DNA of 64,000 nucleotides, taken from contig OX336348.1 of NCBI GenBank assembly GCA_946902875.1, positions 15,649,741 to 15,713,740 of the forward strand. The letters run 5' to 3'. Below the pieces are notes generated by a model that had not been told where the DNA came from, made no database searches, and was given only the letters and a program-made list of their open reading frames with translations. Below are positions 1-64,000 of this stretch, one piece after another (within the stretch, counting starts at the first letter, position 1; the number at the start of each line of letters is the position of its first letter). The DNA is from Nematopogon swammerdamellus. Lineage: Eukaryota; Arthropoda; Insecta; Lepidoptera; Adelidae. A program made the translations under genes and the position numbers.

Positions 1-28
1 AAAGCAGTAGATATGCTATAAGGCTGAG
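1..28 (+). repeat. Extra copy of the element's terminal motif outside the left end
   Basis: AAAGCAGTAGATA followed by GCTATAAGGCT occurs here and again at 81-105, with about 53 bp between. It could be the remnant of another element of the same family at the same site, or a partial duplication of the end. It weakens the TAAAGC target-duplication argument because the A-AAGC bases are repeated here too. The sequence is cut by the window edge. Confidence 0.6.
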
Positions 29-85
29 ACCCCGAGTAAACATGTTTAGACTTAATTAAAGGCAAACTAAAGCTTATTATAAAGC

Positions 86-469
86 AGTAGATAGGCTATA
101 AGGCTTCGGCTTAGGCTATAAGTGTTGAGTAGAACCTTGTCAAACGAAGCAGTCGTATGTGGGAGTGTGTGTTTTTGGTTGCTAGTGAGTGTGACAAAGT
201 ACTCGTAAATTGTATGGAGTATTCTCTAAGACTGCGCGAGGGGGCGGAGCCTAAATTGGGGCAACCGGCACTCATTAAGGTAATGGCCTCATTAAGCCTC
301 ATTAGAATTACCCAAGAATATGAGGAAAACAGAACCCTTATAGGTTCACTCGCGTGTCTGTCCGTCTGTCCGTCCATCTGTCGCATCAGAAATATTAAGT
401 CTTAAAGTTTTCACGCAAACGAAATGGTGTGGAACCCTCTCAACGCGAGTTCAACTCGCACTTGGGCTA
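86..469 (+). repeat. Left terminal inverted repeat of the PolB element
   Basis: It matches the reverse complement of 20057-20465 over nearly its full length. Differences are a few substitutions and the copy number of a short direct repeat (CATTAAGGTAATGGCCT-like; fewer copies here, about three on the right). It contains a run of GTCTGTCC-type units and a dyad GCGAGTT/AACTCGC near its inner edge. It has no gene; translated stretches across it are incidental. Confidence 0.85.
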
Positions 470-695
470 TATGGGCATCACGCCACCTGCAGAATTCTAG
501 TCCCGAGTGGAACCTTGTAACACAAAGTACTCGATGTGCGTAGCAAACAGGTTCTCTGGGTTTCAAGATGACTTCTTGTGTAGGTATTGCATTGTACACC
601 ATAAACCGTTCTAGATTAATTTAGAAAATCATCTTACCCCGCTACCTCACCACCGCTACCTTGAAAGGGCTCATTAGGCTGACAACGAATTAGAA

Positions 696-1172
696 CAGCG
701 GTCTCCAAACTACGGCCGGCAGACGGGTTGCGCCCGCGAGTCTAATAAATCCAGCCCGCGACCAAGCGCCCAGACTACGATGTAACCCGGTTCTGCCAAT
801 CTATTATCACAAAATCTGCATACCTACAGATCAAATTTGTCCGATGAACGCTTGAAAGCAATTCTTGTTATAGGTTCAACTAAAATTCGTCTAAAAATTC
901 AACAAATGCTAGGTGAAAAGTGACAGCTGCATAAATCCCACTAAGTACTGACTTGTATGAAGATTTATATCAACAAATAAATAACTAAAAGTTATTGTGT
1001 AAATGCAAACATTACTGTTGATAGGCAGGTGTTTATAAATTTTTAATAAACGTGTGTATAGTCAAATATTCGCGTTTGATTTGAATATATTGCTTTCCTA
1101 ACATGTAGAAATTTAATCATTTTTATCATATGACTTGTCCGGCCCTGTTCTGAAAAAGGTTGGAGACCCCTG
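696..1172. mobile_element. hAT-type MITE with 8-bp target duplication
   Basis: The ends are inverted: CAGCGGTCTCCAA at 696 and TTGGAGACCCCTG at 1160-1172. The 8 bases AATTAGAA flank it on both sides (688-695 and 1173-1180). An 8-bp duplication and CAG...CTG termini are the hallmark of hAT superfamily elements. At 477 bp and without an open frame it is a non-autonomous copy. It inserted between the left TIR and the promoter of the polymerase gene. Confidence 0.88.
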
Positions 1173-1206
1173 AATTAGAAAGTTAGCATGCAGTAATTAA
1201 AGCGTG

Positions 1207-1213
1207 TATAAAG
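1207..1213 (+). promoter_or_regulatory. TATA box upstream of the polymerase gene
   Basis: TATAAAG lies 91 bases before the start codon at 1304. The same heptamer is found upstream of the minus-strand gene at 19318-19662 (19860-19866), which suggests a shared promoter style in the element. Assigned by sequence only. Confidence 0.5.
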
Positions 1214-1303
1214 AGCGTCCCCCACAACCAACAGTTCACTTAACCATTGCATCTTCAACTGTTAATGTGTTTAAGTATACTGTGTGCTAATTATTCTATC
1301 AAT

Positions 1304-1482
1304 ATGTCGACTGTGGAAGTGTCTAAATTTGTGAGCCTGACGAACGAAGCCTACGAGCTACTAACTCGGGCTAACTCCAACTCCGAGAAAGTGTCCAAGT
1401 GGCTGAAGTATACGAAAGTATGCCTACGGACTCTACGCCCGCTGCTGCGTCTAGAAGATTCTTCCGTGGGTGTAAAACAAAG
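1304..1482 (+). CDS. PolB gene exon 1 (N-terminus)
   Basis: It starts at the ATG at 1304, preceded by a TATAAAG box and a short leader, and ends at a strong donor (AAAG followed by GTGAGT, 1483-1488). It codes for about 59 residues beginning MSTVEVSKFVSL, rich in Ser, Lys and Leu, then leaves a two-base split codon. The next exon begins after TTTCTTTCAG at 1685 and restores the frame. An in-frame GTG/ATG further upstream would lengthen it, but the ATG at 1304 has the more natural context. The function of this segment is unknown; it resembles the short starts of other small proteins in the element only in style (MSxxxxFVSL, compare 19662). Confidence 0.6.
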
Positions 1483-1685
1483 GTGAGTTTTAATTACTTC
1501 ACATTGCTACATTAAACTAAAGTGATTACAATACACACATACCATCACGCCTCTATCCCAGAGGGGTAAGTAGAGACAATTGTGTGCACGGTTCTGACCG
1601 TTTGCTTTATCCACTATACCGCTTCATACATGCACACCGAATACGGGTGCTGCGAAACATTTGCTTACGTTTATGTTTCTTTCAG

Positions 1686-2014
1686 AAATATAACGTGTAT
1701 CGGTCAGCTGGAGTGCATCAAACTCAAGTTCGAGCAACTTTTGAAGACTGGTGGACGTCTGGATGAGCGAGTGCGACAGCGGAGACTTGGACTCGGCCTT
1801 CGAGCAGCGCATCAGGACCGGTGTAGTAGCGAACCTGCTGCACAAGGACGCTCTGCCGTTCCTCGACGATGCTGAGGCGCTCTTCCAACCGCGAATTAAA
1901 AATGCTCTGGCGAAAAATAATGCGTTGAAGGTGAATTCGATGTTGGCGGCTGAATTTTACAAAATCAGCACTGAAGGGGAGGAGGTGATTGAACCCAAAT
2001 ATTTTAATACAAAA
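1686..2014 (+). CDS. PolB gene exon 2, cut by insertion
   Basis: It is accepted after TTTCTTTCAG. The first part reads in the phase set by exon 1 (QLECIKLKFEQLL). From about 1780 the conserved reading lies one frame over (LDSAFEQRIRTGVVANLL, then a Leu-Pro-Phe-Leu-Asp stretch and KVNSMLAAEFYKIS), so one small insertion or deletion lies between. The second part belongs to the region that precedes the polymerase domain in insect relatives. Coding stops making sense at the A-run at 2012, where a fold-back insert begins. The frame present at 2012 is the one that resumes at 6434. Confidence 0.72.
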
Positions 2015-2472
2015 AAAAAGTTAATTTAAAAAATAAAAAAACCCGACTGCGTAAAAAATTAACTTTAAATAAAAACTGAAAAGAAAAAAAAACAAGTCCA
2101 GTAGTCTAGAACTCTGTTAAGTAATATTGAATAACTACACCATTGAAATAGTTTCATGATCGATACACACATATAATAAAACAAATAATAAACTCTAATG
2201 CGGAACATAGCGACTTTAACAGTCGGGACCACTTATTGGGAAAATGTCAATGGGTCCCGACTGTTAAAGTCGCTATGTTCCGCATTAGAGTTTATTATTT
2301 GTTTTATTATATGTGTGTATCGATCATGAAACTATTTCAATGGTGTAGTTATTCAATATTACATAACAGAGTTCTAGACTACTGGACTTGTTTTTTTTCT
2401 TTTCAGTTTTTATTTAAAGTTAATTTTTTACGCAGTCGGGATTTTTTATTTTTTAAATTAACTTTTTTTATT
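2012..2472. repeat. Fold-back: ~218-bp inverted arms around a 22-nt centre
   Basis: The arms at 2012-2230 and 2253-2472 are nearly perfect reverse complements; the centre is 2231-2252. Both outer edges contain the motif CCCGACTGCG. Translated frames across it have no meaning. Confidence 0.9.
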
Positions 2473-3720
2473 TTACACTTTTTAGTTAGGATTATAAGAC
2501 CGTAAATTTCGTAATCTTGTCATTTCATTGAGAAAGTTAATATCGTGGTGATTATTAAGTACTTCGATCATAAAAAATATTAAGATTCCGCAAGTCAGTC
2601 CGAATCGTGCCCCACCAAAACTACATGCAATTCAAATAATACATGCATCGCCCGCTCATTCTGCCATCGACCGCCAGCGCGAGAGGAGTTGCTTCAGCGT
2701 CGAATATATTACACAAATGCCGGCTTGAAGCCTCTGCATGGCATACGAGTGCATCTGGCATTATATTTCAAGAGTGAAAACCCCTTGAAATACAATATTT
2801 TATAAGAAAAAGTAAAAATTTTCACTTCATACATTTAATGCGTTTGGATAAAGTGGAGATGGCTTCTTTAAATTATATTTTTTTACCTCACCACCTTTGA
2901 AAACGGTAACGGATTCCCAAAAGAATTATTTTATAATATATATATTTTAGTATATTAGATGGCAATTTGAAAAGCTACAATAAAATCAACAAAATACCAG
3001 AACTCTTAAACATGATTTTTATTTACAGATTTTTTATTGTGTTTTCTTTGTTTTTTTTATTGAAAGCGCGACATGTGGCGCCGACGCACCCATAAGATGT
3101 CTAAAGACGCCCATAGACATTTGGTCGTATGCGGGGGTTGCGAATGCCATGCCGGCCCGACAGGTGCCTATTCACGCCCCTCTTGAAGGACCCGAGACTG
3201 TACTTGGGAGGAAATATATAGACAGGAAAGCGTCCCCGAGTTTACCGGTTCTATAGAGGAAAAATCTGCAGAAGAGATTAGTACGCATCCACGGTAAGTC
3301 CAGCGTGTGGGGATGCAATCCTTTTTAACAAATTCCTCTTTTCAAACAATTTACCTTTTAAAAGCTTATATTTGGCAGAGCCATCCCACAGGTGCAAGCA
3401 GGACTCCAAGCATGACCTGATCTGCGATTTGTGTAAAAGGACTTACGTGCACAAGAAATTTACGTGTTTCTTTCTTGGTTGGTTTTTGTTTGATTCTTAC
3501 AGATTTTGAATATAATATTTATTTGCTTTATGAAAGGTATATGACAAAGTGGTTCAAAAAAGTTAACTTCAAAGGGAGGAATACGAAAATATGAAAAACT
3601 GGTCTCGTTAAAGTAGTTAGTGAGAAATTATTATTTAGGTTGACCGCAAAATTAAGTTTGTTTGTAATATATTTATGTATCACAAAATAACCAGTTTGGT
3701 GGTTTAAAAAATTTTATCAG
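2473..3720. other. No gene recognised; AT-rich insert interior
   Basis: Mostly AT-rich. A GC-richer patch at 3065-3300 (Cys-coding, MSKDAHR-like reading) and a possible acceptor-preceded stretch at 3379-3500 with spaced Cys and His codons (C..D...ICDLCKRTY) may be fragments of a transposon protein, but they are too short to assign. Confidence 0.4.
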
Positions 3721-3773
3721 GGTTAATTTATAAAAGATGCGTCACTACGCTCCGCATCTTTTATAAATTAACC
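3721..3773. repeat. Perfect 21-bp hairpin
   Basis: The arms 3721-3741 and 3753-3773 are exact reverse complements around an 11-nt loop. It lies in otherwise featureless AT-rich DNA and could be a MITE core or the tip of a decayed fold-back. Confidence 0.8.
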
Positions 3774-4767
3774 GTAACCTAATAGGGACCATGTCGAGGC
3801 AGCCCGTGTCGTTTTTGCACACATGTCTATTCAAAATAAATGTTTTTGTAGTTAAAAAAAAGTAAAGTTTTAATTTTGCATGAACAATTGAAAATTTTAA
3901 GTTGTATGGAATCTGTTTCTTTTTTTTTCAGTAAACGAAATAAACTACGCCGGCAAAACATTATTTCACTAAAATTTCTTTTTTTACTCTTTTAAGCTTA
4001 CTAGCAATCTGCTAGCAAACTTCCCCACTTTAAAGCTACGCCCCCATCGTATTTGTGCGGAACCTTCGGTTTGTGGGTTGGTCTGTGTTTTTAATGTTAG
4101 TAATATATTGGCTTTATTTCTAGTAGACACTTAACACTATTAAGCTTAAATTGAGATATTTCTGTCATGATTGTCATTTTGAGAAAGAAAGACAGGAGAT
4201 GAACGAATTATTTAAGAATCTTAATTTAAGCACATCTGTCAAATTTTAGGTGATTTTAGTTGCAAGTGATATAAGACACGTCTAAACTCGACAAACATTG
4301 ACAAATGTGTTTGAAATTTTTATAAAATAATTCACTCATCGTCCATAGGTTTTCTTTCACAAATAAAGGAAAAAAATTTGCAATAAATGTTTTTATTATA
4401 TAATTTCATAATAAAAATTAAAAAGCCACCTCCATAGTTTTGAGCCGTTGAAGCAAGCGGCAATTTATCGATCGACTACGTGCGACATTCGCTTGTTTTG
4501 GAACAGGTAATTGTTTGCGTGGAGCGTGCAGGCAAGCGATACGGGATTACTGCGCGTGGAAAAAGGATGACACAATATCGCTGCGGATCTCTTGAGATTG
4601 TCGGTCCTTTATTACGCGATACGCACACTACCATAACCACGGTGTCTCGTTTTAGTAATAAATAATTGAAGTATGAAGTGCGGAGTCCAGAACTATTTTT
4701 TCCGTCTACGATTAAGTAGCTTTCGGTGGTCTAAACTACTGATAATTTTATTGATTATTATTAATGA
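3774..4767. other. No gene recognised
   Basis: AT-rich non-coding DNA. Short open frames at 4480-4665 and 4673-4861 match nothing known to me, and the second overlaps the inverted repeat that follows. Confidence 0.4.
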
Positions 4768-5923
4768 TTGTCACGTGGTATCGAGACACGATTTGTTTTC
4801 TTTATTTTTGAAAATTACCAAAAAAATCAGCCTTGAACCCTTGTACCTTTTTCGTTTATGATTGTATCAGCACGAAACAAAATTTATTGGATTTTATAAT
4901 GTATCCTTATTCTAGAAAAAATATCATTTGATGAAGTTAATACAATGAATAGAGATGAAATGAAATGAAGTGAAGTTCCATATGACCTGCGAATTAGTTG
5001 CTCCACCTGGGCTTCAAACTTAAAAAAAAACACGCCGAGATCCCTGGACGATGTCGCGATGGGTATGGAAACGTTGTTTAACTTGAAACATGGACTGAAT
5101 TGCATCATTTTACTGATCGCGTGCTTGGTCCCCAGCACAACTATTACGGTTTTATTCGGGTTCAGGCCCAAGCCGCACTGCTCTGCTCTGAATATTACTT
5201 ATGACCTCCGAAAGTCCCGAGAACGAGTAAAAATATGACAGAATCTTAGTTTCTTAATTCATTTAAAAAAAGACTGACAGCATTTTCTTTTAAAAAGTTC
5301 GCTAGTTTACGCCATTTCCAACGGTATACCAAATGTCATACAAATAATTCACTATGAGGTCAAAATTAGGGACATAGACCAGAATAGAACAACACGGGCA
5401 CTTTGTAACAGGACCACTTACTTATCGGTGGTCGCTTCCCGTACTGAGAGCGTTTTCCGGAGCATTTTCAAATTTAGAACATGTACCGGTCGCGCGGGCA
5501 CTTTGTTCAATTCTCCAATATTAATGTTTAGATTCTTGCAAATTATCTCTAATTTTGATCACATAGTGAATGATTTGTATAAAATGTGGTATACCTTTGG
5601 AAAGGGCGTAAACTAGCAAACTTTTTAAAGAAAACGACGCTCTCAATTGGTGTTTTTTTTTTTTTAATGAATTAAGAAATTAAGATTCTGTCATCTTTTT
5701 ACTCGTTCTCGGAACTTTGGGAGGTCATAAGTCCTTTTCATGGTATTAACTTCATCAAATATTTTTTTTTCTAAAACAAGGATACATTGTAAAATTCAAT
5801 AAATTTTATTTTGTGCTGATACAAACACGAACAAAAAAGTTACAAGGGTTTAAAGCTGGGATTTTGGTAATTTTCAAAAATAAAGAAAAAAAAATCGTAT
5901 CTCGATACCACGTGACACCTGAC
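4768..5923. repeat. Inverted repeat with divergent ~0.4-0.5 kb arms
   Basis: The outer edges (4768: GTCACGTGGTATCGAGAC; 5902-5923 its complement) and the inner parts (5210-5390 against about 5530-5740) pair as reverse complements with many substitutions. The left arm contains about 250 bp (4935-5190) absent from the right arm, namely a LINE fragment. The unpaired centre is about 5390-5520. Confidence 0.75.
4884..5171 (-). pseudogene. LINE reverse-transcriptase fragment
   Basis: About 95 codons on the minus strand read like the end of the RT palm/thumb of a Jockey/CR1-type LINE: LNPNKTVIVVLGTK, then a SRDLGVFF motif and EAQVEQLIRRSYGTSLHF. The order NPxKT-x-G-(22-25 residues)-RxLGV is usual C-terminal to the catalytic YADD. 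No catalytic motif is present, so it is a 5'-truncated dead piece. It sits only in the left arm of the surrounding inverted repeat, so it arrived after the fold-back formed. Confidence 0.65.
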
Positions 5924-6289
5924 AAAAGGTATGTTAGGTCAAAACGTTGCAAATGACCCCACTTACCTACAAAAAAAATTTGTCGGCCGATATGCCGAGC
6001 ATCCTGTATAATAAGAACTTTATCACAGTTCTATTATTATAAGAGTGAGAATGGCTGCTAACCAACTTTAAATCGTTATAGATCCTAAATGGTCATTCGA
6101 AATGAAAAATGATAAGAAAAACCTAGAGATCATTTTCAAATACCTATTCAACGATACCCCACTTAACATAGATAGTCAACTTTAATTTTTTTCTTTTTCA
6201 CAATATGGCACCTAGTTGTCGCCATATGGAATTTTGATTACTGTCATGTCTTTAGTGACACTCGCAAGATTAAGACAAATCGATTGACG
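5924..6289. other. No gene recognised
   Basis: AT-rich non-coding DNA between the inverted repeat and the CATA-bearing terminus of the insert. Confidence 0.4.
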
Positions 6290-6345
6290 TAAGAATCATC
6301 AAAATCGGCCCACGCGTTTGGTCTCTAGTGTGCCACAAAGGAACA

Positions 6346-6388
6346 AACATACACACATACATACATACATACATACATACATACATAG
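6346..6388. repeat. CATA microsatellite next to the ACCCGACT-type terminus
   Basis: Tandem CATA units are followed by a CCTCCTTTGCGTCGCGCAG motif and the end GTCGGGT at 6430. The same CATA-CTCCTTTT-GTCGGGT order is found at 11699-11857. Confidence 0.85.
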
Positions 6389-6430
6389 GCTGATAAACAC
6401 ATTACCCTCCTTTGCGTCGCGCAGTCGGGT

Positions 6431-9008
6431 AAAAATGCAATCATTATCCAAACCACGGACTTGGGCGTGTGGTTTAATGAGCATGTCCGCCAACCCATTT
6501 TGAAAGACTTGGAAGAATTTCAACAACGCGATTCCGGCTGGTCCCTGCGCAGTATAATCAATTTAGCGGTGAACATCAACCGCTACAACCCCATGCGTGG
6601 AAGCTCCTTCATCCGACTCCCACTGACCATTCAGCGCGATGACAACACGATGCGAGTGCTATATCCGCAAGGATGGTGCGCTCGGGAGGCGGTGGGTTTG
6701 AAGGTGACCATTCAGCGCAAGCATGCGTGCGTCAACGTCGTAAATGAAGATGATATGTGCTTCAAGTGGGCCGTGCTCTCGGCGCTGCACCCAGCCCACA
6801 TCCACACTGAAAGGATTTCAAACTACAGGCCGTATGAACATGAGTTGAATTTTGACGGAATTGAATTTCCTGTGAGGCTTAAGGATGTGAGTAAGTTTGA
6901 GCGACAGAACAATATTTCTGTCAACGTTTATGTGCTGCTTAAAAGGGGTAAGAGCCAGCAGTACGTAGTCGCCCCGACCCATATCACCAGCGAAAAGAGG
7001 GATGAGCACATAAATTTGCTGCTCATCCAGGACAAATACTGCAGCAGCGACGACGTAGAGGAGCAGCAAGAGGGTGAGAACGGAGAGCCCAGCAAGTACC
7101 ACTACGTGTGGATTAAAAATCTCTCCCGCCTGGTGAGCAAGCAACTTTCGAAGAATAAGGTAAAACATCACATCTGCGACCGTTGCCTGCACTACTTTCA
7201 TAGCGCAGAAAAGCTGCAGATGCATGAAGTAGACTGCCGAAAATTGAACAAGTGCAGAGTACGCTCCCCTCACCGCAGAACGCCACCCTGAAGTTCAAAA
7301 ACTTCAACTACAAGGAGAAGGTGCCGTTCTGCGTGTACGCCGACTTCGAGTGTCTGCTGCGAAAGCCGGAGGGTGGGCAAACGAATGTGCGGCAAGAGCA
7401 TGAAGCATTCAGCGTCGGCTATTACTTTAAGTGCTCGTACGATGACACTCTCTCGCGCTACGGCAGCTACCGCGGAGAGAGACCGGCCGAATGGTTTGCT
7501 CGAGAGCTTCTGCAATTGGCTGAAGACGTCGAGACTGTATTCTGGTGCCCACTACCTATGGAGCAGCTGACTGTGCACGAGGAGCAGAGCTTCCGCCGGG
7601 CCACTGTGTGTCACATTTGTGAGGGGCATCTACACGGTAAGGTGGTGCGAGATCACTGTCACCTGACCGGCAGATACCGTGGACCGGCACATGAAGATTG
7701 CAACCTGAACTACCAGGATTCAAGGGCGATCCCGGTGGTGTTCCACAATCTCAGCGGGTACTACGCCCACTTCATCATAAAGGAGATAGCTACATGCATC
7801 GAGGGGCGCATCAACATCCTCCCCATCAATATGGAGCGCTATATCTCCTTTACGAAACACATAAAGGACAGCGATATCTCATTCCGCTTCGTGGATTCGC
7901 TGCGCTTTATGGCGTCATCCCTCGAGAAGCTGGCCTCCTACTTGCCAGAGTACCGCATCCTCGAGAGTCAGTTCAACCACCTGGACGATGGGAAATTCAA
8001 GCTGCTCACCCGGAAGGGAGTATTCCCCTACGAGTTCCTCGATTCGTGGGACAAGTTGGAATCTACGAACGAGCTACCGCCGAAGGAGCTATTCTATAGC
8101 GAGCTGACGAACACCAACGTCTCCGCCCAGGACTATGAGCATGCGGAGAAAGTGTGGACTACCTTCGGAATTGGCAGCCTGGGGGAATACTCCGACCTCT
8201 ACCTGAAGACGGACGTACTGCTTCTCGCCGACGCCTTTGAGAACTTCCGGGAGAATTGCCTTAAGACCTATGGACTGGACCCGGCTCCCTACTACACCAC
8301 ACCTGGCCTGACGTGGGATGCCATGCTGAAGTATACGAAGGTGGAACTTGAGCTGCTTACTGACATAGATATGATTTTGTTCGTGGAGCGTGGCATCCGA
8401 GGAGGCATCAGCCAGTGTAGGAACCGATACTCGCGCGCCAACAACAAATACATGCCAGACTACGACCCTGAGAAGCCGCCCACCTACTTGATGTATTATG
8501 ACGTCAACAACTTGTACGGATTCTCCATGCAGCAGTACCTGCCCTACGGCAACTTTAAGTGGGTGGATGCGGAGACGACGGACTGGCGTGTATCGGACGA
8601 GTCACCGGTGGGGTACTTCCTCGAGGTGGACCTGGAGTACCCGCAAGAGCTGCACGACACACACCGCGACCTCCCCATGTGCCCCGAACACAAGCAGCCG
8701 CCCGGATCCAAAGACGCGAAGCTGCTGACAACTTTGGATCCGAAGACTAGATATGTGATCCACTATCGAAGCCTTAGGCAAGCCGTCGACTCAGGCTTAA
8801 TGATCACGAAGATCCACCGAGTGCTTCAGTTCGGGCAATCGCCGTGGCTGAAGGAGTACATCGACCTCAACACGGCGATGCGCACACGGGCGGGGAATGA
8901 GTTTGAGAAGAACCTATACAAGCTCATGAACAACGCGGTGTTCGGCAAGACGATGCAGAACGTCCGCAAGAGGGCCACCATCAAGCTGGTCACCAAGTGG
9001 GGTGGCAG
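6431..9008 (+). pseudogene. PolB gene main exon (palm, exonuclease and EndoVII-like domains)
   Basis: It resumes after the insertion with TDLGVWFNEHV and continues through RDSGWSLRSIINL to a C2HC finger (CDRC...H...C, 7175-7237), which commonly precedes the exonuclease domain in this polymerase group. Between 7255 and 7270 the reading shifts by one frame; the conserved text resumes as [15 protein letters not shown]. Exo I is VYADFE (7333-7350). The Cys/His block 7609-7713 (CHIC...DHCH.TG.YRG.AH.DCN) is the recombination endonuclease VII signature placed within the exonuclease region. Motif A is DVNNLYG (8500) and motif B is NNAVFGK (8929). The donor is GCAG followed by GTATAT at 9009. GC content is clearly higher than in the flanks. 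Confidence 0.9.
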
Positions 9009-9145
9009 GTATATATCACCTTTATAATATTATGCTTTCACTGCGATACTTTAAACTGCTAGACATACACCTCCAGCGCCTTCAGCAGTACCACAATCTG
9101 GTTGACTGATATGTGTATACTAATATATATTTTCTTTTGTTTCAG

Positions 9146-9615
9146 ATATGGAGCGGAGGCCCTCATTACGCAACCGAACTTCCACAGCCGCGCCATATTC
9201 GGTGAAGACCTCGTGGCAATCCGGCTCACAAACTTAGACGTTCTCCTAAACAAGCCGATATACGTGGGGGCTGCAGTCCTCGACCTCTCCAAGACGTGTG
9301 TGTATGCGTTCCACTACGCATATATGCTTGCTGAGCATCAGGAGCGTGCCAAGCTCCTCTACACCGATACAGACAGCCTCATCTACGAGATTCGGTGTGA
9401 GGATGCGTATTCGGTCATGCGACGGGATAACGAACGGTTCGACACTTCAGACTATCCCACCGACAATGTGTTCGGAATGCCACTCGTCAACAAGATGGTC
9501 GTCGGCCTCATGAAGGATGAGTGCTGCGGACGCATCATGACCGAGTTTGTTGGCCTGCGCTCAAAGATGTACAGCATATGCGTTGAAGGCAAAGACACCC
9601 TCAAGAAGGCCAAAG
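9146..9615 (+). CDS. PolB gene exon with motif C
   Basis: It is accepted after TTTTGTTTCAG and keeps the frame of the preceding exon through a split codon. It codes for about 156 residues: GAEALITQPNFHSRAIF, KPIYVGAAVLDLSK, then the catalytic YTDTDSLIYEI (motif C, Asp codons at 9366 and 9372), and a conserved MTEFVGLRSKMYS segment typical of protein-primed PolBs of this family. The donor is AAAG followed by GTAAAT. No stops or frame changes. Confidence 0.9.
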
Positions 9616-9727
9616 GTAAATATAACTATTTTCTGATATTTTAACAATATGTTTTTTTATTTTAGCTATTTTCTGTATATTTTTCACATATTTTCTGTGT
9701 ATCTAATATATATTTTTCTTGGTTCAG

Positions 9728-9954
9728 GTGTAAAAGCTGGGGTGGTCGTGCAGACCATCTGCTTCGATGACTACACCGAGTGCCTTCAACGCAACATCGT
9801 AAAGGAGAGGCGACAGCACCTATTTCATTCGAGGCTGCACCAGGTGCGAACGATCCAGCAGTACAAAATTGCACTAAGCCCCCACGATGACAAAAGATGC
9901 CTCCTACCCAATACAACTGACACGCTGCCGTGGAGTCACTACACTTTGACTGAG
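9728..9954 (+). CDS. PolB gene penultimate exon
   Basis: It is accepted after TTTCTTGGTTCAG and is in frame with motif C. It codes for about 76 residues with the run DDYTECLQRNIVKERRQ followed by a His/Arg/Gln segment and LPNTTDTLPWSHY, a usual end segment of the family. The donor is TGAG followed by GTGAGA at 9955. Its second half and the following intron and exon are copied at 12764-13050, and the intron and last exon again at 13262-13420. Confidence 0.85.
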
Positions 9955-10041
9955 GTGAGATATCTAACATGAAGTGTGAGTTTGTACCGAAGCCTCCTGA
10001 ATAAGCCCAGGTCAAGATATACATGCTGCTGTGTGTTACAG

Positions 10042-10095
10042 ATGACGCAAAATACCACCGGACATGACCACCCAAACAAGAGAAGGCGAACATAA
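10042..10095 (+). CDS. PolB gene last exon (17 codons)
   Basis: A short exon after the acceptor GTGTGTTACAG at 10041 joins in phase 0 to the exon ending at 9954. It codes for MTQNTTGHDHPNKRRRT and a TAA stop at 10093. The basic His-Pro-Asn-Lys-Arg tail suits the C-terminus of a DNA-binding enzyme. The 87-bp intron and the exon are retained in two nearby partial copies, which supports the splice structure. Confidence 0.75.
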   Translation: MTQNTTGHDHPNKRRRT

Positions 10096-10277
10096 TAAGA
10101 GAGAGAGAGGGGCCCATGCTTCATACTGAGATTATCTAAACAAGAGGAGGGAGAACCCTTCTGTGAGTATATGCACTTACTTTGTATGAGAGAGGACACA
10201 GCTGTACCTCGTGACAATCCGCTGACAAGCCGAAGCGTTGTACAGCCAGCCGTAGACGCAGACGATTATACTTTGTA

Positions 10278-11460
10278 CTAGCTTTTTCCCGCGGCTTCGC
10301 TCGCGTGAAATTCGTATTTCAAAGGAAGAACTAAGGGCGAGCTGGGTTCAGGCTAGTAACTAAGGGCGAGCTGGATTCAGGTAAACGATAAACCGTCTCG
10401 AAGAAAGTGAGTAACTTTTTGAGGCCGAAGGCGGAGTTGCGTTCAGGAAGACGATAAACCTTCTCGAAGACAGTAAGTAACTATGGGCGAGGCCGAAGGC
10501 CGAGCTGCGTTCAGGATGAGGGTAACCTTTCCGAAGAAAGTAAGTAACAGAGGGCGAGGCCGAAGGCCGAGCTGCGTTCAGGAAAACGATAAACCTTCTC
10601 GAAGACAGTAAGTTACTATGAGCGAGGCCGAAGGCCGAGCTGCGTTCAGGATGAGGGTAACCTTTTCGAAGAAAGTAAGTAACAGAGGGCGAGGCCGAAG
10701 GCCGAGCTGCTTTCAGGAAAACGATAAACCTTCTCGAATACAGTAAGTAACTATGGGCGAGGCCGAAAGCCGAGCTGCGTTCAGGAAGAGGATAACCTTT
10801 TCAAAGAAAGTAAGTAACAGAGGGCGAGGCCGAAGGCCGAGCTGCGTTCAGGAGTACCATAAAACTTCTCAAAGAAAGTAAGTAACAAAGGGCGAGGCCG
10901 AAGGCCGAGCGCAGCTCGGCCTTCGGCCTCGCCCATAGTTACTTACTTTCTTCGAAAATGTTCATCTTCTTCCTGAACACATCTCGGCCTTCGATCTCGC
11001 CCATAGTTACTTACTGTCTTCGAGAAGGTTTATCCCACAGAGCACGAAATCCGCGCGCCGCGCCTCCTAGAGACGCCCTGAGCGCGATTTCCCTACAACG
11101 CTGTTGAAGCCTGTGGGCGTGGCCTATGACTTACATATGTGTGTTGTGCGTGTGAATTTGTTTTGTGCGTGTGCCTAACTTGCTCCTCTTTGTGTGTAGT
11201 GTCGATACTAACACACACACACACATACGAAGCGCTAGTTGCACTGCGTCCAGTTATTGGGTTTCAAATATTATCGCTTAGGGCGTCTCTAGGAGCGACG
11301 CAGCTCCTGAACGCAGCTCGGCCTTCGGCTTCGCCCTTTGTTACTTGCTTTCTTCGAGAAGGTTTAGGGTCTTCCTGAACGCAGCTCGGCCTTCGACCTC
11401 GCCTTTTGTTACTTACTTTCTTCGAGAAGGTTCATAGTCTTCCCGAACGCAAATCCGAAA
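10278..11460 (-). mobile_element. Helitron 3' end plus 68-bp satellite (partly inverted)
   Basis: Reading leftwards, the sequence ends GAGCGAAGCCGCGGGAAAAA then CTAG at 10278. This is the usual lepidopteran Helitron 3' terminus. To its right lie copies of a 68-bp satellite monomer (core GGCCGAAGGCC) at 10320-10908 and, after an abrupt switch to the opposite strand at about 10909, at 10910-11035 and 11300-11455. About 270 bp of unrelated sequence with a CACACA run (11036-11300) lies between. The 5' end was not found. Confidence 0.7.
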
Positions 11461-11689
11461 ACAACAGCTAACAATATATAAATTTTTGAAATGTGTTAAT
11501 TAAGCCCTTTCATTTGATCCCCAACACGGCATCATTAAAAACAATTGTTTTAGGTCATGACCTTATGTCCTTTAAAGGGCGCCATATACAATTTTATGGG
11601 ACGTCACATAGCCTCTATAGAGCGTCATGACGCATCCAACGATACTTCATTTGTCAAATTATGATAAGTAGTTTCGAAGTTATGAGGGA

Positions 11690-11860
11690 ACAGATGAACA
11701 TACATACATACATACATACATACATACATACATACATACATACATACATACATACAAACTTATATACATACATACATACATACATACATACATACATCCA
11801 TACCATACATACCGGTCAAACACATAACTCTCCTTTTCGCTTCGCCGTAGTCGGGTAAAA
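11690..11860. mobile_element. CATA-tract / GTCGGGT terminus of an ACCCGACT-type element
   Basis: About 100 bp of CATA units is followed by an ACTCTCCTTTT...GCCGTA segment and GTCGGGT at 11850-11856, then an A5 target. The organisation is the same as at 6346-6430. The rest of the element was not delimited. Confidence 0.65.
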
Positions 11861-12764
11861 ATAAGAATCTTTTCGCTAATAGTGCGCGCATACTACACTA
11901 CGTACAATATAATAAACATACGATCAAATAACTTAATTCAAATAGGAACTCCATATAACCTACATATGTATGTAATTGTTTGTTTTTCCTAAATAAATAA
12001 ACTCCAGTTAATTAAATATCCGCTAACATCGACTTGCAACAACACTTTTACATAGGTTTGCTCCTAAAATTAATCAAATAGATACCTAACGAAGTAAACC
12101 TACATAATATTATGAATCGAAACATGTTATATTAAATAATATACTCTGGCTCGAGACAATGCATACACCACGTGGCATACACACACCGCGCTCCGCCAGC
12201 CCCGCGCCGCGCCCCGCGCCTCCGCCGCCGCCGCCAGCCTCCGCCAGGTAGCCGTCACAAACCGCCTCCCCCGCGCCGCGCCGCTTTTATTTCGATTCGA
12301 TTTGTATGGAAGCCACATGTTAGCGTAGCCGGAAGTGAATTTAAGTTAGCCTATCCTGTGTCCCGTATAGTAAAATGGGCTTGTACTAAGTTTCATCAAA
12401 TTCGGATGATGACTTTAAGAGTTATGGAGGAACATACATACATACATACATACATACATACATACATACATACATACATACAGAAAAGATTTCTAAAAAT
12501 CGTCAATTTAACTTTAGTATCATAAATAGAGGCTATAAACTCAATTTTTCCTAAATCAAAGTAGCTTACTCCATGACCATCCCTTACAGATTTATTATTA
12601 GTATTGATGATTGATGATGACTAAATCAAAGTAACTTACTCCATGACCATCCCTTACAGATTTATTATTAGTATTGATGATATCTGATATTATGGGTTTT
12701 TCAGTCTTGAAGCCTGAGACAACCGCCCGTAAATAAATACGTTACATTGCTGCGCTCGGTCATT
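11861..12764. other. No gene recognised; low-complexity patches
   Basis: AT-rich DNA with a CG-rich CCGCC/CGCGCC low-complexity patch at 12180-12290, a CATA tract at 12431-12483, and two tandem copies of a roughly 71-bp unit at 12549-12680 (ACTCCATGACCATCCCTTAC in each). Confidence 0.6.
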
Positions 12765-13420
12765 AATCATATTTCATTCGAGGCTGCACCAAGAGCGAAC
12801 GATCCGGCAGCACAAAATTGCACTGAGCCCCCACGATGGCAAAAGATGCCTCCTGCCCAATACAACTGACACGCTGCCGTGGAGTCACTACAGTTTGACT
12901 GAGGTGAGATATCTAACATGAAGTGTGAGTTTGCACCGAAGCATCCTGAACAAGCCCAGGTCAAGATATACATGTTGCAGATGGCGCAAAATACGATAAG
13001 CCACCGGACATGACCACCCAAACAAGAGAAGGCGAACAGAATAAGAGAGAGCTACCATGTTGCATATCTTTGGTATATAGGCGACTTTTTGTATTCTTTT
13101 TTTTATTTTTTATTAAAAAAAAACTTTTTAAAACTTTTTAAAACTTTTTTAGACTTTTTTTATTAATTTTTTTATTTATAAGATTTTACTACCCCTTTTG
13201 GACCTCGGTTGCGTATCTACCCCGAGACATACCTCGGTATCCTCCACCTGTAGACGAAGTTGTACTGAGATATCTAACATGGAGTGTGAGTTTGTACCGA
13301 AGCATCCTGAACAAGCCTAGGTCAAGATATACATGTTGCTGCTTGTTACAGATGGCGCAAAATACCACCGGACATGACCACCCAAACAAGAGAAGGCGAA
13401 CAGAATAAGAGAGAGCTACC
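12764..13420 (+). pseudogene. Two partial duplicates of the PolB 3' end
   Basis: 12764-13050 repeats the second half of the penultimate exon, its intron and the last exon of the polymerase (compare 9820-10100), with substitutions and an extra GATAAGCC in the last exon that brings an early stop. 13262-13420 repeats only the intron and last exon; there the last exon is open and ends one residue later. The two copies are part of a tandem duplication with a period of 364 bp (12898-13261 and 13262-13640). Confidence 0.85.
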
Positions 13421-13899
13421 ATCTTGCATATCGTTGGTATATAGGCGACTTTTTGTTTTCTTTTTTTAATTTTTTATTAAAAAAAAACTTTTTAAAACTT
13501 GTAAAACTTTTTAAAACTTTTTTAGACTTTTTTATTATTTTTTTATTTTTTATAAGATTTTACTACCCCTAATGGACCTCGGTTGCGTATCTACCCCGAG
13601 ACATGCCTCGGTATCCTCCACCTGTAGACGAGGTTGTACTGTAATAAAAAGTTAATAATTTTTAGAAAATTTATAGCAAACCAAGATACGAAATATGTTT
13701 TTATTAGTACTCTTTTATAATGGGGTTATTTGTATGAGAAATAATTTTCGTGAGATTTTCAGTCGTAACAAACTTTTTACTTTGTTTTGCAGTCTGCATT
13801 TGGTGGAGCATAGATCTGAAGTTGCACATACATCGTAGGTCGCACATGCGTATAAATAGTATATTATTTGGAAATTTGAATCAATTGAACCTAGCAGTC

Positions 13900-14430
13900 A
13901 TGGAATACGCACTCGATATTCAAGGCTTCAGATGGGCTCTAGATGAGTATGCAGTGAAGGAGTTAGGCATACTTCCGCTGAACAATGAGGGTTCAAAACC
14001 AGCAGTTTGGGTATTCAAACCACCGCATGCTTGGCGATACCTGAGCCTACATCACATGAAGGAAAATCGTTGGCTGGAACGCCATTATCTCGGCGGTTTG
14101 AAATGGAGTTCAGGTGATATTCCCTACGGTGAAATGGCGGATGTCTTGTGGAAAAACCTTCATGCAGCGGAGCGAGTGTACGTTAAAGGTCTAGAGAAGA
14201 AGCGGTGGCTGCAGCGATTCAACTTCAATGTGTGTGACCTGGATGAAATGGGCTGTCCGCCGCTGCAAGTACTTCGCACATCGTCGGAAACCACACCATG
14301 CGCTCACCATATCACATCTACCGCACACTGTGCGTTTATAAATGTATCGCTGATGAAAGATTTTATTCTGAGAAATAAATGTTTTGAAGTTTCAAATTCG
14401 TTTCACTACAATCCAACTACTCACATCTGA
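13900..14430 (+). CDS. Small conserved protein with DIQGF signature, nuclease-like (function unproven)
   Basis: The ATG at 13900 opens MEYALDIQGFRWALDEYAVK; the frame continues 177 codons to a stop at 14428. An open stretch before it follows a possible acceptor (TTGTTTTGCAG, 13792), so an upstream exon is possible. Conserved-looking landmarks are the N-terminal DIQGF, WVFKPPHAW, W-L-x-RHYLGGLKW, PYGEMADVLW, RVYVKGLEKKRWLQRF, and near the end a Cys/His group (CAHH...HCAF). The same layout is familiar from uncharacterised insect proteins encoded with PolB-type elements. The early acidic residue followed by the YVKGxEKxxWL block suggests an RNase H-fold or exonuclease-like protein, but that is inference. 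It lies in the same orientation as the polymerase. Confidence 0.6.
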   Translation: MEYALDIQGFRWALDEYAVKELGILPLNNEGSKPAVWVFKPPHAWRYLSLHHMKENRWLERHYLGGLKWSSGDIPYGEMADVLWKNLHAAERVYVKGLEKKRWLQRFNFNVCDLDEMGCPPLQVLRTSSETTPCAHHITSTAHCAFINVSLMKDFILRNKCFEVSNSFHYNPTTHI

Positions 14431-14435
14431 CACCT

Positions 14436-14995
14436 ACCTGATGACGTCAGAAGTCGCTTTCCAAGTACTAACATCTGATACCTACTTAATGATGTCAGAA
14501 GTCATTAAGGGACTTAGAAAAGTTGAAGTGCGCCAGAATTGTAGTGGTACCCTCTATATTTTTCAAGCGGTGAAATTTGGAACTAATGTTTTGCTGTAGC
14601 ACACCTAGCAGTGTGTGGAGGAGCTAATATTTTGTAGTCTTCTGGACCACCTGGTGGCGTCCTCTATATGTTTTCTAGTGGCGAAATTTAGAACTATTAT
14701 TTTGAAGTGGCGCCATCTAGCCGTGAGTGGTGGAACTGAAAATCGGATTCCGATTCACTCGATTTCACCCATTGTAGTGGTGCCCTCTATTTTTTTCTGT
14801 TGGTGAAATTTGGACCTAATGTTTTGCTGTAGCACACCTAGCAGTGTGTGGAGGAGTTAATATTTTGTAGTGTTCTGGACCGCCTGGTGACGTCCTCTAT
14901 GTTTTTCTAGTGGCGAAATTTGGAACTATTATTTTGTAGTGGCGCCATCTAGCCGTGAGTGATGGAACTGAAAATCGGATTCCGATTCACTTTGG
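14436..14995. repeat. Tandem duplications downstream of the DIQGF gene
   Basis: Two copies of a unit of about 235 bp (about 14538-14755 and 14773-14995) carry TGGCGCCATCTAGCCGTGAG and GCACACCTAGCAGTGTGTGG in each. Before them is a short doubled unit with TACTGATGACGTCAGAAG-like text (14425-14505). Non-coding. Confidence 0.8.
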
Positions 14996-17040
14996 GTTAG
15001 AACTCTCATAGCCTCTGTAACGTATCCCGTAACTGCCTCAAAAGTAACACTGTCATTACTTCTTTTATCAACAGAGGAACGTCAAATATTTATACAGAAA
15101 TCCTCGTTACTACGAGTAAACTCTGAAATAAACCATGGCCTGCGTTTAGCATTCAAGTGATCTCTAGGTAAGCTCAGACAATGTATACATGCGTATACAA
15201 TGACCTAAGCGGAAATGGACCCTGTCTCTTTCTCTCTTCAAGAAAGCGTTGTGTAACCGTATCACCCAGAGTACTAACTCAAACCTTAACCTTTCTATCC
15301 AAATCTTTGTTCTATGGGTTATAATCTAACTACATCTATAATTTCCTGTCTAAGTCCGCCTTTCCTACGTCACTATGCCTCCTCTACCACGTTGCAACAA
15401 TCTATGTTCTCTCCTCCGGAAATTCCTACACCTGAGGAAACGTGTGTATTCTTCAACCAGTTTATTCTCTTCCTAAAAGGAAGTATGTAGCCTTATCCTG
15501 AAGATGTGTGACCTTGTGTGAGATCACTATCCTTACTTCTGGAATACCTACAAGGTTCAACGACTTCTCTTACCAAAGGGAACTACTATATGCTTTTCTC
15601 CTCGACCGATCAGATAGGCTAGCACTGATCTAGGAGTATAAGCACTTCTTTTCTTCAGCTGGAAGATATAGCGTTCTATCACATCCAACGGTAAATAACT
15701 CACCCCCTTGCAGGAGTTAGGGGAAACAGCTGGAAGGGAATTGCCTAGGCTTTCTCGAACTTAGCATTTCAAATTATATTTTCCTTTTGGTCTAACAGCT
15801 TAAAAGCCACGGCCTAGCAGGAGATAGATGGAACACCTGGAAGAAATTTATCTAGCTTTTTAGGGACCTAGTCTTCTTTTAGAAGAATAACAGCTGTTAC
15901 GCAATAAAGTATCCCTGCCTAGCAGGAGTTAGAAAAGAGGTCTTAAAATAATTTATTTAATGTTTATTGTACCTGGCTTTTCTTTCGCATCGTTTCGTGC
16001 CTACATTCATTAGCTTTATTATTGTAAATGTTCTTATGTTTCTACTCAGGACTATATACTTTCTATGATTAAAGGCTCTTCCTTTTATCTGTTTGGTATC
16101 AAACACTTTATCTTTCGCTTCGCAAGATCAGAAAATTTACCCCAAGAGGGGTAGACAATGGGCCCCCTTGAACCAGGTGAGGTTTTCTCACCTTAGTTCC
16201 ACCACGCCCATCGCTGTGAACTTCAACCAGTTTGACTGAGGTACTACTCCTCACTCAAAGTTGTACCTAAAGGTCTCCTGTCTATTCTGTGCAAATGAAG
16301 CGTTCCCTCTGTCGGGATTACTTTAACTGCGTATGTGTAATGTATGTACAATGCTCCTTATTAGAACATTGCACCTACGCGTCTAGTGTACCTATTGTGT
16401 TCCTGCCTACCTCTCCTAAGTAAAATACCCAATTTAGGCAACCCTAACTGTAACTTCGTCTCCCTCCCTAGACATCTCTTTAGTCGATCCGTTAATACGT
16501 GCATCGAACCTTCGAGACGCCTCTACTTCTGTGGCCATGGAAATGTAATCTTCCCCAAAGCAAGAGAGACCGGGTCCACGCTATTCTCTTACTTACGAAC
16601 TCTAAACGTACGGGTACGCTCAAAGAACATTAATTTACTACGATGGACACCTGACAAGACCCCTAGCTAATCACTTATAAAAGGACACTCGTCTACCTGG
16701 TACAGGTCTTCCTACACTTCTGGAACACACTGCAATCCAATACGAACACAACACCTCTACCTACGTTAACCTTGGCCTTTATGTAAGCCCATTTCACTAC
16801 GTGATCACACCACCAAACCACACGGAGTCACTTGTACACATCCACAGTTTAAAATATACTTTCGACGCTTGTCTTATCGTAGTTTTTAGTGCCTGAGGCC
16901 TAACGAGTCGTAGATTTTAACAATATTTTTAGTCGCTCGATCACCGTCCAGTGCGATTATTCATTCTACCAATACCCAAATCATTCTTATACTGACTGCT
17001 TCAATCGCTGCTCGTTCCCTCTCTAGTTTCATGAGTAACT
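14996..17040. other. 2 kb with no gene recognised
   Basis: It lacks convincing coding on both strands. Its base composition is more balanced than the AT-rich neighbours. A frame at 16386-16670 is open but matches nothing known to me and has no splice or start context. Three loosely repeated GCAGGAG(T/A)TAG motifs lie about 105 bp apart (15712, 15818, 15920). It may be the decayed remains of the element's missing genes or a non-coding LTR-type insert. Confidence 0.4.
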
Positions 17041-18057
17041 TAGATTCAGTTCCCTTAGCATTTTTCAGCATAGGGAACCTCCTCCATTTACTCCCAAAGC
17101 TATCAAACGTCTGGTTTCCTAGCATATTTCAGCATAAGGAACCCATCCGTACGCGACGTTAGCTGGAGAAGCTGGGACCTCAACTTTAAAGAAACCTTCA
17201 AGATTCGAATTCTAGCATCTTTCAGCATAAGAATTCTCCTCCATGAGCTCCGCGAAACTATCAGACATGTGTTTCCTTAGCATATTTCAGCATAGGCACC
17301 ACACGTTCATGGCCAGCTGTAGGCCTTAATCTCAACCGCGATTGATGCAGTGTACATGGCAATTATATCAAGTGTCTGTATATTTTCCTAACTTAGCAGC
17401 ACCTTAGATTCAGTTCCCTTAGCATTTTTCAGCATAGGAAACCTCCTCCAATTGCTCTCAAAGCTATCAAACGTCTGGTTTCCTAGCATATTTCAGCATA
17501 AGGAACCCAGCCGTGCGCGACGTTAGCTGGAGGAGCTCGACCCTCAATTTAAAAGAAGCCTTCAAGATTCGAATTCTAGCATCTTTCAGCACAAGAATTC
17601 TCCTCCATGAGCTCCGCGAAACTATCAGACATGTGTTTCCTTAGCATATTTCAGCATAGGCACCACACGTTCATGGCCAGCTGTAGGCCTTAATCTCAAC
17701 CGCGATTGATGCAGTGTACATGGCAATTATATCAAGTGTCTGTATATTTTCCTAACTTAGCAGCACCTTAGATTCAGTTCCCTTAGCATTTTTCAGCATA
17801 GGAAACCTCCTCCAATTGCTCTCAAAGCTATCAAACGTCTGGTTTCCTAGCATATTTCAGCATAAGGAACCCAGCCGTGCGCGACGTTAGCTGGAGGAGC
17901 TCGACCCTCAATTTAAAAGAAGCCTTCAAGATTCGAATTCTAGCATCTTTCAGCACAAGAATTCTCCTCCATGAGCTCCGCGAAACTATCAGACATGTGT
18001 TTCCTTAGCATATTTCAGCATAAAGGCACCACACGTTCCTGGCCAGCTGTAGGCCTT
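17041..18057. repeat. Array of 12 stem-loops with a constant loop in three ~364-bp units
   Basis: Units start at 17041, 17404 and 17769; the third is cut short after its fourth hairpin. Each unit holds four copies of a loop AGCAT-N-TTTC-AGCAT flanked by inverted stems of different sequence. In unit 1 these are GTTCCCT/AGGGAAC (17049-17078), GGTTTCCT/AAGGAACC with one bulge (17113-17143), GAATTCT/AGAATTC (17207-17236) and TGTTTCCT/AGGCACCACA, imperfect (about 17268-17303). The stems differ but mostly stay complementary. This is unlike ordinary satellite decay and resembles protein-binding iterons or structured RNA. Function is unknown. Confidence 0.8.
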
Positions 18058-18783
18058 ACATCCCTATTCCGTTCTATTATGAATTCAGACTCTCAATATT
18101 TTTGATCAAACTAGTTCGGACTAGACTGGACGATGATCACTAACGCGCGGCGCCTTGCCAAGCCAAACACTCACCGTGAGTATTTGTTAAAATTTAGCTG
18201 GCTCCCGAAACTTGACTGATTCGATGTCCACTGCGCACGAGTTTAAATGGCCCTCACCCGGACCCTTCGGCTCTACTTCGTTTCCTGTCGTTCCCGAACG
18301 CTCTTAGCCAATCAAAAGCCTTCCCTTCCATAAGGACCCCACTCCTAACAGCGCCTCTGTCGGCCGATTTAGACATTGAAATACTGCCTCGCCGGACGAC
18401 CAACTGACATGAACACCCTTCAAGCCATTGCGAGTTAACCTACGCGCCCTCTATACGTAAAATACACGCGATCGCTTCATCACTGCCATCTATCTACTTT
18501 TGCTCGCATTACGTGAAAGTTTGAGTATGTGCAACCTATAAGTTCTACTCGCGCCCGCGTGACGATGTCACGTGATTATTTCACTTCTAGTTCGCGACTA
18601 GGCGTCTAGATGGCTGTACTTATCTCGTTTTAATCAATAAATTAATTCTTCTTATTATATCTTACGTAAGCTAATGGTACCCTCTGTGTTCGTCACACCT
18701 CCCTATGACTTTACTTTTGTTTCATTTATGGGGTGTGGTGGGTGGGTTGAAATAAAAGTATTCACTGTAAAAAATATTAATTT
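18058..18783. other. No gene recognised
   Basis: Balanced-composition DNA between the hairpin array and the 3' end of the BIR gene. Nothing coding was identified on either strand. Confidence 0.4.
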
Positions 18784-18790
18784 TATTTAA
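18784..18790 (-). terminator. Poly(A) signal of the BIR gene
   Basis: On the minus strand AATAAA lies about 10 bases after the stop codon at 18797. Confidence 0.6.
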
Positions 18791-18796
18791 AATTAA

Positions 18797-19182
18797 TCAT
18801 TTCAAGTTAAAGGCTCCATCGTCTGATAGGGTATAGAAGTATGGTGAATAGCTCGGGATGTCAATCTCGTCCAATCCTTTTGCTTTAGCGGTGGCGAAAT
18901 CAGCTCCCTTCATTATGTAGACGAAAGCGCAGCGTCCCAGCAGCCCCGCGTGCTCCTCCCACGGTGTGTCTTCCGGTCGCCACTGGTTGAGTGTTCCTCC
19001 GCAGTAAAAGCACACCACTTTGTCACCGAAACCAGTGTAGAAAAAACCAGTCTTAGCCATTTCTTCAGGCTTCTGCCGGAGGGCGCGTGGCCAATCGTAC
19101 CCGAGGTATGCACCTGGATAGTCGTTTGCGGCATTGTAGCGGAGGCTGTAGACGCGTAGCTCGGCGTAATGTTGTTCACTGA
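18797..19182 (-). CDS. Single-BIR protein (IAP-like), last exon
   Basis: Read on the minus strand, the frame is open from a possible acceptor (TTATTAG, about 19183) to the stop at 18797, about 128 codons. It holds one complete baculoviral IAP repeat: YDWPRAL, then MAKTGFFYTGFGDKVVCFYC, and the zinc ligands C-x2-C-x16-H-x6-C (CFYC ... EEH ... GRC), with the usual W-x-P-x-D-x-PW-x-EH order. BIR proteins bind caspases or pro-apoptotic peptides and block apoptosis. There is no RING domain; the chain ends about 28 residues after the BIR. The first in-frame ATG (19058) would remove the N-terminal half of the BIR fold, so an upstream exon or another start is expected; none was found in the about 130 bp before the neighbouring gene's poly(A) site. 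It lies inside the TIR element, so it is probably captured cargo. Confidence 0.82.
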
Positions 19183-19293
19183 CTAATAACTAAACATTTT
19201 TCGCATACAAATGTATTCCAAATTCTACACACTAAATACTTCTTTCAATATCTCTAGTTATAATAAAACAAAAGTTTTGAGCACTAAAATTCT

Positions 19294-19303
19294 TTATTTA
19301 TTA
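19294..19303 (-). terminator. Poly(A) signal of the small minus-strand gene
   Basis: AATAAATAAAG on the minus strand lies about 15-25 bases after the stop codon at 19318. Confidence 0.6.
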
Positions 19304-19317
19304 AAAACTATTCATGA

Positions 19318-19662
19318 TCACCAACTTTCTGCTCTAGATAAATATTCAAATTTGACAGAATAGTGTGGTCCTCCTAAATAGTACATAGCTAATAAATTAT
19401 TATTCGCTGCTTCTTCCATGCTTTTGTATACTTCAGCATTCTCATCAAAAGCTTTTGTAATTCTCATTGGTAGGAACACTGCGAAAGCTTTGTCTAAATC
19501 AGCTACATATCTGGGTCCATACTTTGTTGTAACTCTACGTAGTTGGGTGATGTAGTACATATGTCTCTCGAGTAGATCAGCTAGTTTCTTTGTTGCCAAA
19601 TAGGTTGAATCGGCAACTTTGTTGATCTCAACCAGACTCACGAACGAGTGGTTGCTCGACAT
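19318..19662 (-). CDS. Small 114-residue protein of the PolB element (possible DNA-binding, unproven)
   Basis: The start ATG is at 19662, right after a likely 5'-UTR acceptor (CTTCTCAG, 19670); a GTGAGT donor at 19785-19780 would define a 116-bp leader intron, and TATAAAG lies at 19866-19860. The protein begins MSSNHSFVSLVEINKVADST and contains LLERHMYYITQLRRVTTKYG, DLDKAFAVFLPMRI and, at the end, AMYYLGGPHYSVKFEYL. It has no Cys, no signal peptide and no membrane segment. The beta-rich pattern with Arg/Lys/Thr and a final YLGG-x-F motif recalls small proteins often found near such polymerases in insect genomes, where a single-strand DNA-binding role is plausible; I cannot assign a family. 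It is transcribed towards the BIR gene, in the same direction and upstream of it. Confidence 0.6.
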   Translation of the reverse strand: MSSNHSFVSLVEINKVADSTYLATKKLADLLERHMYYITQLRRVTTKYGPRYVADLDKAFAVFLPMRITKAFDENAEVYKSMEEAANNNLLAMYYLGGPHYSVKFEYLSRAESW

Positions 19663-19669
19663 TATGGAC

Positions 19670-19785
19670 CTGAGAAGACGATAAAATTTCTGGTTAGCTT
19701 AGAGAAATTAATTCTGAAAATATGAGAATTAATTTAAGGTATATATTGAGAAAATGTAAATGTTCATAAAAAAGATTTCACTCAC
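19670..19785 (-). other. Predicted 5'-UTR intron
   Basis: On the minus strand the donor CA|GTGAGT (19786/19785) and acceptor CTTCTCAG|GTCC (19670/19669) bracket AT-rich sequence with a stop in every frame. The start codon lies 7 bases after the acceptor. Confidence 0.5.
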
Positions 19786-19859
19786 TGATATGGTTCTTGA
19801 TGTCTTCTACTGTATAGCTGGAGTATGCGAATGCAATACATTTTGTTGAAACATCATGT

Positions 19860-19866
19860 CTTTATA
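19860..19866 (-). promoter_or_regulatory. TATA box of the small minus-strand gene
   Basis: TATAAAG on the minus strand, about 75 bases before the leader-intron donor; identical to the box before the polymerase gene. Confidence 0.5.
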
Positions 19867-20056
19867 CTAAGAGTATTTCACAATAGAAGATGTGATAGTT
19901 GTTATACACACACAACTAGTATAGACCTGTTTATGATGTTCAAAATACCTACTCGATGATGTAAGAAGACATCTTGAAAATCACAGAACCTGTTTGCTAC
20001 GTACACCCAATATTATTGCAGCCAACTATGTATGTTGACTTGAAATATGCAAGCAG

Positions 20057-20465
20057 CCAAATGCGAGTTGAACTCGCGTTGAGAGGGTTCCGCACCATTT
20101 CGTTTGCGTGAAAACTTTAAGACTTAATATTTCTGATGCGACAGATGGACGGACAGACGGACGGACACGCGAGTGAACCTATAAGGGTTCTGTTTTCCTC
20201 ATCTTCTTGGGTAATTCTAATGAGGCCATTACCTTAATGAGGCCATTACCTTAATGAGGTCATTACCTTAATGAGTGCCGGTTGCCTCAATTTAGGCTCC
20301 GCCCCCTCGCGCAGTCTTAGAGAATACTCCATACAATTTACGAGTACTTTGTCACACTCACTAGCTACCAAAAACACATACTCCCACATACGACTGCTTC
20401 GTTTCACAAGGTTCCACTCAAAACTTAAATTTTTTTTGGGTTAGAAGCCTTATAGCCTATCTACT
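20057..20465 (-). repeat. Right terminal inverted repeat of the PolB element
   Basis: Reverse complement of 86-469, ending CCTATCTACT at 20465. It contains about three copies of an ATTACCTTAATGAGG unit where the left TIR has fewer. Confidence 0.85.
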
Positions 20466-20779
20466 TAAGGGGGGGTACTAGGCAAAACATCACATCATAT
20501 TTTATTTTTTTTATTTTTATTTATTTATTATAGAATCAACATCTTTACAGTTACAATCAATTAAGTAGTAAAAACTTGTACAATATTAAAGACAATAACA
20601 GATTCAAGCAATATTGATATAGTATGGTATAAACCACAGTATAGACGGAGAACATTTGAGTTGCATTGCAAGAAAGAGAGAGCCTATTATCCTAACTATA
20701 GCCATATTTCAATAGATATAACCATAATTTATATGCTTATAGTTAGTTAAAGATTCAAGTTATAATGTGTGATAGATTA

Positions 20780-20814
20780 TCCATACTAATATTATAAATT
20801 CGAAAGTAACTCTG

Positions 20815-20854
<40 letters not shown>

Positions 20855-23345
20855 TACCTTTTCACGCCTAAACCGCTGAACAGATTTCGATAAAATATTG
20901 CACGGGGATGAATTGCATCCAGAGGACGGACATAGGCTACTTTTTGTCTCAAAAAACAACCCTTAAGGGGGTGAAATAGGGGATGAAAGTTTGTATGGGG
21001 AACTCAGCATTTCTTAAGTTAGGGATATGACAATTTATATTTGGGCTTTTGGTATGAAATAAAGAAATACGTGTTTCATCGTTTTTGCTAAATCAACCCT
21101 TAAATTAAAATAGGGGTTGATTTCAAAATTAGATTTTAGGATTTTATGAAATTTTGTACGGAGCTGAATTGCATCCTGAGGAAGAACATAGGCTACCTTT
21201 TGTCTCAAAAAAACAACCCTTAACGGGGTGAAATAGGGGATGAAAGAATGTATGGGGAACCCATCATTTCTCAAGTTAGGGATATGAAAATTCATATTTA
21301 GGCTTTTGGTATAAAATAAAGAATTACGTGTTTCAGCGTTTTTGCTAAATCAACCCTTAAATTAAAATAGGGGATGATTTCAAAATTAGGTTTTAGGATT
21401 TTAAATTATTTTAAATAATTTTATCCATACTGGGGGTGGTTTTGAAGAGCGGGGTTGAGGTACGGGGGAGGAGTCCGCGGGGAGAGGGGAAGGGAGGATA
21501 ATTTAATCTCTATCTTCTTTTCTCTATCTCTACTTCTTATAAAAGGAAACGTCTGTTTGCATGTATGTATGTATGTTTGAGGTAAACTCGGAACCACTTA
21601 ACAGATTTTTATGCGGTTTACACCAATGTAAAAAGTAGTTCTTCAGGCTCACTATAGTAGGCTATATACCATAAAGTTAAATAGCCTTAGGGTTGAGCAG
21701 TATCTAAGAAAACGGAATTTAGTGTCGAATGGTCGTAATATATGGCGTTAGCAGTTCTGTTGCGTTGCGTTGGTGTAGTGTAGAAGATACGAGTAGAATA
21801 AAGAGTAGATATCTATACTTATAAAATTGTTGGTCCTGACTGACTGATCTATTAACGCACAGCTGAAACTACTGAAAGCTGAAATTTGGAACATAGGTTT
21901 ATTTCATAACGTAAGAATCCGTTAAGAATTTTTTGGAAATTACAACTTTAAGGGGGGAAATGGGGACGACGACTTTGTATGAAAGTTTTTGTTTTTTTTT
22001 ATGTAATATTATGGTCTTATGGTCTTCCTGAACGCAGCTCGGCCTTCGGCCTCGCCCTTAATTACTTACTTTCTTCGAGAACGTTTAAAGTCTTCCTGAA
22101 CGCCGCTCGGCCTTCGGCCTCGCCCTCAGTTACTTACTTTCTTCGAGAAGGTTTATAGTCTTCCTGAACGCAGCTCGGCCTTCGGCCTCGCCCTCAGTTA
22201 CTTAGTTTCTTCGAGAAGGTTTATGGTCTTCCTGAACGTAGCTCGGCCTTCGGCCTCGCCCTTAATTACTTACTTTCTTAGATAAGGTTTATCGTCTTCC
22301 TGAACGCAGCTCGGCCTTCGGCCTCGCCCTTTGTTACTTACTTTCTTTGAGAAGGTTTATGGTCTTCCTGAACGTAGCTCGGCCTTCGGCCTCGCTTTCA
22401 GTTAATTACTTTCTTCGAGAAGGTTTATAGTTTTTCTGAATGCAGCTCGGCCTTCGGCCTCGCCCTTAGTTACATACTTTCTTCGAGAAGGTTTATGGTC
22501 TTCCTGAACGTAGCTCGCCCTTCGGCCTCGCTTTCAGTTACTTACTTTCTTCGAGAAGGTTTATAGTCTTTCTGAATGCAGCTCGGCCTTCGGCCTCGCC
22601 CTTAGTTACATACTTTCTTCGATAAGGTTTATAGTCTTCCTGAACGCAGCTCGGCCTTCGGCCTCGCCCTTAATTACTTACTTTCTTTGAGAAAGTTTAT
22701 AGTCTTCCTGAACGCAGCTCGGCCTTCGGCCTTGCCCTTAGTTACTTACATTCTTTGAGAAGGTTTATGGTATTCCTGAACGTAGCTCGGCCTTCGGCCT
22801 CGCTTTCAGTTACTTACTTTTTTCGAGAAGGTTTATAGTTTTCTGAACGCAGCTCGGCCTTCGGCCTCGCCCTTAGTTACATACTTTCTTAGATAAGGTT
22901 TATCGCCTTCCTGAACGCAGGTCGGCCTTCGGCCTCGCCCTCAGTTACTTACTGTCTTCGTGAAGGTTCTTGGTCTTTCTGAACGCAGCTCGGCCTTCGG
23001 CCTCGCCCTTAGTTACTTACTTTCTTCGATAAGGTTTATAGTCTTCCTGAACGCAGCTCGGCCTTCGGCCTCGCCCTCAGTTACTTACTGTCTTCGAGAA
23101 GTTTCATGGTCTTCCTGAACGCAGCTCGGCGTTCGGCCTCGCCGTTAGTTACTTACTTTATTTGACAAGGTTTATCGTTTACCTTAACGCAGCTTGCCTT
23201 CGCCTTCGCCCTTACTCGTACTTACTTTCTTAGATATGGTTTATCGACTTCCTGAACGCAGCTCGGCCTTCGGCCTCGCCCATAGTTACTTACTGTCTTC
23301 TTTGAAATACGAATTTCACGCGAGCGGAGCCGCGGGCTCAGCTAG
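20780..23345 (+). mobile_element. Non-autonomous Helitron carrying a satellite array
   Basis: It starts TCCATACTAATATTATAAA (20780) and ends with a GCGGAGCCGCGGG segment and CTAG at 23342-23345, with host A before and T after, as expected for Helitrons. A TCTG microsatellite (20817-20852) follows the 5' end. Further degraded Helitron-like 5' ends appear inside at about 21530 and 21815, so it is composite. No Rep/helicase frame. Confidence 0.8.
22020..23300 (-). repeat. 68-bp satellite array inside the Helitron
   Basis: About 19 monomers with core GCTCGGCCTTCGGCCTCGCC, considerably diverged from one another (more than the arrays at 27.9, 39.7 and 62.1 kb). Confidence 0.9.
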
Positions 23346-23936
23346 TTGTAATATAATCTTACAAATTCTCTGAAAAATAAGTGGGTGAAAAGTGGTAAAA
23401 ACTTTCGAAAATGCATTTTATATTCTCGTTACAAATACGTCCATACAAAAAACGCTCGCGCACGGCAACGGCCCAAAATTTAGAATGTTCAAAGACAGTT
23501 CAGTGAAAAACTATTTATTCTGTAAGTGTTTGAATTTATTTAGATGATTCTTAGTCTTATTGACTCTAAGCTCAATGAAGCATTTTTCGTATTAGGTGCA
23601 TTTGGAAAAAATGGCGAGGGAAATAGCAAAGGCATTTTTGAACGATTTTACCACTTTTCAATCACATATTTTTAAGGGAGTTTATAAGATTAAATTAAAA
23701 ATAATGTATTCACATTATACCTTGAATCTTTACATAACTATAGGCATATAAATTATAGTTAAATCACTTGAAATATGGGTATGGTTAGGGAAATACGAAG
23801 TGCTTTTGCCTAGTACCCCCCCTTAAAGCTATTATTATACACAAGATGGGAACGCAGGACACAGAGGCAATGAAGGCTATATTATTGCAATTTGATTATG
23901 TTTACCTTAATCGACGAAAGGTATGCTGACAACAAT
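23346..23936. other. Right part of the TTAA element and flank
   Basis: 23346-23822 is the TTAA element; 23827-23936 is the flank between it and the LTR retrotransposon. No gene seen. Confidence 0.6.
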
Positions 23937-23941
23937 GTTTG

Positions 23942-24050
23942 TGATAAATATGCGGTTGGTGTTTACCATCTTTGTTGACACACACACAAAAACAATCAAC
24001 AAAACACAATCAGGTTCCAGTGCGCGCGCACTTTACGAACATACATATTA
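23942..24050 (-). repeat. 3' LTR of the Mag-like element
   Basis: 109 bp, matching 32103-32209 with a handful of changes; identity stops exactly at both edges. Confidence 0.88.
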
Positions 24051-24073
24051 AATTAAAAGTTACTTAGAAGTAT

Positions 24074-24232
24074 CTACGTTTTATAGTTTATAACTTTTCG
24101 CGGTCTCAACACCCGCGCAGGAACCTCGGAAGACGTAGTGGCCGTTCTTGTAACGGCAGCTGCTGCTGGGTCAGCCACGGCGAACTCTCCCTCTATCCCA
24201 TCGGCGGCAAGTAGAACCTTCTTACTATCATT
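24074..24232 (-). pseudogene. Pol C-terminus of the Mag-like element
   Basis: The minus strand is open over about 52 codons, ending ...PARVLRPRKVINYKT and a stop at 24074, 23 bases before the 3' LTR. A tail rich in Arg/Pro/Lys is usual at the end of gypsy Pol after the integrase. Its upstream side is cut by the 24233-24840 insert, and the integrase catalytic core (DDE) is missing. Confidence 0.6.
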
Positions 24233-24840
24233 TTATTGATTTACGTTTTGTTTATAGACGTCCAGAGATACCAACCTTCCGGTCACAAAATCCAGACGTC
24301 TACAACCTGCACTCTTGCGAGTACAGTGATCATGTATGCCAGATCGAGGCCCCATAGCTGCTCTGTCGAACATCCGTTCTTCCGAAAATATCCCATGGGA
24401 AACACAGGCTGTGACCTTTCCCCAGCCGATCCGAGCCACCACCCGTCCACCCGAAGGAACCCCCGACCGAAGTCGAGAGCCGGGGGTGAAGCCTTCACTG
24501 CCACTGGGGTCCGCACCCTATCCAACCACAACCTGTGCCCAGGGCCTCAGCGTTTTGTACTAGCCGAACGGCTTTTGTTTTCACCAGCTATGTATATGCG
24601 TGGAAGTGCATATGACCACCACCTAATGTGTACCGGGGATCCACCGGTCTCGAATGACAGACTCACGTCAGCGTCATTAGCTCGTGAGAAATCCATCCCA
24701 CATCCACATATAAGTGTGTGTTGCACCGACATACCGATCTACATTATTCGCATGTCTACCAATTCTCCACATTGGTTACGGAGCTCTAAGTCCACACATT
24801 ATTTATATCAGTGACGCCCGTTACACCGCCCAGTTGCGCG
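24233..24840 (-). mobile_element. Unassigned ~0.6 kb insert in the integrase
   Basis: Sequence unrelated to gypsy Pol lies between the H2C2 region and the Pol C-terminus. On the minus strand it ends AATCAATAAAATG, which looks like the 3' end of a non-LTR retroelement (the R1-type suggestion is a guess). A 192-codon frame on the plus strand over it is open but composition-driven and unrecognised. Confidence 0.45.
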
Positions 24841-25700
24841 ATAGGGTAGCCACCTCCTGTGTAATTCTTTTAGCATTTTATCTCTATAAATAGTTGGTAC
24901 GACCAACTTGTGACCACGCATTAGGCAACCCGCTTCACACTCCAACTGCAGCGTACAATGGAAATATGGTGCTAGACGGTCATTCACGTTCTTTGGCGGC
25001 CAGCCGTTTAGCACTTGACTTACTACAGCACTCAGCAATTCATCGGAGCTGGTTTCACGTCGTATGTCCTCCCGCGTCACCGGCAGATCTCCGTCTGATA
25101 CAAAATTTATATATGAGGCGCGGTCCTCCGAACAGGAACACCAGTCGGCCGGTCCCCCCTCCCTCATGTTGTGCCTGCCTACGAGTGGAGGCAGGGAAGC
25201 ACGGGACAGGTAATCAGCTGCATTTTCTGTACCTTTAACATACTCAATTTTAAAGTTATACCCTGAAAGGAAAAGTGCATACCTCTGCAGTCGGTTTGCT
25301 ATCATTTCCGGAATACCTTTGTTAGGCCCAAAAATGGCTAGAAGTGGCTTGTAGTCTGTTTTCAAAGTAAACGGGTCCTTGCGGCCATACAAATAGTGAT
25401 GGAAACGCCTTACTCAAAATATTATAGCCGTCGCTTCCTTTTGCAACTGACTATAATTCTTTTCAGCCGTAGTGAGGGATCTTGATGCATACGATAGCGG
25501 TCTCTCCAACCCGCCTTCTATCTGCGATAAAATAGCGCTTAATCCGTTCGGACTCGCGTCAGTGATGAGCTGCAATTGCAATTGAGGATTAAAATGTGCC
25601 AACCATCTCTCCGATGCTAGCTCTAACTTAATTCGGTTGACCGCTCCACTTCCAGTTCACGTCTTTACGCAAAAGATTGTTAAGTGGGCTCAATACCGAC
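24841..25700 (-). pseudogene. RNase H and integrase zinc-binding part of gypsy Pol
   Basis: The minus strand reads LSPLNNLLRKDVNWKW (RT-RNase H linker, about 25690), a frame disturbance, then LQLITDASPNGLSAILSQ (RNase H with its first catalytic Asp) and LSYASRSLTTAEKNYSQLQKEA. An in-frame TGA interrupts at 25411-25413. The frame goes on with YGRKDPFTLKTDYKPLLAIF (second Asp region), KIEYVKGTENAADYLSRA (end of RNase H) and the start of the integrase zinc region (MLKELHR). The text is lost where the next insert begins. Clearly an inactive copy. Confidence 0.85.
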
Positions 25701-25759
25701 GATTCATTGAATTATTAAATTAATTTCGTGCGGTGCCCTACCTATCGTAAAAAAAATTC

Positions 25760-26312
25760 AAGTCAGGTGCGAGCTGTGTTCCCGCACCGAGGGTTCCGTA
25801 TCTTATAATTAGGGTTTATATATTAGCGTAATTTTTTAGGGTTCGGTACCCATACTGAAGCCTATTACTAAGCCTGCGGCGCCGTCCATCTGTCTGTCTG
25901 TCCGTTGGTCCGAGGGCTGTATCTTTTAAACCGTAATAGGTAGCCGGATGAAATTTTCACAGAATATTATGTGTTATTTGGCGGATATGCCAAAAAAAAA
26001 AAGGAAAAAAATAAAGGGTTCCCCATACAATTATCATAATAAATGAAGAAGAGCGCCATCTATCGAATGAACATTTAATAACATTTTAACTAAAAAAAGT
26101 ATGAACCGAAAAGTATAACAATGGTCACCGATAGATGGAAGGCGGGAAACGAAGCACTCAATATTTTTACACTATTGTAAAAACGGTAAACTGTGTGCAA
26201 TTAAAAATTATAGTGCAAACTCCAAAGTAAAACAACAAAATAAACACCGGCCAATTACTTGGCGGTACGGAGTCCTCGGTGCGCGAGTCCTACTCGCAGT
26301 TGACCGGTTTTT
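25760..26312. mobile_element. TIR element with GCACCGAGG...TCCGTA ends
   Basis: The left end (CGCACCGAGGGTTCCGTA, about 25791) and right end (TACGGAGTCCTCGGTGCG, about 26264) are inverted, and their outer 15-20 bases also agree loosely (TCAGGTGCGAG against TCAACTGCGAG). This is a common type of lepidopteran DNA transposon remnant; superfamily not determined. It lies within the gap of the gypsy RT. Confidence 0.6.
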
Positions 26313-26440
26313 TTTTTCCTAAACATTTAATACATTTTATACGAATTCCAGTACTACAAAAAGTAAAAATCTTTAGGTATTTACAAGTTATTAATTGTAG
26401 CCATTTAATTTCATGGATGCAATTTATTAAATTGTGATAT

Positions 26441-26645
26441 TTTATGTCGTGTATGTCGTAAAAGGCGACTAAGGGATATTAGTCCCTTCTCTATATTACT
26501 AGGTGGTAGGGTTTAACCCGCCCGGGTTGGTACCACCACACTGAATGAAAGGTCGGCCGAAACGGCTATGTAAATAGTTTGTGTTTTTCGTCCAGTTCAG
26601 TGTAGCCGGCACGACCGAAGGGAAGCACTGACGTGGCACCAATTC
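26441..26645 (+). mobile_element. SINE fragment in gypsy RT
   Basis: It shares the body GTGGTAGGGTTTAACCCGCC with the SINEs at 54030, 57882 and 59397. It starts with GTCGTAAAAGGCGACTAAGG and stops inside the SINE at GGCACCAATTCACCA, adjoining RT sequence. Confidence 0.8.
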
Positions 26646-26651
26646 ACCATA

Positions 26652-26860
26652 CCAAGAAAATATTTCAGCTGACTTACATTCCCGGGTGATGTAGCTTGCA
26701 ATACTGCTTTAGCCTTTTCTTTAGATTTATGTAGGCTGTCCTTATCAATAAACATTTTTCGGATTGTAATATGAGACCGGCATCTCTTAATCTATCTAAC
26801 ACTAGGTGTAAGCGCTTAATGTGTTCTTGGCTATTACGGCCCGTTATGAGGATATCATCT
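26652..26860 (-). pseudogene. Gypsy RT, catalytic LDD motif to thumb
   Basis: The minus strand reads LDDILITGRNSQEHIKRL, then LRDAGLILQSEKC, with the catalytic Asp pair at about 26850-26858. After the Cys codon there is a short deletion with frame change, then HKSKEKAKAVLQA and VSQLKYFLGMVNW. The other half of the same RT ends at 30377 at the same FLDD motif, so the 3.5 kb insert between sits exactly in the catalytic loop. Confidence 0.88.
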
Positions 26861-26866
26861 AAAAAA

Positions 26867-27878
26867 ATAAAGTTTAAAAAACTGTAACCCGACTATGGAA
26901 AAAAGGAACTATTATTAAAAAAACTAAAAAAGTTTCAAAACCTTTACCATAAATAAAATAAACTAAAAAGTAAGAAACAAGACATTTGGGAGCCATGGCA
27001 GTGCTTCCTTCGGACGTTGCTATCATCGTCTTATTGGGTAAGAGCAGTCTTTTGATTTTCCTGTTTATTTAGTTTTATTGAAGTCTTCTGGCAGTTTCAC
27101 ATTAATAACGTTATAATTAAATTGAAATGCCGTAGTCGTGCGTTGTCAGCTATAAAAAAAATTATGCTTGATTGACGGCATCTCGTTGTTAATTTTGCGA
27201 TCATGCTGAGGAAGGGGAAGAGAGGGAGTGAGGGAGTGAGGGAGTGATGGAAGGGAAGAGGGAATGAGGGAGGGAGGTAAAGATAATATTTTGCCTCGAC
27301 TCATACAACAGCAATCGGCCACAATAATATAATCCTATAACCTTTCATTTATTCATTAGAGTTACTCAGTAGTAGTAGATAAATAACACATAATTCTGTA
27401 AAAATTTCAACTGTCTACCTATTACGGTTCCAAAGATACAGCAGTAGGACGGACAGACGGACGGACAGACAGACAGACGGAGTAGGCTTAAATATAATAT
27501 TAAATATAATCCGTACGGGATACGGAAACCTAAAGAAAAGTATTTTCGTATATTTAAAGTTAAGTAGATAATTTTTTTTATAGCTGACAACGCACGACTA
27601 CGGCATTTCAATTTAATTATAACGTTATTAATGTGAAACTGCCAGAAGACTTCAATAAAACTAAATAAACAGGAAAATCAAAAGACTGCTCTTACCCAAT
27701 AAGACGATGATAGCAACGTCCGAAGGAAGCACTGCCATGGCTCCCAAATGTCTTGTTTCTTACTTTTTAGTTTATTTTATTTATGGTAAAGGTTTTGAAA
27801 CTTTTTTAGTTTTTTTAATAATAGTTCCTTTTTTCCATAGTCGGGTTACAGTTTTTTAAACTTTATTTTTTATTTCAT
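26867..27878. repeat. Fold-back with ~300-bp arms
   Basis: The arms 26867-27165 and 27570-27878 are near-perfect reverse complements, each with CCCGACTATGG/CCATAGTCGGG. The about 400-bp centre has a GAGGGAGT run (27225-27275) and a GACGGACAGAC run. Confidence 0.9.
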
Positions 27879-27904
27879 TATTTTTAGTAATATTACATAA
27901 ATAA

Positions 27905-28730
27905 AACTCCTCGAATAAGTAAGTAACTGAGGGCGAGGCCGAAGGCCGAGCTGCGGTTAAGAATACCATAAACCTTCTCGAAGACAGTAAGTAACTATGG
28001 GTGAGGCCGAAGGCCGAGCTGCGTTCAGGAAGACGAATAACCTTCTCGAAGAGAGTAAGTAACTGTGGGCGAGGCCGAAGGCCGAGCTGCGTTCAGGAAG
28101 ACGATAAACCTTCTCGAAGACAGTAAGTAACCATGGGCGAGGCCGAAGGCCGAGCTGCGTTCAAGAAGACGATAAACCTTCTCGAAGACAGTAAGTAACT
28201 ATGGGCGAGGCCGAAGGCCGAGCTGCGTTCAAGAAGACGACAAACGTTCTCGAAGACAGTAAGTAACTATGGGCGAGGTCGAAGGCCGAGCTGCGTTCAG
28301 GAAGTCGATAAACCTTCTCGAAGGCAGTAAGTAACTATGGGCGAGGCCAAATGCCGAGCTGCGTTCAGGTAGACAAATAACCTTCTCGAAGACAGTAAGT
28401 AACTATGGGCGAGGCCGAAGGCCGAGCTGCGTTCAGGAAGACGATAAACCTGCTCGAAGACAGTAAGTAACTATGAGCGAGGCCGAAGGCCGAGCTGCGT
28501 TCAGGAAGACGATAAACCTGCTCGAAGACAGTAAGTAACTATGAGCGAGGCCGAAGGCCGAGCTGCGTTCAGGAAGTCGATAAACCTTCTCGAAGGCAGT
28601 AAGTAACTATGGGCGAGGCCAAAAGCCGAGCTGCGTTCAGGTAGACAAATAACCTTCTCGAAGACAGTAAGTAACTATGGGCGAGGCCGAAGGCCGAGCT
28701 GCGTTCAAGAAGACGATAAACCTTCTCGAA
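27905..28730 (+). repeat. 68-bp satellite array
   Basis: About 12 monomers (GGCGAGGCCGAAGGCCGAGC core). The order and variants of monomers match the reverse complement of the array at 62140-63580. Confidence 0.92.
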
Positions 28731-28731
28731 A

Positions 28732-29290
28732 ACTTTATCCTATTCTATCCTATCCTATCCTATCCTATCCTATCCTATCCTATCCTATCCTATCCTATCC
28801 TATCCTACCCTACCCTATCCTATCCTATCCTATCCTATCCTATCCTATCCTATCCTATCCTATCCTATCCTATCCTATGCTATGCTATGCTATGCTATGC
28901 TATGCTATGCTATGCTATGCTATGCTATGCTATGCTATGCTATGCTATGCTATGCTATGCTATGCTATGCTATGCTATGCTATGCTATGCTATGCTATGC
29001 TATGCTATGCTATGCTATGCTATGCTATGCTATGCTATGCTATGCTATGCTATGCTATGCTATGCTATGCTATGCTATGCTATGCTATGCTATGCTATGC
29101 TATGCTATGCTATGCTATGCTATGCTATGCTATGCTATGCCATGCCATGCCATGCTATGCTATGCTATGCTATGCTATGCTATGCTATGCTATGCTATGC
29201 TATGCTATCCTATCCTATCCTATCCTATCCTATCCTATCCTATCCTATCCTATCCTATGCTATCCTATGCTATCCTATCCTATCCTATCC
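28732..29290. repeat. TCCTA then TGCTA pentanucleotide array
   Basis: About 110 pentamers: TCCTA, then TGCTA with a few TGCCA, then TCCTA again. All long reading frames here are repeats of Leu-Cys-Tyr-Ala or Ile-Leu-Ser-Tyr-Pro and are not genes. Confidence 0.97.
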
Positions 29291-29303
29291 TCACCTCACA
29301 TAC

Positions 29304-29598
29304 TGTTTGCCAGGTTGAGCGGCGGTGAAGAATTCAGTAAGCTCGATTTGTCGTCTGCATACAATCAGCTTGAATTAGAAGACGAGTCACAGAATTTGAA
29401 ATGCATAAATACACATAAGGGACTTTTTAAGTATACGCGCCTAGTGTTCGGGCTGTCGTCTGCGCCAGCAGTTTTCCAGAGGACCTTAGAAACGATTTTA
29501 GAAGGCATTACCGGTGTGCTCGTATTTTTACCCGACTATGGCAGAGCCAAAAAGGAGGGTAATGTGGTTGGCAGTCTATGTGGCTGGGTATGTACGGT
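29304..29598 (+). pseudogene. Inverted copy of the gypsy RT / insertion junction (filler)
   Basis: This is the reverse complement of about 30309-30603. It includes RT text (FARLSGGEEFSKLDLSSAYN to LEGITGVLVF) and the adjoining first about 70 bases of the composite element's own end (PDYGRAKKEG...). The conceptual proteins of the two copies are the same over about 98 residues. It is sandwiched between pentanucleotide arrays. Confidence 0.9.
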
Positions 29599-29936
29599 AT
29601 GCTATGCTATGCTATGCTATGCTATGCTATGCTATGCTATGCTATGCTATGCTATGCTATGCTATGCTATGCTATGCTATGCTATGCTATGCTATGCTAT
29701 GCTATGCTATGCTATGCTATGCTATGCTATGCTATGCTATGCTATGCTATGCTATGCTATGCTATGCTATGCTATGCTATGCTATGCTATGCTATGCTAT
29801 GCTATGCTATGCTATGCTATCCTATCCTATCCTATCCTATCCTATCCTATCCTATCCTATCCTATCCTATCCTATCCTATCCTATCCTATCCTATCCTAT
29901 GCTATCCTATGCTATGCTATCCTATCCTATCCTATA
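29596..29936. repeat. TGCTA then TCCTA pentanucleotide array
   Basis: About 68 pentamers continuing after the filler fragment. Confidence 0.97.
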
Positions 29937-30371
29937 AGGTAAGAAGGGAATAATAAATATGGCAAAATAAATATCTGAATTTGAATCTGAAGGGACCTAC
30001 AGTTTTACGTGGAATCCGAACTACGGTTGGGCTTATAATTTTTTATTTCATTCATTTTGGTTTAAACCATTAAGGTGTCTTATATTTTTGAAATCGCCTT
30101 TAGAAGCTCTTGACAATGATACCCCACTCGGTGGGGTTTGAAGAAAATATTTTTGTAAAGTGTGACAATATGGGGTCCCACGGCCGCCATTTTTTATTTA
30201 TGGAAAAATTTGGTACCCCATGACAAGGGGACCATCATAACAAATCGATTGACACCACGATCATCAAAATCGAATGAGTAGTTTAGCAGTTACGGTGGAA
30301 CATCCGTACATACCCAGCCACATAGACTGCCAACCACATTACCCTCCTTTTTGGCTCTGCCATAGTCGGGT

Positions 30372-31062
30372 AAAAATACGAGCACACCGGTAATGCCTTC
30401 TAAAATCGTTTCTAAGGTCCTCTGGAAAACTGCTGGCGCAGACGACAGCCCGAACACTAGGCGCGTATACTTAAAAAGTCCCTTATGTGTATTTATGCAT
30501 TTCAAATTCTGTGACTCGTCTTCTAATTCAAGCTGATTGTATGCAGACGACAAATCGAGCTTACTGAATTCTTCACCGCCGCTCAACCTGGCAAACAGTT
30601 CCTCTATCTTAGGTAGTGGGTATTGATCTAACTCCAGCTGTTTGTTGATTGACACTGAGTAATCTGCACATAGGCGAATATCGCCATTTGCTTTTAATAT
30701 AGGAACTACAGGCGATGCGTATTCCGAGTACGTTACAGGTACGAGTACCCCATCTTTCACCAACCTGTCGATCTCCCATCCCACCTTTTCTTTAAGAGCG
30801 AACGCTACTGTCCTAGCTCTAAAAAAAATTGGCTTGGAGTTTGGTTTTACGTTTAGGCGTACCTTGCCCTTATTGTACCTACCTAATTTTTTTGAAAATA
30901 TCTCCGGGGACAATATTTTATTTTCCCTTTTCACATTTTCCACACCACTTTTATCTTCGCAAAACCGAATAGGACCTAATGCCAAGTTAAATGCAGATAT
31001 GAAGTCTCTACCTAGTAACGATACCTTAGCCTTAGGAATTACATAAATATCCAGGTCTTGGG
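30372..31062 (-). pseudogene. Gypsy protease end and RT N-terminal half
   Basis: The minus strand reads DIYVIPKAKVSLLGRDF (the LLGRD retropepsin end), GPIRFCEDK, a linker, then RT: PVVPILKANGDIRLCADYSV, QYPLPKIEELFARLSGG, FSKLDLSSAYNQLEL (motif A Asp), YTRLVFGLSSAPAVFQRTLE, and VLVFL, where the composite element begins (30371). Motif order and spacing are those of Ty3/gypsy RT of the Mag/K02A2.6 type. A one-frame shift near 31062 separates it from the protease. Confidence 0.9.
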
Positions 31063-31383
31063 TTTGATTGTAGGCAGGCGTACCGTTCCGAGAGTTTGAA
31101 TACGTCCACCAGTATAGTTTACTAATTTTATCTTACTAGGCGCGAGGTGAAATTTCTTCAAATGTTTTCGGTACAAGCTTTCTGGTATCGCGGTGACGTA
31201 CGACCCGCTATCTACTTGAAAATGTACGTCCACCATACCAGCCAACCTTACTGTTTGAGTCATCGGCCTGCCGTTCAAACACTGAATATTGTAAACTACT
31301 AGCTCACCGTGATAGCCGCCAATCCAGACAACACATTCATTCTCAACACAATTCAGAGCCTTGCGAGGGCACATTTTTTTCAA
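31062..31383 (-). pseudogene. Gypsy zinc knuckle and retropepsin
   Basis: The minus strand begins in the second zinc knuckle of Gag (CNLCREDGHLKKMC; C-x2-C-x4-H-x4-C) and runs into the aspartic protease with its active site VHFQVDSGSYVTAIPESLY (DSG). The frame changes within the zinc-knuckle pair at about 31400 and again near 31062. Gag and Pol may have been joined by frameshifting originally, but the position inside the knuckle pair looks like mutation. Confidence 0.85.
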
Positions 31384-32072
31384 ATGACCATCCTCCCTGC
31401 ATAAATTACATTTATAATTTTTGAAACGACAGACGTGTGATTCTTATAACCGCAGACATGGCACTTAACACCAGCATTGGTGCCAAGGGCAACTGGTGCA
31501 GATTCTGTTATCTTGCAGACGCTCTTCTCCAATTCAGATTTTGCACCGAAACGCGCACTCTGTATGCCTTGCGTCTTACTCAAGGCTTGTGCTAGCGTCA
31601 AGGTTTCGATACTCTTCTCGAACAACTTCTCTCGTTCCGGTCCAGGCAACATTCGGAGCACGAACCTGTCGCGCAGAGTCTCATCCAGTTGTGATGTGAA
31701 TCCGCAGTGCAGTGCGAGGCCTCTCACTCTCGCCGCCCACTCTGCTATTCCCTCCCCGGCCTCCTGTGCGGCCTGGTAGAAGTTCCATCTGTCGGCGAAT
31801 CCGCAACGCTTCGGTTTGAAATGTTCGTCGAGCAGCGATGTCAACCGCACAAAAGTAATGGAGTTGATGCTCTCCGGAAGGGCTAGGTCTCGTACCAGCT
31901 TATACGAGTCTTCCGTGAGTGAACTGATCAAGATTGCCTTCCTCTTCTCCGCCGACTTGTCCGACTCTTCATTAATATTGTTGGCCAGGAACCAATGTCG
32001 CAATCTATCCTTATAGACCGGCCACTCCTGACTGCCACAGTCGAACGAGTCTACCTTTCCAACCACCGACAT
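31380..32072 (-). pseudogene. Gag of the Mag-like element
   Basis: The likely start is the ATG at 32072 (MSVVGKVDSFDCGSQEW), 31 bases after the LTR end. It contains a typical gypsy Gag core: WPVYKDRLRHWFLANNI, KRKAILISSLTEDSYKLVRD, FVRLTSLLDEHFKPKR, WAARVRGLALHCGF, LRDRFVLRMLPGPEREKLFE and LTLAQALSKTQGIQSA. It ends in the first zinc knuckle (CHVCGYKNH). About 231 codons. A small frameshift removes the second knuckle from this frame. Confidence 0.9.
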
Positions 32073-32102
32073 TCTAGGTTTTACGGTTCTTCTCGTCGCC
32101 AA

Positions 32103-32209
32103 TGATAAATATGCGGTTGGTGTTTTCCATCTTTGTTGACCCACACCAAAACAATCAACAACACACAATCAGGTTCCAGTGCGCGCGCACTTTACGAACA
32201 TACATATTA
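32103..32209 (-). repeat. 5' LTR of the Mag-like element
   Basis: 107 bp; see the 3' LTR. It is followed on the minus strand by T-TGGCGACGAG, a primer-binding-site-like sequence. Confidence 0.88.
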
Positions 32210-32214
32210 GTTTG

Positions 32215-32885
32215 ATTTAATTAAAATCGATAAAATCCATGCCACCAGAGAGGGCCTCGCAAAATATATCTTGCCCACATCAAATTTAGGTCTTGCCCCG
32301 CCACTGGTTGTGGTAATCGATAATGAGATCAACGACGTGATCGCGGCGCGGAAGCATGATCGGATGCTGGCTATCGTAGGGCAGACTAGAATTGGCGAGT
32401 CTACCACCAACACGAAAAATACCAGTTTCGTCGACGAAGGCGCTGAATGCGGGCGAGAGGATTTCCCCGATTGTGCATTTTTTAATTGTTCCATAAAATT
32501 AACATGTTGAACTGCCTTTATCACGGCCAGTTCAGCGTGATTTAGATGTGCTATTTAGAACTCATTGGACAATTTTTTAATGAATCTATAAATGTAGATT
32601 ACGATTCTAAGGAGCCTCGACCACGAAGAGATGCGGGAGGCGACCGTGACAAGCAGTGGCGGATCAAGTAAGTTCGTAGTAGTGGACATCACATTTATTT
32701 TCATTTCTGGCGGCTCGTCTACGGTGCGCGGGTCAAATTTGTGGACCGGCCATTCACCGAAAGGTAAGTAAGCGAAACTCGGTTCATCAAACCATAGCGA
32801 GTGCGCGATCAGCTGTGCGGGCGTCAAGCCACGCGACAGGCAGTCCACGGGATTGTCTTTGCCAGGTATGTGATAAAAATTATTA
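32215..32885 (-). pseudogene. BEL/Pao Pol fragment (RNase H-integrase linker and integrase N-terminus)
   Basis: The minus strand reads PGKDNPVDCLSRGLTPAQL, LIAHSLWF and EWPVHK, a pattern diagnostic for BEL/Pao between RNase H and integrase. It continues with SSWSRLLRIV, KAVQHVNFMEQLKNAQSGKS, FVDETGIFRVGGRLANSSL and HPIMLPRRDHVVDLIIDYHN (the integrase zinc-binding H2C2 start). At least three frame changes and a stop are present. The Mag-like element inserted at its left end (target duplication at 32210). Confidence 0.85.
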
Positions 32886-33340
32886 GCTGCGATATTATAT
32901 ATCTTGATTAATGATTAATTTTTTTTTTTTTTTTTTTTCCATAAATTTTTTTTTAGATATTTTTTTTTTCATAAATTTTTTTTAAATTTTTTTTTAAGCA
33001 ATCTTACGGCGTGGTTTTTTTCGTCATTGTTCATCATCGCTTACATTTCTAGTTTAGAAAAAGCAAGCTTAGTTATCTGCCGACCCAACATAAAAAACCC
33101 CATGTCGATCTATTGAGAATTCTAAACAAAAAAGGCGATAATGTAAACAAGGGCCGAGCGTGCGAGATACCGTGAGTCGAGTCGAGACGAGACGGGCGTC
33201 AGCGCGGCGCGGACCGCCGCATACCACTGAGGTTGAATTAAAACCGTTGTTTCATATATATTGTTGCTCTACGATCAATACTTTAGGAGCTACATGGTGT
33301 TTAAGTTAACAAGAAGACAAAATATTGACGATTTAAGAAG
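32886..33340. other. No gene recognised
   Basis: A T-rich homopolymer stretch (32915-32990) followed by ordinary non-coding DNA. Confidence 0.4.
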
Positions 33341-33344
33341 TAAA

Positions 33345-33896
33345 AAAATTGGTAAAAAAACTTTTAAGTTAAACGGTTTTATTAAAAATAAAAAACTAGA
33401 AAAAAACAGCTGTACAAAAAACTAGAAAATAATAAGGACACAAGCCTGGGTCTTCTTAAGATTTTACGTCTGGGTAAGAAATCGTGCAATACTAGCGTGC
33501 TGTCTTCTCATGTCGGATGCCAAAGGGCACATTGTGTCGCTGCGTCAGCGGAATAAGTAATAAATTAAGACTTTTAACAGACTAATATAAAAACGTGGGG
33601 CGCATGTTATTTATTACGAATATTATACGCCCCACGTTTTTATATTAGTCTGTTAAAAGTCTCAATTTATTACTTATTCCGCTGACGCAGCGACACAATG
33701 TGCCCTTTGGCATCCGACATGAGAAGACAGCACGCTAGTATTGCACGATTTCTTACCCAGACGTAAAATCTTAAGAAGACCCAGGCTTGTGTCCTTATTA
33801 TTTTCTAGTTTTTTGTACAGCTGTTTTTTTCTAGTTTTTTATTTTTAATAAAACCGTTTAACTTAAAAGTTTTTTTACCAATTTTTTTATTTACTC
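33345..33896. repeat. Fold-back with ~255-bp arms
   Basis: 33345-33597 and 33634-33896 are near-perfect inverted copies around a short AT-rich centre that is itself partly paired by GTGGGGCG/CGCCCCAC (33594/33630). Confidence 0.9.
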
Positions 33897-33999
33897 GTTT
33901 TTAGTTTGATTTTTGGCTCGTATCATTCATTACGTAAACTCGTTATCCTTTCCAACTCTCTCATTGCATCTTTGTTACTCGGTTTCTTACCTGTCAATT

Positions 34000-34310
34000 A
34001 CTCACAATCAAGCTCCTCAATACATAACCCTTCTAAAGACTTTACGCGACTCAATGCAACATACGCTTGACCCTCCTCAAATAGTCTGGAGCCCAAATAC
34101 ACGACAGCACGGTCAACAGTACTGCCCTGCATTTTATGGACAGTGGAGGCCCATGACAAAATTATTGGTAACATCCGTCTCTCAGCTGTTCCATAATTAA
34201 ACTTTGCTGGAAACTGTATGGCTTTAGGATGGATAAGGTGTCCGCCGTCTCTTTCAAAATCAATTTGAACAGATGGTATGTCTGTTTCATACTTTTGCGT
34301 TCGACAAGTA
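34000..34310 (-). pseudogene. PIF1-family helicase C-terminus (Helitron-type)
   Basis: The minus strand reads [37 protein letters not shown], then [20 protein letters not shown] (motif V: T-x-H-K-x-QG-x-T) and [19 protein letters not shown] (motif VI). These are the last motifs of PIF1/Helitron helicases. Everything upstream is replaced by the 130-bp array, and the frame ends ten residues after motif VI. Confidence 0.85.
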
Positions 34311-35600
34311 TGGGACACTCGTCCAAACAAACCAAATGAGCCCAAACTCGAGGGGGTTACTAGTAACGGTTGAAGAGTTCCACTGTACACCTCCTGACTC
34401 CATCATCAGACCCTCGTCACCAAGTGTATTGGTAAAAGTAAGGGACACTCGTCCAAACCAACCCTATGAGCCCAAACTCGAGGGGGTTACTAGTAACGGT
34501 TGAAGAGTTCCACTGTACACCTCCTGACTCCATCATCAGACCCTCGTCACCAAGTGTATTGGTAGAAGTATGGGACACTCGTCCAAACCAACCAAATGAG
34601 CCCAAACTCGAGGGGGTTAATAGTAACGGTTGAAGAGTTCCACTGTACACCTCCTGACTCCATCATCAGACCCTCGTCACCATGTGTATTGGTAGAAGTA
34701 CGGAACACTCGTCCAAACTAACCAAATGAGATCAAACTCGAGGGGGTTACTAGTAACGGTTGAAGAGTTCGACTGTCCACCTCCTGACTCCAACATCAGA
34801 CCCTCGTCACCGAGTGTATTGATAGAAGTATAGGACACTCGTTCAAACAAACCAAATGAGCCCATACTCGAGGGGGTTACTAGTAACGGTTTAAGAGTTC
34901 CACTGTACACCTCCTGATTCCATCATCAGACCCTCGTCACCAAGTGTATTGGTAGAAGTATGGGACACTCGTCCAAACCAACCAAATGAGCCCAAACTTG
35001 AGGGGGTTACTAGTAACGCTTGAAGAGTTCCACTGTACACCTCCTGACTTCATCATCAGACCCTCGTCCCCAAGTATATTGGTAGAACTATGGGACACTC
35101 GTCCAAACCTACAAAATGAGCCCAAACTCGACGGGGTTACTAGTAACGGTTGAAGAGTTCCACTGTACACCTCCTGACTCCATCATCAGACTCTCGTCAC
35201 CAAGTGTATTGGTAGAAGTATGGGACACTCGTCCAAACCAACCAAATGAGCCCAAACTCGAGGGGGTTACTAGTAACGGTTGAAGATTTCCACTGTACAC
35301 CTCCTGACTCCATCATCAGACCCTCGTCACCAAGTGTATTGGTAGAAGTATGGGACACTCTTCCAAACCAACCATATGAGTCCAAACTCGAGGTGGTTAC
35401 TAGTAACGGTTGAAGAGTTCCACTGTCCACCTCCTGACTCCATCATCAGACCCTCGTCACCAAGTGTATTGGTAGAAGTATGGAACACTCGTCCAAACCA
35501 ACCATATGAGCCCAAACTCGAGGGGGTTACTAGTAACGGTTGAAGAGTTCCACTGTCCTCCTCCTGACTCCATCATCAGACCCTCGTTACCAAGTTGAAA
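34305..35600. repeat. 130-bp tandem array (~10 units)
   Basis: The unit has a regular 130-bp period (CCCTCGTCACCAAGTGTATT at about 34412, 34542, 34672 and on to about 35580). One translation is open through several units ([13 protein letters not shown]), but this follows from 130-bp periodicity with few stops, not from coding constraint. Confidence 0.93.
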
Positions 35601-36572
35601 TTATCATAATATTGTATTGTCACGAGAACTCAATGTGTGTGCAAAGTTTCATAAAAATCGGTTCAGTAGAAGTAGTTGAAAAAGTTGTCGCAAGATTTGA
35701 AACAAAGATAGTAACAAACAAACAAATATACGGAGTCAAGCTAAATAAAACCGTTTAATTAATAATTAATAATAATAATAAAAACGAAATGGGTGAGGCC
35801 ACCAGGATCCCCTAGAAGGATCTCCCAGGGGATCCTGGTGAACTCATCGGTTCATCAGGATCCCCCAAACCCGAATATGCAATGTTAAGGCTCATTCACA
35901 TAGTGCCAAAATATAACATACATATAAGTATATATGTCGCAGTATTATCATAAGATTAGTAAAATTATGATTTTACTAATTGTGGTTAATAAGATTGTAT
36001 TTCTGAGGAGCGCGCGGGGCGGGCGGGAGATGAGCTTGCAGTGATTGGCCGATATCGCGTGGAGCCATGTCGTCCCCCCTTCCATCCCATTCTCCCGCGC
36101 ACACGCACACGTGCGCTCGCCGTCAGTCTCTTCGTTTTGCGGAAATAAACAGTATTGTTTTACGTTTGGTGATAGCGTGCGTAACAAACATACAGTAATG
36201 TATCTAAATATTATGTAATAAATAGTTTGACACATTTTAACTTAGTTATTTTTTATTTATTAACTGGGTATGGGTCCGTGCTCCACCTAGGTTCTCCACC
36301 TGGGTGAAGCATGGGATACTTACAATGTATATGCTATGGCCATGCTCCAACTACCATTAAGACAGTCGTGTGCAAGAGTGGAATTTAGTGGCTCCACAGG
36401 GAAAACTATAAATCAAACACTGATTTCTAAGAGAGGTAATAATATTATACTTAACATATTTACTGTCACTTACATGTGACATAAATATTATGCGCCCTTC
36501 ACCGTTCTCTTTCATCGTCAATAAAAAAATCATAATAAACTGGGAACGGTTCTAAAGTACCAGGGCAGCAGA
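35601..36572. other. No gene recognised; LINE-like tail and hairpin
   Basis: 35610-35760 resembles an RTE-type LINE 3' tail (CAAAGTTTCATAAAAATCGG, then AAACAAACAAA). 35800-35840 is a perfect hairpin listed separately. 35870-36570 has nothing recognisable. Confidence 0.45.
35791..35868. repeat. Hairpin-bearing short repeat, copy 1
   Basis: Arms CACCAGGATCCCC (35800-35812) and GGGGATCCTGGTG (35828-35840), followed by AACTCATCGGTTCATCAGG. It is almost identical to 39275-39350. Confidence 0.9.
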
Positions 36573-36702
36573 AATTGAAAGGAGGTTTCCATAATTTTAT
36601 ATAAGTTAATCGATATTATTATTATAATAGCGATTAACCATTGACTTTTAGGTTATTTCTATGCGATTAACTTATATAAAATTAAGGAAACCTCCTTTCA
36701 AT
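36573..36702. repeat. Short fold-back, ~40-bp arms
   Basis: ATTGAAAGGAGGTTTCC (36575) pairs with GGAAACCTCCTTTCAAT (36686-36702), and the adjacent TTATATAAGTTAATCG text pairs as well. Confidence 0.85.
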
Positions 36703-36717
36703 TTTTTTTTTTTTTTT

Positions 36718-36766
36718 TATTGAAACTGACACGGTTGGCTACATCACCTACAACATCCTACATCAC
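36718..36766 (-). mobile_element. SINE tail fragment
   Basis: The minus strand matches the SINE end GATGTAGCCAACCGTGTCAG followed by poly(A). It abuts a truncated composite element at 36766. Confidence 0.75.
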
Positions 36767-38160
36767 CTACGGCATTTCAATTTAATTATAACGTTATTAA
36801 TGTGAAACTGCCAGAAGACTTCAATAAAACTAAATAAACAGGAAAATCAAAAGACTGCTCTTACCCAATAAGACGATGATAGCAACGTCCGAAGGGAAGC
36901 ACTGCCATGGCGCCCAAATATCTTGTTTCTTACTTTTTAGTTTATTTTATTTATGGTAAAGGTTTTGAAACTTTTTTTTGTTTTTTTAATTATAGTTACT
37001 TTTTTCCATAGTCGGGTAACAGTTTTTTAAACTTAATTTTTTATTTCATTCTTTTTAGTAATATTACATAAATATAACTTCTCGAATAAGTAAGTAACTA
37101 TGGGCGAGGCCGAAGGCCGAGCTGCGTTCAGGAAGACGAAAAACCTTCTCGAAGACAGTAAGTAACTATGGGCGAGGCCGAAGGCCGAGCTGCGTTCAGG
37201 AAGACGATAAACCTTCTCGAAGACAGTAAGTAACTATGGGTGAGGCCGAAGGCCGAGCTGCGTTCAGGAAGACGATAAACCTTCTCGAAGAGAGTAAGTA
37301 ACTATGGGCGAGGCCGAAGGCCGAGCTGCGTTCAAGAAGACGATAAACCTTCTCGAAGACAGTAAGTAACTATGGGCGAGGCCGAAGGCCGAGCTGCGTT
37401 CAGGAAGTCGATAAACCTTCTCGAAGACAGTAATTAACTATGGGCGAGGCCGAAGGCCGAGCTGCGTTCAGGAAAACGAATAACCTTGTCGAAGACAGTA
37501 AGTAACTATGGGCGAGGCTGAAGGCCGAGCTGCGTTCAGGAAGACGATAAACCTGATCGAAGACAGTAAGTAACTAGGAGCGAGGCCGAAGGCCGAGCTG
37601 CGTTCAGGAAGTCGATAAACCTTCTCGAAGGCAGTAAGTAACCTATGGGCGAGGCCAAAAGCCGAGCTGCGTTCAGGTAGACAAATAACCTTCTCGAAGA
37701 CAGTAAGTAACTATGGGCGAGGCCGAAGGCCGAGCTGCGTTCAAGAAGACGATAAACCTTCTCGAAGACTTTATCCTATTCTATCCTATCCTATCCTATC
37801 CTACCCTATCCTATCCTATCCTATCCTATCCTATCCTATCCTATCCTATCCTATCCTATCCTATCCTATCCTATCCTATCCTATCCTATCCTATCCTATC
37901 CTATCCTATCCTATCCTATCCTATCCTATCCTATCCTATCCTATCCTATCCTATCCTATCCTATCCTATCCTATCCTATCCTATCCTATCCTATCCTATC
38001 CTATCCTATCCTATCCTATCCTATCCTATCCTATCCTATCCTATCCTATCCTATCCTATGCTATCCTATCCTATCCTATCCTATCCTATCCTATCCTATG
38101 CTATGCTATGCTATCCTATCCTATGCTATCCTATCCTATCCTATCCTATCCTATCCATAG
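36766..38160 (+). mobile_element. Composite element, truncated and rearranged copy C
   Basis: One fold-back arm (36766-37040), the 68-bp satellite (37085-37770) and a TCCTA array (37772-38155) occur in the same order as in copy A. The other fold-back arm is missing. Confidence 0.85.
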
Positions 38161-38171
38161 GGAATGGGGAC

Positions 38172-38810
38172 CATCTAATGAATCACTGAGTCATTAGGGA
38201 CCCATATAATGAAACCCCACCGAGTGGGGTATCATTGTCAAGAGCTTCTAAAGGCGATTTCAAAAATATAAGACACCTTAATGGTTTAAACCAAAATGAA
38301 TGAAATAAAAAATTATAAGCCCAACCGTGGTTCGGATTCCACGTAAAACTGTAGGTCCCTTCAGATTCAAATTCAGATATTTATTTTGCCATATTTATTA
38401 TTCCCTTCTTACCTTATAGGATAGGATAGGATAGGATAGGATAGGTGAGGATAGGATAGGATAGGATAGCATAGGATAGCATAGGATAGGATAGGATAGG
38501 ATAGGATAGGATAGGATAGCATAGGATAGGATAGCATAGCATAGCATAGCATAGCATAGCATAGCATAGCATAGCATAGCATAGCATAGCATAGCATAGC
38601 ATAGCATAGCATAGCATAGCATAGCATAGCATAGCATAGCATAGCATAGCATAGCATAGCATAGCATAGCATAGCATAGCATAGCATAGCATAGCATAGC
38701 ATAGCATAGCATAGCATAGCATAGCATAGCATAGCATAGCATAGCATAGCATAGCATAGCATAGCATAGCATAGCATAGCATAGCATAGCATAGCATAGC
38801 ATAGCTCAAC
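38172..38810. mobile_element. Unique segment and AGGAT/AGCAT array of the composite element
   Basis: 38205-38400 repeats the unique part seen at 29950-30140 and 61540-61740 (CCCCACCGAGTGGGG; and CGGATTCCACGTAAAACTG, which is shared with the SINE). 38416-38805 is the AGGAT then AGCAT array. Together with 36766-38160 it makes a head-to-head arrangement of two pentanucleotide arrays. Confidence 0.85.
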
Positions 38811-39274
38811 TATGAGAAGCCGTGGTGAAAAATTTTGAACCAAAAAAAATTTTGGTTGGATGGCGATTTTGAACGTGTTTTTAGTTGTACCTAGAAAATG
38901 AGTTTCATCCAAATCGGACGAAAAATGACGGAGAATCGGTAAAACCGGTTTTTTTTTCGATTTTAATTTTTTACCGGTATCGGAAAAGATGGCCAGAGAC
39001 TATAAAAGCAATGTCCCATGTAAATTTACCTACAACTCTCTAGAACAACTCATAGCTCTATCTCTTCACACTTGCGAGATCAATCATGGCAATGAGCGCC
39101 CGACGGGCGCCCCCAATCAGATAGGCCTGCGGCGCTCCGCCCGCCCACACCGCTCTGCGCCGCGCCGCATCGCACCGCTCCGCGCCGCGCCGCACTATGG
39201 GGCTTCTTGTATGGAAGCGCGGAAAAAAGTCCATAACTTCTAAAGTATTTGAGATATTCAAATTTTTTTTTCGG
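38811..39274. other. No gene recognised
   Basis: It contains a CGCCGCGCCG-rich patch (39120-39200). An open frame over it matches nothing. Confidence 0.4.
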
Positions 39275-39350
39275 TTGAGGCCACCAGGATCCCCTAGAAG
39301 GATCCCCCAGGGGATCCTGGTGAACTCATCGGTTCATCAGGATCCCCTAT
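39275..39350. repeat. Hairpin-bearing short repeat, copy 2
   Basis: Same 13-bp stem as copy 1 (39282-39294 with 39310-39322) and the same 3' text AACTCATCGGTTCATCAGG. Confidence 0.9.
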
Positions 39351-39431
39351 AGGTAAAAGTAAGTTAAGTCGCTTTCACATTGAATATTTTTATAAATACG
39401 TAATGTCTCAGAGAAAATAAGAACCTTTTTT

Positions 39432-41700
39432 ACCCGACTATGGCAGAGCCAAAAAGGAGGGTAATGTGGTTGGCAGTCTATGTGGCTGGGTATGTACGGA
39501 TGTTCCACCGTAACTGCTAAACTACTCATTCGATTTTGATGATCGTGGTGTCAATCGATTTGTTATGATGGTCCCCATATATTGGACGCTTCATATCAGT
39601 CAGTCCATCAACCATCAACTCATCTAATGATTCATTATATGGGTTTCATTAGATGGGGGATATTTGTCTACCTGAACGTAGCTCGGCCTTCGGCCTAGCC
39701 CATAGTTACTTACTCTCTTCGAGCAGGTTTATCGTCTTCCTGAACGCAGCTCGGCCTTCGGCCTCGCCCATAGTTACTTACTGTCTTCGAGAAGGTTATT
39801 CGTCTTCCTGAACGCAGCTCGGCCTTCGGCCTCGACCATAGTTAATTACTGTCTTCGAGAAGGTTTATCGACTTCCTGAACGCAGCTCGGCCTTCGGCCT
39901 CGCCCATAGTTACTTACTGTCTTCGAGAAGGTTTATCGTATTATTGAACGCAGCTCGGCCTTCGGCCTCGCCCATAGTTACTTACTCTCTTCGAGAAGGT
40001 TTATCGTCTTCCTGAACGCAGCTCGGCCTTCGGCCTCACCCATAGTTACTTACTGTCTTCGAGAAGGTTTATCGTCTTCCTGAACGCAGCTCGGCCTTCG
40101 GCCTCGCCCATAGTTACTTACTGTCTTCGAGAAGGTTTATAGTCTTCTTGAACGCAGCTCGGCCTTCGGCCTCGCCCATGGTTACTTACTGTCTTCGAGA
40201 AGGTTTATCGTCTTCCTGAACGCAGCTCGGCCTTCGACCTCGCCCATAGTTACTTACTGTCTTCGAGAACGTTTGTCGTCTTCTTGAACGCAGCTCGGCC
40301 TTCGGCCTCGCCCATAGTTACTTACTGTCTTCGAGAAGGTTTATCGTCTTCTTGAACGCAGCTCGGCCTTCGGCCTCGCCCATGGTTACTTACTGTCTTC
40401 GAGAAGGTTTATCGTCTTCCTGAACGCAGCTCGGCCTTCGGCCTCGCCCACAGTTACTTACTCTCTTCGAGAAGGTTATTCGTCTTCCTGAACGCAGCTC
40501 GGCCTTCGGCCTCACCCATAGTTACTTACTGTCTTCGAGAAGGTTTATGGTATTCTTAACCGCAGCTCGGCCTTCGGCCTCGCCCTCAGTTACTTACTTA
40601 TTCGAGGAGTTTTATTTATGTAATATTACTAAAAATAATGAAATAAAAAATAAAGTTTAAAAAACTGTAACCCGACTATGGAAAAAAGGAACTATTATTA
40701 AAAAAACTAAAAAAGTTTCAAAACCTTTACCATAAATAAAATAAACTAAAAAGTAAGAAACAAGACATTTGGGAGCCATGGCAGTGCTTCCTTCGGACGT
40801 TGCTATCATCGTCTTATTGGGTAAGAGCAGTCTTTTGATTTTCCTGTTTATTTAGTTTTATTGAAGTCTTCTGGCAGTTTCACATTAATAACGTTATAAT
40901 TAAATTGAAATGCCGTAGTCGTGCGTTGTCAGCTATAAAAAAAATTATCTACTTAACTTTAAATATACGAAAATACTTTTCTTTAGGTTTCCGTATCCCG
41001 TACGGATTATATTTAATATTATATTTAAGCCTACTCCGTCTGTCTGTCTGTCCGTCCGTCTGTCCGTCCTACTGCTGTATCTTTGGAACCGTAATAGGTA
41101 GACAGTTGAAATTTTTACAGAATTATGTGTTATTTATCTACTACTACTGAGTAACTCTAATGAATAAATGAAAGGTTATAGGATTATATTATTGTGGCCG
41201 ATTGCTGTTGTATGAGTCGAGGCAAAATATTATCTTTACCTCCCTCCCTCATTCCCTCTTCCCCTCCATCACTCCCTCACTCCCTCACTCCCTCTCTTCC
41301 CCTTCCTCAGCATGATCGCAAAATTAACAACGAGATGCCGTCAATCAAGCATAATTTTTTTTATAGCTGACAACGCACGACTACGGCATTTCAATTTAAT
41401 TATAACGTTATTAATGTGAAACTGCCAGAAGACTTCAATAAAACTAAATAAACAGGAAAATCAAAAGACTGCTCTTACCCAATAAGACGATGATAGCAAC
41501 GTCCGAAGGAAGCACTGCCATGGCTCCCAAATGTCTTGTTTCTTACTTTTTAGTTTATTTTATTTATGGTAAAGGTTTTGAAACTTTTTTAGTTTTTTTA
41601 ATAATAGTTCCTTTTTTCCATAGTCGGGTTACAGTTTTTTAAACTTTATTTTTTTTAATAATAGTTCCTTTTTTCCATAGTCGGGTTACAGTTTTTTAAA
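39432..41700 (+). mobile_element. Composite element, rearranged copy D
   Basis: The terminus ACCCGACTATGGCAGAGCC (39432) is followed by a deletion that brings the satellite close (39665-40610). Then comes the fold-back (arms 40636-40945 and 41365-41660) and a doubled end (41630-41700). From 39665 to about 41000 it is almost base-for-base the same as 62640-64000. Confidence 0.85.
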
Positions 41701-41711
41701 CTTTATTTTTT

Positions 41712-42120
41712 TGGTTTCCACATACTGTTTCAAGTTCTTGAAATGAATCAGCGTGCCTTCTTTTAGATATTTTTCAAAAATTATCAAATTGTTTTCGAAG
41801 CACATTATCTCTTCCAACATTGCATAAGCGGGGATCCCTTTCCTTGCAACTTTATATTCAGTTCATTTAGTTGCGTTGATAAGTCTACCATAAAATAAAA
41901 TTTTGCAACCATGTGTTATCTTCGAGTTCAGGGTGATGAATGTCCTGTTCATTAAGAAATGTTTTGATTTCATTCAAGCATGCTGCAAATCTCTTCAAGA
42001 CATTTCCTCTCGAAAGCCAACGTACTTTAATATGCATAAGTCGGTGTACTCACTATTCATTTCATCCAGAAATTCTTTGAACTGGCGATGTGTAAGTGCC
42101 TATGCGACAATGCTGTTGGT
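41712..42120 (-). pseudogene. hAT transposase fragment (ZBED/GTF2IRD2-like)
   Basis: On the minus strand, across several frames: HRQFKEFLDEMNSEYTDL, WLSRGNVLKRFAACLNEIKT, FLNEQDIHHPELEDNTWL, LSTQLNELNIKLQGKG, and CFENNLIIFEKYLKEGTLIH with FKNLKQYV. This order is typical of the middle of Charlie/ZBED5-like hAT transposases. At least three frame changes; no intact catalytic set. The composite element adjoins its end. Confidence 0.75.
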
Positions 42121-42159
42121 AATCTTAACGACTTATGAGTGGAGCAGACGAAGAGTCGA

Positions 42160-42216
42160 ACTTTTGGGGCAAAGAGCCGCATGCGGCTCGCGAGCCGCAG
42201 GTTCCCGACCCATGGT
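42160..42216 (-). mobile_element. hAT element terminus
   Basis: GCGGCTCGCGAGCCGC with a neighbouring CATGCGGCTCTTTG on the minus strand, followed by GGGAACC, is a typical end of this hAT group, consistent with the transposase fragment next to it. Confidence 0.6.
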
Positions 42217-42217
42217 C

Positions 42218-42425
42218 TAGCCCGTTAATACGACGCTTGAAGACAGTATGCTGTCGACTCGAAGCTTTAGGTAATATAATGCCGGCCGTTAGAGCCCACG
42301 TTTCACATCCGTATACGTCATCGCCGGGAGTACACACTGGTCATATATCCTGGTCTCGAGACTCTGCGGCAGTTTAGAATTAATGTTCCGAAGGCAGCCC
42401 AACCCAGTTGAATGCGTCTCTCTAC
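42218..42425 (-). pseudogene. LINE fragments (RTE-type RT end and another LINE tail)
   Basis: The minus strand gives RRIQLGWAAFG and, after a frame change, YGCETWALTAGI, the usual text after the RT catalytic core in RTE-type LINEs. Next to it is VFKRRINGLD, shared with the LINE at 51400-51430. Confidence 0.55.
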
Positions 42426-43720
42426 CTCCTTGAATTATTTAGGTATTTATTTTTAATATAGAAGAACTAGAATTGTTTGTTCGTTCGCTTTGTAATCTAA
42501 AACAATAGTTGTGTAGCGTTAGTAGAGCTGTCTATGTTAATGTATCACGATGATGTGGAAATGCATAATACCCAGCAGATGCAATAACTCAAAGAAAACT
42601 GCCGGGCTACCATGGAAGCCAAACCCAACGAGACGAGTAGAGAAAAACGTACGAAAACATAGTATTGCTCTTTTCGTCTGATTTATTCCACTCCTTCAGA
42701 CGAGTTTTATCCATGGTAGTCCGCTGATACGAACTTGATTTTACACGATTTCTCAAGTAAATCCGAAGGGTGAGTGCTTGTATGTACGAGACAATAATCG
42801 AACAATTTGACGAAATGTTTAGGAGCCTTCTATCTTACCGAGCGCGCGCGCGACGTTTTTGTGCGTTTTTTTTTTAATTCTATTGAGCCGAATTGATATT
42901 TTCAAAAATCGGTTTAAATCAAAAGACAACAAGCATAATTAAATTCGTCACATTTCTATATTTAAACAATGTCAAAATAACTCAGTTATGCCAAAATTTT
43001 AAACTAATAAAGAAAAGTGTGTTTTGGCATGATTTTAAAAAAATTGTTGCAAAGACTAATGTTATTTTAATATTATTTAAATATTGAAATGACGAATTTT
43101 ATTATTCATCTTTTGATATTAGCGAATTTTTTTAAATCTCATTTCGGCTAAACATCATTTTCAAAAAAACACACAAACAGGTCGCGCACGCGCTCGCCGT
43201 AGTAAATTTTAATCATTTACATGTAAATTCTTTTCGATTGTGAAAACAAACTAAATAATAAATTATAATGTATACTTAACTTACTTTTGTTCACATAGTT
43301 TTGGTTGCTATTTCATATACATTATTTTATATATATACATTATTTTATTTATCTGTGTGCTATTTGTAGTTAGTTGGGTTTTAGTTCTAAAAGTCATATT
43401 TTTTAAAATGGCATTATTTTTATCAATTTTCACTCTTATGCTGCTATATAACCTGCAGCAAAAAAAAACTAAGAAATATTAGTACCTATTGAATTATAAT
43501 TAGAAACAAATTAAAATCCTTACAAACAAACACATAGACAAGCATAGACATTATGTATCAACCGTAATAGATTACTGCCAACCTACATTTGAACCGTAAT
43601 AGGTAGCCCGTTGAAACTTTCACAGAATTTGCGTTACTATGGCGGATGAAACAGCAAATAAAATAAGAAAAATTTAAAAATTAAGGAGGGCCCCCATACA
43701 AGAAACATTTTATTAAAATA
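42426..43720. other. No gene recognised
   Basis: AT-rich DNA with a CG dinucleotide run (42840-42856). Nothing coding. Confidence 0.4.
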
Positions 43721-43721
43721 G

Positions 43722-43862
43722 ATTTTCTCTGTCATTGTCATGTCATTGTATTGAAATATATGAACAGATATTGTGATTCATGTTCGGACCCCTTCAGTTG
43801 AAGGCCGTACAAAAGCACATCTGAATATCGTTCATATATTTCAATACAATGACAGAGAAAAT
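43722..43862. repeat. Inverted repeat, ~40-bp arms
   Basis: TTTTCTCTGTCATTG...TTGAAATATATGAAC (43724-43770) pairs with GTTCATATATTTCAATACAA and TGACAGAGAAAA (43830-43862). Confidence 0.8.
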
Positions 43863-44944
43863 TTAAAAATAATTATTATTAATAGGTTCTTTTTAATTCT
43901 AGAATGTTTTTTTTTAATTCGGTTTTATTTTGTTTTTTAACCCTTTTTTTTTTATATTTATTTTACATTCCCACACTCAAGTATTTTGCTACTACCTACT
44001 TATATCTCACAACATACGACTCTCAAACATCCAAAGGTTGCCTTGACTGAGAAATCCCTGTAGGAATAAGTCCGCCTTTGCCCCTCATGTAAATTACTTA
44101 TCGTTTCTTTCTGTAAAATGTTTTTTGGAGCAATAAAGTATTTCCATCTATTGTAATGAAATTAACTCGCCCGTGATAATATTTTTATTTTGCCAGTAAT
44201 ATAACACGGCAGCGTGCGGTAGATCGGCAGATAGAGATAAAAAGAGAAAGTCCTCCATCCGGCGTAGGTTCTTATAGCCTCTCATGGTGGAGGGGTGTTC
44301 CCTCCCTCCACTTGCCCGCCAGCCAATCGACGCGCACCAGCAACAACACAGCTCAGCACAGCTCGGCGCATACGCCCTCTGCCAGCACGGCTCAGCTAGC
44401 CGTTACACTATCTATCTACATATCTATCAATCTCTCTCAAAAAATATTAAAAATAAAAACAATGAAAAATTTATAAAATAAAATAAAACTCTCGTCGAGC
44501 GAGACCTATCATTTCCTCCAGCTGATGAGTAGTCTGAGTTTCAGAGATATGCCCTAAAAAAAAGTTTAATTTCGTCGAGACTTATCATTTTCCATATGGG
44601 AATGATTAGGCTGGAATCAGTAGTATCCGAGATATGCCCTCTCAGTCTTTTCCTTTTTTTTTCGAAACGGTTGAACCGATTTTGAAAACTTTATTTCAGA
44701 AAGAGAATTTTTTATTGACGGAACGAAACAAATTTCAAGTTGATCCGACCAGTAGTTTAAGAGTTATAGGCATTTATTGATTTTTGAAGCCTTTTTTGTA
44801 AAGGCTTTGACGTCATGAATTGTTCATATTATTCATGAGCGATTCGTGAGATAGTGGTATGCCAAAAGTACATTAAAAATGACGGCCGATTTTTGCAAAT
44901 GGCACGGGTAAGACATTATTACATTATGGACTCCCTGTCAAACA
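43863..44944. other. No gene; LINE 3'-tail-like sequence
   Basis: 44030-44160 (GGAATAAGTCCGCCTTTGCC, then GCAATAAAGTATT) looks like a Jockey-type LINE 3' end. The remainder is non-coding. Confidence 0.45.
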
Positions 44945-44986
44945 AGGTGAGCGGAGCCGTGGACTATTATAAGGGCTCAGCTAGTG
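44945..44986 (+). mobile_element. Helitron-like 3' end
   Basis: GTGAGCGGAGCCGTGGACTA ... GGGCTCAGCTAGT resembles the Helitron terminus at 23310-23346, with an insertion between the two halves. Confidence 0.5.
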
Positions 44987-45500
44987 TAGTGTCACGTAGT
45001 GAATTTTAATAGCGGACTGTCGAAATGCCGTTTACCGAAGTGTCAGAGACACATTGCCAGTACGGAGGAAAATACTCCGTACTAAGGCTACGCTACACGT
45101 GAGACGTCCGTTACTATTCAATATTATTACTGCCAACCTACATTTCTGAAAATTCAATCACACATATCTCGGCGTACTACACTCTCACTACGTAACCGAG
45201 CACACATTATTGCATCATTTACTGAGCGTGAATTTCCATGATCTCTTCCCGCTGTCAGCCCATACCAAAATTATATATTGTTTGACGTAACGAAAAAGAT
45301 CGCGAGCGTCTGTATGGAATTTCTGTTTGCTGAACGGGGCAACACCGCACATCGCGGTGTTGATTAATGGGTTGCCAGGCGGTTGAAATATATCCCAAAT
45401 AGACGGGAATTCACATTCGCCTCGGTTGTATTTATCTTATTTATTAATTGAGACATCATCTGAGGACCCCTAGTAGAGGTCCAATATTATCAACAAATGG
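44987..45500. other. No gene recognised
   Basis: Non-coding; pieces such as ACTGCCAACCTACATTT recur from 43575. Confidence 0.35.
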
Positions 45501-46485
45501 TGTTACAGGCCTTCAGCCACTTAGATTCAGGTAACCACATACAGTGCGCGTCATTGCGTGCTAGCCGACTTCATTCCGCAGCCACACCACAAACGCGCGC
45601 TGCCGTCTATAAAAGCGGTACTCAGTGAAACAAGACTTCACTTCTGCTGTTAAATAATTCCCCGCTGCAAGATAAAATATAACGCGCTCGATCTGCCGCC
45701 GTGAGTCTTACTAATCTTCCTCGCGACCGTGCCATTGTCAACGAGCCGCGGCGCTGCACCACCGCGTCGGTCACGCGTCGTCGAGCACTCCCTCACGGAC
45801 GCCGCAGCCGTACATCTCAGCGTTGAGACAGGAGTCCCCACAGCCAGGGTTACGGGTAACATTACAATCTCTTCAGCTCTGCCTTGCCTGTCGCTTGTGA
45901 GACACCGCCGGCCTAGCGGTTGTCGTTGCGCTTCACGCACAAAACGTATAACGCCCATCTGTGTATTTTCTCTCTTCCCATCCACAGGGCAACTTGATAT
46001 GTGTGCATTATTTAATGTGGGTGTGTTTGTGTGTGTGTGTGTACAGCTCCTACGTCTACACGTAGTCTCTTCTACGTTACACGTAGACTTCCACGTTTCT
46101 ACGTTCTCCGTCCGAGGACGCCTGCATCATCTGCGACGGCATAGCCGGTACGAGCCACCTGGACCCTACTCCTCGTCCGGCTGTTCCGAAGCAGAACTTT
46201 GTGAAGAGGGTGGAGATCGAGCGACGCGTCGGAGACTTCGTGTCGGCCTTCCTGCGAAGACCTTCGTCTCCCCTTCCGAAGCTAAGTTCTCGGATAGAAT
46301 TATAGCTCTAATCGATTAGCTCGGTCGTCACCCCTACGATGCTCAAGTGATTCTGAAAACTCACACCCTGTCTTTTTTTTATATAGCAATCTTGTAATAC
46401 TGTGAATAAATGATAACTTTATATTTCTGAGCGTATTTCCTTATTTAATCCCCCTTTTTTTGTCTCAGTAGCTACAACATTATTA
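45500..46485 (+). mobile_element. Possible solo LTR
   Basis: A GC-richer stretch with TATAAAAG (45608-45615), a TCAGT initiator-like site 15 bases on, and an AATAAA signal at 46403, bounded loosely by TG (about 45500) and CA (about 46482). A promoter and poly(A) signal within one 1-kb block suit a solo LTR. No clear target duplication was found. Overlapping frames, including one ending FVSAFLRRPSSPLPKLSS at 46305, match nothing known to me. Confidence 0.35.
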
Positions 46486-46545
46486 GAAAGACACTTTATT
46501 TATTTTAGTACCTAGGGATGACCATTTTGTAGATGAAATAAAATC

Positions 46546-46804
46546 TCGGATATTTTTTTTTTTATTTTTTTTATTGAAACTGACACGGTTGGCTACATCA
46601 CCTACAACATCCGTGATGTCAGCCCATAACACCGGGTGAACTTGGTGCCACGTCAGTGCTTCCCTTCGGTCGTGCCGGCTACACTGAACTGGACGGAAAA
46701 CACAAACTATTTACATAGCCGTTTCGACCGACCTTTCATTCAGTGCGGTGGTACCAACCCGGGCGGGTTAAACCCTACCACCTAGTAATATAAGAAGGGA
46801 GTCA
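46546..46804 (-). mobile_element. SINE, minus strand, cut by the gap
   Basis: Poly(T), then the complement of the shared SINE tail and body (GGCGGGTTAAACCCTACCAC). Its 5' part is lost in the assembly gap. Confidence 0.85.
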
Positions 46805-47004
46805 NNNNNNNNNNNNNNNNNNNNNNNNNNNNNNNNNNNNNNNNNNNNNNNNNNNNNNNNNNNNNNNNNNNNNNNNNNNNNNNNNNNNNNNNNNNNNNNN
46901 NNNNNNNNNNNNNNNNNNNNNNNNNNNNNNNNNNNNNNNNNNNNNNNNNNNNNNNNNNNNNNNNNNNNNNNNNNNNNNNNNNNNNNNNNNNNNNNNNNNN
47001 NNNN
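46805..47004. other. Assembly gap (200 N)
   Basis: Exactly 200 undetermined bases, probably a scaffold gap of arbitrary length. It lies between a SINE and the 109-bp satellite. Confidence 0.98.
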
Positions 47005-47229
47005 ATTGTTGAGCCGTAAGTATCTGTCACATATTTTTCACACAATATTTGAATTCATTCTTGAATTGAATATTGAATATCTTAATATATGTATAAAATT
47101 ATATTTTTGTTTCAATAAATAATTTTCCATTTATTTTCTATCGATTTCACTCTAAAACAAATAGATGTCAAACACAAAATGGCTGCCACGTGACATATAG
47201 GTATGTCGTCATGGTACTCATTATATAGG

Positions 47230-48655
47230 TTTTCAAAATTTCAAAAAAGTGTCCGCCATTTTGAACTTTTTACTTACTGGACCGATTGGTTTCAAAATCG
47301 ATATCTAAGGGTCCCCGTGATCTCCAATCACGAATCTGTGATCAAAATTTCAAAACAGTGTCCGCCATTTTGAACTTTTTACTTACTGGACCGATTGCTT
47401 TCAAAATCGATATCTAAGGGTCCCCGTGGTCTCCAATCACGAATCTGTGATCAAAATTTAAAAAAAGTGTCCGCCATTTTGAACTTTTTACTTGCTGGAC
47501 CGATTGCTTTCAAAATCGATATCTAAGGGTCCCCGTGGTCTCCAATCACGAATCTGTGATCAAAATTTTAAAAAAGTGTCCGCCATTTTGAACTTTTTAC
47601 TTGCTGGACCGATTGCTTTCAAAATCGATATCTAAGGGTCCCTGTGGTCTACTATCACGAATATGTGATCAAAATTTCAAAAAAGTGTCCGCCATTTTGA
47701 ACTTTTTACTTACTGGACCGATTGCTTTCAAAATCGATATCTAAGGGTCCCCGTGGTCTCCAATCACGAATCTGTGATCAAAATTTCAAAACAGTGTCCG
47801 CCATTTTGAACTTTTTACTTACTGGACCGATTGCTTTCAAAATCGATATCTAAGGGTCCCCGTGGTCTCCAATCACGAATCTGTGATCAAAATTTAAAAA
47901 AAGTGTCCGCCATTTTGAACTTTTTACTTGCTGGACCGATTGCTTTCAAAATCGATATCTAAGGGTCCCTGTGGTCTACTATCACGAATATGTGATCAAA
48001 ATTTCAAAAAAGTGTCCGCCATTTTGAACTTTTTACTTACTGGACCGATTGCTTTCAAAATCGATATCTAAGGGTCCCCGTGGTCTCCAATCACGAATCT
48101 GTGATCAAAATTTCAAAACAGTGTCCGCCATTTTGAACTTTTTACTTACTGGACCGATTGCTTTCAAAATCGATATCTAAGGGTCCCCGTGGTCTCCAAT
48201 CACGAATCTGTGATCAAAATTTAAAAAAAGTGTCCGCCATTTTGAACTTTTTACTTACTGGACCGATTGCTTTCAAAATCGATATCTAAGGGTCCCTGTG
48301 GTCTACTATCACGAATATGTGATCAAAATTTTAAAAAAGTGTCCGCATTTTGAACTTTTTACTTACTGGACCGATTGCTTTCAAAATCGATATCTAAGGG
48401 TCCCTGTGGTCTACTATCACGAATATGTGATCAAAATTTCAAAAAAGTGCCCGCCATTTTGAACTTTTTACTTACTGGACCGATTGCTTTCAAAATCGAT
48501 ATCTAAGGGTCCCTGTGGTCTACTATCACGAATATGTGATCAAAATTTCAAAAAAGTGCCCGCCATTTTGAACTTTTTACTTACTGGACCGATTGCTTTC
48601 AAAATCGAAATCTAAGGGTCCCTGTGGTCTACTATCACGAATATGTGATCAAACA
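47230..48655. repeat. 109-bp satellite, 13 units, with a 3-unit higher-order repeat
   Basis: The unit contains GTGTCCGCCATTTTGAAC and GATATCTAAGGGTCCC. Period 109 bp (47249, 47358, 47467 and on). Two unit types differ at CCCCGTGGTCTCC against CCCTGTGGTCTACTA. In the middle the order type1-type1-type2 repeats with a period of 327 bp. Related single units with divergence occur at 52830-53160 on the other strand. Confidence 0.92.
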
Positions 48656-48694
48656 TTCTATCGATTTAGCTCTAAAAACAAAATTTCTTTTCAG

Positions 48695-49630
48695 ATGGGG
48701 CGCGTTCCTTCCTATAATGTAACGAAAAAGGCAATAAAATTAAAAAGACTACAAAATATGAAACAGGGAAGAGCGTAAGTAAATAATTACATAACAAATA
48801 TAAGAAAAAGCTGATGTACATAATTTGTAGGTAATGTATTTATTTCTTTATTTATATAAAAAATCACTGCCGTAACATAAAGAGATGAAACATTTGTTTT
48901 GTGGCCTTAATTTTTTCAAAGCAAAAAGTTACACCAATTTCTTGAACGTATAGAACAGAAGAAGTGGTTTAGTGTCTGTAAAGAATCACACCCTGATGAT
49001 ATTTCCTGCGAGGTTCTATACCTGTTCATGACTTTATGGTTGTAATTTTGGATTGGATTGGATCTGGATTGTCAGAAACGTTTGTCTTTTTCACAGAAAG
49101 AAGCTAAGGGAGACATTAAGTTGCCATCAGGAAAGCACTGCAAAAGATGAAATTCCTTACGATATATCTCATGTAAGCGCGAATTTTCTAATAAAAGCGA
49201 AGTTGTTCACAATTCTTGTAAATACACTTTTCCATTCCTAAATACCATCTTGACAGATCTCACACCCCAGGTGTGGGATCTGTCACCCCAGGGTTAGCTA
49301 TTGAATAATTCCTGTATAGGCCTTTTGCCCTTTGCATACTTTTATAAGGTGTATGTACGTACAATAAATGATATACTTATTTCATAAATTCATATACGTA
49401 CTCGTATATAGTTTATTTTATTTCATTTGCAGGAACCAGAAGAAGAAACCAAGTTCACTCCAGGAGGGGAAAAAAATTATAGATGTAGAATATTTCTTGG
49501 AACAGTACACACGTATAGGAACACACATTTCCCTATTCAATTGCGGCGTTACAGGTCTAAAACTCACGGGAGAAAAGAAAACAGGCTTGATGTCTACATA
49601 TGCTGTCGTCTGCACAAGGTGTTGTGCTTA
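48695..49630 (+). pseudogene. MULE (Mutator-like) N-terminal gene fragment, three exons
   Basis: Exon 48695-48774 follows TTTCTTTTCAG and ends before GTAAGT, reading MGRVPSYNVTKKAIKLKRLQ. Exon 49097-49172 follows TTTTTCACAG and continues in phase (KKLRETLSCHQES). The third exon begins at about 49434 after TTTCATTTGCAG; its conserved part is KIIDVEYFLEQYTRIGTHIS and LFNCGVTGLKLTGEKKTGL, one frame off, with the shift at a GGGG-A7 run (about 49467-49477). The text IDxxxFLEQ...H..LF.C...L.L.GE...GL is that of the Mutator-like domain beginning in insect MULEs. It stops at the junction with an inverted relative (49640). Confidence 0.7.
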
Positions 49631-49639
49631 GCCGTGTGC

Positions 49640-50482
49640 CTTCCGTAGTCGGCTACAGAACGTTTGAACCCCTCAACAATAATGGTCGATTCCATCGAGG
49701 TAGATGAACCTGAATAATTTTTAAAGCATAGGTGTTCCAGAGGATCTTCGTTTTTATTAGCCGCTCGTGCACATATTATGCAAAATTGGTTCTTGACACC
49801 TAAATATAAAATCTTACCAAATTTTAAGCCCACAATTGCGGCGGCTCCTGACATAGCAGAATAATTTTTACCATATGATCGTTTCGACCAACACCCGTCG
49901 AGAGCAACCGCAATCAGAGGTATTCCGTCTTTGTCAACATTTCCTACGGATATTGCATTATCTGTGTCCTCCTTGGCAGCTTCGGCCATATAGTGCGCTG
50001 CTGCTGTCTCCCACCAATCGCAAACTTGATTATGGATAGAAGAATACAATGAAGGGGAAATACCAGGCAAATCTATGGAAGCAGTAATGGTTTGCAAATG
50101 AGCCTGACCGGATCCACATGACATGACAGCTGAAACTACTTGATGGTTCACATCCATTCGATCATTGCTTTCTTCATCCATTTTTACTATAAACTTTCGA
50201 TTACACCTTCTGAATTTAAGGGTTAGTTTTGAGTGCAGACCCTTTCTGTATTCAGAAATAATTTCGATGTAGCTGAAAAGACATCCGAATTCCGGGCCAT
50301 GGTCACTTATAATTTGTAATTGCTGCATGAAAAAGGTCACATTTACTAGTCGTCGACCAATTTCAGTCGCAGTTTCAGGCGTTGCCTCCGTCGTCACTTC
50401 CAATTCAGGAGTTATGCTGCGAATACAATTATGCTGCGAAGGTCCCTCCGTCGCCACTTCCATTGGAGTAATGGATTTATCC
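49640..50482 (-). pseudogene. MULE transposase-domain fragment
   Basis: After an acceptor (TTTTTTTTCCAG, 50483) the minus strand is open for about 280 codons: GRRLVNVTFFMQQLQIISDH, FGCLFSYIEIISEYRKGL, MDVNHQVVSAVMSCGSGQAH, VCDWWETAAAHYMAEAAKE, KDGIPLIAVALDGCWSKRSY (catalytic-region Asp and the W-KRSY motif), YSAMSGAAAIVGLKFGKILY, CIICARAANK and CFKNYSGSSTSMESTIIVEG. This is the Mutator-like transposase domain found in insects. It ends abruptly before the next conserved block (GDGDS) at the junction with the opposite fragment. Confidence 0.85.
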
Positions 50483-50499
50483 TGGAAAAAAAATATCAA

Positions 50500-51035
50500 A
50501 AAGTGTAAAAAGTTATCAACCTATTGGAGACTTCAAATTAATTTATGTCAAATGCAAAATGTCTCAGATCTAAAAATTACAAGCACAATAACTTACGTGT
50601 TCATCTGTTATAGGCTTTGTGTTTCAACTTCAGTTCTACAGAAATGAAATAATAAAGCTAAATCACAGAACAAAATAAGTCATATGAAACTAGCACTTAC
50701 GAGCGCGCACTCTACTCCACTCAGTCTCTATTCACAATGGAGTGTCGTCTGACCGTAAACCTGGAAGTCACTAACGCAATTTGGAGGGCGGTTATCAAAT
50801 CCCGGAGCGACGTGCACCTGCGTCGATGGCTTGTGGACGACTGCCGATTCCGAGAGACAGCGCGTTTGCGTCGATTCGTCCGCGCGGCGCATGGCGCCGC
50901 CATGGAAAATTGTATGGGCCGTTGCCCCAAATTTCAGAAAGTTCAAAGATAGTTCAGTGAAAAACCAATAATTACTCTGTAAGAGTTTGAATTTATTTAG
51001 ATGATTCTTAGTCTTATTGACTCTAAGCTCAACAT
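50500..51035. other. Non-coding; shared fragment of the TTAA element
   Basis: 50915-51032 repeats 23460-23571 (TTCAGTGAAAAAC ... GATTCTTAGTCTTATTGACT), a part of the TTAA-flanked element. The rest shows nothing. Confidence 0.7.
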
Positions 51036-51470
51036 CCATCCTTGTCGTATCCTGTATCGAGTCCAAGCATCCTTGGACTCGATACAGCGCCGAGCCATCC
51101 GCCTTGTTGGTGACCCGAAACTTACAGATGGTCTGGAGTCCCTGAGTCACAGGCGATTTGTGGGTTCGCTTAGTCTGTTTTACAGATACTATCACGGACG
51201 CTGCTCTGCGGAACTAGCATCCCTTATTCCCTGCCACCCGTCCTATCTCCGCATGACTCCTCACAGAGAGACTCTGCACCCTTTTGTTGTTGACATTGGG
51301 CTTTTGAGAACCCATCGGTTCTCTAAATCGTTTCTTTGTCGTACCGCTAGAGTGTGGAACTGTCTTCCGGCGAGTGTATTTCCTGAATCCTTTAACCTGG
51401 GTGTCTTCAAGCGTCGTATTAACGGACTAGACAGCCTAGACAGTCCGCAAATCTGCTGGCATGGCACCTA
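51036..51470 (+). pseudogene. LINE C-terminal domain fragment
   Basis: It reads SIQRRAIRLVGDPKLTDGLE, SLSHRRFVGSLSLFYRYYHG, CSAELASLIP, LLRTHRFSKSFLCRTARVWN and LPASVFPESFNLGVFKRRIN, the post-RT region of Jockey/CR1-like LINEs. No RT catalytic motif. At its start is a 16-bp perfect palindrome (51052-51067 with 51072-51087) made of an inverted copy of its own text. Confidence 0.8.
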
Positions 51471-51545
51471 ACTGAGCGTGGTTTCGCGAGGAGAGGTGAT
51501 TTTGGCTCTGTCGACTGCACCATTGGTCCGTCGGCACAGCCAACC

Positions 51546-52396
51546 ATGCTGATTCACATAAAAAAAAAATACAACAACGAATGTTCAGCTCTCCGAGAGA
51601 TAAAATCAGGGGTCCCACAAGGCAGTATATTGGGGCCAATACTGTGCCTTATTTATACTGCAGACCTACCAACATCTGAGAACACGACGGCTGCGACTAA
51701 CGCTGATGATACCGCCCTCCTATCAACTCATACTAATCCGGAAGATGCCTCGCACACATTGCAGAAACATTTAGACGAAGTAGAAAAATGGCTTAAACGG
51801 TGGAGAATAAAAGCAAACCAGAGCAAGTCTACACACGTAACGTTTACACTCAGAAAGAAAACTTGTCCTCCAGTGAAACTAAACGACGAAGAAATCCCTC
51901 AAGAAGATCACGCGAAATACTTGGGAATGCACTTGAACAGAAGATTAACATGGCGAAAGCACATCTGGACAAAGAGAAAACAACTTGATGCTAAACTGCG
52001 CAGCCTATACTGGTTAACCGGACGCCACTCTCAGTTGAATGACAACAGCAAAATGCTGGTATATAAAGCAATCATAAAACCAATCTGGACATACGGTATC
52101 CAACTATGGGGCTCAGCCAGCACCAGCAACATCGAAATACTTGAGAGATTCCAGAGCAAAACCTTGAGAACTATCTTAAATATCCCACAATGCTTCAGCA
52201 ACAAATATATATAACTCGATCTTAACATAAAGACCGTCAAGCAAGAAATAGCCCAGTACAGCATACAATATCAAAAGAGACTATCACAACACGTGAATGA
52301 ACTTGCACTGGCGTTGAGCGGAGAGGGTGGCCTTCAACAAGTGCGACTGAAACGGAACGATATCTCGAGATTGAGCAATAGATTTTCTACAAGTTA
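51546..52396 (+). pseudogene. Jockey-type LINE reverse transcriptase, 5'-truncated
   Basis: It starts inside RT at IKSGVPQGSILGPILCLIYT, then NADDTALL (the catalytic YADD box with the aromatic residue replaced by Asn), LKRWRIKANQSKSTHVTF, YLGMHLNRRLTWRKHI and YKAIIKPIWTYGIQLWGSAS (the LWG motif of Jockey), LERFQSKTLRTILNIP. A TAA stop lies at 52212-52214; the same frame then continues with LDLNIKTVKQEIAQYSIQYQ to about 52396. Dead copy. Confidence 0.9.
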
Positions 52397-53228
52397 ATGG
52401 GAGTATTCCGTCTGAATCATTAAAAATTAGGAACTCCCAAAAAAAAATGCAACATAATACAGATTGACTTTAATCAAACAAATAAGTGGCTTATTGTTTT
52501 TGAAACAGATTGTCATGTTGCTGAAAGGAAGAACAGAAAAAAAACTAATTAATAATAAATTGTCAATCTTTAACTTCATAGGCTAGGCTTAAAACCAGTA
52601 CAATGTTCAACTTTGTTACATAGGTTACATTGTAAAACTACGCCTATACCTTTTTCAGGCATACTGGATGAACGCATGCTATTTATTATGTACCTAGGGA
52701 CAAAACAAAATTGTATGTCTGAAATAAATGGATATTTTTTTTATCTCTATCTATTATTCTTTAATATATTTTACCCTTTACAATAAAAAATTCAAAAAAA
52801 ATATATTTGTATTTTTTTATAACAAGATCAGAAGTTCCAAACGGTGGCCATTTTTTTCAATTATGACAACGGATTCGTATTCGGAGACCACAGGGACCCT
52901 TAGATATCGATTTTGAAAGCAGTCGGTGCAGTAAGTAAAAAGTTCAAAATGGTGACCACTTTTTTCAATTCTGACAACGTATTCGTATTCAGAAAACCTA
53001 TGGACCAATATTTATCAATTTTGAAAACAGCGCGTAACTAAAAAGTTCAATATAGCGGCCACTTTTTTTTCAATTATGACAACTATTATTTTTATTTGGA
53101 GAACACAGAGCCACTGAGATATCTTTTTTGAAAGCAATCGACCTAGTAACTAATCATCTAAATGTTGGCCACTTTTTCTAGAGATGTGTTATTTTTGGCA
53201 CTTGTCTCGATTACTTACATTACTGTAT
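52397..53228. other. No gene; diverged relatives of the 109-bp satellite
   Basis: 52830-53160 contains three diverged, reverse-orientation units related to the 47.2-48.7 kb array (AAAAGTTCAAAATGGTGACC, ATCGATTTTGAAAGCAGTCG). Confidence 0.6.
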
Positions 53229-53372
53229 GCGCAGTAAATAATGTACATCGAGCTTTAGAAAGGGACAATCCGAGCGTCGTTTCTTTAGCACAAACCGCGC
53301 GTTTCTGTGAGACAAAGACGACGCTCTTAAACCGGATGTCTCATTCTAAAGCTCGATCTTCATTATTTACTG
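53229..53372. repeat. Nested inverted repeat
   Basis: The outer arms GCAGTAAATAATG...CGAGCTTTAGAA and TTCTAAAGCTCG...CATTATTTACTGC, and an inner pair GAGCGTCGT/ACGACGCTC, give a roughly 140-bp two-stage stem. Confidence 0.85.
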
Positions 53373-53757
53373 CCGGGTACTGTACAACATTTCCAATCTC
53401 CTGTAGATTGGAATCCGGGAACCCATAAAATAAAATAATTTTTATTATAATTATATAGAACTTTTTTAGTTCAAGCAAAAATATCGCAAGGATCAAGATG
53501 TCTTGCAATCTGTAAGAGTGTGTGCGTTCGGCAGGCGTCGCTCCCGCGCGAGTGTAGTGGTGAACCGTGCATGCGATTGGACTGATCGGCCTGACAAATT
53601 GGACTGACCTCTTTGAATATTCCCCCTTAAGAGCGTTCCGTGCAAAATGACAGGCGACGGTGCTGTCACTCAAGTAAATAATATATATCTCTTAAGCAAA
53701 GCCATAACGAAAAAAGAAGCCATGAAGCTGTAGTTGATTTTGATTATGATATTCTAA

Positions 53758-54676
53758 GGCCGTTTTTAGTGTTGCGCTGGTGGCCGCCGGTCGCCCACGC
53801 GCTGGTCACCGCGCGTGTGCCAGCGTCCTGGCGCCGGTCGCTGGTTGTTTTTAGTGTGAGGCTGACGTGTGACGCAATTGCGTTGGTACAATGAGGCGAA
53901 ATAAATTGCTAACGATTCTCCTGTGCTACTTGTTATTAAAGCGACGACAAAGAATTAATAGAAAGAAGAAGAATGCACGTACCGTGTGGGGCCGGCACTT
54001 TAAAAGAATAGCCCCACTGCATCTCTCCCCGTGTATGTCGTAAAAGGCGACTAAGGGATAAGACTCCCTTCTTATATTACTAGGTGGTAGGGTTTAACCC
54101 GCCCGGGTTGGTGCCATCGCACTGAATGAAAGGTCGGTCGAAAACGGCTATGTAAAATAGTTTGTGTTTTCCGTTCAGTTCAGTGTTGCCGGGACGACCG
54201 AAGGGAAGCACTGACGTGGTACCAAGTTCACCAGGTGTTATGGGCTGACATCACGGATGTTGTAGTGTAGGTGATGTAAGCCAACCGTGTCAGTTTTAAT
54301 AAAAAAAAAATTTATAAAAAAAAAACAACCTTTAGTGGCAACCAGATTACTCAGTTCTTGTATAACTCATTAGCTGAATCCCACAGCAAGGGTCTGAATT
54401 GCACCTCAATTATTACTCTTTCTGTATCGATGTTCATCGTATGTACCCGCGACGCGTGTCACCAGCGCAACAGTAAAAGCACGCACTGGCTTGTGTAGCG
54501 CTCGCACGCGCCGGCGCCGGCGAGGCGCGAGGGCTCGAGCATGCGATCTTGCTACGCGCCGCGTGCGCTTATCAGCGCGCTGGTACACGTGTCACTCTAA
54601 AATGTACCTACAAAATTGAAGTTTGGTAACACGCGCGCGTGCGATCGGCGCCCGCCAGCGCAACACTAAAACGGCC
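53758..54676. mobile_element. PIF/Harbinger-type MITE with TAA target duplication
   Basis: Ends GGCCGTTTTTAGTG and CACTAAAACGGCC; TAA on both sides (53755-53757, 54677-54679). A 3-bp TAA duplication and GGC-type ends fit PIF/Harbinger. It contains a later SINE. Its interior is GC-rich with many CGCGC/GCGCCGGCG stretches. Confidence 0.85.
54030..54312 (+). mobile_element. SINE inside the Harbinger-type MITE
   Basis: It starts GTCGTAAAAGGCGACTAAGG and has the shared body and tail, ending in A-rich sequence. It lacks the tRNA/5S-like head of the copies at 57882 and 59397. Confidence 0.85.
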
Positions 54677-55015
54677 TAAGATACAGAAAACAGTTTTATA
54701 TTGCTCAGTTTATGCACAATCATAATAACGGATTTCGATGGCCACCGTAATCCGTTATTATGTTTATGGATAATCAGAGCAATACAAAACTGTTTTCAGT
54801 ATCTTAGAATATCATAATCAAAATCAACTACAGCTTCATGGCTTGTTTTTTCCAGTTATGGCTTTGTTTAAGAGATATATATTATTTACTTGAGTGGCAG
54901 CACCGTCGCCTGTCATTCTGCACGGAACGCTCTTAATATTTCATCCATTTATTTACACATTTTTTTATATTAATTTTACATATTTACACACTTAAAATCT
55001 AAAATTAATACGAAA

Positions 55016-55450
55016 ACAAATGGAGTTTCCACCACCGATCGACCGTCGCGACGGTGGGGCCAACCCAGACTACCGATGGTCGGGTCCCAAAGAGAGAAAC
55101 CTCTGGACGATGCGTGCAGTGTCGAGCAGGGCTGCCTTCTGGATCTGGCCCTTGACCCAACCACTCAGCGAGAGCCTGCTAAGGTGGTCGTCGATGTTCT
55201 TAGCTATCAGCCCATGCGCTGATACGACTATGGGCACAACGATCGTCGAGTCGACGGGCCCCATTTTGGTAACCTCGTGCTGCAGTTACTTCAATATCTT
55301 CTCTGCTTCCTTACTGATGAGGTTACCATCGTACGGCACGGCGATATCGACGAGAGTTGCGCGCCTCGCCTCGCGGTCCACTATCACAATATCAGGTCTA
55401 TTCGCGAGAATAGTCCTATCTGTAATAATGGACCGGTCCCAGTAGAGTGT
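55016..55450 (-). pseudogene. LINE endonuclease-domain fragment (PD-(D/E)XK type)
   Basis: The minus strand reads WDRSIITDRTILANRPDIVI, VDREARRATLVDIAVP and NLISKEAEKILK, then an in-frame TAA (about 55290), then LQHEVTKMGPVDSTIVVPIV, VSAHGLIAKNIDDHLSRLSL and GWVKGQIQKAALLDTARIVQ. The PD-I-x-D...D-I-A order after an RT is the restriction-like endonuclease of R2/NeSL/Dong-type LINEs. RT itself is absent. Confidence 0.7.
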
Positions 55451-55519
55451 ATCAAGACCGTTCTCGAGAACTGGTGGTGGATTGTACTTATTTGGCTCTA
55501 CCCTCGTATGTGTGTTTTT

Positions 55520-55790
55520 TCATTAATCATAGAACTGGCTTCCCTCATCCCTCCTACCCCGATCGGTATTCGTCACACCCGCCGGACTCGCTCGGACCAT
55601 GCATGTGTTGTTGACACACAACTTCTGCGAACGCGTCGCTTTTCGAAATCGTTCCTATGTCGTACGGCGAAAATATGGAACGGTCTTCCGGCGAGTGTGT
55701 TCCCGTGGGACCTTCAAAAGGCGTGGTAATAAATTAGACAACGACCTCTTTGACCGCCTTGTAGCTAGCACGTCGGCGCCTTTCTGAGCG
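55520..55790 (+). pseudogene. LINE C-terminal fragment, second copy
   Basis: Related to 51200-51430 (ELASLIP, LLRTRRFSKSFLCRTAKIWN, LPASVFP), with a frame change before the final FKRRGNKLDND text. Confidence 0.75.
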
Positions 55791-56164
55791 CGGTTTCGCG
55801 AGGAGTTCGGTTATTGGCTGTGTCTTAATCGTTCTTTGAACTTTTGGGCAAAGCCACCCGTGCCGGTCGTCTATAAAAAAATGTGTCTAGTCAGTACAGT
55901 AGCTGCGCGCGAAACTCTGTGACCGGCCGGTAGGTAGACTGTTACGCCTCATCTGGCAAGTTCCGGACGCGTTCGTTAGTGATTTCTTCCGCCACTAGGT
56001 GACACTAGTGACCACGAGTCAGTAAGCCTGGAGGCGCTATACATAGGAGGACAGGGGTAGCCGCGCGTCGGCGCACACGCGCCAGCGCGTCAGTCTAGCG
56101 CCGGCGACCGATCTTAGTCTCCGTCCGCCGCTCAGGCGGAGCGAACGTGCGCGTCTGTCACAAA
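55791..56164. other. GC-rich region before the THAP exon; possible promoter
   Basis: It has TATAAAAA (55872) and a TCAGT site 19 bases on, then GC-rich sequence up to the THAP start codon. The spacing is short for a classical TATA-initiator pair. Confidence 0.35.
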
Positions 56165-56244
56165 ATGCCTCATTGTGCAGTGCTTTGGTGCAAAAAGTCG
56201 TCGAAAAATTCAAACTTGAACACAGATGGAGTCACCTTTCACGA
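56165..56244 (+). CDS. THAP-domain first exon
   Basis: The ATG at 56165 opens MPHCAVLWCKKSSKNSNLNT followed by DGVTFHE, and a GTAAGT donor follows at 56245. The order C-x4-C-K-x(n)-G-V-TFH is the start of a THAP zinc-finger (C2CH DNA-binding) domain, which is usually split by an intron near the His in insect genes. The next expected part (FP.....W) was not found in the following kilobase, so this is a first exon of a gene or P-element-like transposon whose remainder is lost or beyond recognition. GC-rich DNA in front could be its promoter. Confidence 0.65.
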
Positions 56245-56249
56245 GTAAG

Positions 56250-56930
56250 TACTTTCATTCAATTTGATAGCATTTTTCGCTTGAATTTCAGTAACAAACA
56301 TCGGCGTAAATATGTATGGAGAGCTCTTTTCTGCTTACCCACCATAGGTCGACTATCGTGTTGGATGCAGTTAGCTCTTGTAATTTTTTTTGTTTATTGA
56401 TAAATATGTATGTTAAATGTATACAGATATTTCATGCATTCTGCCTTATTGCCAAAGGACATTTCTTCTAGTCAACCTTAGCAGGTTTCCTCGTTCAATA
56501 TTCGTTTATCGCGCTTTTTTCATTCAACCAGTACCTACCGGTTTTTACTTTTGAGCGACTCTAAAGGAATTAATTTCTTTAGGTCATGCGTCTACCGGGA
56601 ATTAGTCTTGTTATGCTTAGCATTAACAAAATTTATTCATAATGAATACCCCGTTAGCATTTAGCACTGCTAAGCGCCCTGATGAATAAAAATTAATGCT
56701 AAATGCTAAGCAATAATCACATTTAATTTTAGTTAGCATTGCTGTTTCGTTCGTAAAACTTTGTTGGTTCGTTTGTTTTGGAACGCACAAAGCAATGAAT
56801 TATGTGCTATTTATCTGTGGTACTGCTAAATGCTCAATGCTATATAGCGCCTGTGCTTCGCTGCTAGCTAGCTAGCTAGCATCTAAATGCGAAATGCGAT
56901 GCGATCATGCGAGTGAGGGGTCGGAATTAT
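56250..56930. other. No gene recognised
   Basis: AT-rich; GCTAGCTAGCTAGC run at 56863-56880 and several GCTAAATGCTAAGC-like short inversions. Confidence 0.4.
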
Positions 56931-56931
56931 C

Positions 56932-57440
56932 ATCTGTCACGTGATCATTAGTTTTGGTCATATCTACAGAACCACTGGACTTAGACCCATCGTGTTGGTA
57001 CTCAATCTGAACGTCTCGATGAGATCTATCCATCTGTCACATTAACTATTGTTTTGGTCATAACTCGAGAACCACTGGTGCTAGACCCATCGTGTTGGTA
57101 CTCAAACTTCAGGTCTCGGTGAGATCTATCCATCTGTCACATGAACTTTTGTTTTGGTCATAACTCGAGAACCACTGGTGCTAGATCCATCGTGTTGGTA
57201 CTCAAACTTTAGGTCTCGGTGAGATCTATCCATCTGTCACATGAACTTTTGTTTTGGTCATAACTCGAGAACCACTGGTGCTAGACCCATCGTGTTGGTA
57301 CTCAAACTTCAGGTCTCGGTGAGATCTATCCATCTGTCACATGAACTTTTGTTTTGGTCATAACTCGAGAACCACTGGTGCTAGACCCATCGTGTTGGTA
57401 CTCAAACTTTAGGTCTCGGTGAGATCTATCCATCTGTCGC
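56932..57440. repeat. 100-bp tandem array, five units
   Basis: Period exactly 100 bp: CATCTGTCAC at 57031, 57131, 57231 and 57331 (first, diverged unit from 56932). The unit includes ACCACTGGTGCTAGACCCAT. Confidence 0.95.
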
Positions 57441-57663
57441 GACCATCTCTCGAGACACATGTTAGTTCTTTAGTTCTTTAGTTCAACAATAACAATGTAA
57501 ATGTCAACAATGTAAACAGTAACAATGTAAATGTCGTAAATTGTGCTTTTAAATTTAATTCAATTGTTCAAAAGTTACCAAATGAAAATTTTAATATAGA
57601 TACCGATCTATAAATAAATAATTAAGTAAATTATTGTTCTGTTTCAAATATATGTTTCTATTA

Positions 57664-57876
57664 CAGACTACACAGCCTTTCATTTGTTATTTTATTAACC
57701 CTTATATAACGAATTCACACCGTGAAACTGACAGAGAGACGCATGGTACATTTTATAAGGCTCTAGCTGCATGGCTGGTTAGTTTGTTAAAAAAGGCAAA
57801 GCCTGGAAAACCTCATTTTACCGTAAAAAAATTAAATATCGAGGTGGGTACTCATAAATTTTTTATGGTAGGGTAG
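57664..57876 (+). CDS. Possible exon of an unknown protein
   Basis: After TTTCTATTACAG the frame is open for about 70 codons to a stop at 57874 (PFICYFINPYITNSHRETDR, FYKALAAWLVSLLKKAKPGK). The good acceptor and amphipathic Leu/Lys segment make coding possible, and it could be a later exon of the THAP-containing gene, but no family is recognised. Confidence 0.3.
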   Translation, partial: QTTQPFICYFINPYITNSHRETDRETHGTFYKALAAWLVSLLKKAKPGKPHFTVKKLNIEVGTHKFFMVG

Positions 57877-57881
57877 ATTTG

Positions 57882-58275
57882 TCAGCCTCGATAGCTCAGT
57901 GGTGCAGACAGTCAACTGTCGCTATTTAATGATAAGCAACGCTGGGTGCGGTCAGTACTTGGATGGGTGACCGCTGACCGTTGGAGGCTGACCGAGGTTC
58001 GGATTCCTCGTAAAACTGTAGGTCCCTTCCCTCCTAATCTTACTTGGTGGTAGGGTTTAACCCGCCCGGGTTGGTACCACCGCACTGAATGAAACGTCGG
58101 TTAAAACGGCTATGTAAATAGTTTGTGTTTTCCGACCAGTTCAGTGTAGCCGGCACGATCAAAGGGGGAAGCACTGACATGGCACCTAGTTCACCCGGTG
58201 TTATGGGCTACCATCACGGACGTTGTAGGTGATGTAGCCAACCGTGTCAGTTTCCATAAAAAAAAAAAAAAAAAA
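57882..58275 (+). mobile_element. SINE with tRNA-like and 5S-rRNA-like head, full copy
   Basis: The head starts CAGCCTCGATAGCTCAGTGG (tRNA-like with A box 57892-57902), continues with AAGCAACGCTGGGTGCGG and TCAGTACTTGGATGGGTGAC (57934-57976, like the 5S rRNA internal control region), then GGTTCGGATTCC (57996-58007, tRNA B box). The body has the GTGGTAGGGTTTAACCCGCC block and the tail ends in poly(A) at 58275. Confidence 0.82.
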
Positions 58276-58916
58276 GATTTTCGCGAATTTTTCGCGAAGT
58301 CATATTGCAATATAATTTGTCATATCGTTGGCTAAGTAATTAGCAAATAGTTGTTAATAATATAATTATTTTTTTTTTTGGTTACAAAACTTTTCGACTT
58401 TCTAACATAATTTTTTTAATTTTGGAAAATTCCAATAACAAATACTCCAATAAGATAATACCAATGTAAGGGGGCCTTACATATCATTGTTTTGGAAATT
58501 TGATGTAGATTTATAATAAAGTATCCGAGGTATCTCAGAACTTAGAACTATTATCGTGTTTATGCGAAAATCTGCAAATTCGCAAAATTGTGAAAGGGGC
58601 GTTGCCTTTGTTCATTTAAGAGAAAGTTATATTATTCCCTTGATGTAAAGAAGGGTTAAATATTGTTAAATCCGTTTCATCTTTTCATCGCGAATCGACA
58701 CAATGAGCGACTTATTGTATGAATCCCGTTCAAACGTATGGAAGACTGGCGTCACTTGGCTACCTACTCGCTCGGCCAATCACGGCGTTCCATGCGCCGC
58801 TCCCGCCTCAGACTTCACACCCCTTTGGCGGCTACCTCGGTTCTCATACAAACGATGCCGTATTTCGTATCCAGGCTTACTGACTCGTGCTAGTGACTAT
58901 GTACATGAATAAATTT
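58276..58916. other. No gene recognised
   Basis: Non-coding DNA. A 70-codon frame at 58703-58912 has no recognisable features. Confidence 0.4.
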
Positions 58917-59267
58917 TAAAAAACATAAAACCGGCTTCCTAAAAAAAGTAAAACTAAAAAACTATTTAAAATAAAAATATAAAAACCGCCTTCAAAAATA
59001 TATGAAATAAAAACCTAAAAAAAAAACGAACCCTAGAGTTGAAGGCGGTGCTAAAAAGGCTACACAAATCACAAAGGATATTATCATCCACTCATGTTTT
59101 CTTTCATGCATCATTTTTGCTTGCTTTAGCACCGCCTTCTACTCTAGGGTTCGTTTTTTTTTTAGGTTTTTATTTCATATATTTTTAAAGGCGGTTTTTA
59201 TATTTTTATTTTAAATAGTTTTTTAGTTTTACTTTTTTTAGGAAGTCGGTTTTATGTTTTTTAAAAC
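58917..59267. repeat. Fold-back with ~140-bp arms
   Basis: 58917-59057 and 59124-59267 are near-perfect inverted copies (AACCCTAGAGTTGAAGGCGG against CCGCCTTCTACTCTAGGGTT). Confidence 0.9.
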
Positions 59268-59317
59268 TTTTTTTTTATTTCACAGTTTTTTTGTAATTTT
59301 TTGCTATTAATGTACTC

Positions 59318-59354
59318 GGCGGAATCGCTCGGCCTTCGGCTTCGCGATTCCGCC
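59318..59354. repeat. Perfect 11-bp hairpin with satellite-like loop
   Basis: Stem GGCGGAATCGC/GCGATTCCGCC; the 15-nt loop TCGGCCTTCGGCTTC closely resembles the core of the 68-bp satellite. Confidence 0.85.
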
Positions 59355-59396
59355 TCACTTTCCAATCCGATCTTGACCCAATTAAAATAGGACCAC

Positions 59397-59751
59397 GTCA
59401 GCTTCGATAGCTCAGTGGTGCAGACAGTCAACTGTCGCTATTGAATGTAAAGCAACGCTGGGTGCGGTCAGTACTTGGATGGGTGACCGCTGACCGTTGG
59501 AGGCTGACCGAGGTTCGGATTCCTCGTAAAACTGTAGGTCCCTTCCCTCCTAATCTTACTTGGAGGTAGGGTTTAACCTGCCCGGGTTGGTACCACGGCA
59601 CTGAATTAAACGTCGGTCGAAACGGCAATGTAAATAGTTTGTGTTTTCCAACCAGTTCAGTGTAGTCAGCACGATCAAAGGGGGAAGCACTGACATGGCA
59701 CTTAGTTTACCCGGTGTTATGGGCTGACATCACGGACGTTGTAGGTGATGT
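59397..59751 (+). mobile_element. SINE with tRNA-like and 5S-like head, second copy
   Basis: Same organisation as 57882-58275 (A box 59408-59418, 5S-like part about 59448-59490, B box 59512-59523). Its end is cut at GTAGGTGATG without poly(A). Confidence 0.82.
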
Positions 59752-60320
59752 TGCAGAACTTAGTAGAATGGACAGACATAAACGTGTTACGGAACCCTAC
59801 TTTTATTATAAAATAACCTTCGGAGGACCTTTGTTGAAAATTGTGAAATTTAGTAGAACGGACAGACATACATTTGTTACGGAACCCTACTTTTATTATA
59901 AAATAACCGTCGCGTCGGAGGGCCTTGGTTGAAAATTGTAAAATTTAGTAGAACGGTCAGACATACATTTGTTACGGAACCCTACATTCATTTTGAAATA
60001 AATGTTAAATTTTATAGAACGGACAGACATGCATTTGTTACGGAACCCTACATTCATCTTGCAGAACTGAGTAGAATGGACAGACATAAACATGTTACGG
60101 AACCCTACTTTTATTATAAAATAACCGTCGGAGGACCTTTGTTGAAAATTGTAAAATTTAGTAGAACGGATAGACATGCATATGTTACGGAACCCTACAT
60201 TAATTTTGAAATAAATGTTAAATTTAGTAGAACAGACAGACATGCATTTGTTACGGAACCCTACATTCATTTTGCAGAACTTAGTAGAATGGACAGACAT
60301 AAACGTGTTACCGAACTCTA
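59752..60320. repeat. Irregular tandem repeats with GTTACGGAACCCTAC
   Basis: Eight or so copies of a core TAGTAGAA(C/T)GGACAGACAT ... TTACGGAACCCTAC with variable spacers (about 60-85 bp). Confidence 0.88.
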
Positions 60321-60904
60321 CTTAACAGTTACACTCCGGGAGTGCCGGCAGATCCCGTGCCACTCTAACTTAACCCTTAATGCAATGACTTAAGGTTTCA
60401 TATTAAAAATTACGCTGACGCGATGTCGCGTGTTATACATTTTTTACCCACCTAAAAAAGTGCCAAGCGCCGCTAAAGAAGTTTTCACTTCAAAAACCTC
60501 AGGGTTGTCCCCTTTCAAATAAAAAAAAAAAAGAATTTTCAAAATCTGCCCACAATTGACGGAGTAATCGCGTAACAAACATCCAAAAAAAAGAAAACAT
60601 ACCGTCGAATTGAGAATCTCTTTTCTCGTGAAGACAAATGCAACGAGCCCAAACACGATGGGTTTATCATGTGTAGTTTAGGAGTTCCTATGGCCACCTT
60701 CTGTCTCCATCATCAGACCAGCTCGATGGTACTCGGTACAGTAGGTACCGGTCAGGTACCATAATAAATTAAGCGCACCTGGCCGGTCGGAAAAGATAAA
60801 AAATTTCAAATTTAGAATATTCATGAAAAAAGGGTCCGAATATGTATCACTAGTATATCGATTCATGTATTTCAACAGGACAGAGAAAATTTCAAAATAT
60901 TAGG
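60321..60904. other. No gene recognised
   Basis: Non-coding; 60690-60740 (CCATCATCAGACCAGCTCG) resembles part of the 130-bp repeat at 34.3-35.6 kb. Confidence 0.4.
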
Positions 60905-61304
60905 TATTTAATAATTTTTTTTTTTTTTTTTATCTTGATAATTAATCCTAGCTACTAATAACTAAATAATTAAAACCTAACTAACAAATGTATAACATTG
61001 ATAAAATTAACCTAATAAATAAATAAAGAAAAACTAAATACTAATATTCAAGATTACTGTAAGTAAAAAACTTCGTCCAATTCCCCCGACTCCGCCACAG
61101 TACCCAATACGCTGGCTGCGTTGCCCCTTTGAATGGCTAGGCCTATTTGCTGAAAAAAGAAAGACTTGGCGCGTCGGTCACCAGACTTATCAATAAGGAG
61201 CTTTCCTAGGACGTTTCCGAAAGTCCTTGCGTCGGGTGACCACACGCCAAGTGTTTCCACAGCAAAGGCCAGGAATTCGAAGTGGCCGCGCAAGCCAACG
61301 TATT
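60905..61304 (-). pseudogene. 3' end of a retroelement with poly(A)
   Basis: The minus strand reads FLAFAVETLGVWSPDARTFG, KLLIDKSGDRRAKSFFFQQI and GLAIQRGNAASVLGTVAESG, then a stop at 61054, an AT-rich 3' UTR and a poly(A) tail (T-run at 60905-60925). This C-terminal text is widespread in invertebrate LINE-type elements. It is 5'-truncated by the composite element at 61309. Confidence 0.65.
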
Positions 61305-61744
61305 TTTACCCGACTATGGCAGAGCCAAAAAGGAGGGTAATGTGGTTGGCAGTCTATGTGGCTGGGTATGTACGGATGTTCCACCGTAACTGCTAAACTA
61401 CTCATTCGATTTTGATGATCGTGGTGTCAATCGATTTGTTATGATGGTCCCCTTGTCATGGGGTACCAAATTTTTCCATAAATAAAAAATGGCGGCCGTG
61501 GGACCCCATATTGTCACACTTTACAAAAATATTTTCTTCAAACCCCACCGAGTGGGGTATCATTGTCAAGAGCTTCTAAAGGCGATTTCAAAAATATAAG
61601 ACACCTTAATGGTTTAAACCAAAATGAATGAAATAAAAAATTATAAGCCCAACCGTGGTTCGGATTCCACGTAAAACTGTAGGTCCCTTCAGATTCAAAT
61701 TCAGATATTTATTTTGCCATATTTATTATTCCCTTCTTACCTTA

Positions 61745-62137
61745 TAGGATAGGATAGGATAGGATAGGATAGGTGAGGATAGGATAGGATAGGATAGCAT
61801 AGGATAGGATAGGATAGGATAGGATAGGATAGGATAGGATAGGATAGGATAGGATAGGATAGCATAGCATAGCATAGCATAGCATAGCATAGCATAGCAT
61901 AGCATAGCATAGCATAGCATAGCATAGCATAGCATAGCGTAGCGTAGCGTAGCGTAGCGTAGCGTAGCGTAGCGTAGCGTAGCGTAGCGTAGCGTAGGGT
62001 AGCGTAGGATAGGATAGGATAGGATAGGATAGGATAGGATAGGATAGGATAGGATAGGATAGGATAGGATAGGATAGGATAGGATAGGATAGGATAGGAT
62101 AGGATAGGATAGGATAGGATAGGATAGAATAGGATAA
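61745..62137. repeat. AGGAT / AGCAT / AGCGT pentanucleotide array
   Basis: About 78 pentamers. The AGCGT block (61936-61990) is found only in this copy. Confidence 0.97.
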
Positions 62138-62139
62138 AG

Positions 62140-63580
62140 TCTTCGAGAAGGTTTATCGTCTTCTTGAACGCAGCTCGGCCTTCGGCCTCGCCCATAGTTA
62201 CTTACTGTCTTCGAGAAGGTTATTTGTCTACCTGAACGCAGCTCGGCTTTTGGCCTCGCCCATAGTTACTTACTGCCTTCGAGAAGGTTTATCGACTTCC
62301 TGAACGCAGCTCGGCCTTCGGCCTCGCTCATAGTTACTTACTGTCTTCGAGCAGGTTTATCGTCTTCCTGAACGCAGCTCGGCCTTCGGCCTCGCCCATA
62401 GTTACTTACTGTCTTCGAGAAGGTTATTTGTCTACCTGAACGCAGCTCGGCATTTGGCCTCGCCCATAGTTACTTACTGCCTTCGAGAAGGTTTATCGAC
62501 TTCCTGAACGCAGCTCGGCCTTCGGCCTCGCCCATAGTTACTTACTGTCTTCAAGAAGGTTTATCGTCTACTTGAACGCAGCTCGGCCTTCGGCCTCACC
62601 CATAGTTACTTACTGTCTTCGATAAGGTTATTTGTCTACCTGAACGTAGCTCGGCCTTCGGCCTAGCCCATAGTTACTTACTCTCTTCGAGCAGGTTTAT
62701 CGTCTTCCTGAACGCAGCTCGGCCTTCGGCCTCGCCCATAGTTACTTACTGTCTTCGAGAAGGTTATTCGTCTTCCTGAACGCAGCTCGGCCTTCGGCCT
62801 CGACCATAGTTAATTACTGTCTTCGAGAAGGTTTATCGACTTCCTGAACGCAGCTCGGCCTTCGGCCTCGCCCATAGTTACTTACTGTCTTCGAGAAGGT
62901 TTATCGTATTATTGAACGCAGCTCGGCCTTCGGCCTCGCCCATAGTTACTTACTCTCTTCGAGAAGGTTTATCGTCTTCCTGAACGCAGCTCGGCCTTCG
63001 GCCTCACCCATAGTTACTTACTGTCTTCGAGAAGGTTTATCGTCTTCCTGAACGCAGCTCGGCCTTCGGCCTCGCCCATAGTTACTTACTGTCTTCGAGA
63101 AGGTTTATAGTCTTCTTGAACGCAGCTCGGCCTTCGGCCTCGCCCATGGTTACTTACTGTCTTCGAGAAGGTTTATCGTCTTCCTGAACGCAGCTCGGCC
63201 TTCGACCTCGCCCATAGTTACTTACTGTCTTCGAGAACGTTTGTCGTCTTCTTGAACGCAGCTCGGCCTTCGGCCTCGCCCATAGTTACTTACTGTCTTC
63301 GAGAAGGTTTATCGTCTTCTTGAACGCAGCTCGGCCTTCGGCCTCGCCCATGGTTACTTACTGTCTTCGAGAAGGTTTATCGTCTTCCTGAACGCAGCTC
63401 GGCCTTCGGCCTCGCCCACAGTTACTTACTCTCTTCGAGAAGGTTATTCGTCTTCCTGAACGCAGCTCGGCCTTCGGCCTCACCCATAGTTACTTACTGT
63501 CTTCGAGAAGGTTTATGGTATTCTTAACCGCAGCTCGGCCTTCGGCCTCGCCCTCAGTTACTTACTTATTCGAGGAGTTT
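62140..63580 (-). repeat. 68-bp satellite array
   Basis: About 21 monomers with a 68-bp period (CAGCTC at 62171, 62239, 62307). From 62640 onwards it matches 39665-40610 monomer for monomer, and in reverse complement 27905-28730 in part. Confidence 0.93.
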
Positions 63581-64000
63581 TATTTATGTAATATTACTAA
63601 AAATAATGAAATAAAAAATAAAGTTTAAAAAACTGTAACCCGACTATGGAAAAAAGGAACTATTATTAAAAAAACTAAAAAAGTTTCAAAACCTTTACCA
63701 TAAATAAAATAAACTAAAAAGTAAGAAACAAGACATTTGGGAGCCATGGCAGTGCTTCCTTCGGACGTTGCTATCATCGTCTTATTGGGTAAGAGCAGTC
63801 TTTTGATTTTCCTGTTTATTTAGTTTTATTGAAGTCTTCTGGCAGTTTCACATTAATAACGTTATAATTAAATTGAAATGCCGTAGTCGTGCGTTGTCAG
63901 CTATAAAAAAAATTATCTACTTAACTTTAAATATACGAAAATACTTTTCTTTAAGTTTCCGTATCCCGTACGGATTATATTTAATATTATATTTAAGCCT

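Follow-up and report, generated by a model that had tools for sequence, protein, structure and literature searches.

The window, a stretch of 64,000 nucleotides of the Nematopogon swammerdamellus genome, contains an element bounded by terminal inverted repeats (TIRs) at 86–465 (+ strand, with a AGTAGATAGG end) and 20057–20465 (− strand). The TIRs are 380–409 bp in length and start with AGTAGATAGGCTATAAGGC. Aligned with each other over 376 columns, they show 14 mismatches and 3 gap events, confirming the long repeats described in a first-pass annotation of the sequence. A 6-bp target duplication, TAAAGC, directly precedes the left TIR (80–85, no strand). On the right, as that annotation had also proposed, the duplication is halved, with TAA at 20466–20468 and AGC at 23827–23829 (neither with a strand), because a TTAA-flanked element with inverted 23-base ends separates the two. 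This later element (20465–23826, no strand, TTAA counted at both ends) lies at the boundary of TIR and duplication, and its initial 23 bases, TTAAGGGGGGGTACTAGGCAAAA, are found again, inverted, at its opposite end. An 80-bp tandem duplication comprising host flank and the initial 20 bp of the left TIR occupies positions 1–105 (+ strand); its first unit ends at 25 and its second is 26–105, with 2 differences between them, and the first unit begins outside the window, upstream of position 1 (locus L001).

The proteins listed in the first-pass annotation were all present: pieces of a family B DNA polymerase (PolB), a 176-aa DIQGF protein (13900–14430, + strand), an IAP-like protein with a single BIR domain (18797–19189, − strand) and a 114-aa protein, P114 (19318–19662, − strand). 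The N-terminal part of PolB (1304–2029, + strand) has a broken frame, with a predicted exon at 1304–1482, a GT..AG intron at 1483–1685 and a second exon, the limits being set by eye. The remainder (6442–9644, + strand) runs through several frames and follows a 4.4-kb insert inside the gene (2030–6441, no strand); the related copies L014 and L015 have 1.8 kb between the end of the TIR and the site corresponding to 6442, compared with 6.4 kb in the window. The PolB pieces match Pfam DNA_pol_B_2 (1e-27), of a protein-primed type as judged from the sequence, and include an Endonuclease_7-like stretch under the Pfam cut-off. As determined by eye, an intron at 9009–9145 also occurs in C8 and C24 and is missing from C28. 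Pairwise dN/dS of PolB was 0.08 against C8 and 0.11 against C24. Scans of viral contigs and sequence searches of the PDB, each with PolB and with P0001, yielded no match.

Repeated pieces of the PolB tail, together with nested repeats, fill the window from 9.7 to 13.7 kb. Using the proteins of a relative as tblastn queries (E ≤ 0.01), no remnant was detected in the window of an ATPase, a 289-aa protein, an integrase, a PLA2 protein, a protease, a 227-aa protein or a capsid, in agreement with the earlier remark that integrase and capsid are not recognisable here. Since an autonomous Polinton would carry integrase and capsid genes of its own, the window copy is a relic rather than an autonomous element. 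A further stretch, 15016–18696 (no strand), contains a 364-bp tandem repeat and is absent from another copy at C16:9.55 Mb (copy B), and we take it as a probable later insertion. Copy B has the TIR, P114 and BIR of the window, plus a capsid fragment (L010).

Related elements in the same genome

The genome contains at least 74 PolB matches, 74 of 279 candidates having been scored, and many of its Polintons have unbroken PolB frames of similar score. Across these relatives the gene set consists of PolB, a Pox_A32-type ATPase, an integrase with rve and chromo domains, a PLA2 protein and a double-jelly-roll (DJR) capsid. The full set is found in the C28 copy (rve 4.1e-13 with weak Chromo, DJR-like 9.8e-115, Pox_A32 3.9e-9). 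An adenain-like piece in the relatives is weak (Peptidase_C5, E 0.12, under the Pfam cut-off), and its position fits the gene order. The C8 copy, at 17.15 Mb, has a PolB 94% identical to that of the window and gives tblastn matches to the whole block and to BIR, its capsid gene being in two pieces, while the C34 copy matches the C28 gene set except for BIR. Retroviral-type integrase, DJR capsid and A32-type ATPase are thus all represented among the near relatives. One copy combines the PolB type of the window with the structural block of another family. The C24 copy measures 7.3 kb, with PolB and BIR as its sole recognised genes and a clean 6-bp duplication.

Ends were sought in seven other PolB copies, and four gave a 6-bp duplication together with AGTAG ends: GAGGAC in C8, CACCCA in C28, ATTGCA in C24 and TTTCGG in C34; the search gave no definite ends for C21, C14 and C15. 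The first-pass annotation had proposed the ends of other copies as a test of its reading. These four copies bear it out, but the TIR-bearing loci L012 and L013, which have no PolB, do not, showing no 6-bp duplication and flanks that are inverted repeats. The TIR–TIR distance is 0.038 in the window, compared with 0.002 in C8 and 0.017 in C24, so the window insertion would be an older one, provided that the ends were alike at insertion.

BIR, P114 and DIQGF proteins

The window BIR protein contains the BIR zinc domain expected of an IAP (Pfam BIR, 1.9e-20), has relatives in the PDB, and is 88.9% identical to the C28 protein over 99 residues. Pairwise dN/dS against C28 was 0.25, and the gene looks to be under purifying selection, as judged from the sequences. 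BIR had been regarded as unusual cargo of this element; instead, it lies downstream of PolB in 32 of the 74 scored matches, and is a real cargo common to many copies rather than an oddity of the window copy. Among the relatives, the same BIR gene is carried by one PolB clade.

For P114, pairwise dN/dS was 0.13 against C34, where dS is saturated, and 0.37 against copy B. A protein search with P114 found no homologue and its structure model (pLDDT 55) was too poor for use, so a role as an OB-fold single-strand-binding protein stays a guess.

The DIQGF protein is predicted to adopt an RNase H-like (DnaQ-like) fold. Compared with the full set of acidic catalytic residues of a DEDD (DnaQ-like) exonuclease, D6 and E21 are invariant in an alignment of six sequences, but position 8 is Q in all six. 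Maelstrom-like proteins appear in rows 5 and 13 of the Foldseek results, and C and H residues are conserved in most rows of the alignment; none occurs among the 50 VIA matches listed, and we treat a Maelstrom-like identity as a lead. DIQGF is an ordinary Polinton gene; in the C3 copy it follows 88 bp behind the capsid gene. High-copy DIQGF-like genes, 26–33% identical, were considered as separate from PolB, a scored PolB lying within 30 kb of only 4 of 101 DIQGF matches. This separateness was dropped because the one example examined, L037, has the end of a PolB gene 1.1 kb upstream, and because the PolB list scores 74 of the 279 candidates.

Palindromic loci

By coordinates, 42 loci are palindromic, with BIR and P114 followed by their mirror image. 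One of these was examined in sequence and contains no recognisable PolB, integrase or capsid, and in five the terminal 26 bases are identical to those of PolB-bearing elements. We cautiously favour a model in which an IAP-like BIR gene is fixed in one insect Polinton lineage, and palindromic satellite Polintons (~12–15 kb, with BIR and P114 in each arm, some with exact PolB-element ends, and lacking polymerase, integrase and capsid) arose from it as its parasites. Such satellites would have kept only a gene that promotes cell survival and a small protein that aids replication, and would have formed via strand switching on linear protein-primed replicons.

Discussion

Polintons (Mavericks) carry PolB, an rve integrase, an A32-type ATPase, an adenain-like protease and a double-jelly-roll capsid, and have AG ends and a 6-bp target duplication. 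The kinship proposed in the first-pass annotation is upheld by PolB, the long TIRs starting with AG and the TAAAGC duplication. We are highly confident that the window contains a decayed insertion of an insect-type Polinton/Maverick, a kind in which PolB and the structural genes share one strand. Its ancestor would have been protein-primed, rve-integrated and equipped with a putatively anti-apoptotic BIR, and this copy would then have lost its structural block and gained nested insertions. In this pathway, the ancestor would have existed as linear DNA replicated by its protein-primed PolB, with BIR presumably holding off apoptosis in the replicating cell, and the DNA may have been packaged by virion proteins. 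Insertion would have been the work of the rve integrase, linking the AG ends to host DNA at cuts staggered by 6 bp. The ATPase-to-capsid block would have been lost before or after insertion, and nested insertions would have gathered afterwards, among them the TTAA element that splits the duplication.

A possible, though somewhat doubtful, variant is that deletion had made the copy non-autonomous before it inserted, leaving it only PolB, DIQGF, BIR and P114, and that full elements supplied the integrase in trans. Shortened copies with intact ends do exist, as the C24 copy is such a case, and the window has no remnant of the block at the tblastn threshold used; however, C24 too may have lost its block after insertion, and the PolB-tail pieces and nested repeats at 9.7–13.7 kb fit decay in place.

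The absence of integrase and capsid from the window copy had led the first-pass annotation to suggest an undescribed lineage, and could likewise indicate a separate lineage that never had these genes and was moved by another enzyme. This is very unlikely: the C8 copy, which has a closely similar PolB, carries BIR and is bounded by ends of the same kind, matches both genes, and copy B has a capsid fragment in addition to the shared TIR, P114 and BIR. That the TIRs belong to an unrelated repeat flanking an unrelated gene remnant by chance is scarcely credible, for although four of eight other TIR-bearing places had no PolB, BIR, P114 or other Polinton gene within the DNA fetched, three of the eight have PolB within 3 kb of the TIR in the same orientation, P114 and BIR lie next to the TIRs of copy B, a 6-bp duplication brackets the whole window element, and the recurrence of related ends next to PolB elsewhere in the genome, with 6-bp duplications in relatives, argues that the arrangement is not chance.

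As a decayed Polinton, the window copy is a fossil, and its interest lies in the relatives to which it led. Many unbroken PolB genes, a BIR that appears selected and candidate satellites sharing ends offer a way to ask whether the Polintons of animals continue to behave as viruses, and the same genome would permit tests of why Polintons would need an apoptosis block and how palindromic derivatives form.

New to us are BIR beside PolB, the palindromic loci and the copy of mixed PolB type and structural block. In the literature on BIR or IAP with Polinton, Maverick or adintovirus, as far as its text was available and with subscription papers mostly outside it, no description of BIR-bearing Polintons was found. 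The BIR mentioned in the accessible text of PMC6431247 relates to a retrotransposon of planarians. Searching the accessible text of PMC11071296 by term gave no relevant passage.

Compared with Polintons in general, the window copy retains PolB alone of the core genes, and BIR and P114 are accessory. The Glyptapanteles Maverick-like genes (PMC2646287, available portion) offer a possible further comparison through P0003, a DIQGF relative labelled G. flavicoxis. The closest comparison is with Maverick 1 and 2 of Spodoptera frugiperda, for which the available sections of PMC5803895 give the order ATP-ORF2-INT-CAP(PLA2)-PRO-ORF6-ORF7(404 aa)-ORF8. Those sections name no BIR or P114-like gene and no palindromic derivatives for the Spodoptera elements, unlike the elements described here. 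Compared by order rather than by sequence, the Spodoptera gene order matches that of C28 and C3, and from order and size DIQGF would correspond to ORF8. PolB lies on the same strand in Maverick 1 and on the opposite strand in Maverick 2, and likewise in C28 and C34; a weak recombination-endonuclease-VII stretch in PolB is common to the Spodoptera Mavericks and the elements here (PMC5803895, same sections).

Ends and polymerase gene of the window copy

The Polinton relic in the window (C16:15649741-15713740) has terminal inverted repeats (TIRs, 86-465 and 20057-20465) with AGTAGATAGG termini, and is flanked by TAAAGC at 80-85 and by a split TAAAGC on the right, all as the first-pass annotation had claimed. 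The element splitting the right duplication (20465-23826) used the TTAA that is formed where the TIR's final T meets the duplication's TAA. The left junction (window 1-105, read together with the stretch L001) carries a tandemly duplicated 80-bp unit, comprising flank and the outermost 20 bp of the TIR, with two differences between the units. A 68-bp tandem repeat family occupies at least six places in the window, on both strands (10362-10910, 22017-23300, 27901-28733, 37072-37769, 39666-40615 and 62139-63583), one within the Polinton and one within the TTAA element.

The N-terminal part at 1304-2029 and the segment at 6442-9644 form a single family B DNA polymerase gene (PolB), interrupted by a 4.4-kb insert; the interval from the TIR to the counterpart of 6442 is 1.8 kb at two other TIR-bearing loci (L014 and L015), as against 6.4 kb in the window copy. 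The window frame is broken at additional places. By-eye reading placed one intron at 9009-9145, present in the window, C8 and C24 copies and absent from the C28 copy (relatives named by contig), and another at 1483-1685 in the window, the C8 intron sitting elsewhere; both are predicted from the sequence to be spliced. The PolB-splitting insert contains a hairpin (2054-2429) with 177-bp arms, 92% complementary, and a 22-bp spacer.

Relatives with integrase and capsid genes

The nearest published elements suggest that the genome (699 Mb, 39 contigs) is that of an insect, probably a moth. A PolB query of it gave at least 74 matches, 74 being the number scored out of 279 candidates. In many of them the frame is open throughout, at 1275, 1258 or 1167 aa, and the scores are nearly equal. 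The C28 copy encodes, in order, PolB, an ATPase (Pox_A32), a 289-aa protein, an integrase (rve plus a weak Chromo match), a PLA2 protein, a weakly adenain-like 90-aa piece, a 227-aa protein and a DJR-like capsid protein (9.8e-115), with an IAP-like single-domain gene (BIR) on the opposite strand. The window element had been proposed to represent a lineage without integrase or capsid. This proposal falls, as the C8 copy, whose PolB is 94% identical to that of the window, matches both, along with the rest of the C28 set, its capsid gene being in two pieces. The C28 set was also matched in the C34 copy, except that BIR gave no match there and PolB runs on the opposite strand; its version of the 114-aa protein P114 (window 19318-19662, minus strand) is 60% identical to that of the window. 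In the C3 copy, the gene for the 176-aa protein DIQGF (window 13900-14430) follows the capsid gene after 88 bp, on the same strand; the C3 and C28 capsid genes are 68% identical. From the gene order in these relatives, the window PolB, DIQGF, BIR and P114 therefore fit the Polinton order minus the ATPase-to-capsid block, of which tblastn with a relative's proteins (E<=0.01) found no remnant in the window.

Ends, target sites and age

The C8, C28, C24 and C34 copies have AGTAG ends and 6-bp duplications (GAGGAC, CACCCA, ATTGCA and TTTCGG, respectively). For C14 and C15 no end pair was found within the DNA examined, and the C21 ends were likewise not pinned down. The TIR-TIR K2P distance is 0.038 (14/376) in the window, 0.017 (6/368) in C24, 0.002 (1/545) in C8 and 0 (0/94) in C34; provided that the ends were alike at insertion, the window copy is older than the other three.

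The window TIR gave at least 43 genome matches (40 of 896 candidates scored). PolB lay within 3 kb of the TIR in the same orientation at three of the eight other places read (L014, L015 and L018). In copy B (C16:9.55 Mb) each end has a P114, one end has BIR, and a capsid fragment is present. PolB, P114, BIR and capsid were absent from the DNA examined at four of the eight (L012, L013, L016 and L017), and the 6-bp duplication was not found at L012 or L013. These two are short TIR loci whose outer flanks on both sides are inverted repeats, the L013 arm pair being 1964 bp long and 99.9% identical.

With up to 2 mismatches allowed, the genome has 44 occurrences of the 26-base C28 terminus, 22 in forward and 22 in reverse orientation, against 0 for the reversed control. 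They resolve into 21 distinct elements and one single end, with two forward ends at C15:11.73 Mb counted once. Judged from the PolB (26 of 74), P114 (11 of 114) and BIR (32 of 150) places on the contigs concerned, 14 elements hold scored PolB and BIR, five hold two P114, at least two BIR matches and no scored PolB, and two hold BIR matches only or BIR with one P114.

Accessory genes

The BIR query gave at least 150 matches (150 of 185 candidates scored). BIR lies within 25 kb downstream of PolB, on the opposite strand, for 32 of the 74 PolB matches (33 rows, one PolB entered twice; two C8 PolB share a single BIR). Its best PDB match among chains with one matched stretch was 1jd4 (1.1e-28), named apoptosis 1 inhibitor (Drosophila DIAP1). 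At C13:8.82 Mb, an open frame of 454 aa matches BIR at 58% and may be a host IAP. Pairwise dN/dS values, which average over all time with decay included, were 0.08 and 0.11 for window PolB versus C8 and C24, 0.25 for BIR (98 codons, window versus C28), and 0.13 and 0.37 for window P114 versus C34 (dS 2.2, saturated) and copy B (78 codons).

P114 gave 114 matches out of 118 candidates and DIQGF 101 out of 108, the majority of the latter 26-33% identical. One DIQGF-like gene of the high-copy type, with many copies of similar score, is L037:1961-2455 (~30% identical). In this sole such example read, the gene adjoins PolB, whose end lies 1.1 kb upstream and is 48% identical to C28. The structure modelled for DIQGF (pLDDT 71) is RNase H-like in topology and matches DnaQ-like exonucleases and RNase T, with Maelstrom in Foldseek. 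All six aligned sequences have Q at one catalytic position of the DEDD pattern, which makes activity doubtful.

Palindromic forms

When coordinates were paired, 48 P114 pairs and 47 BIR pairs faced inward, and at 42 loci BIR and P114 were followed by their mirror image (BIR-to-BIR spacing 9.3-13.6 kb); none of the 42 contains a scored PolB (best 74 of 279 candidates). The one palindrome read, C11:22412700-22424500 (L040-L042), has arms of at least 5.1 kb, 99.7-99.8% alike. Over its 11.8 kb, tblastn matched BIR and P114 twice each, and found no match to PolB, DIQGF, ATPase, integrase, PLA2, protease or either of the two virion-type proteins. Its outermost 139 bp read are 98.6% identical to the inner C28 TIR and the sequence just beyond, and its BIR region is 98.6% identical to C28 over 553 bp. 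Five of the 42 palindromes, 12.5-12.9 kb in length, have the C28 end on both sides. None of the other 37 matches the 26-mer at both ends, though one, on C31, does so at one end; many PolB-bearing copies also have ends that do not match it. We suggest that palindromes could have formed by strand switching on linear replicons. Two inward-facing PolB pairs, separated by 9.3-9.5 kb in the coordinates, suggest that there may be left-end palindromes too. At C22:20967502-20981517, coordinates place PolB before two paired P114 matches and one BIR, a possible chimera of PolB-bearing and palindromic forms.

Probable module exchange

The C8 and C28 copies are 67-70% identical in DNA across PolB and 98-99% from just past PolB through BIR, with a sharp shift near L019:8027/L025:7729; their TIRs are 90-93% alike. 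We read this shift as probable recombination between Polinton lineages, in which the PolB module would have been exchanged. The BIR accessory, the palindromes as candidate satellites and this probable module exchange are worth following, and the window element itself is a real, decayed Polinton of known kind.
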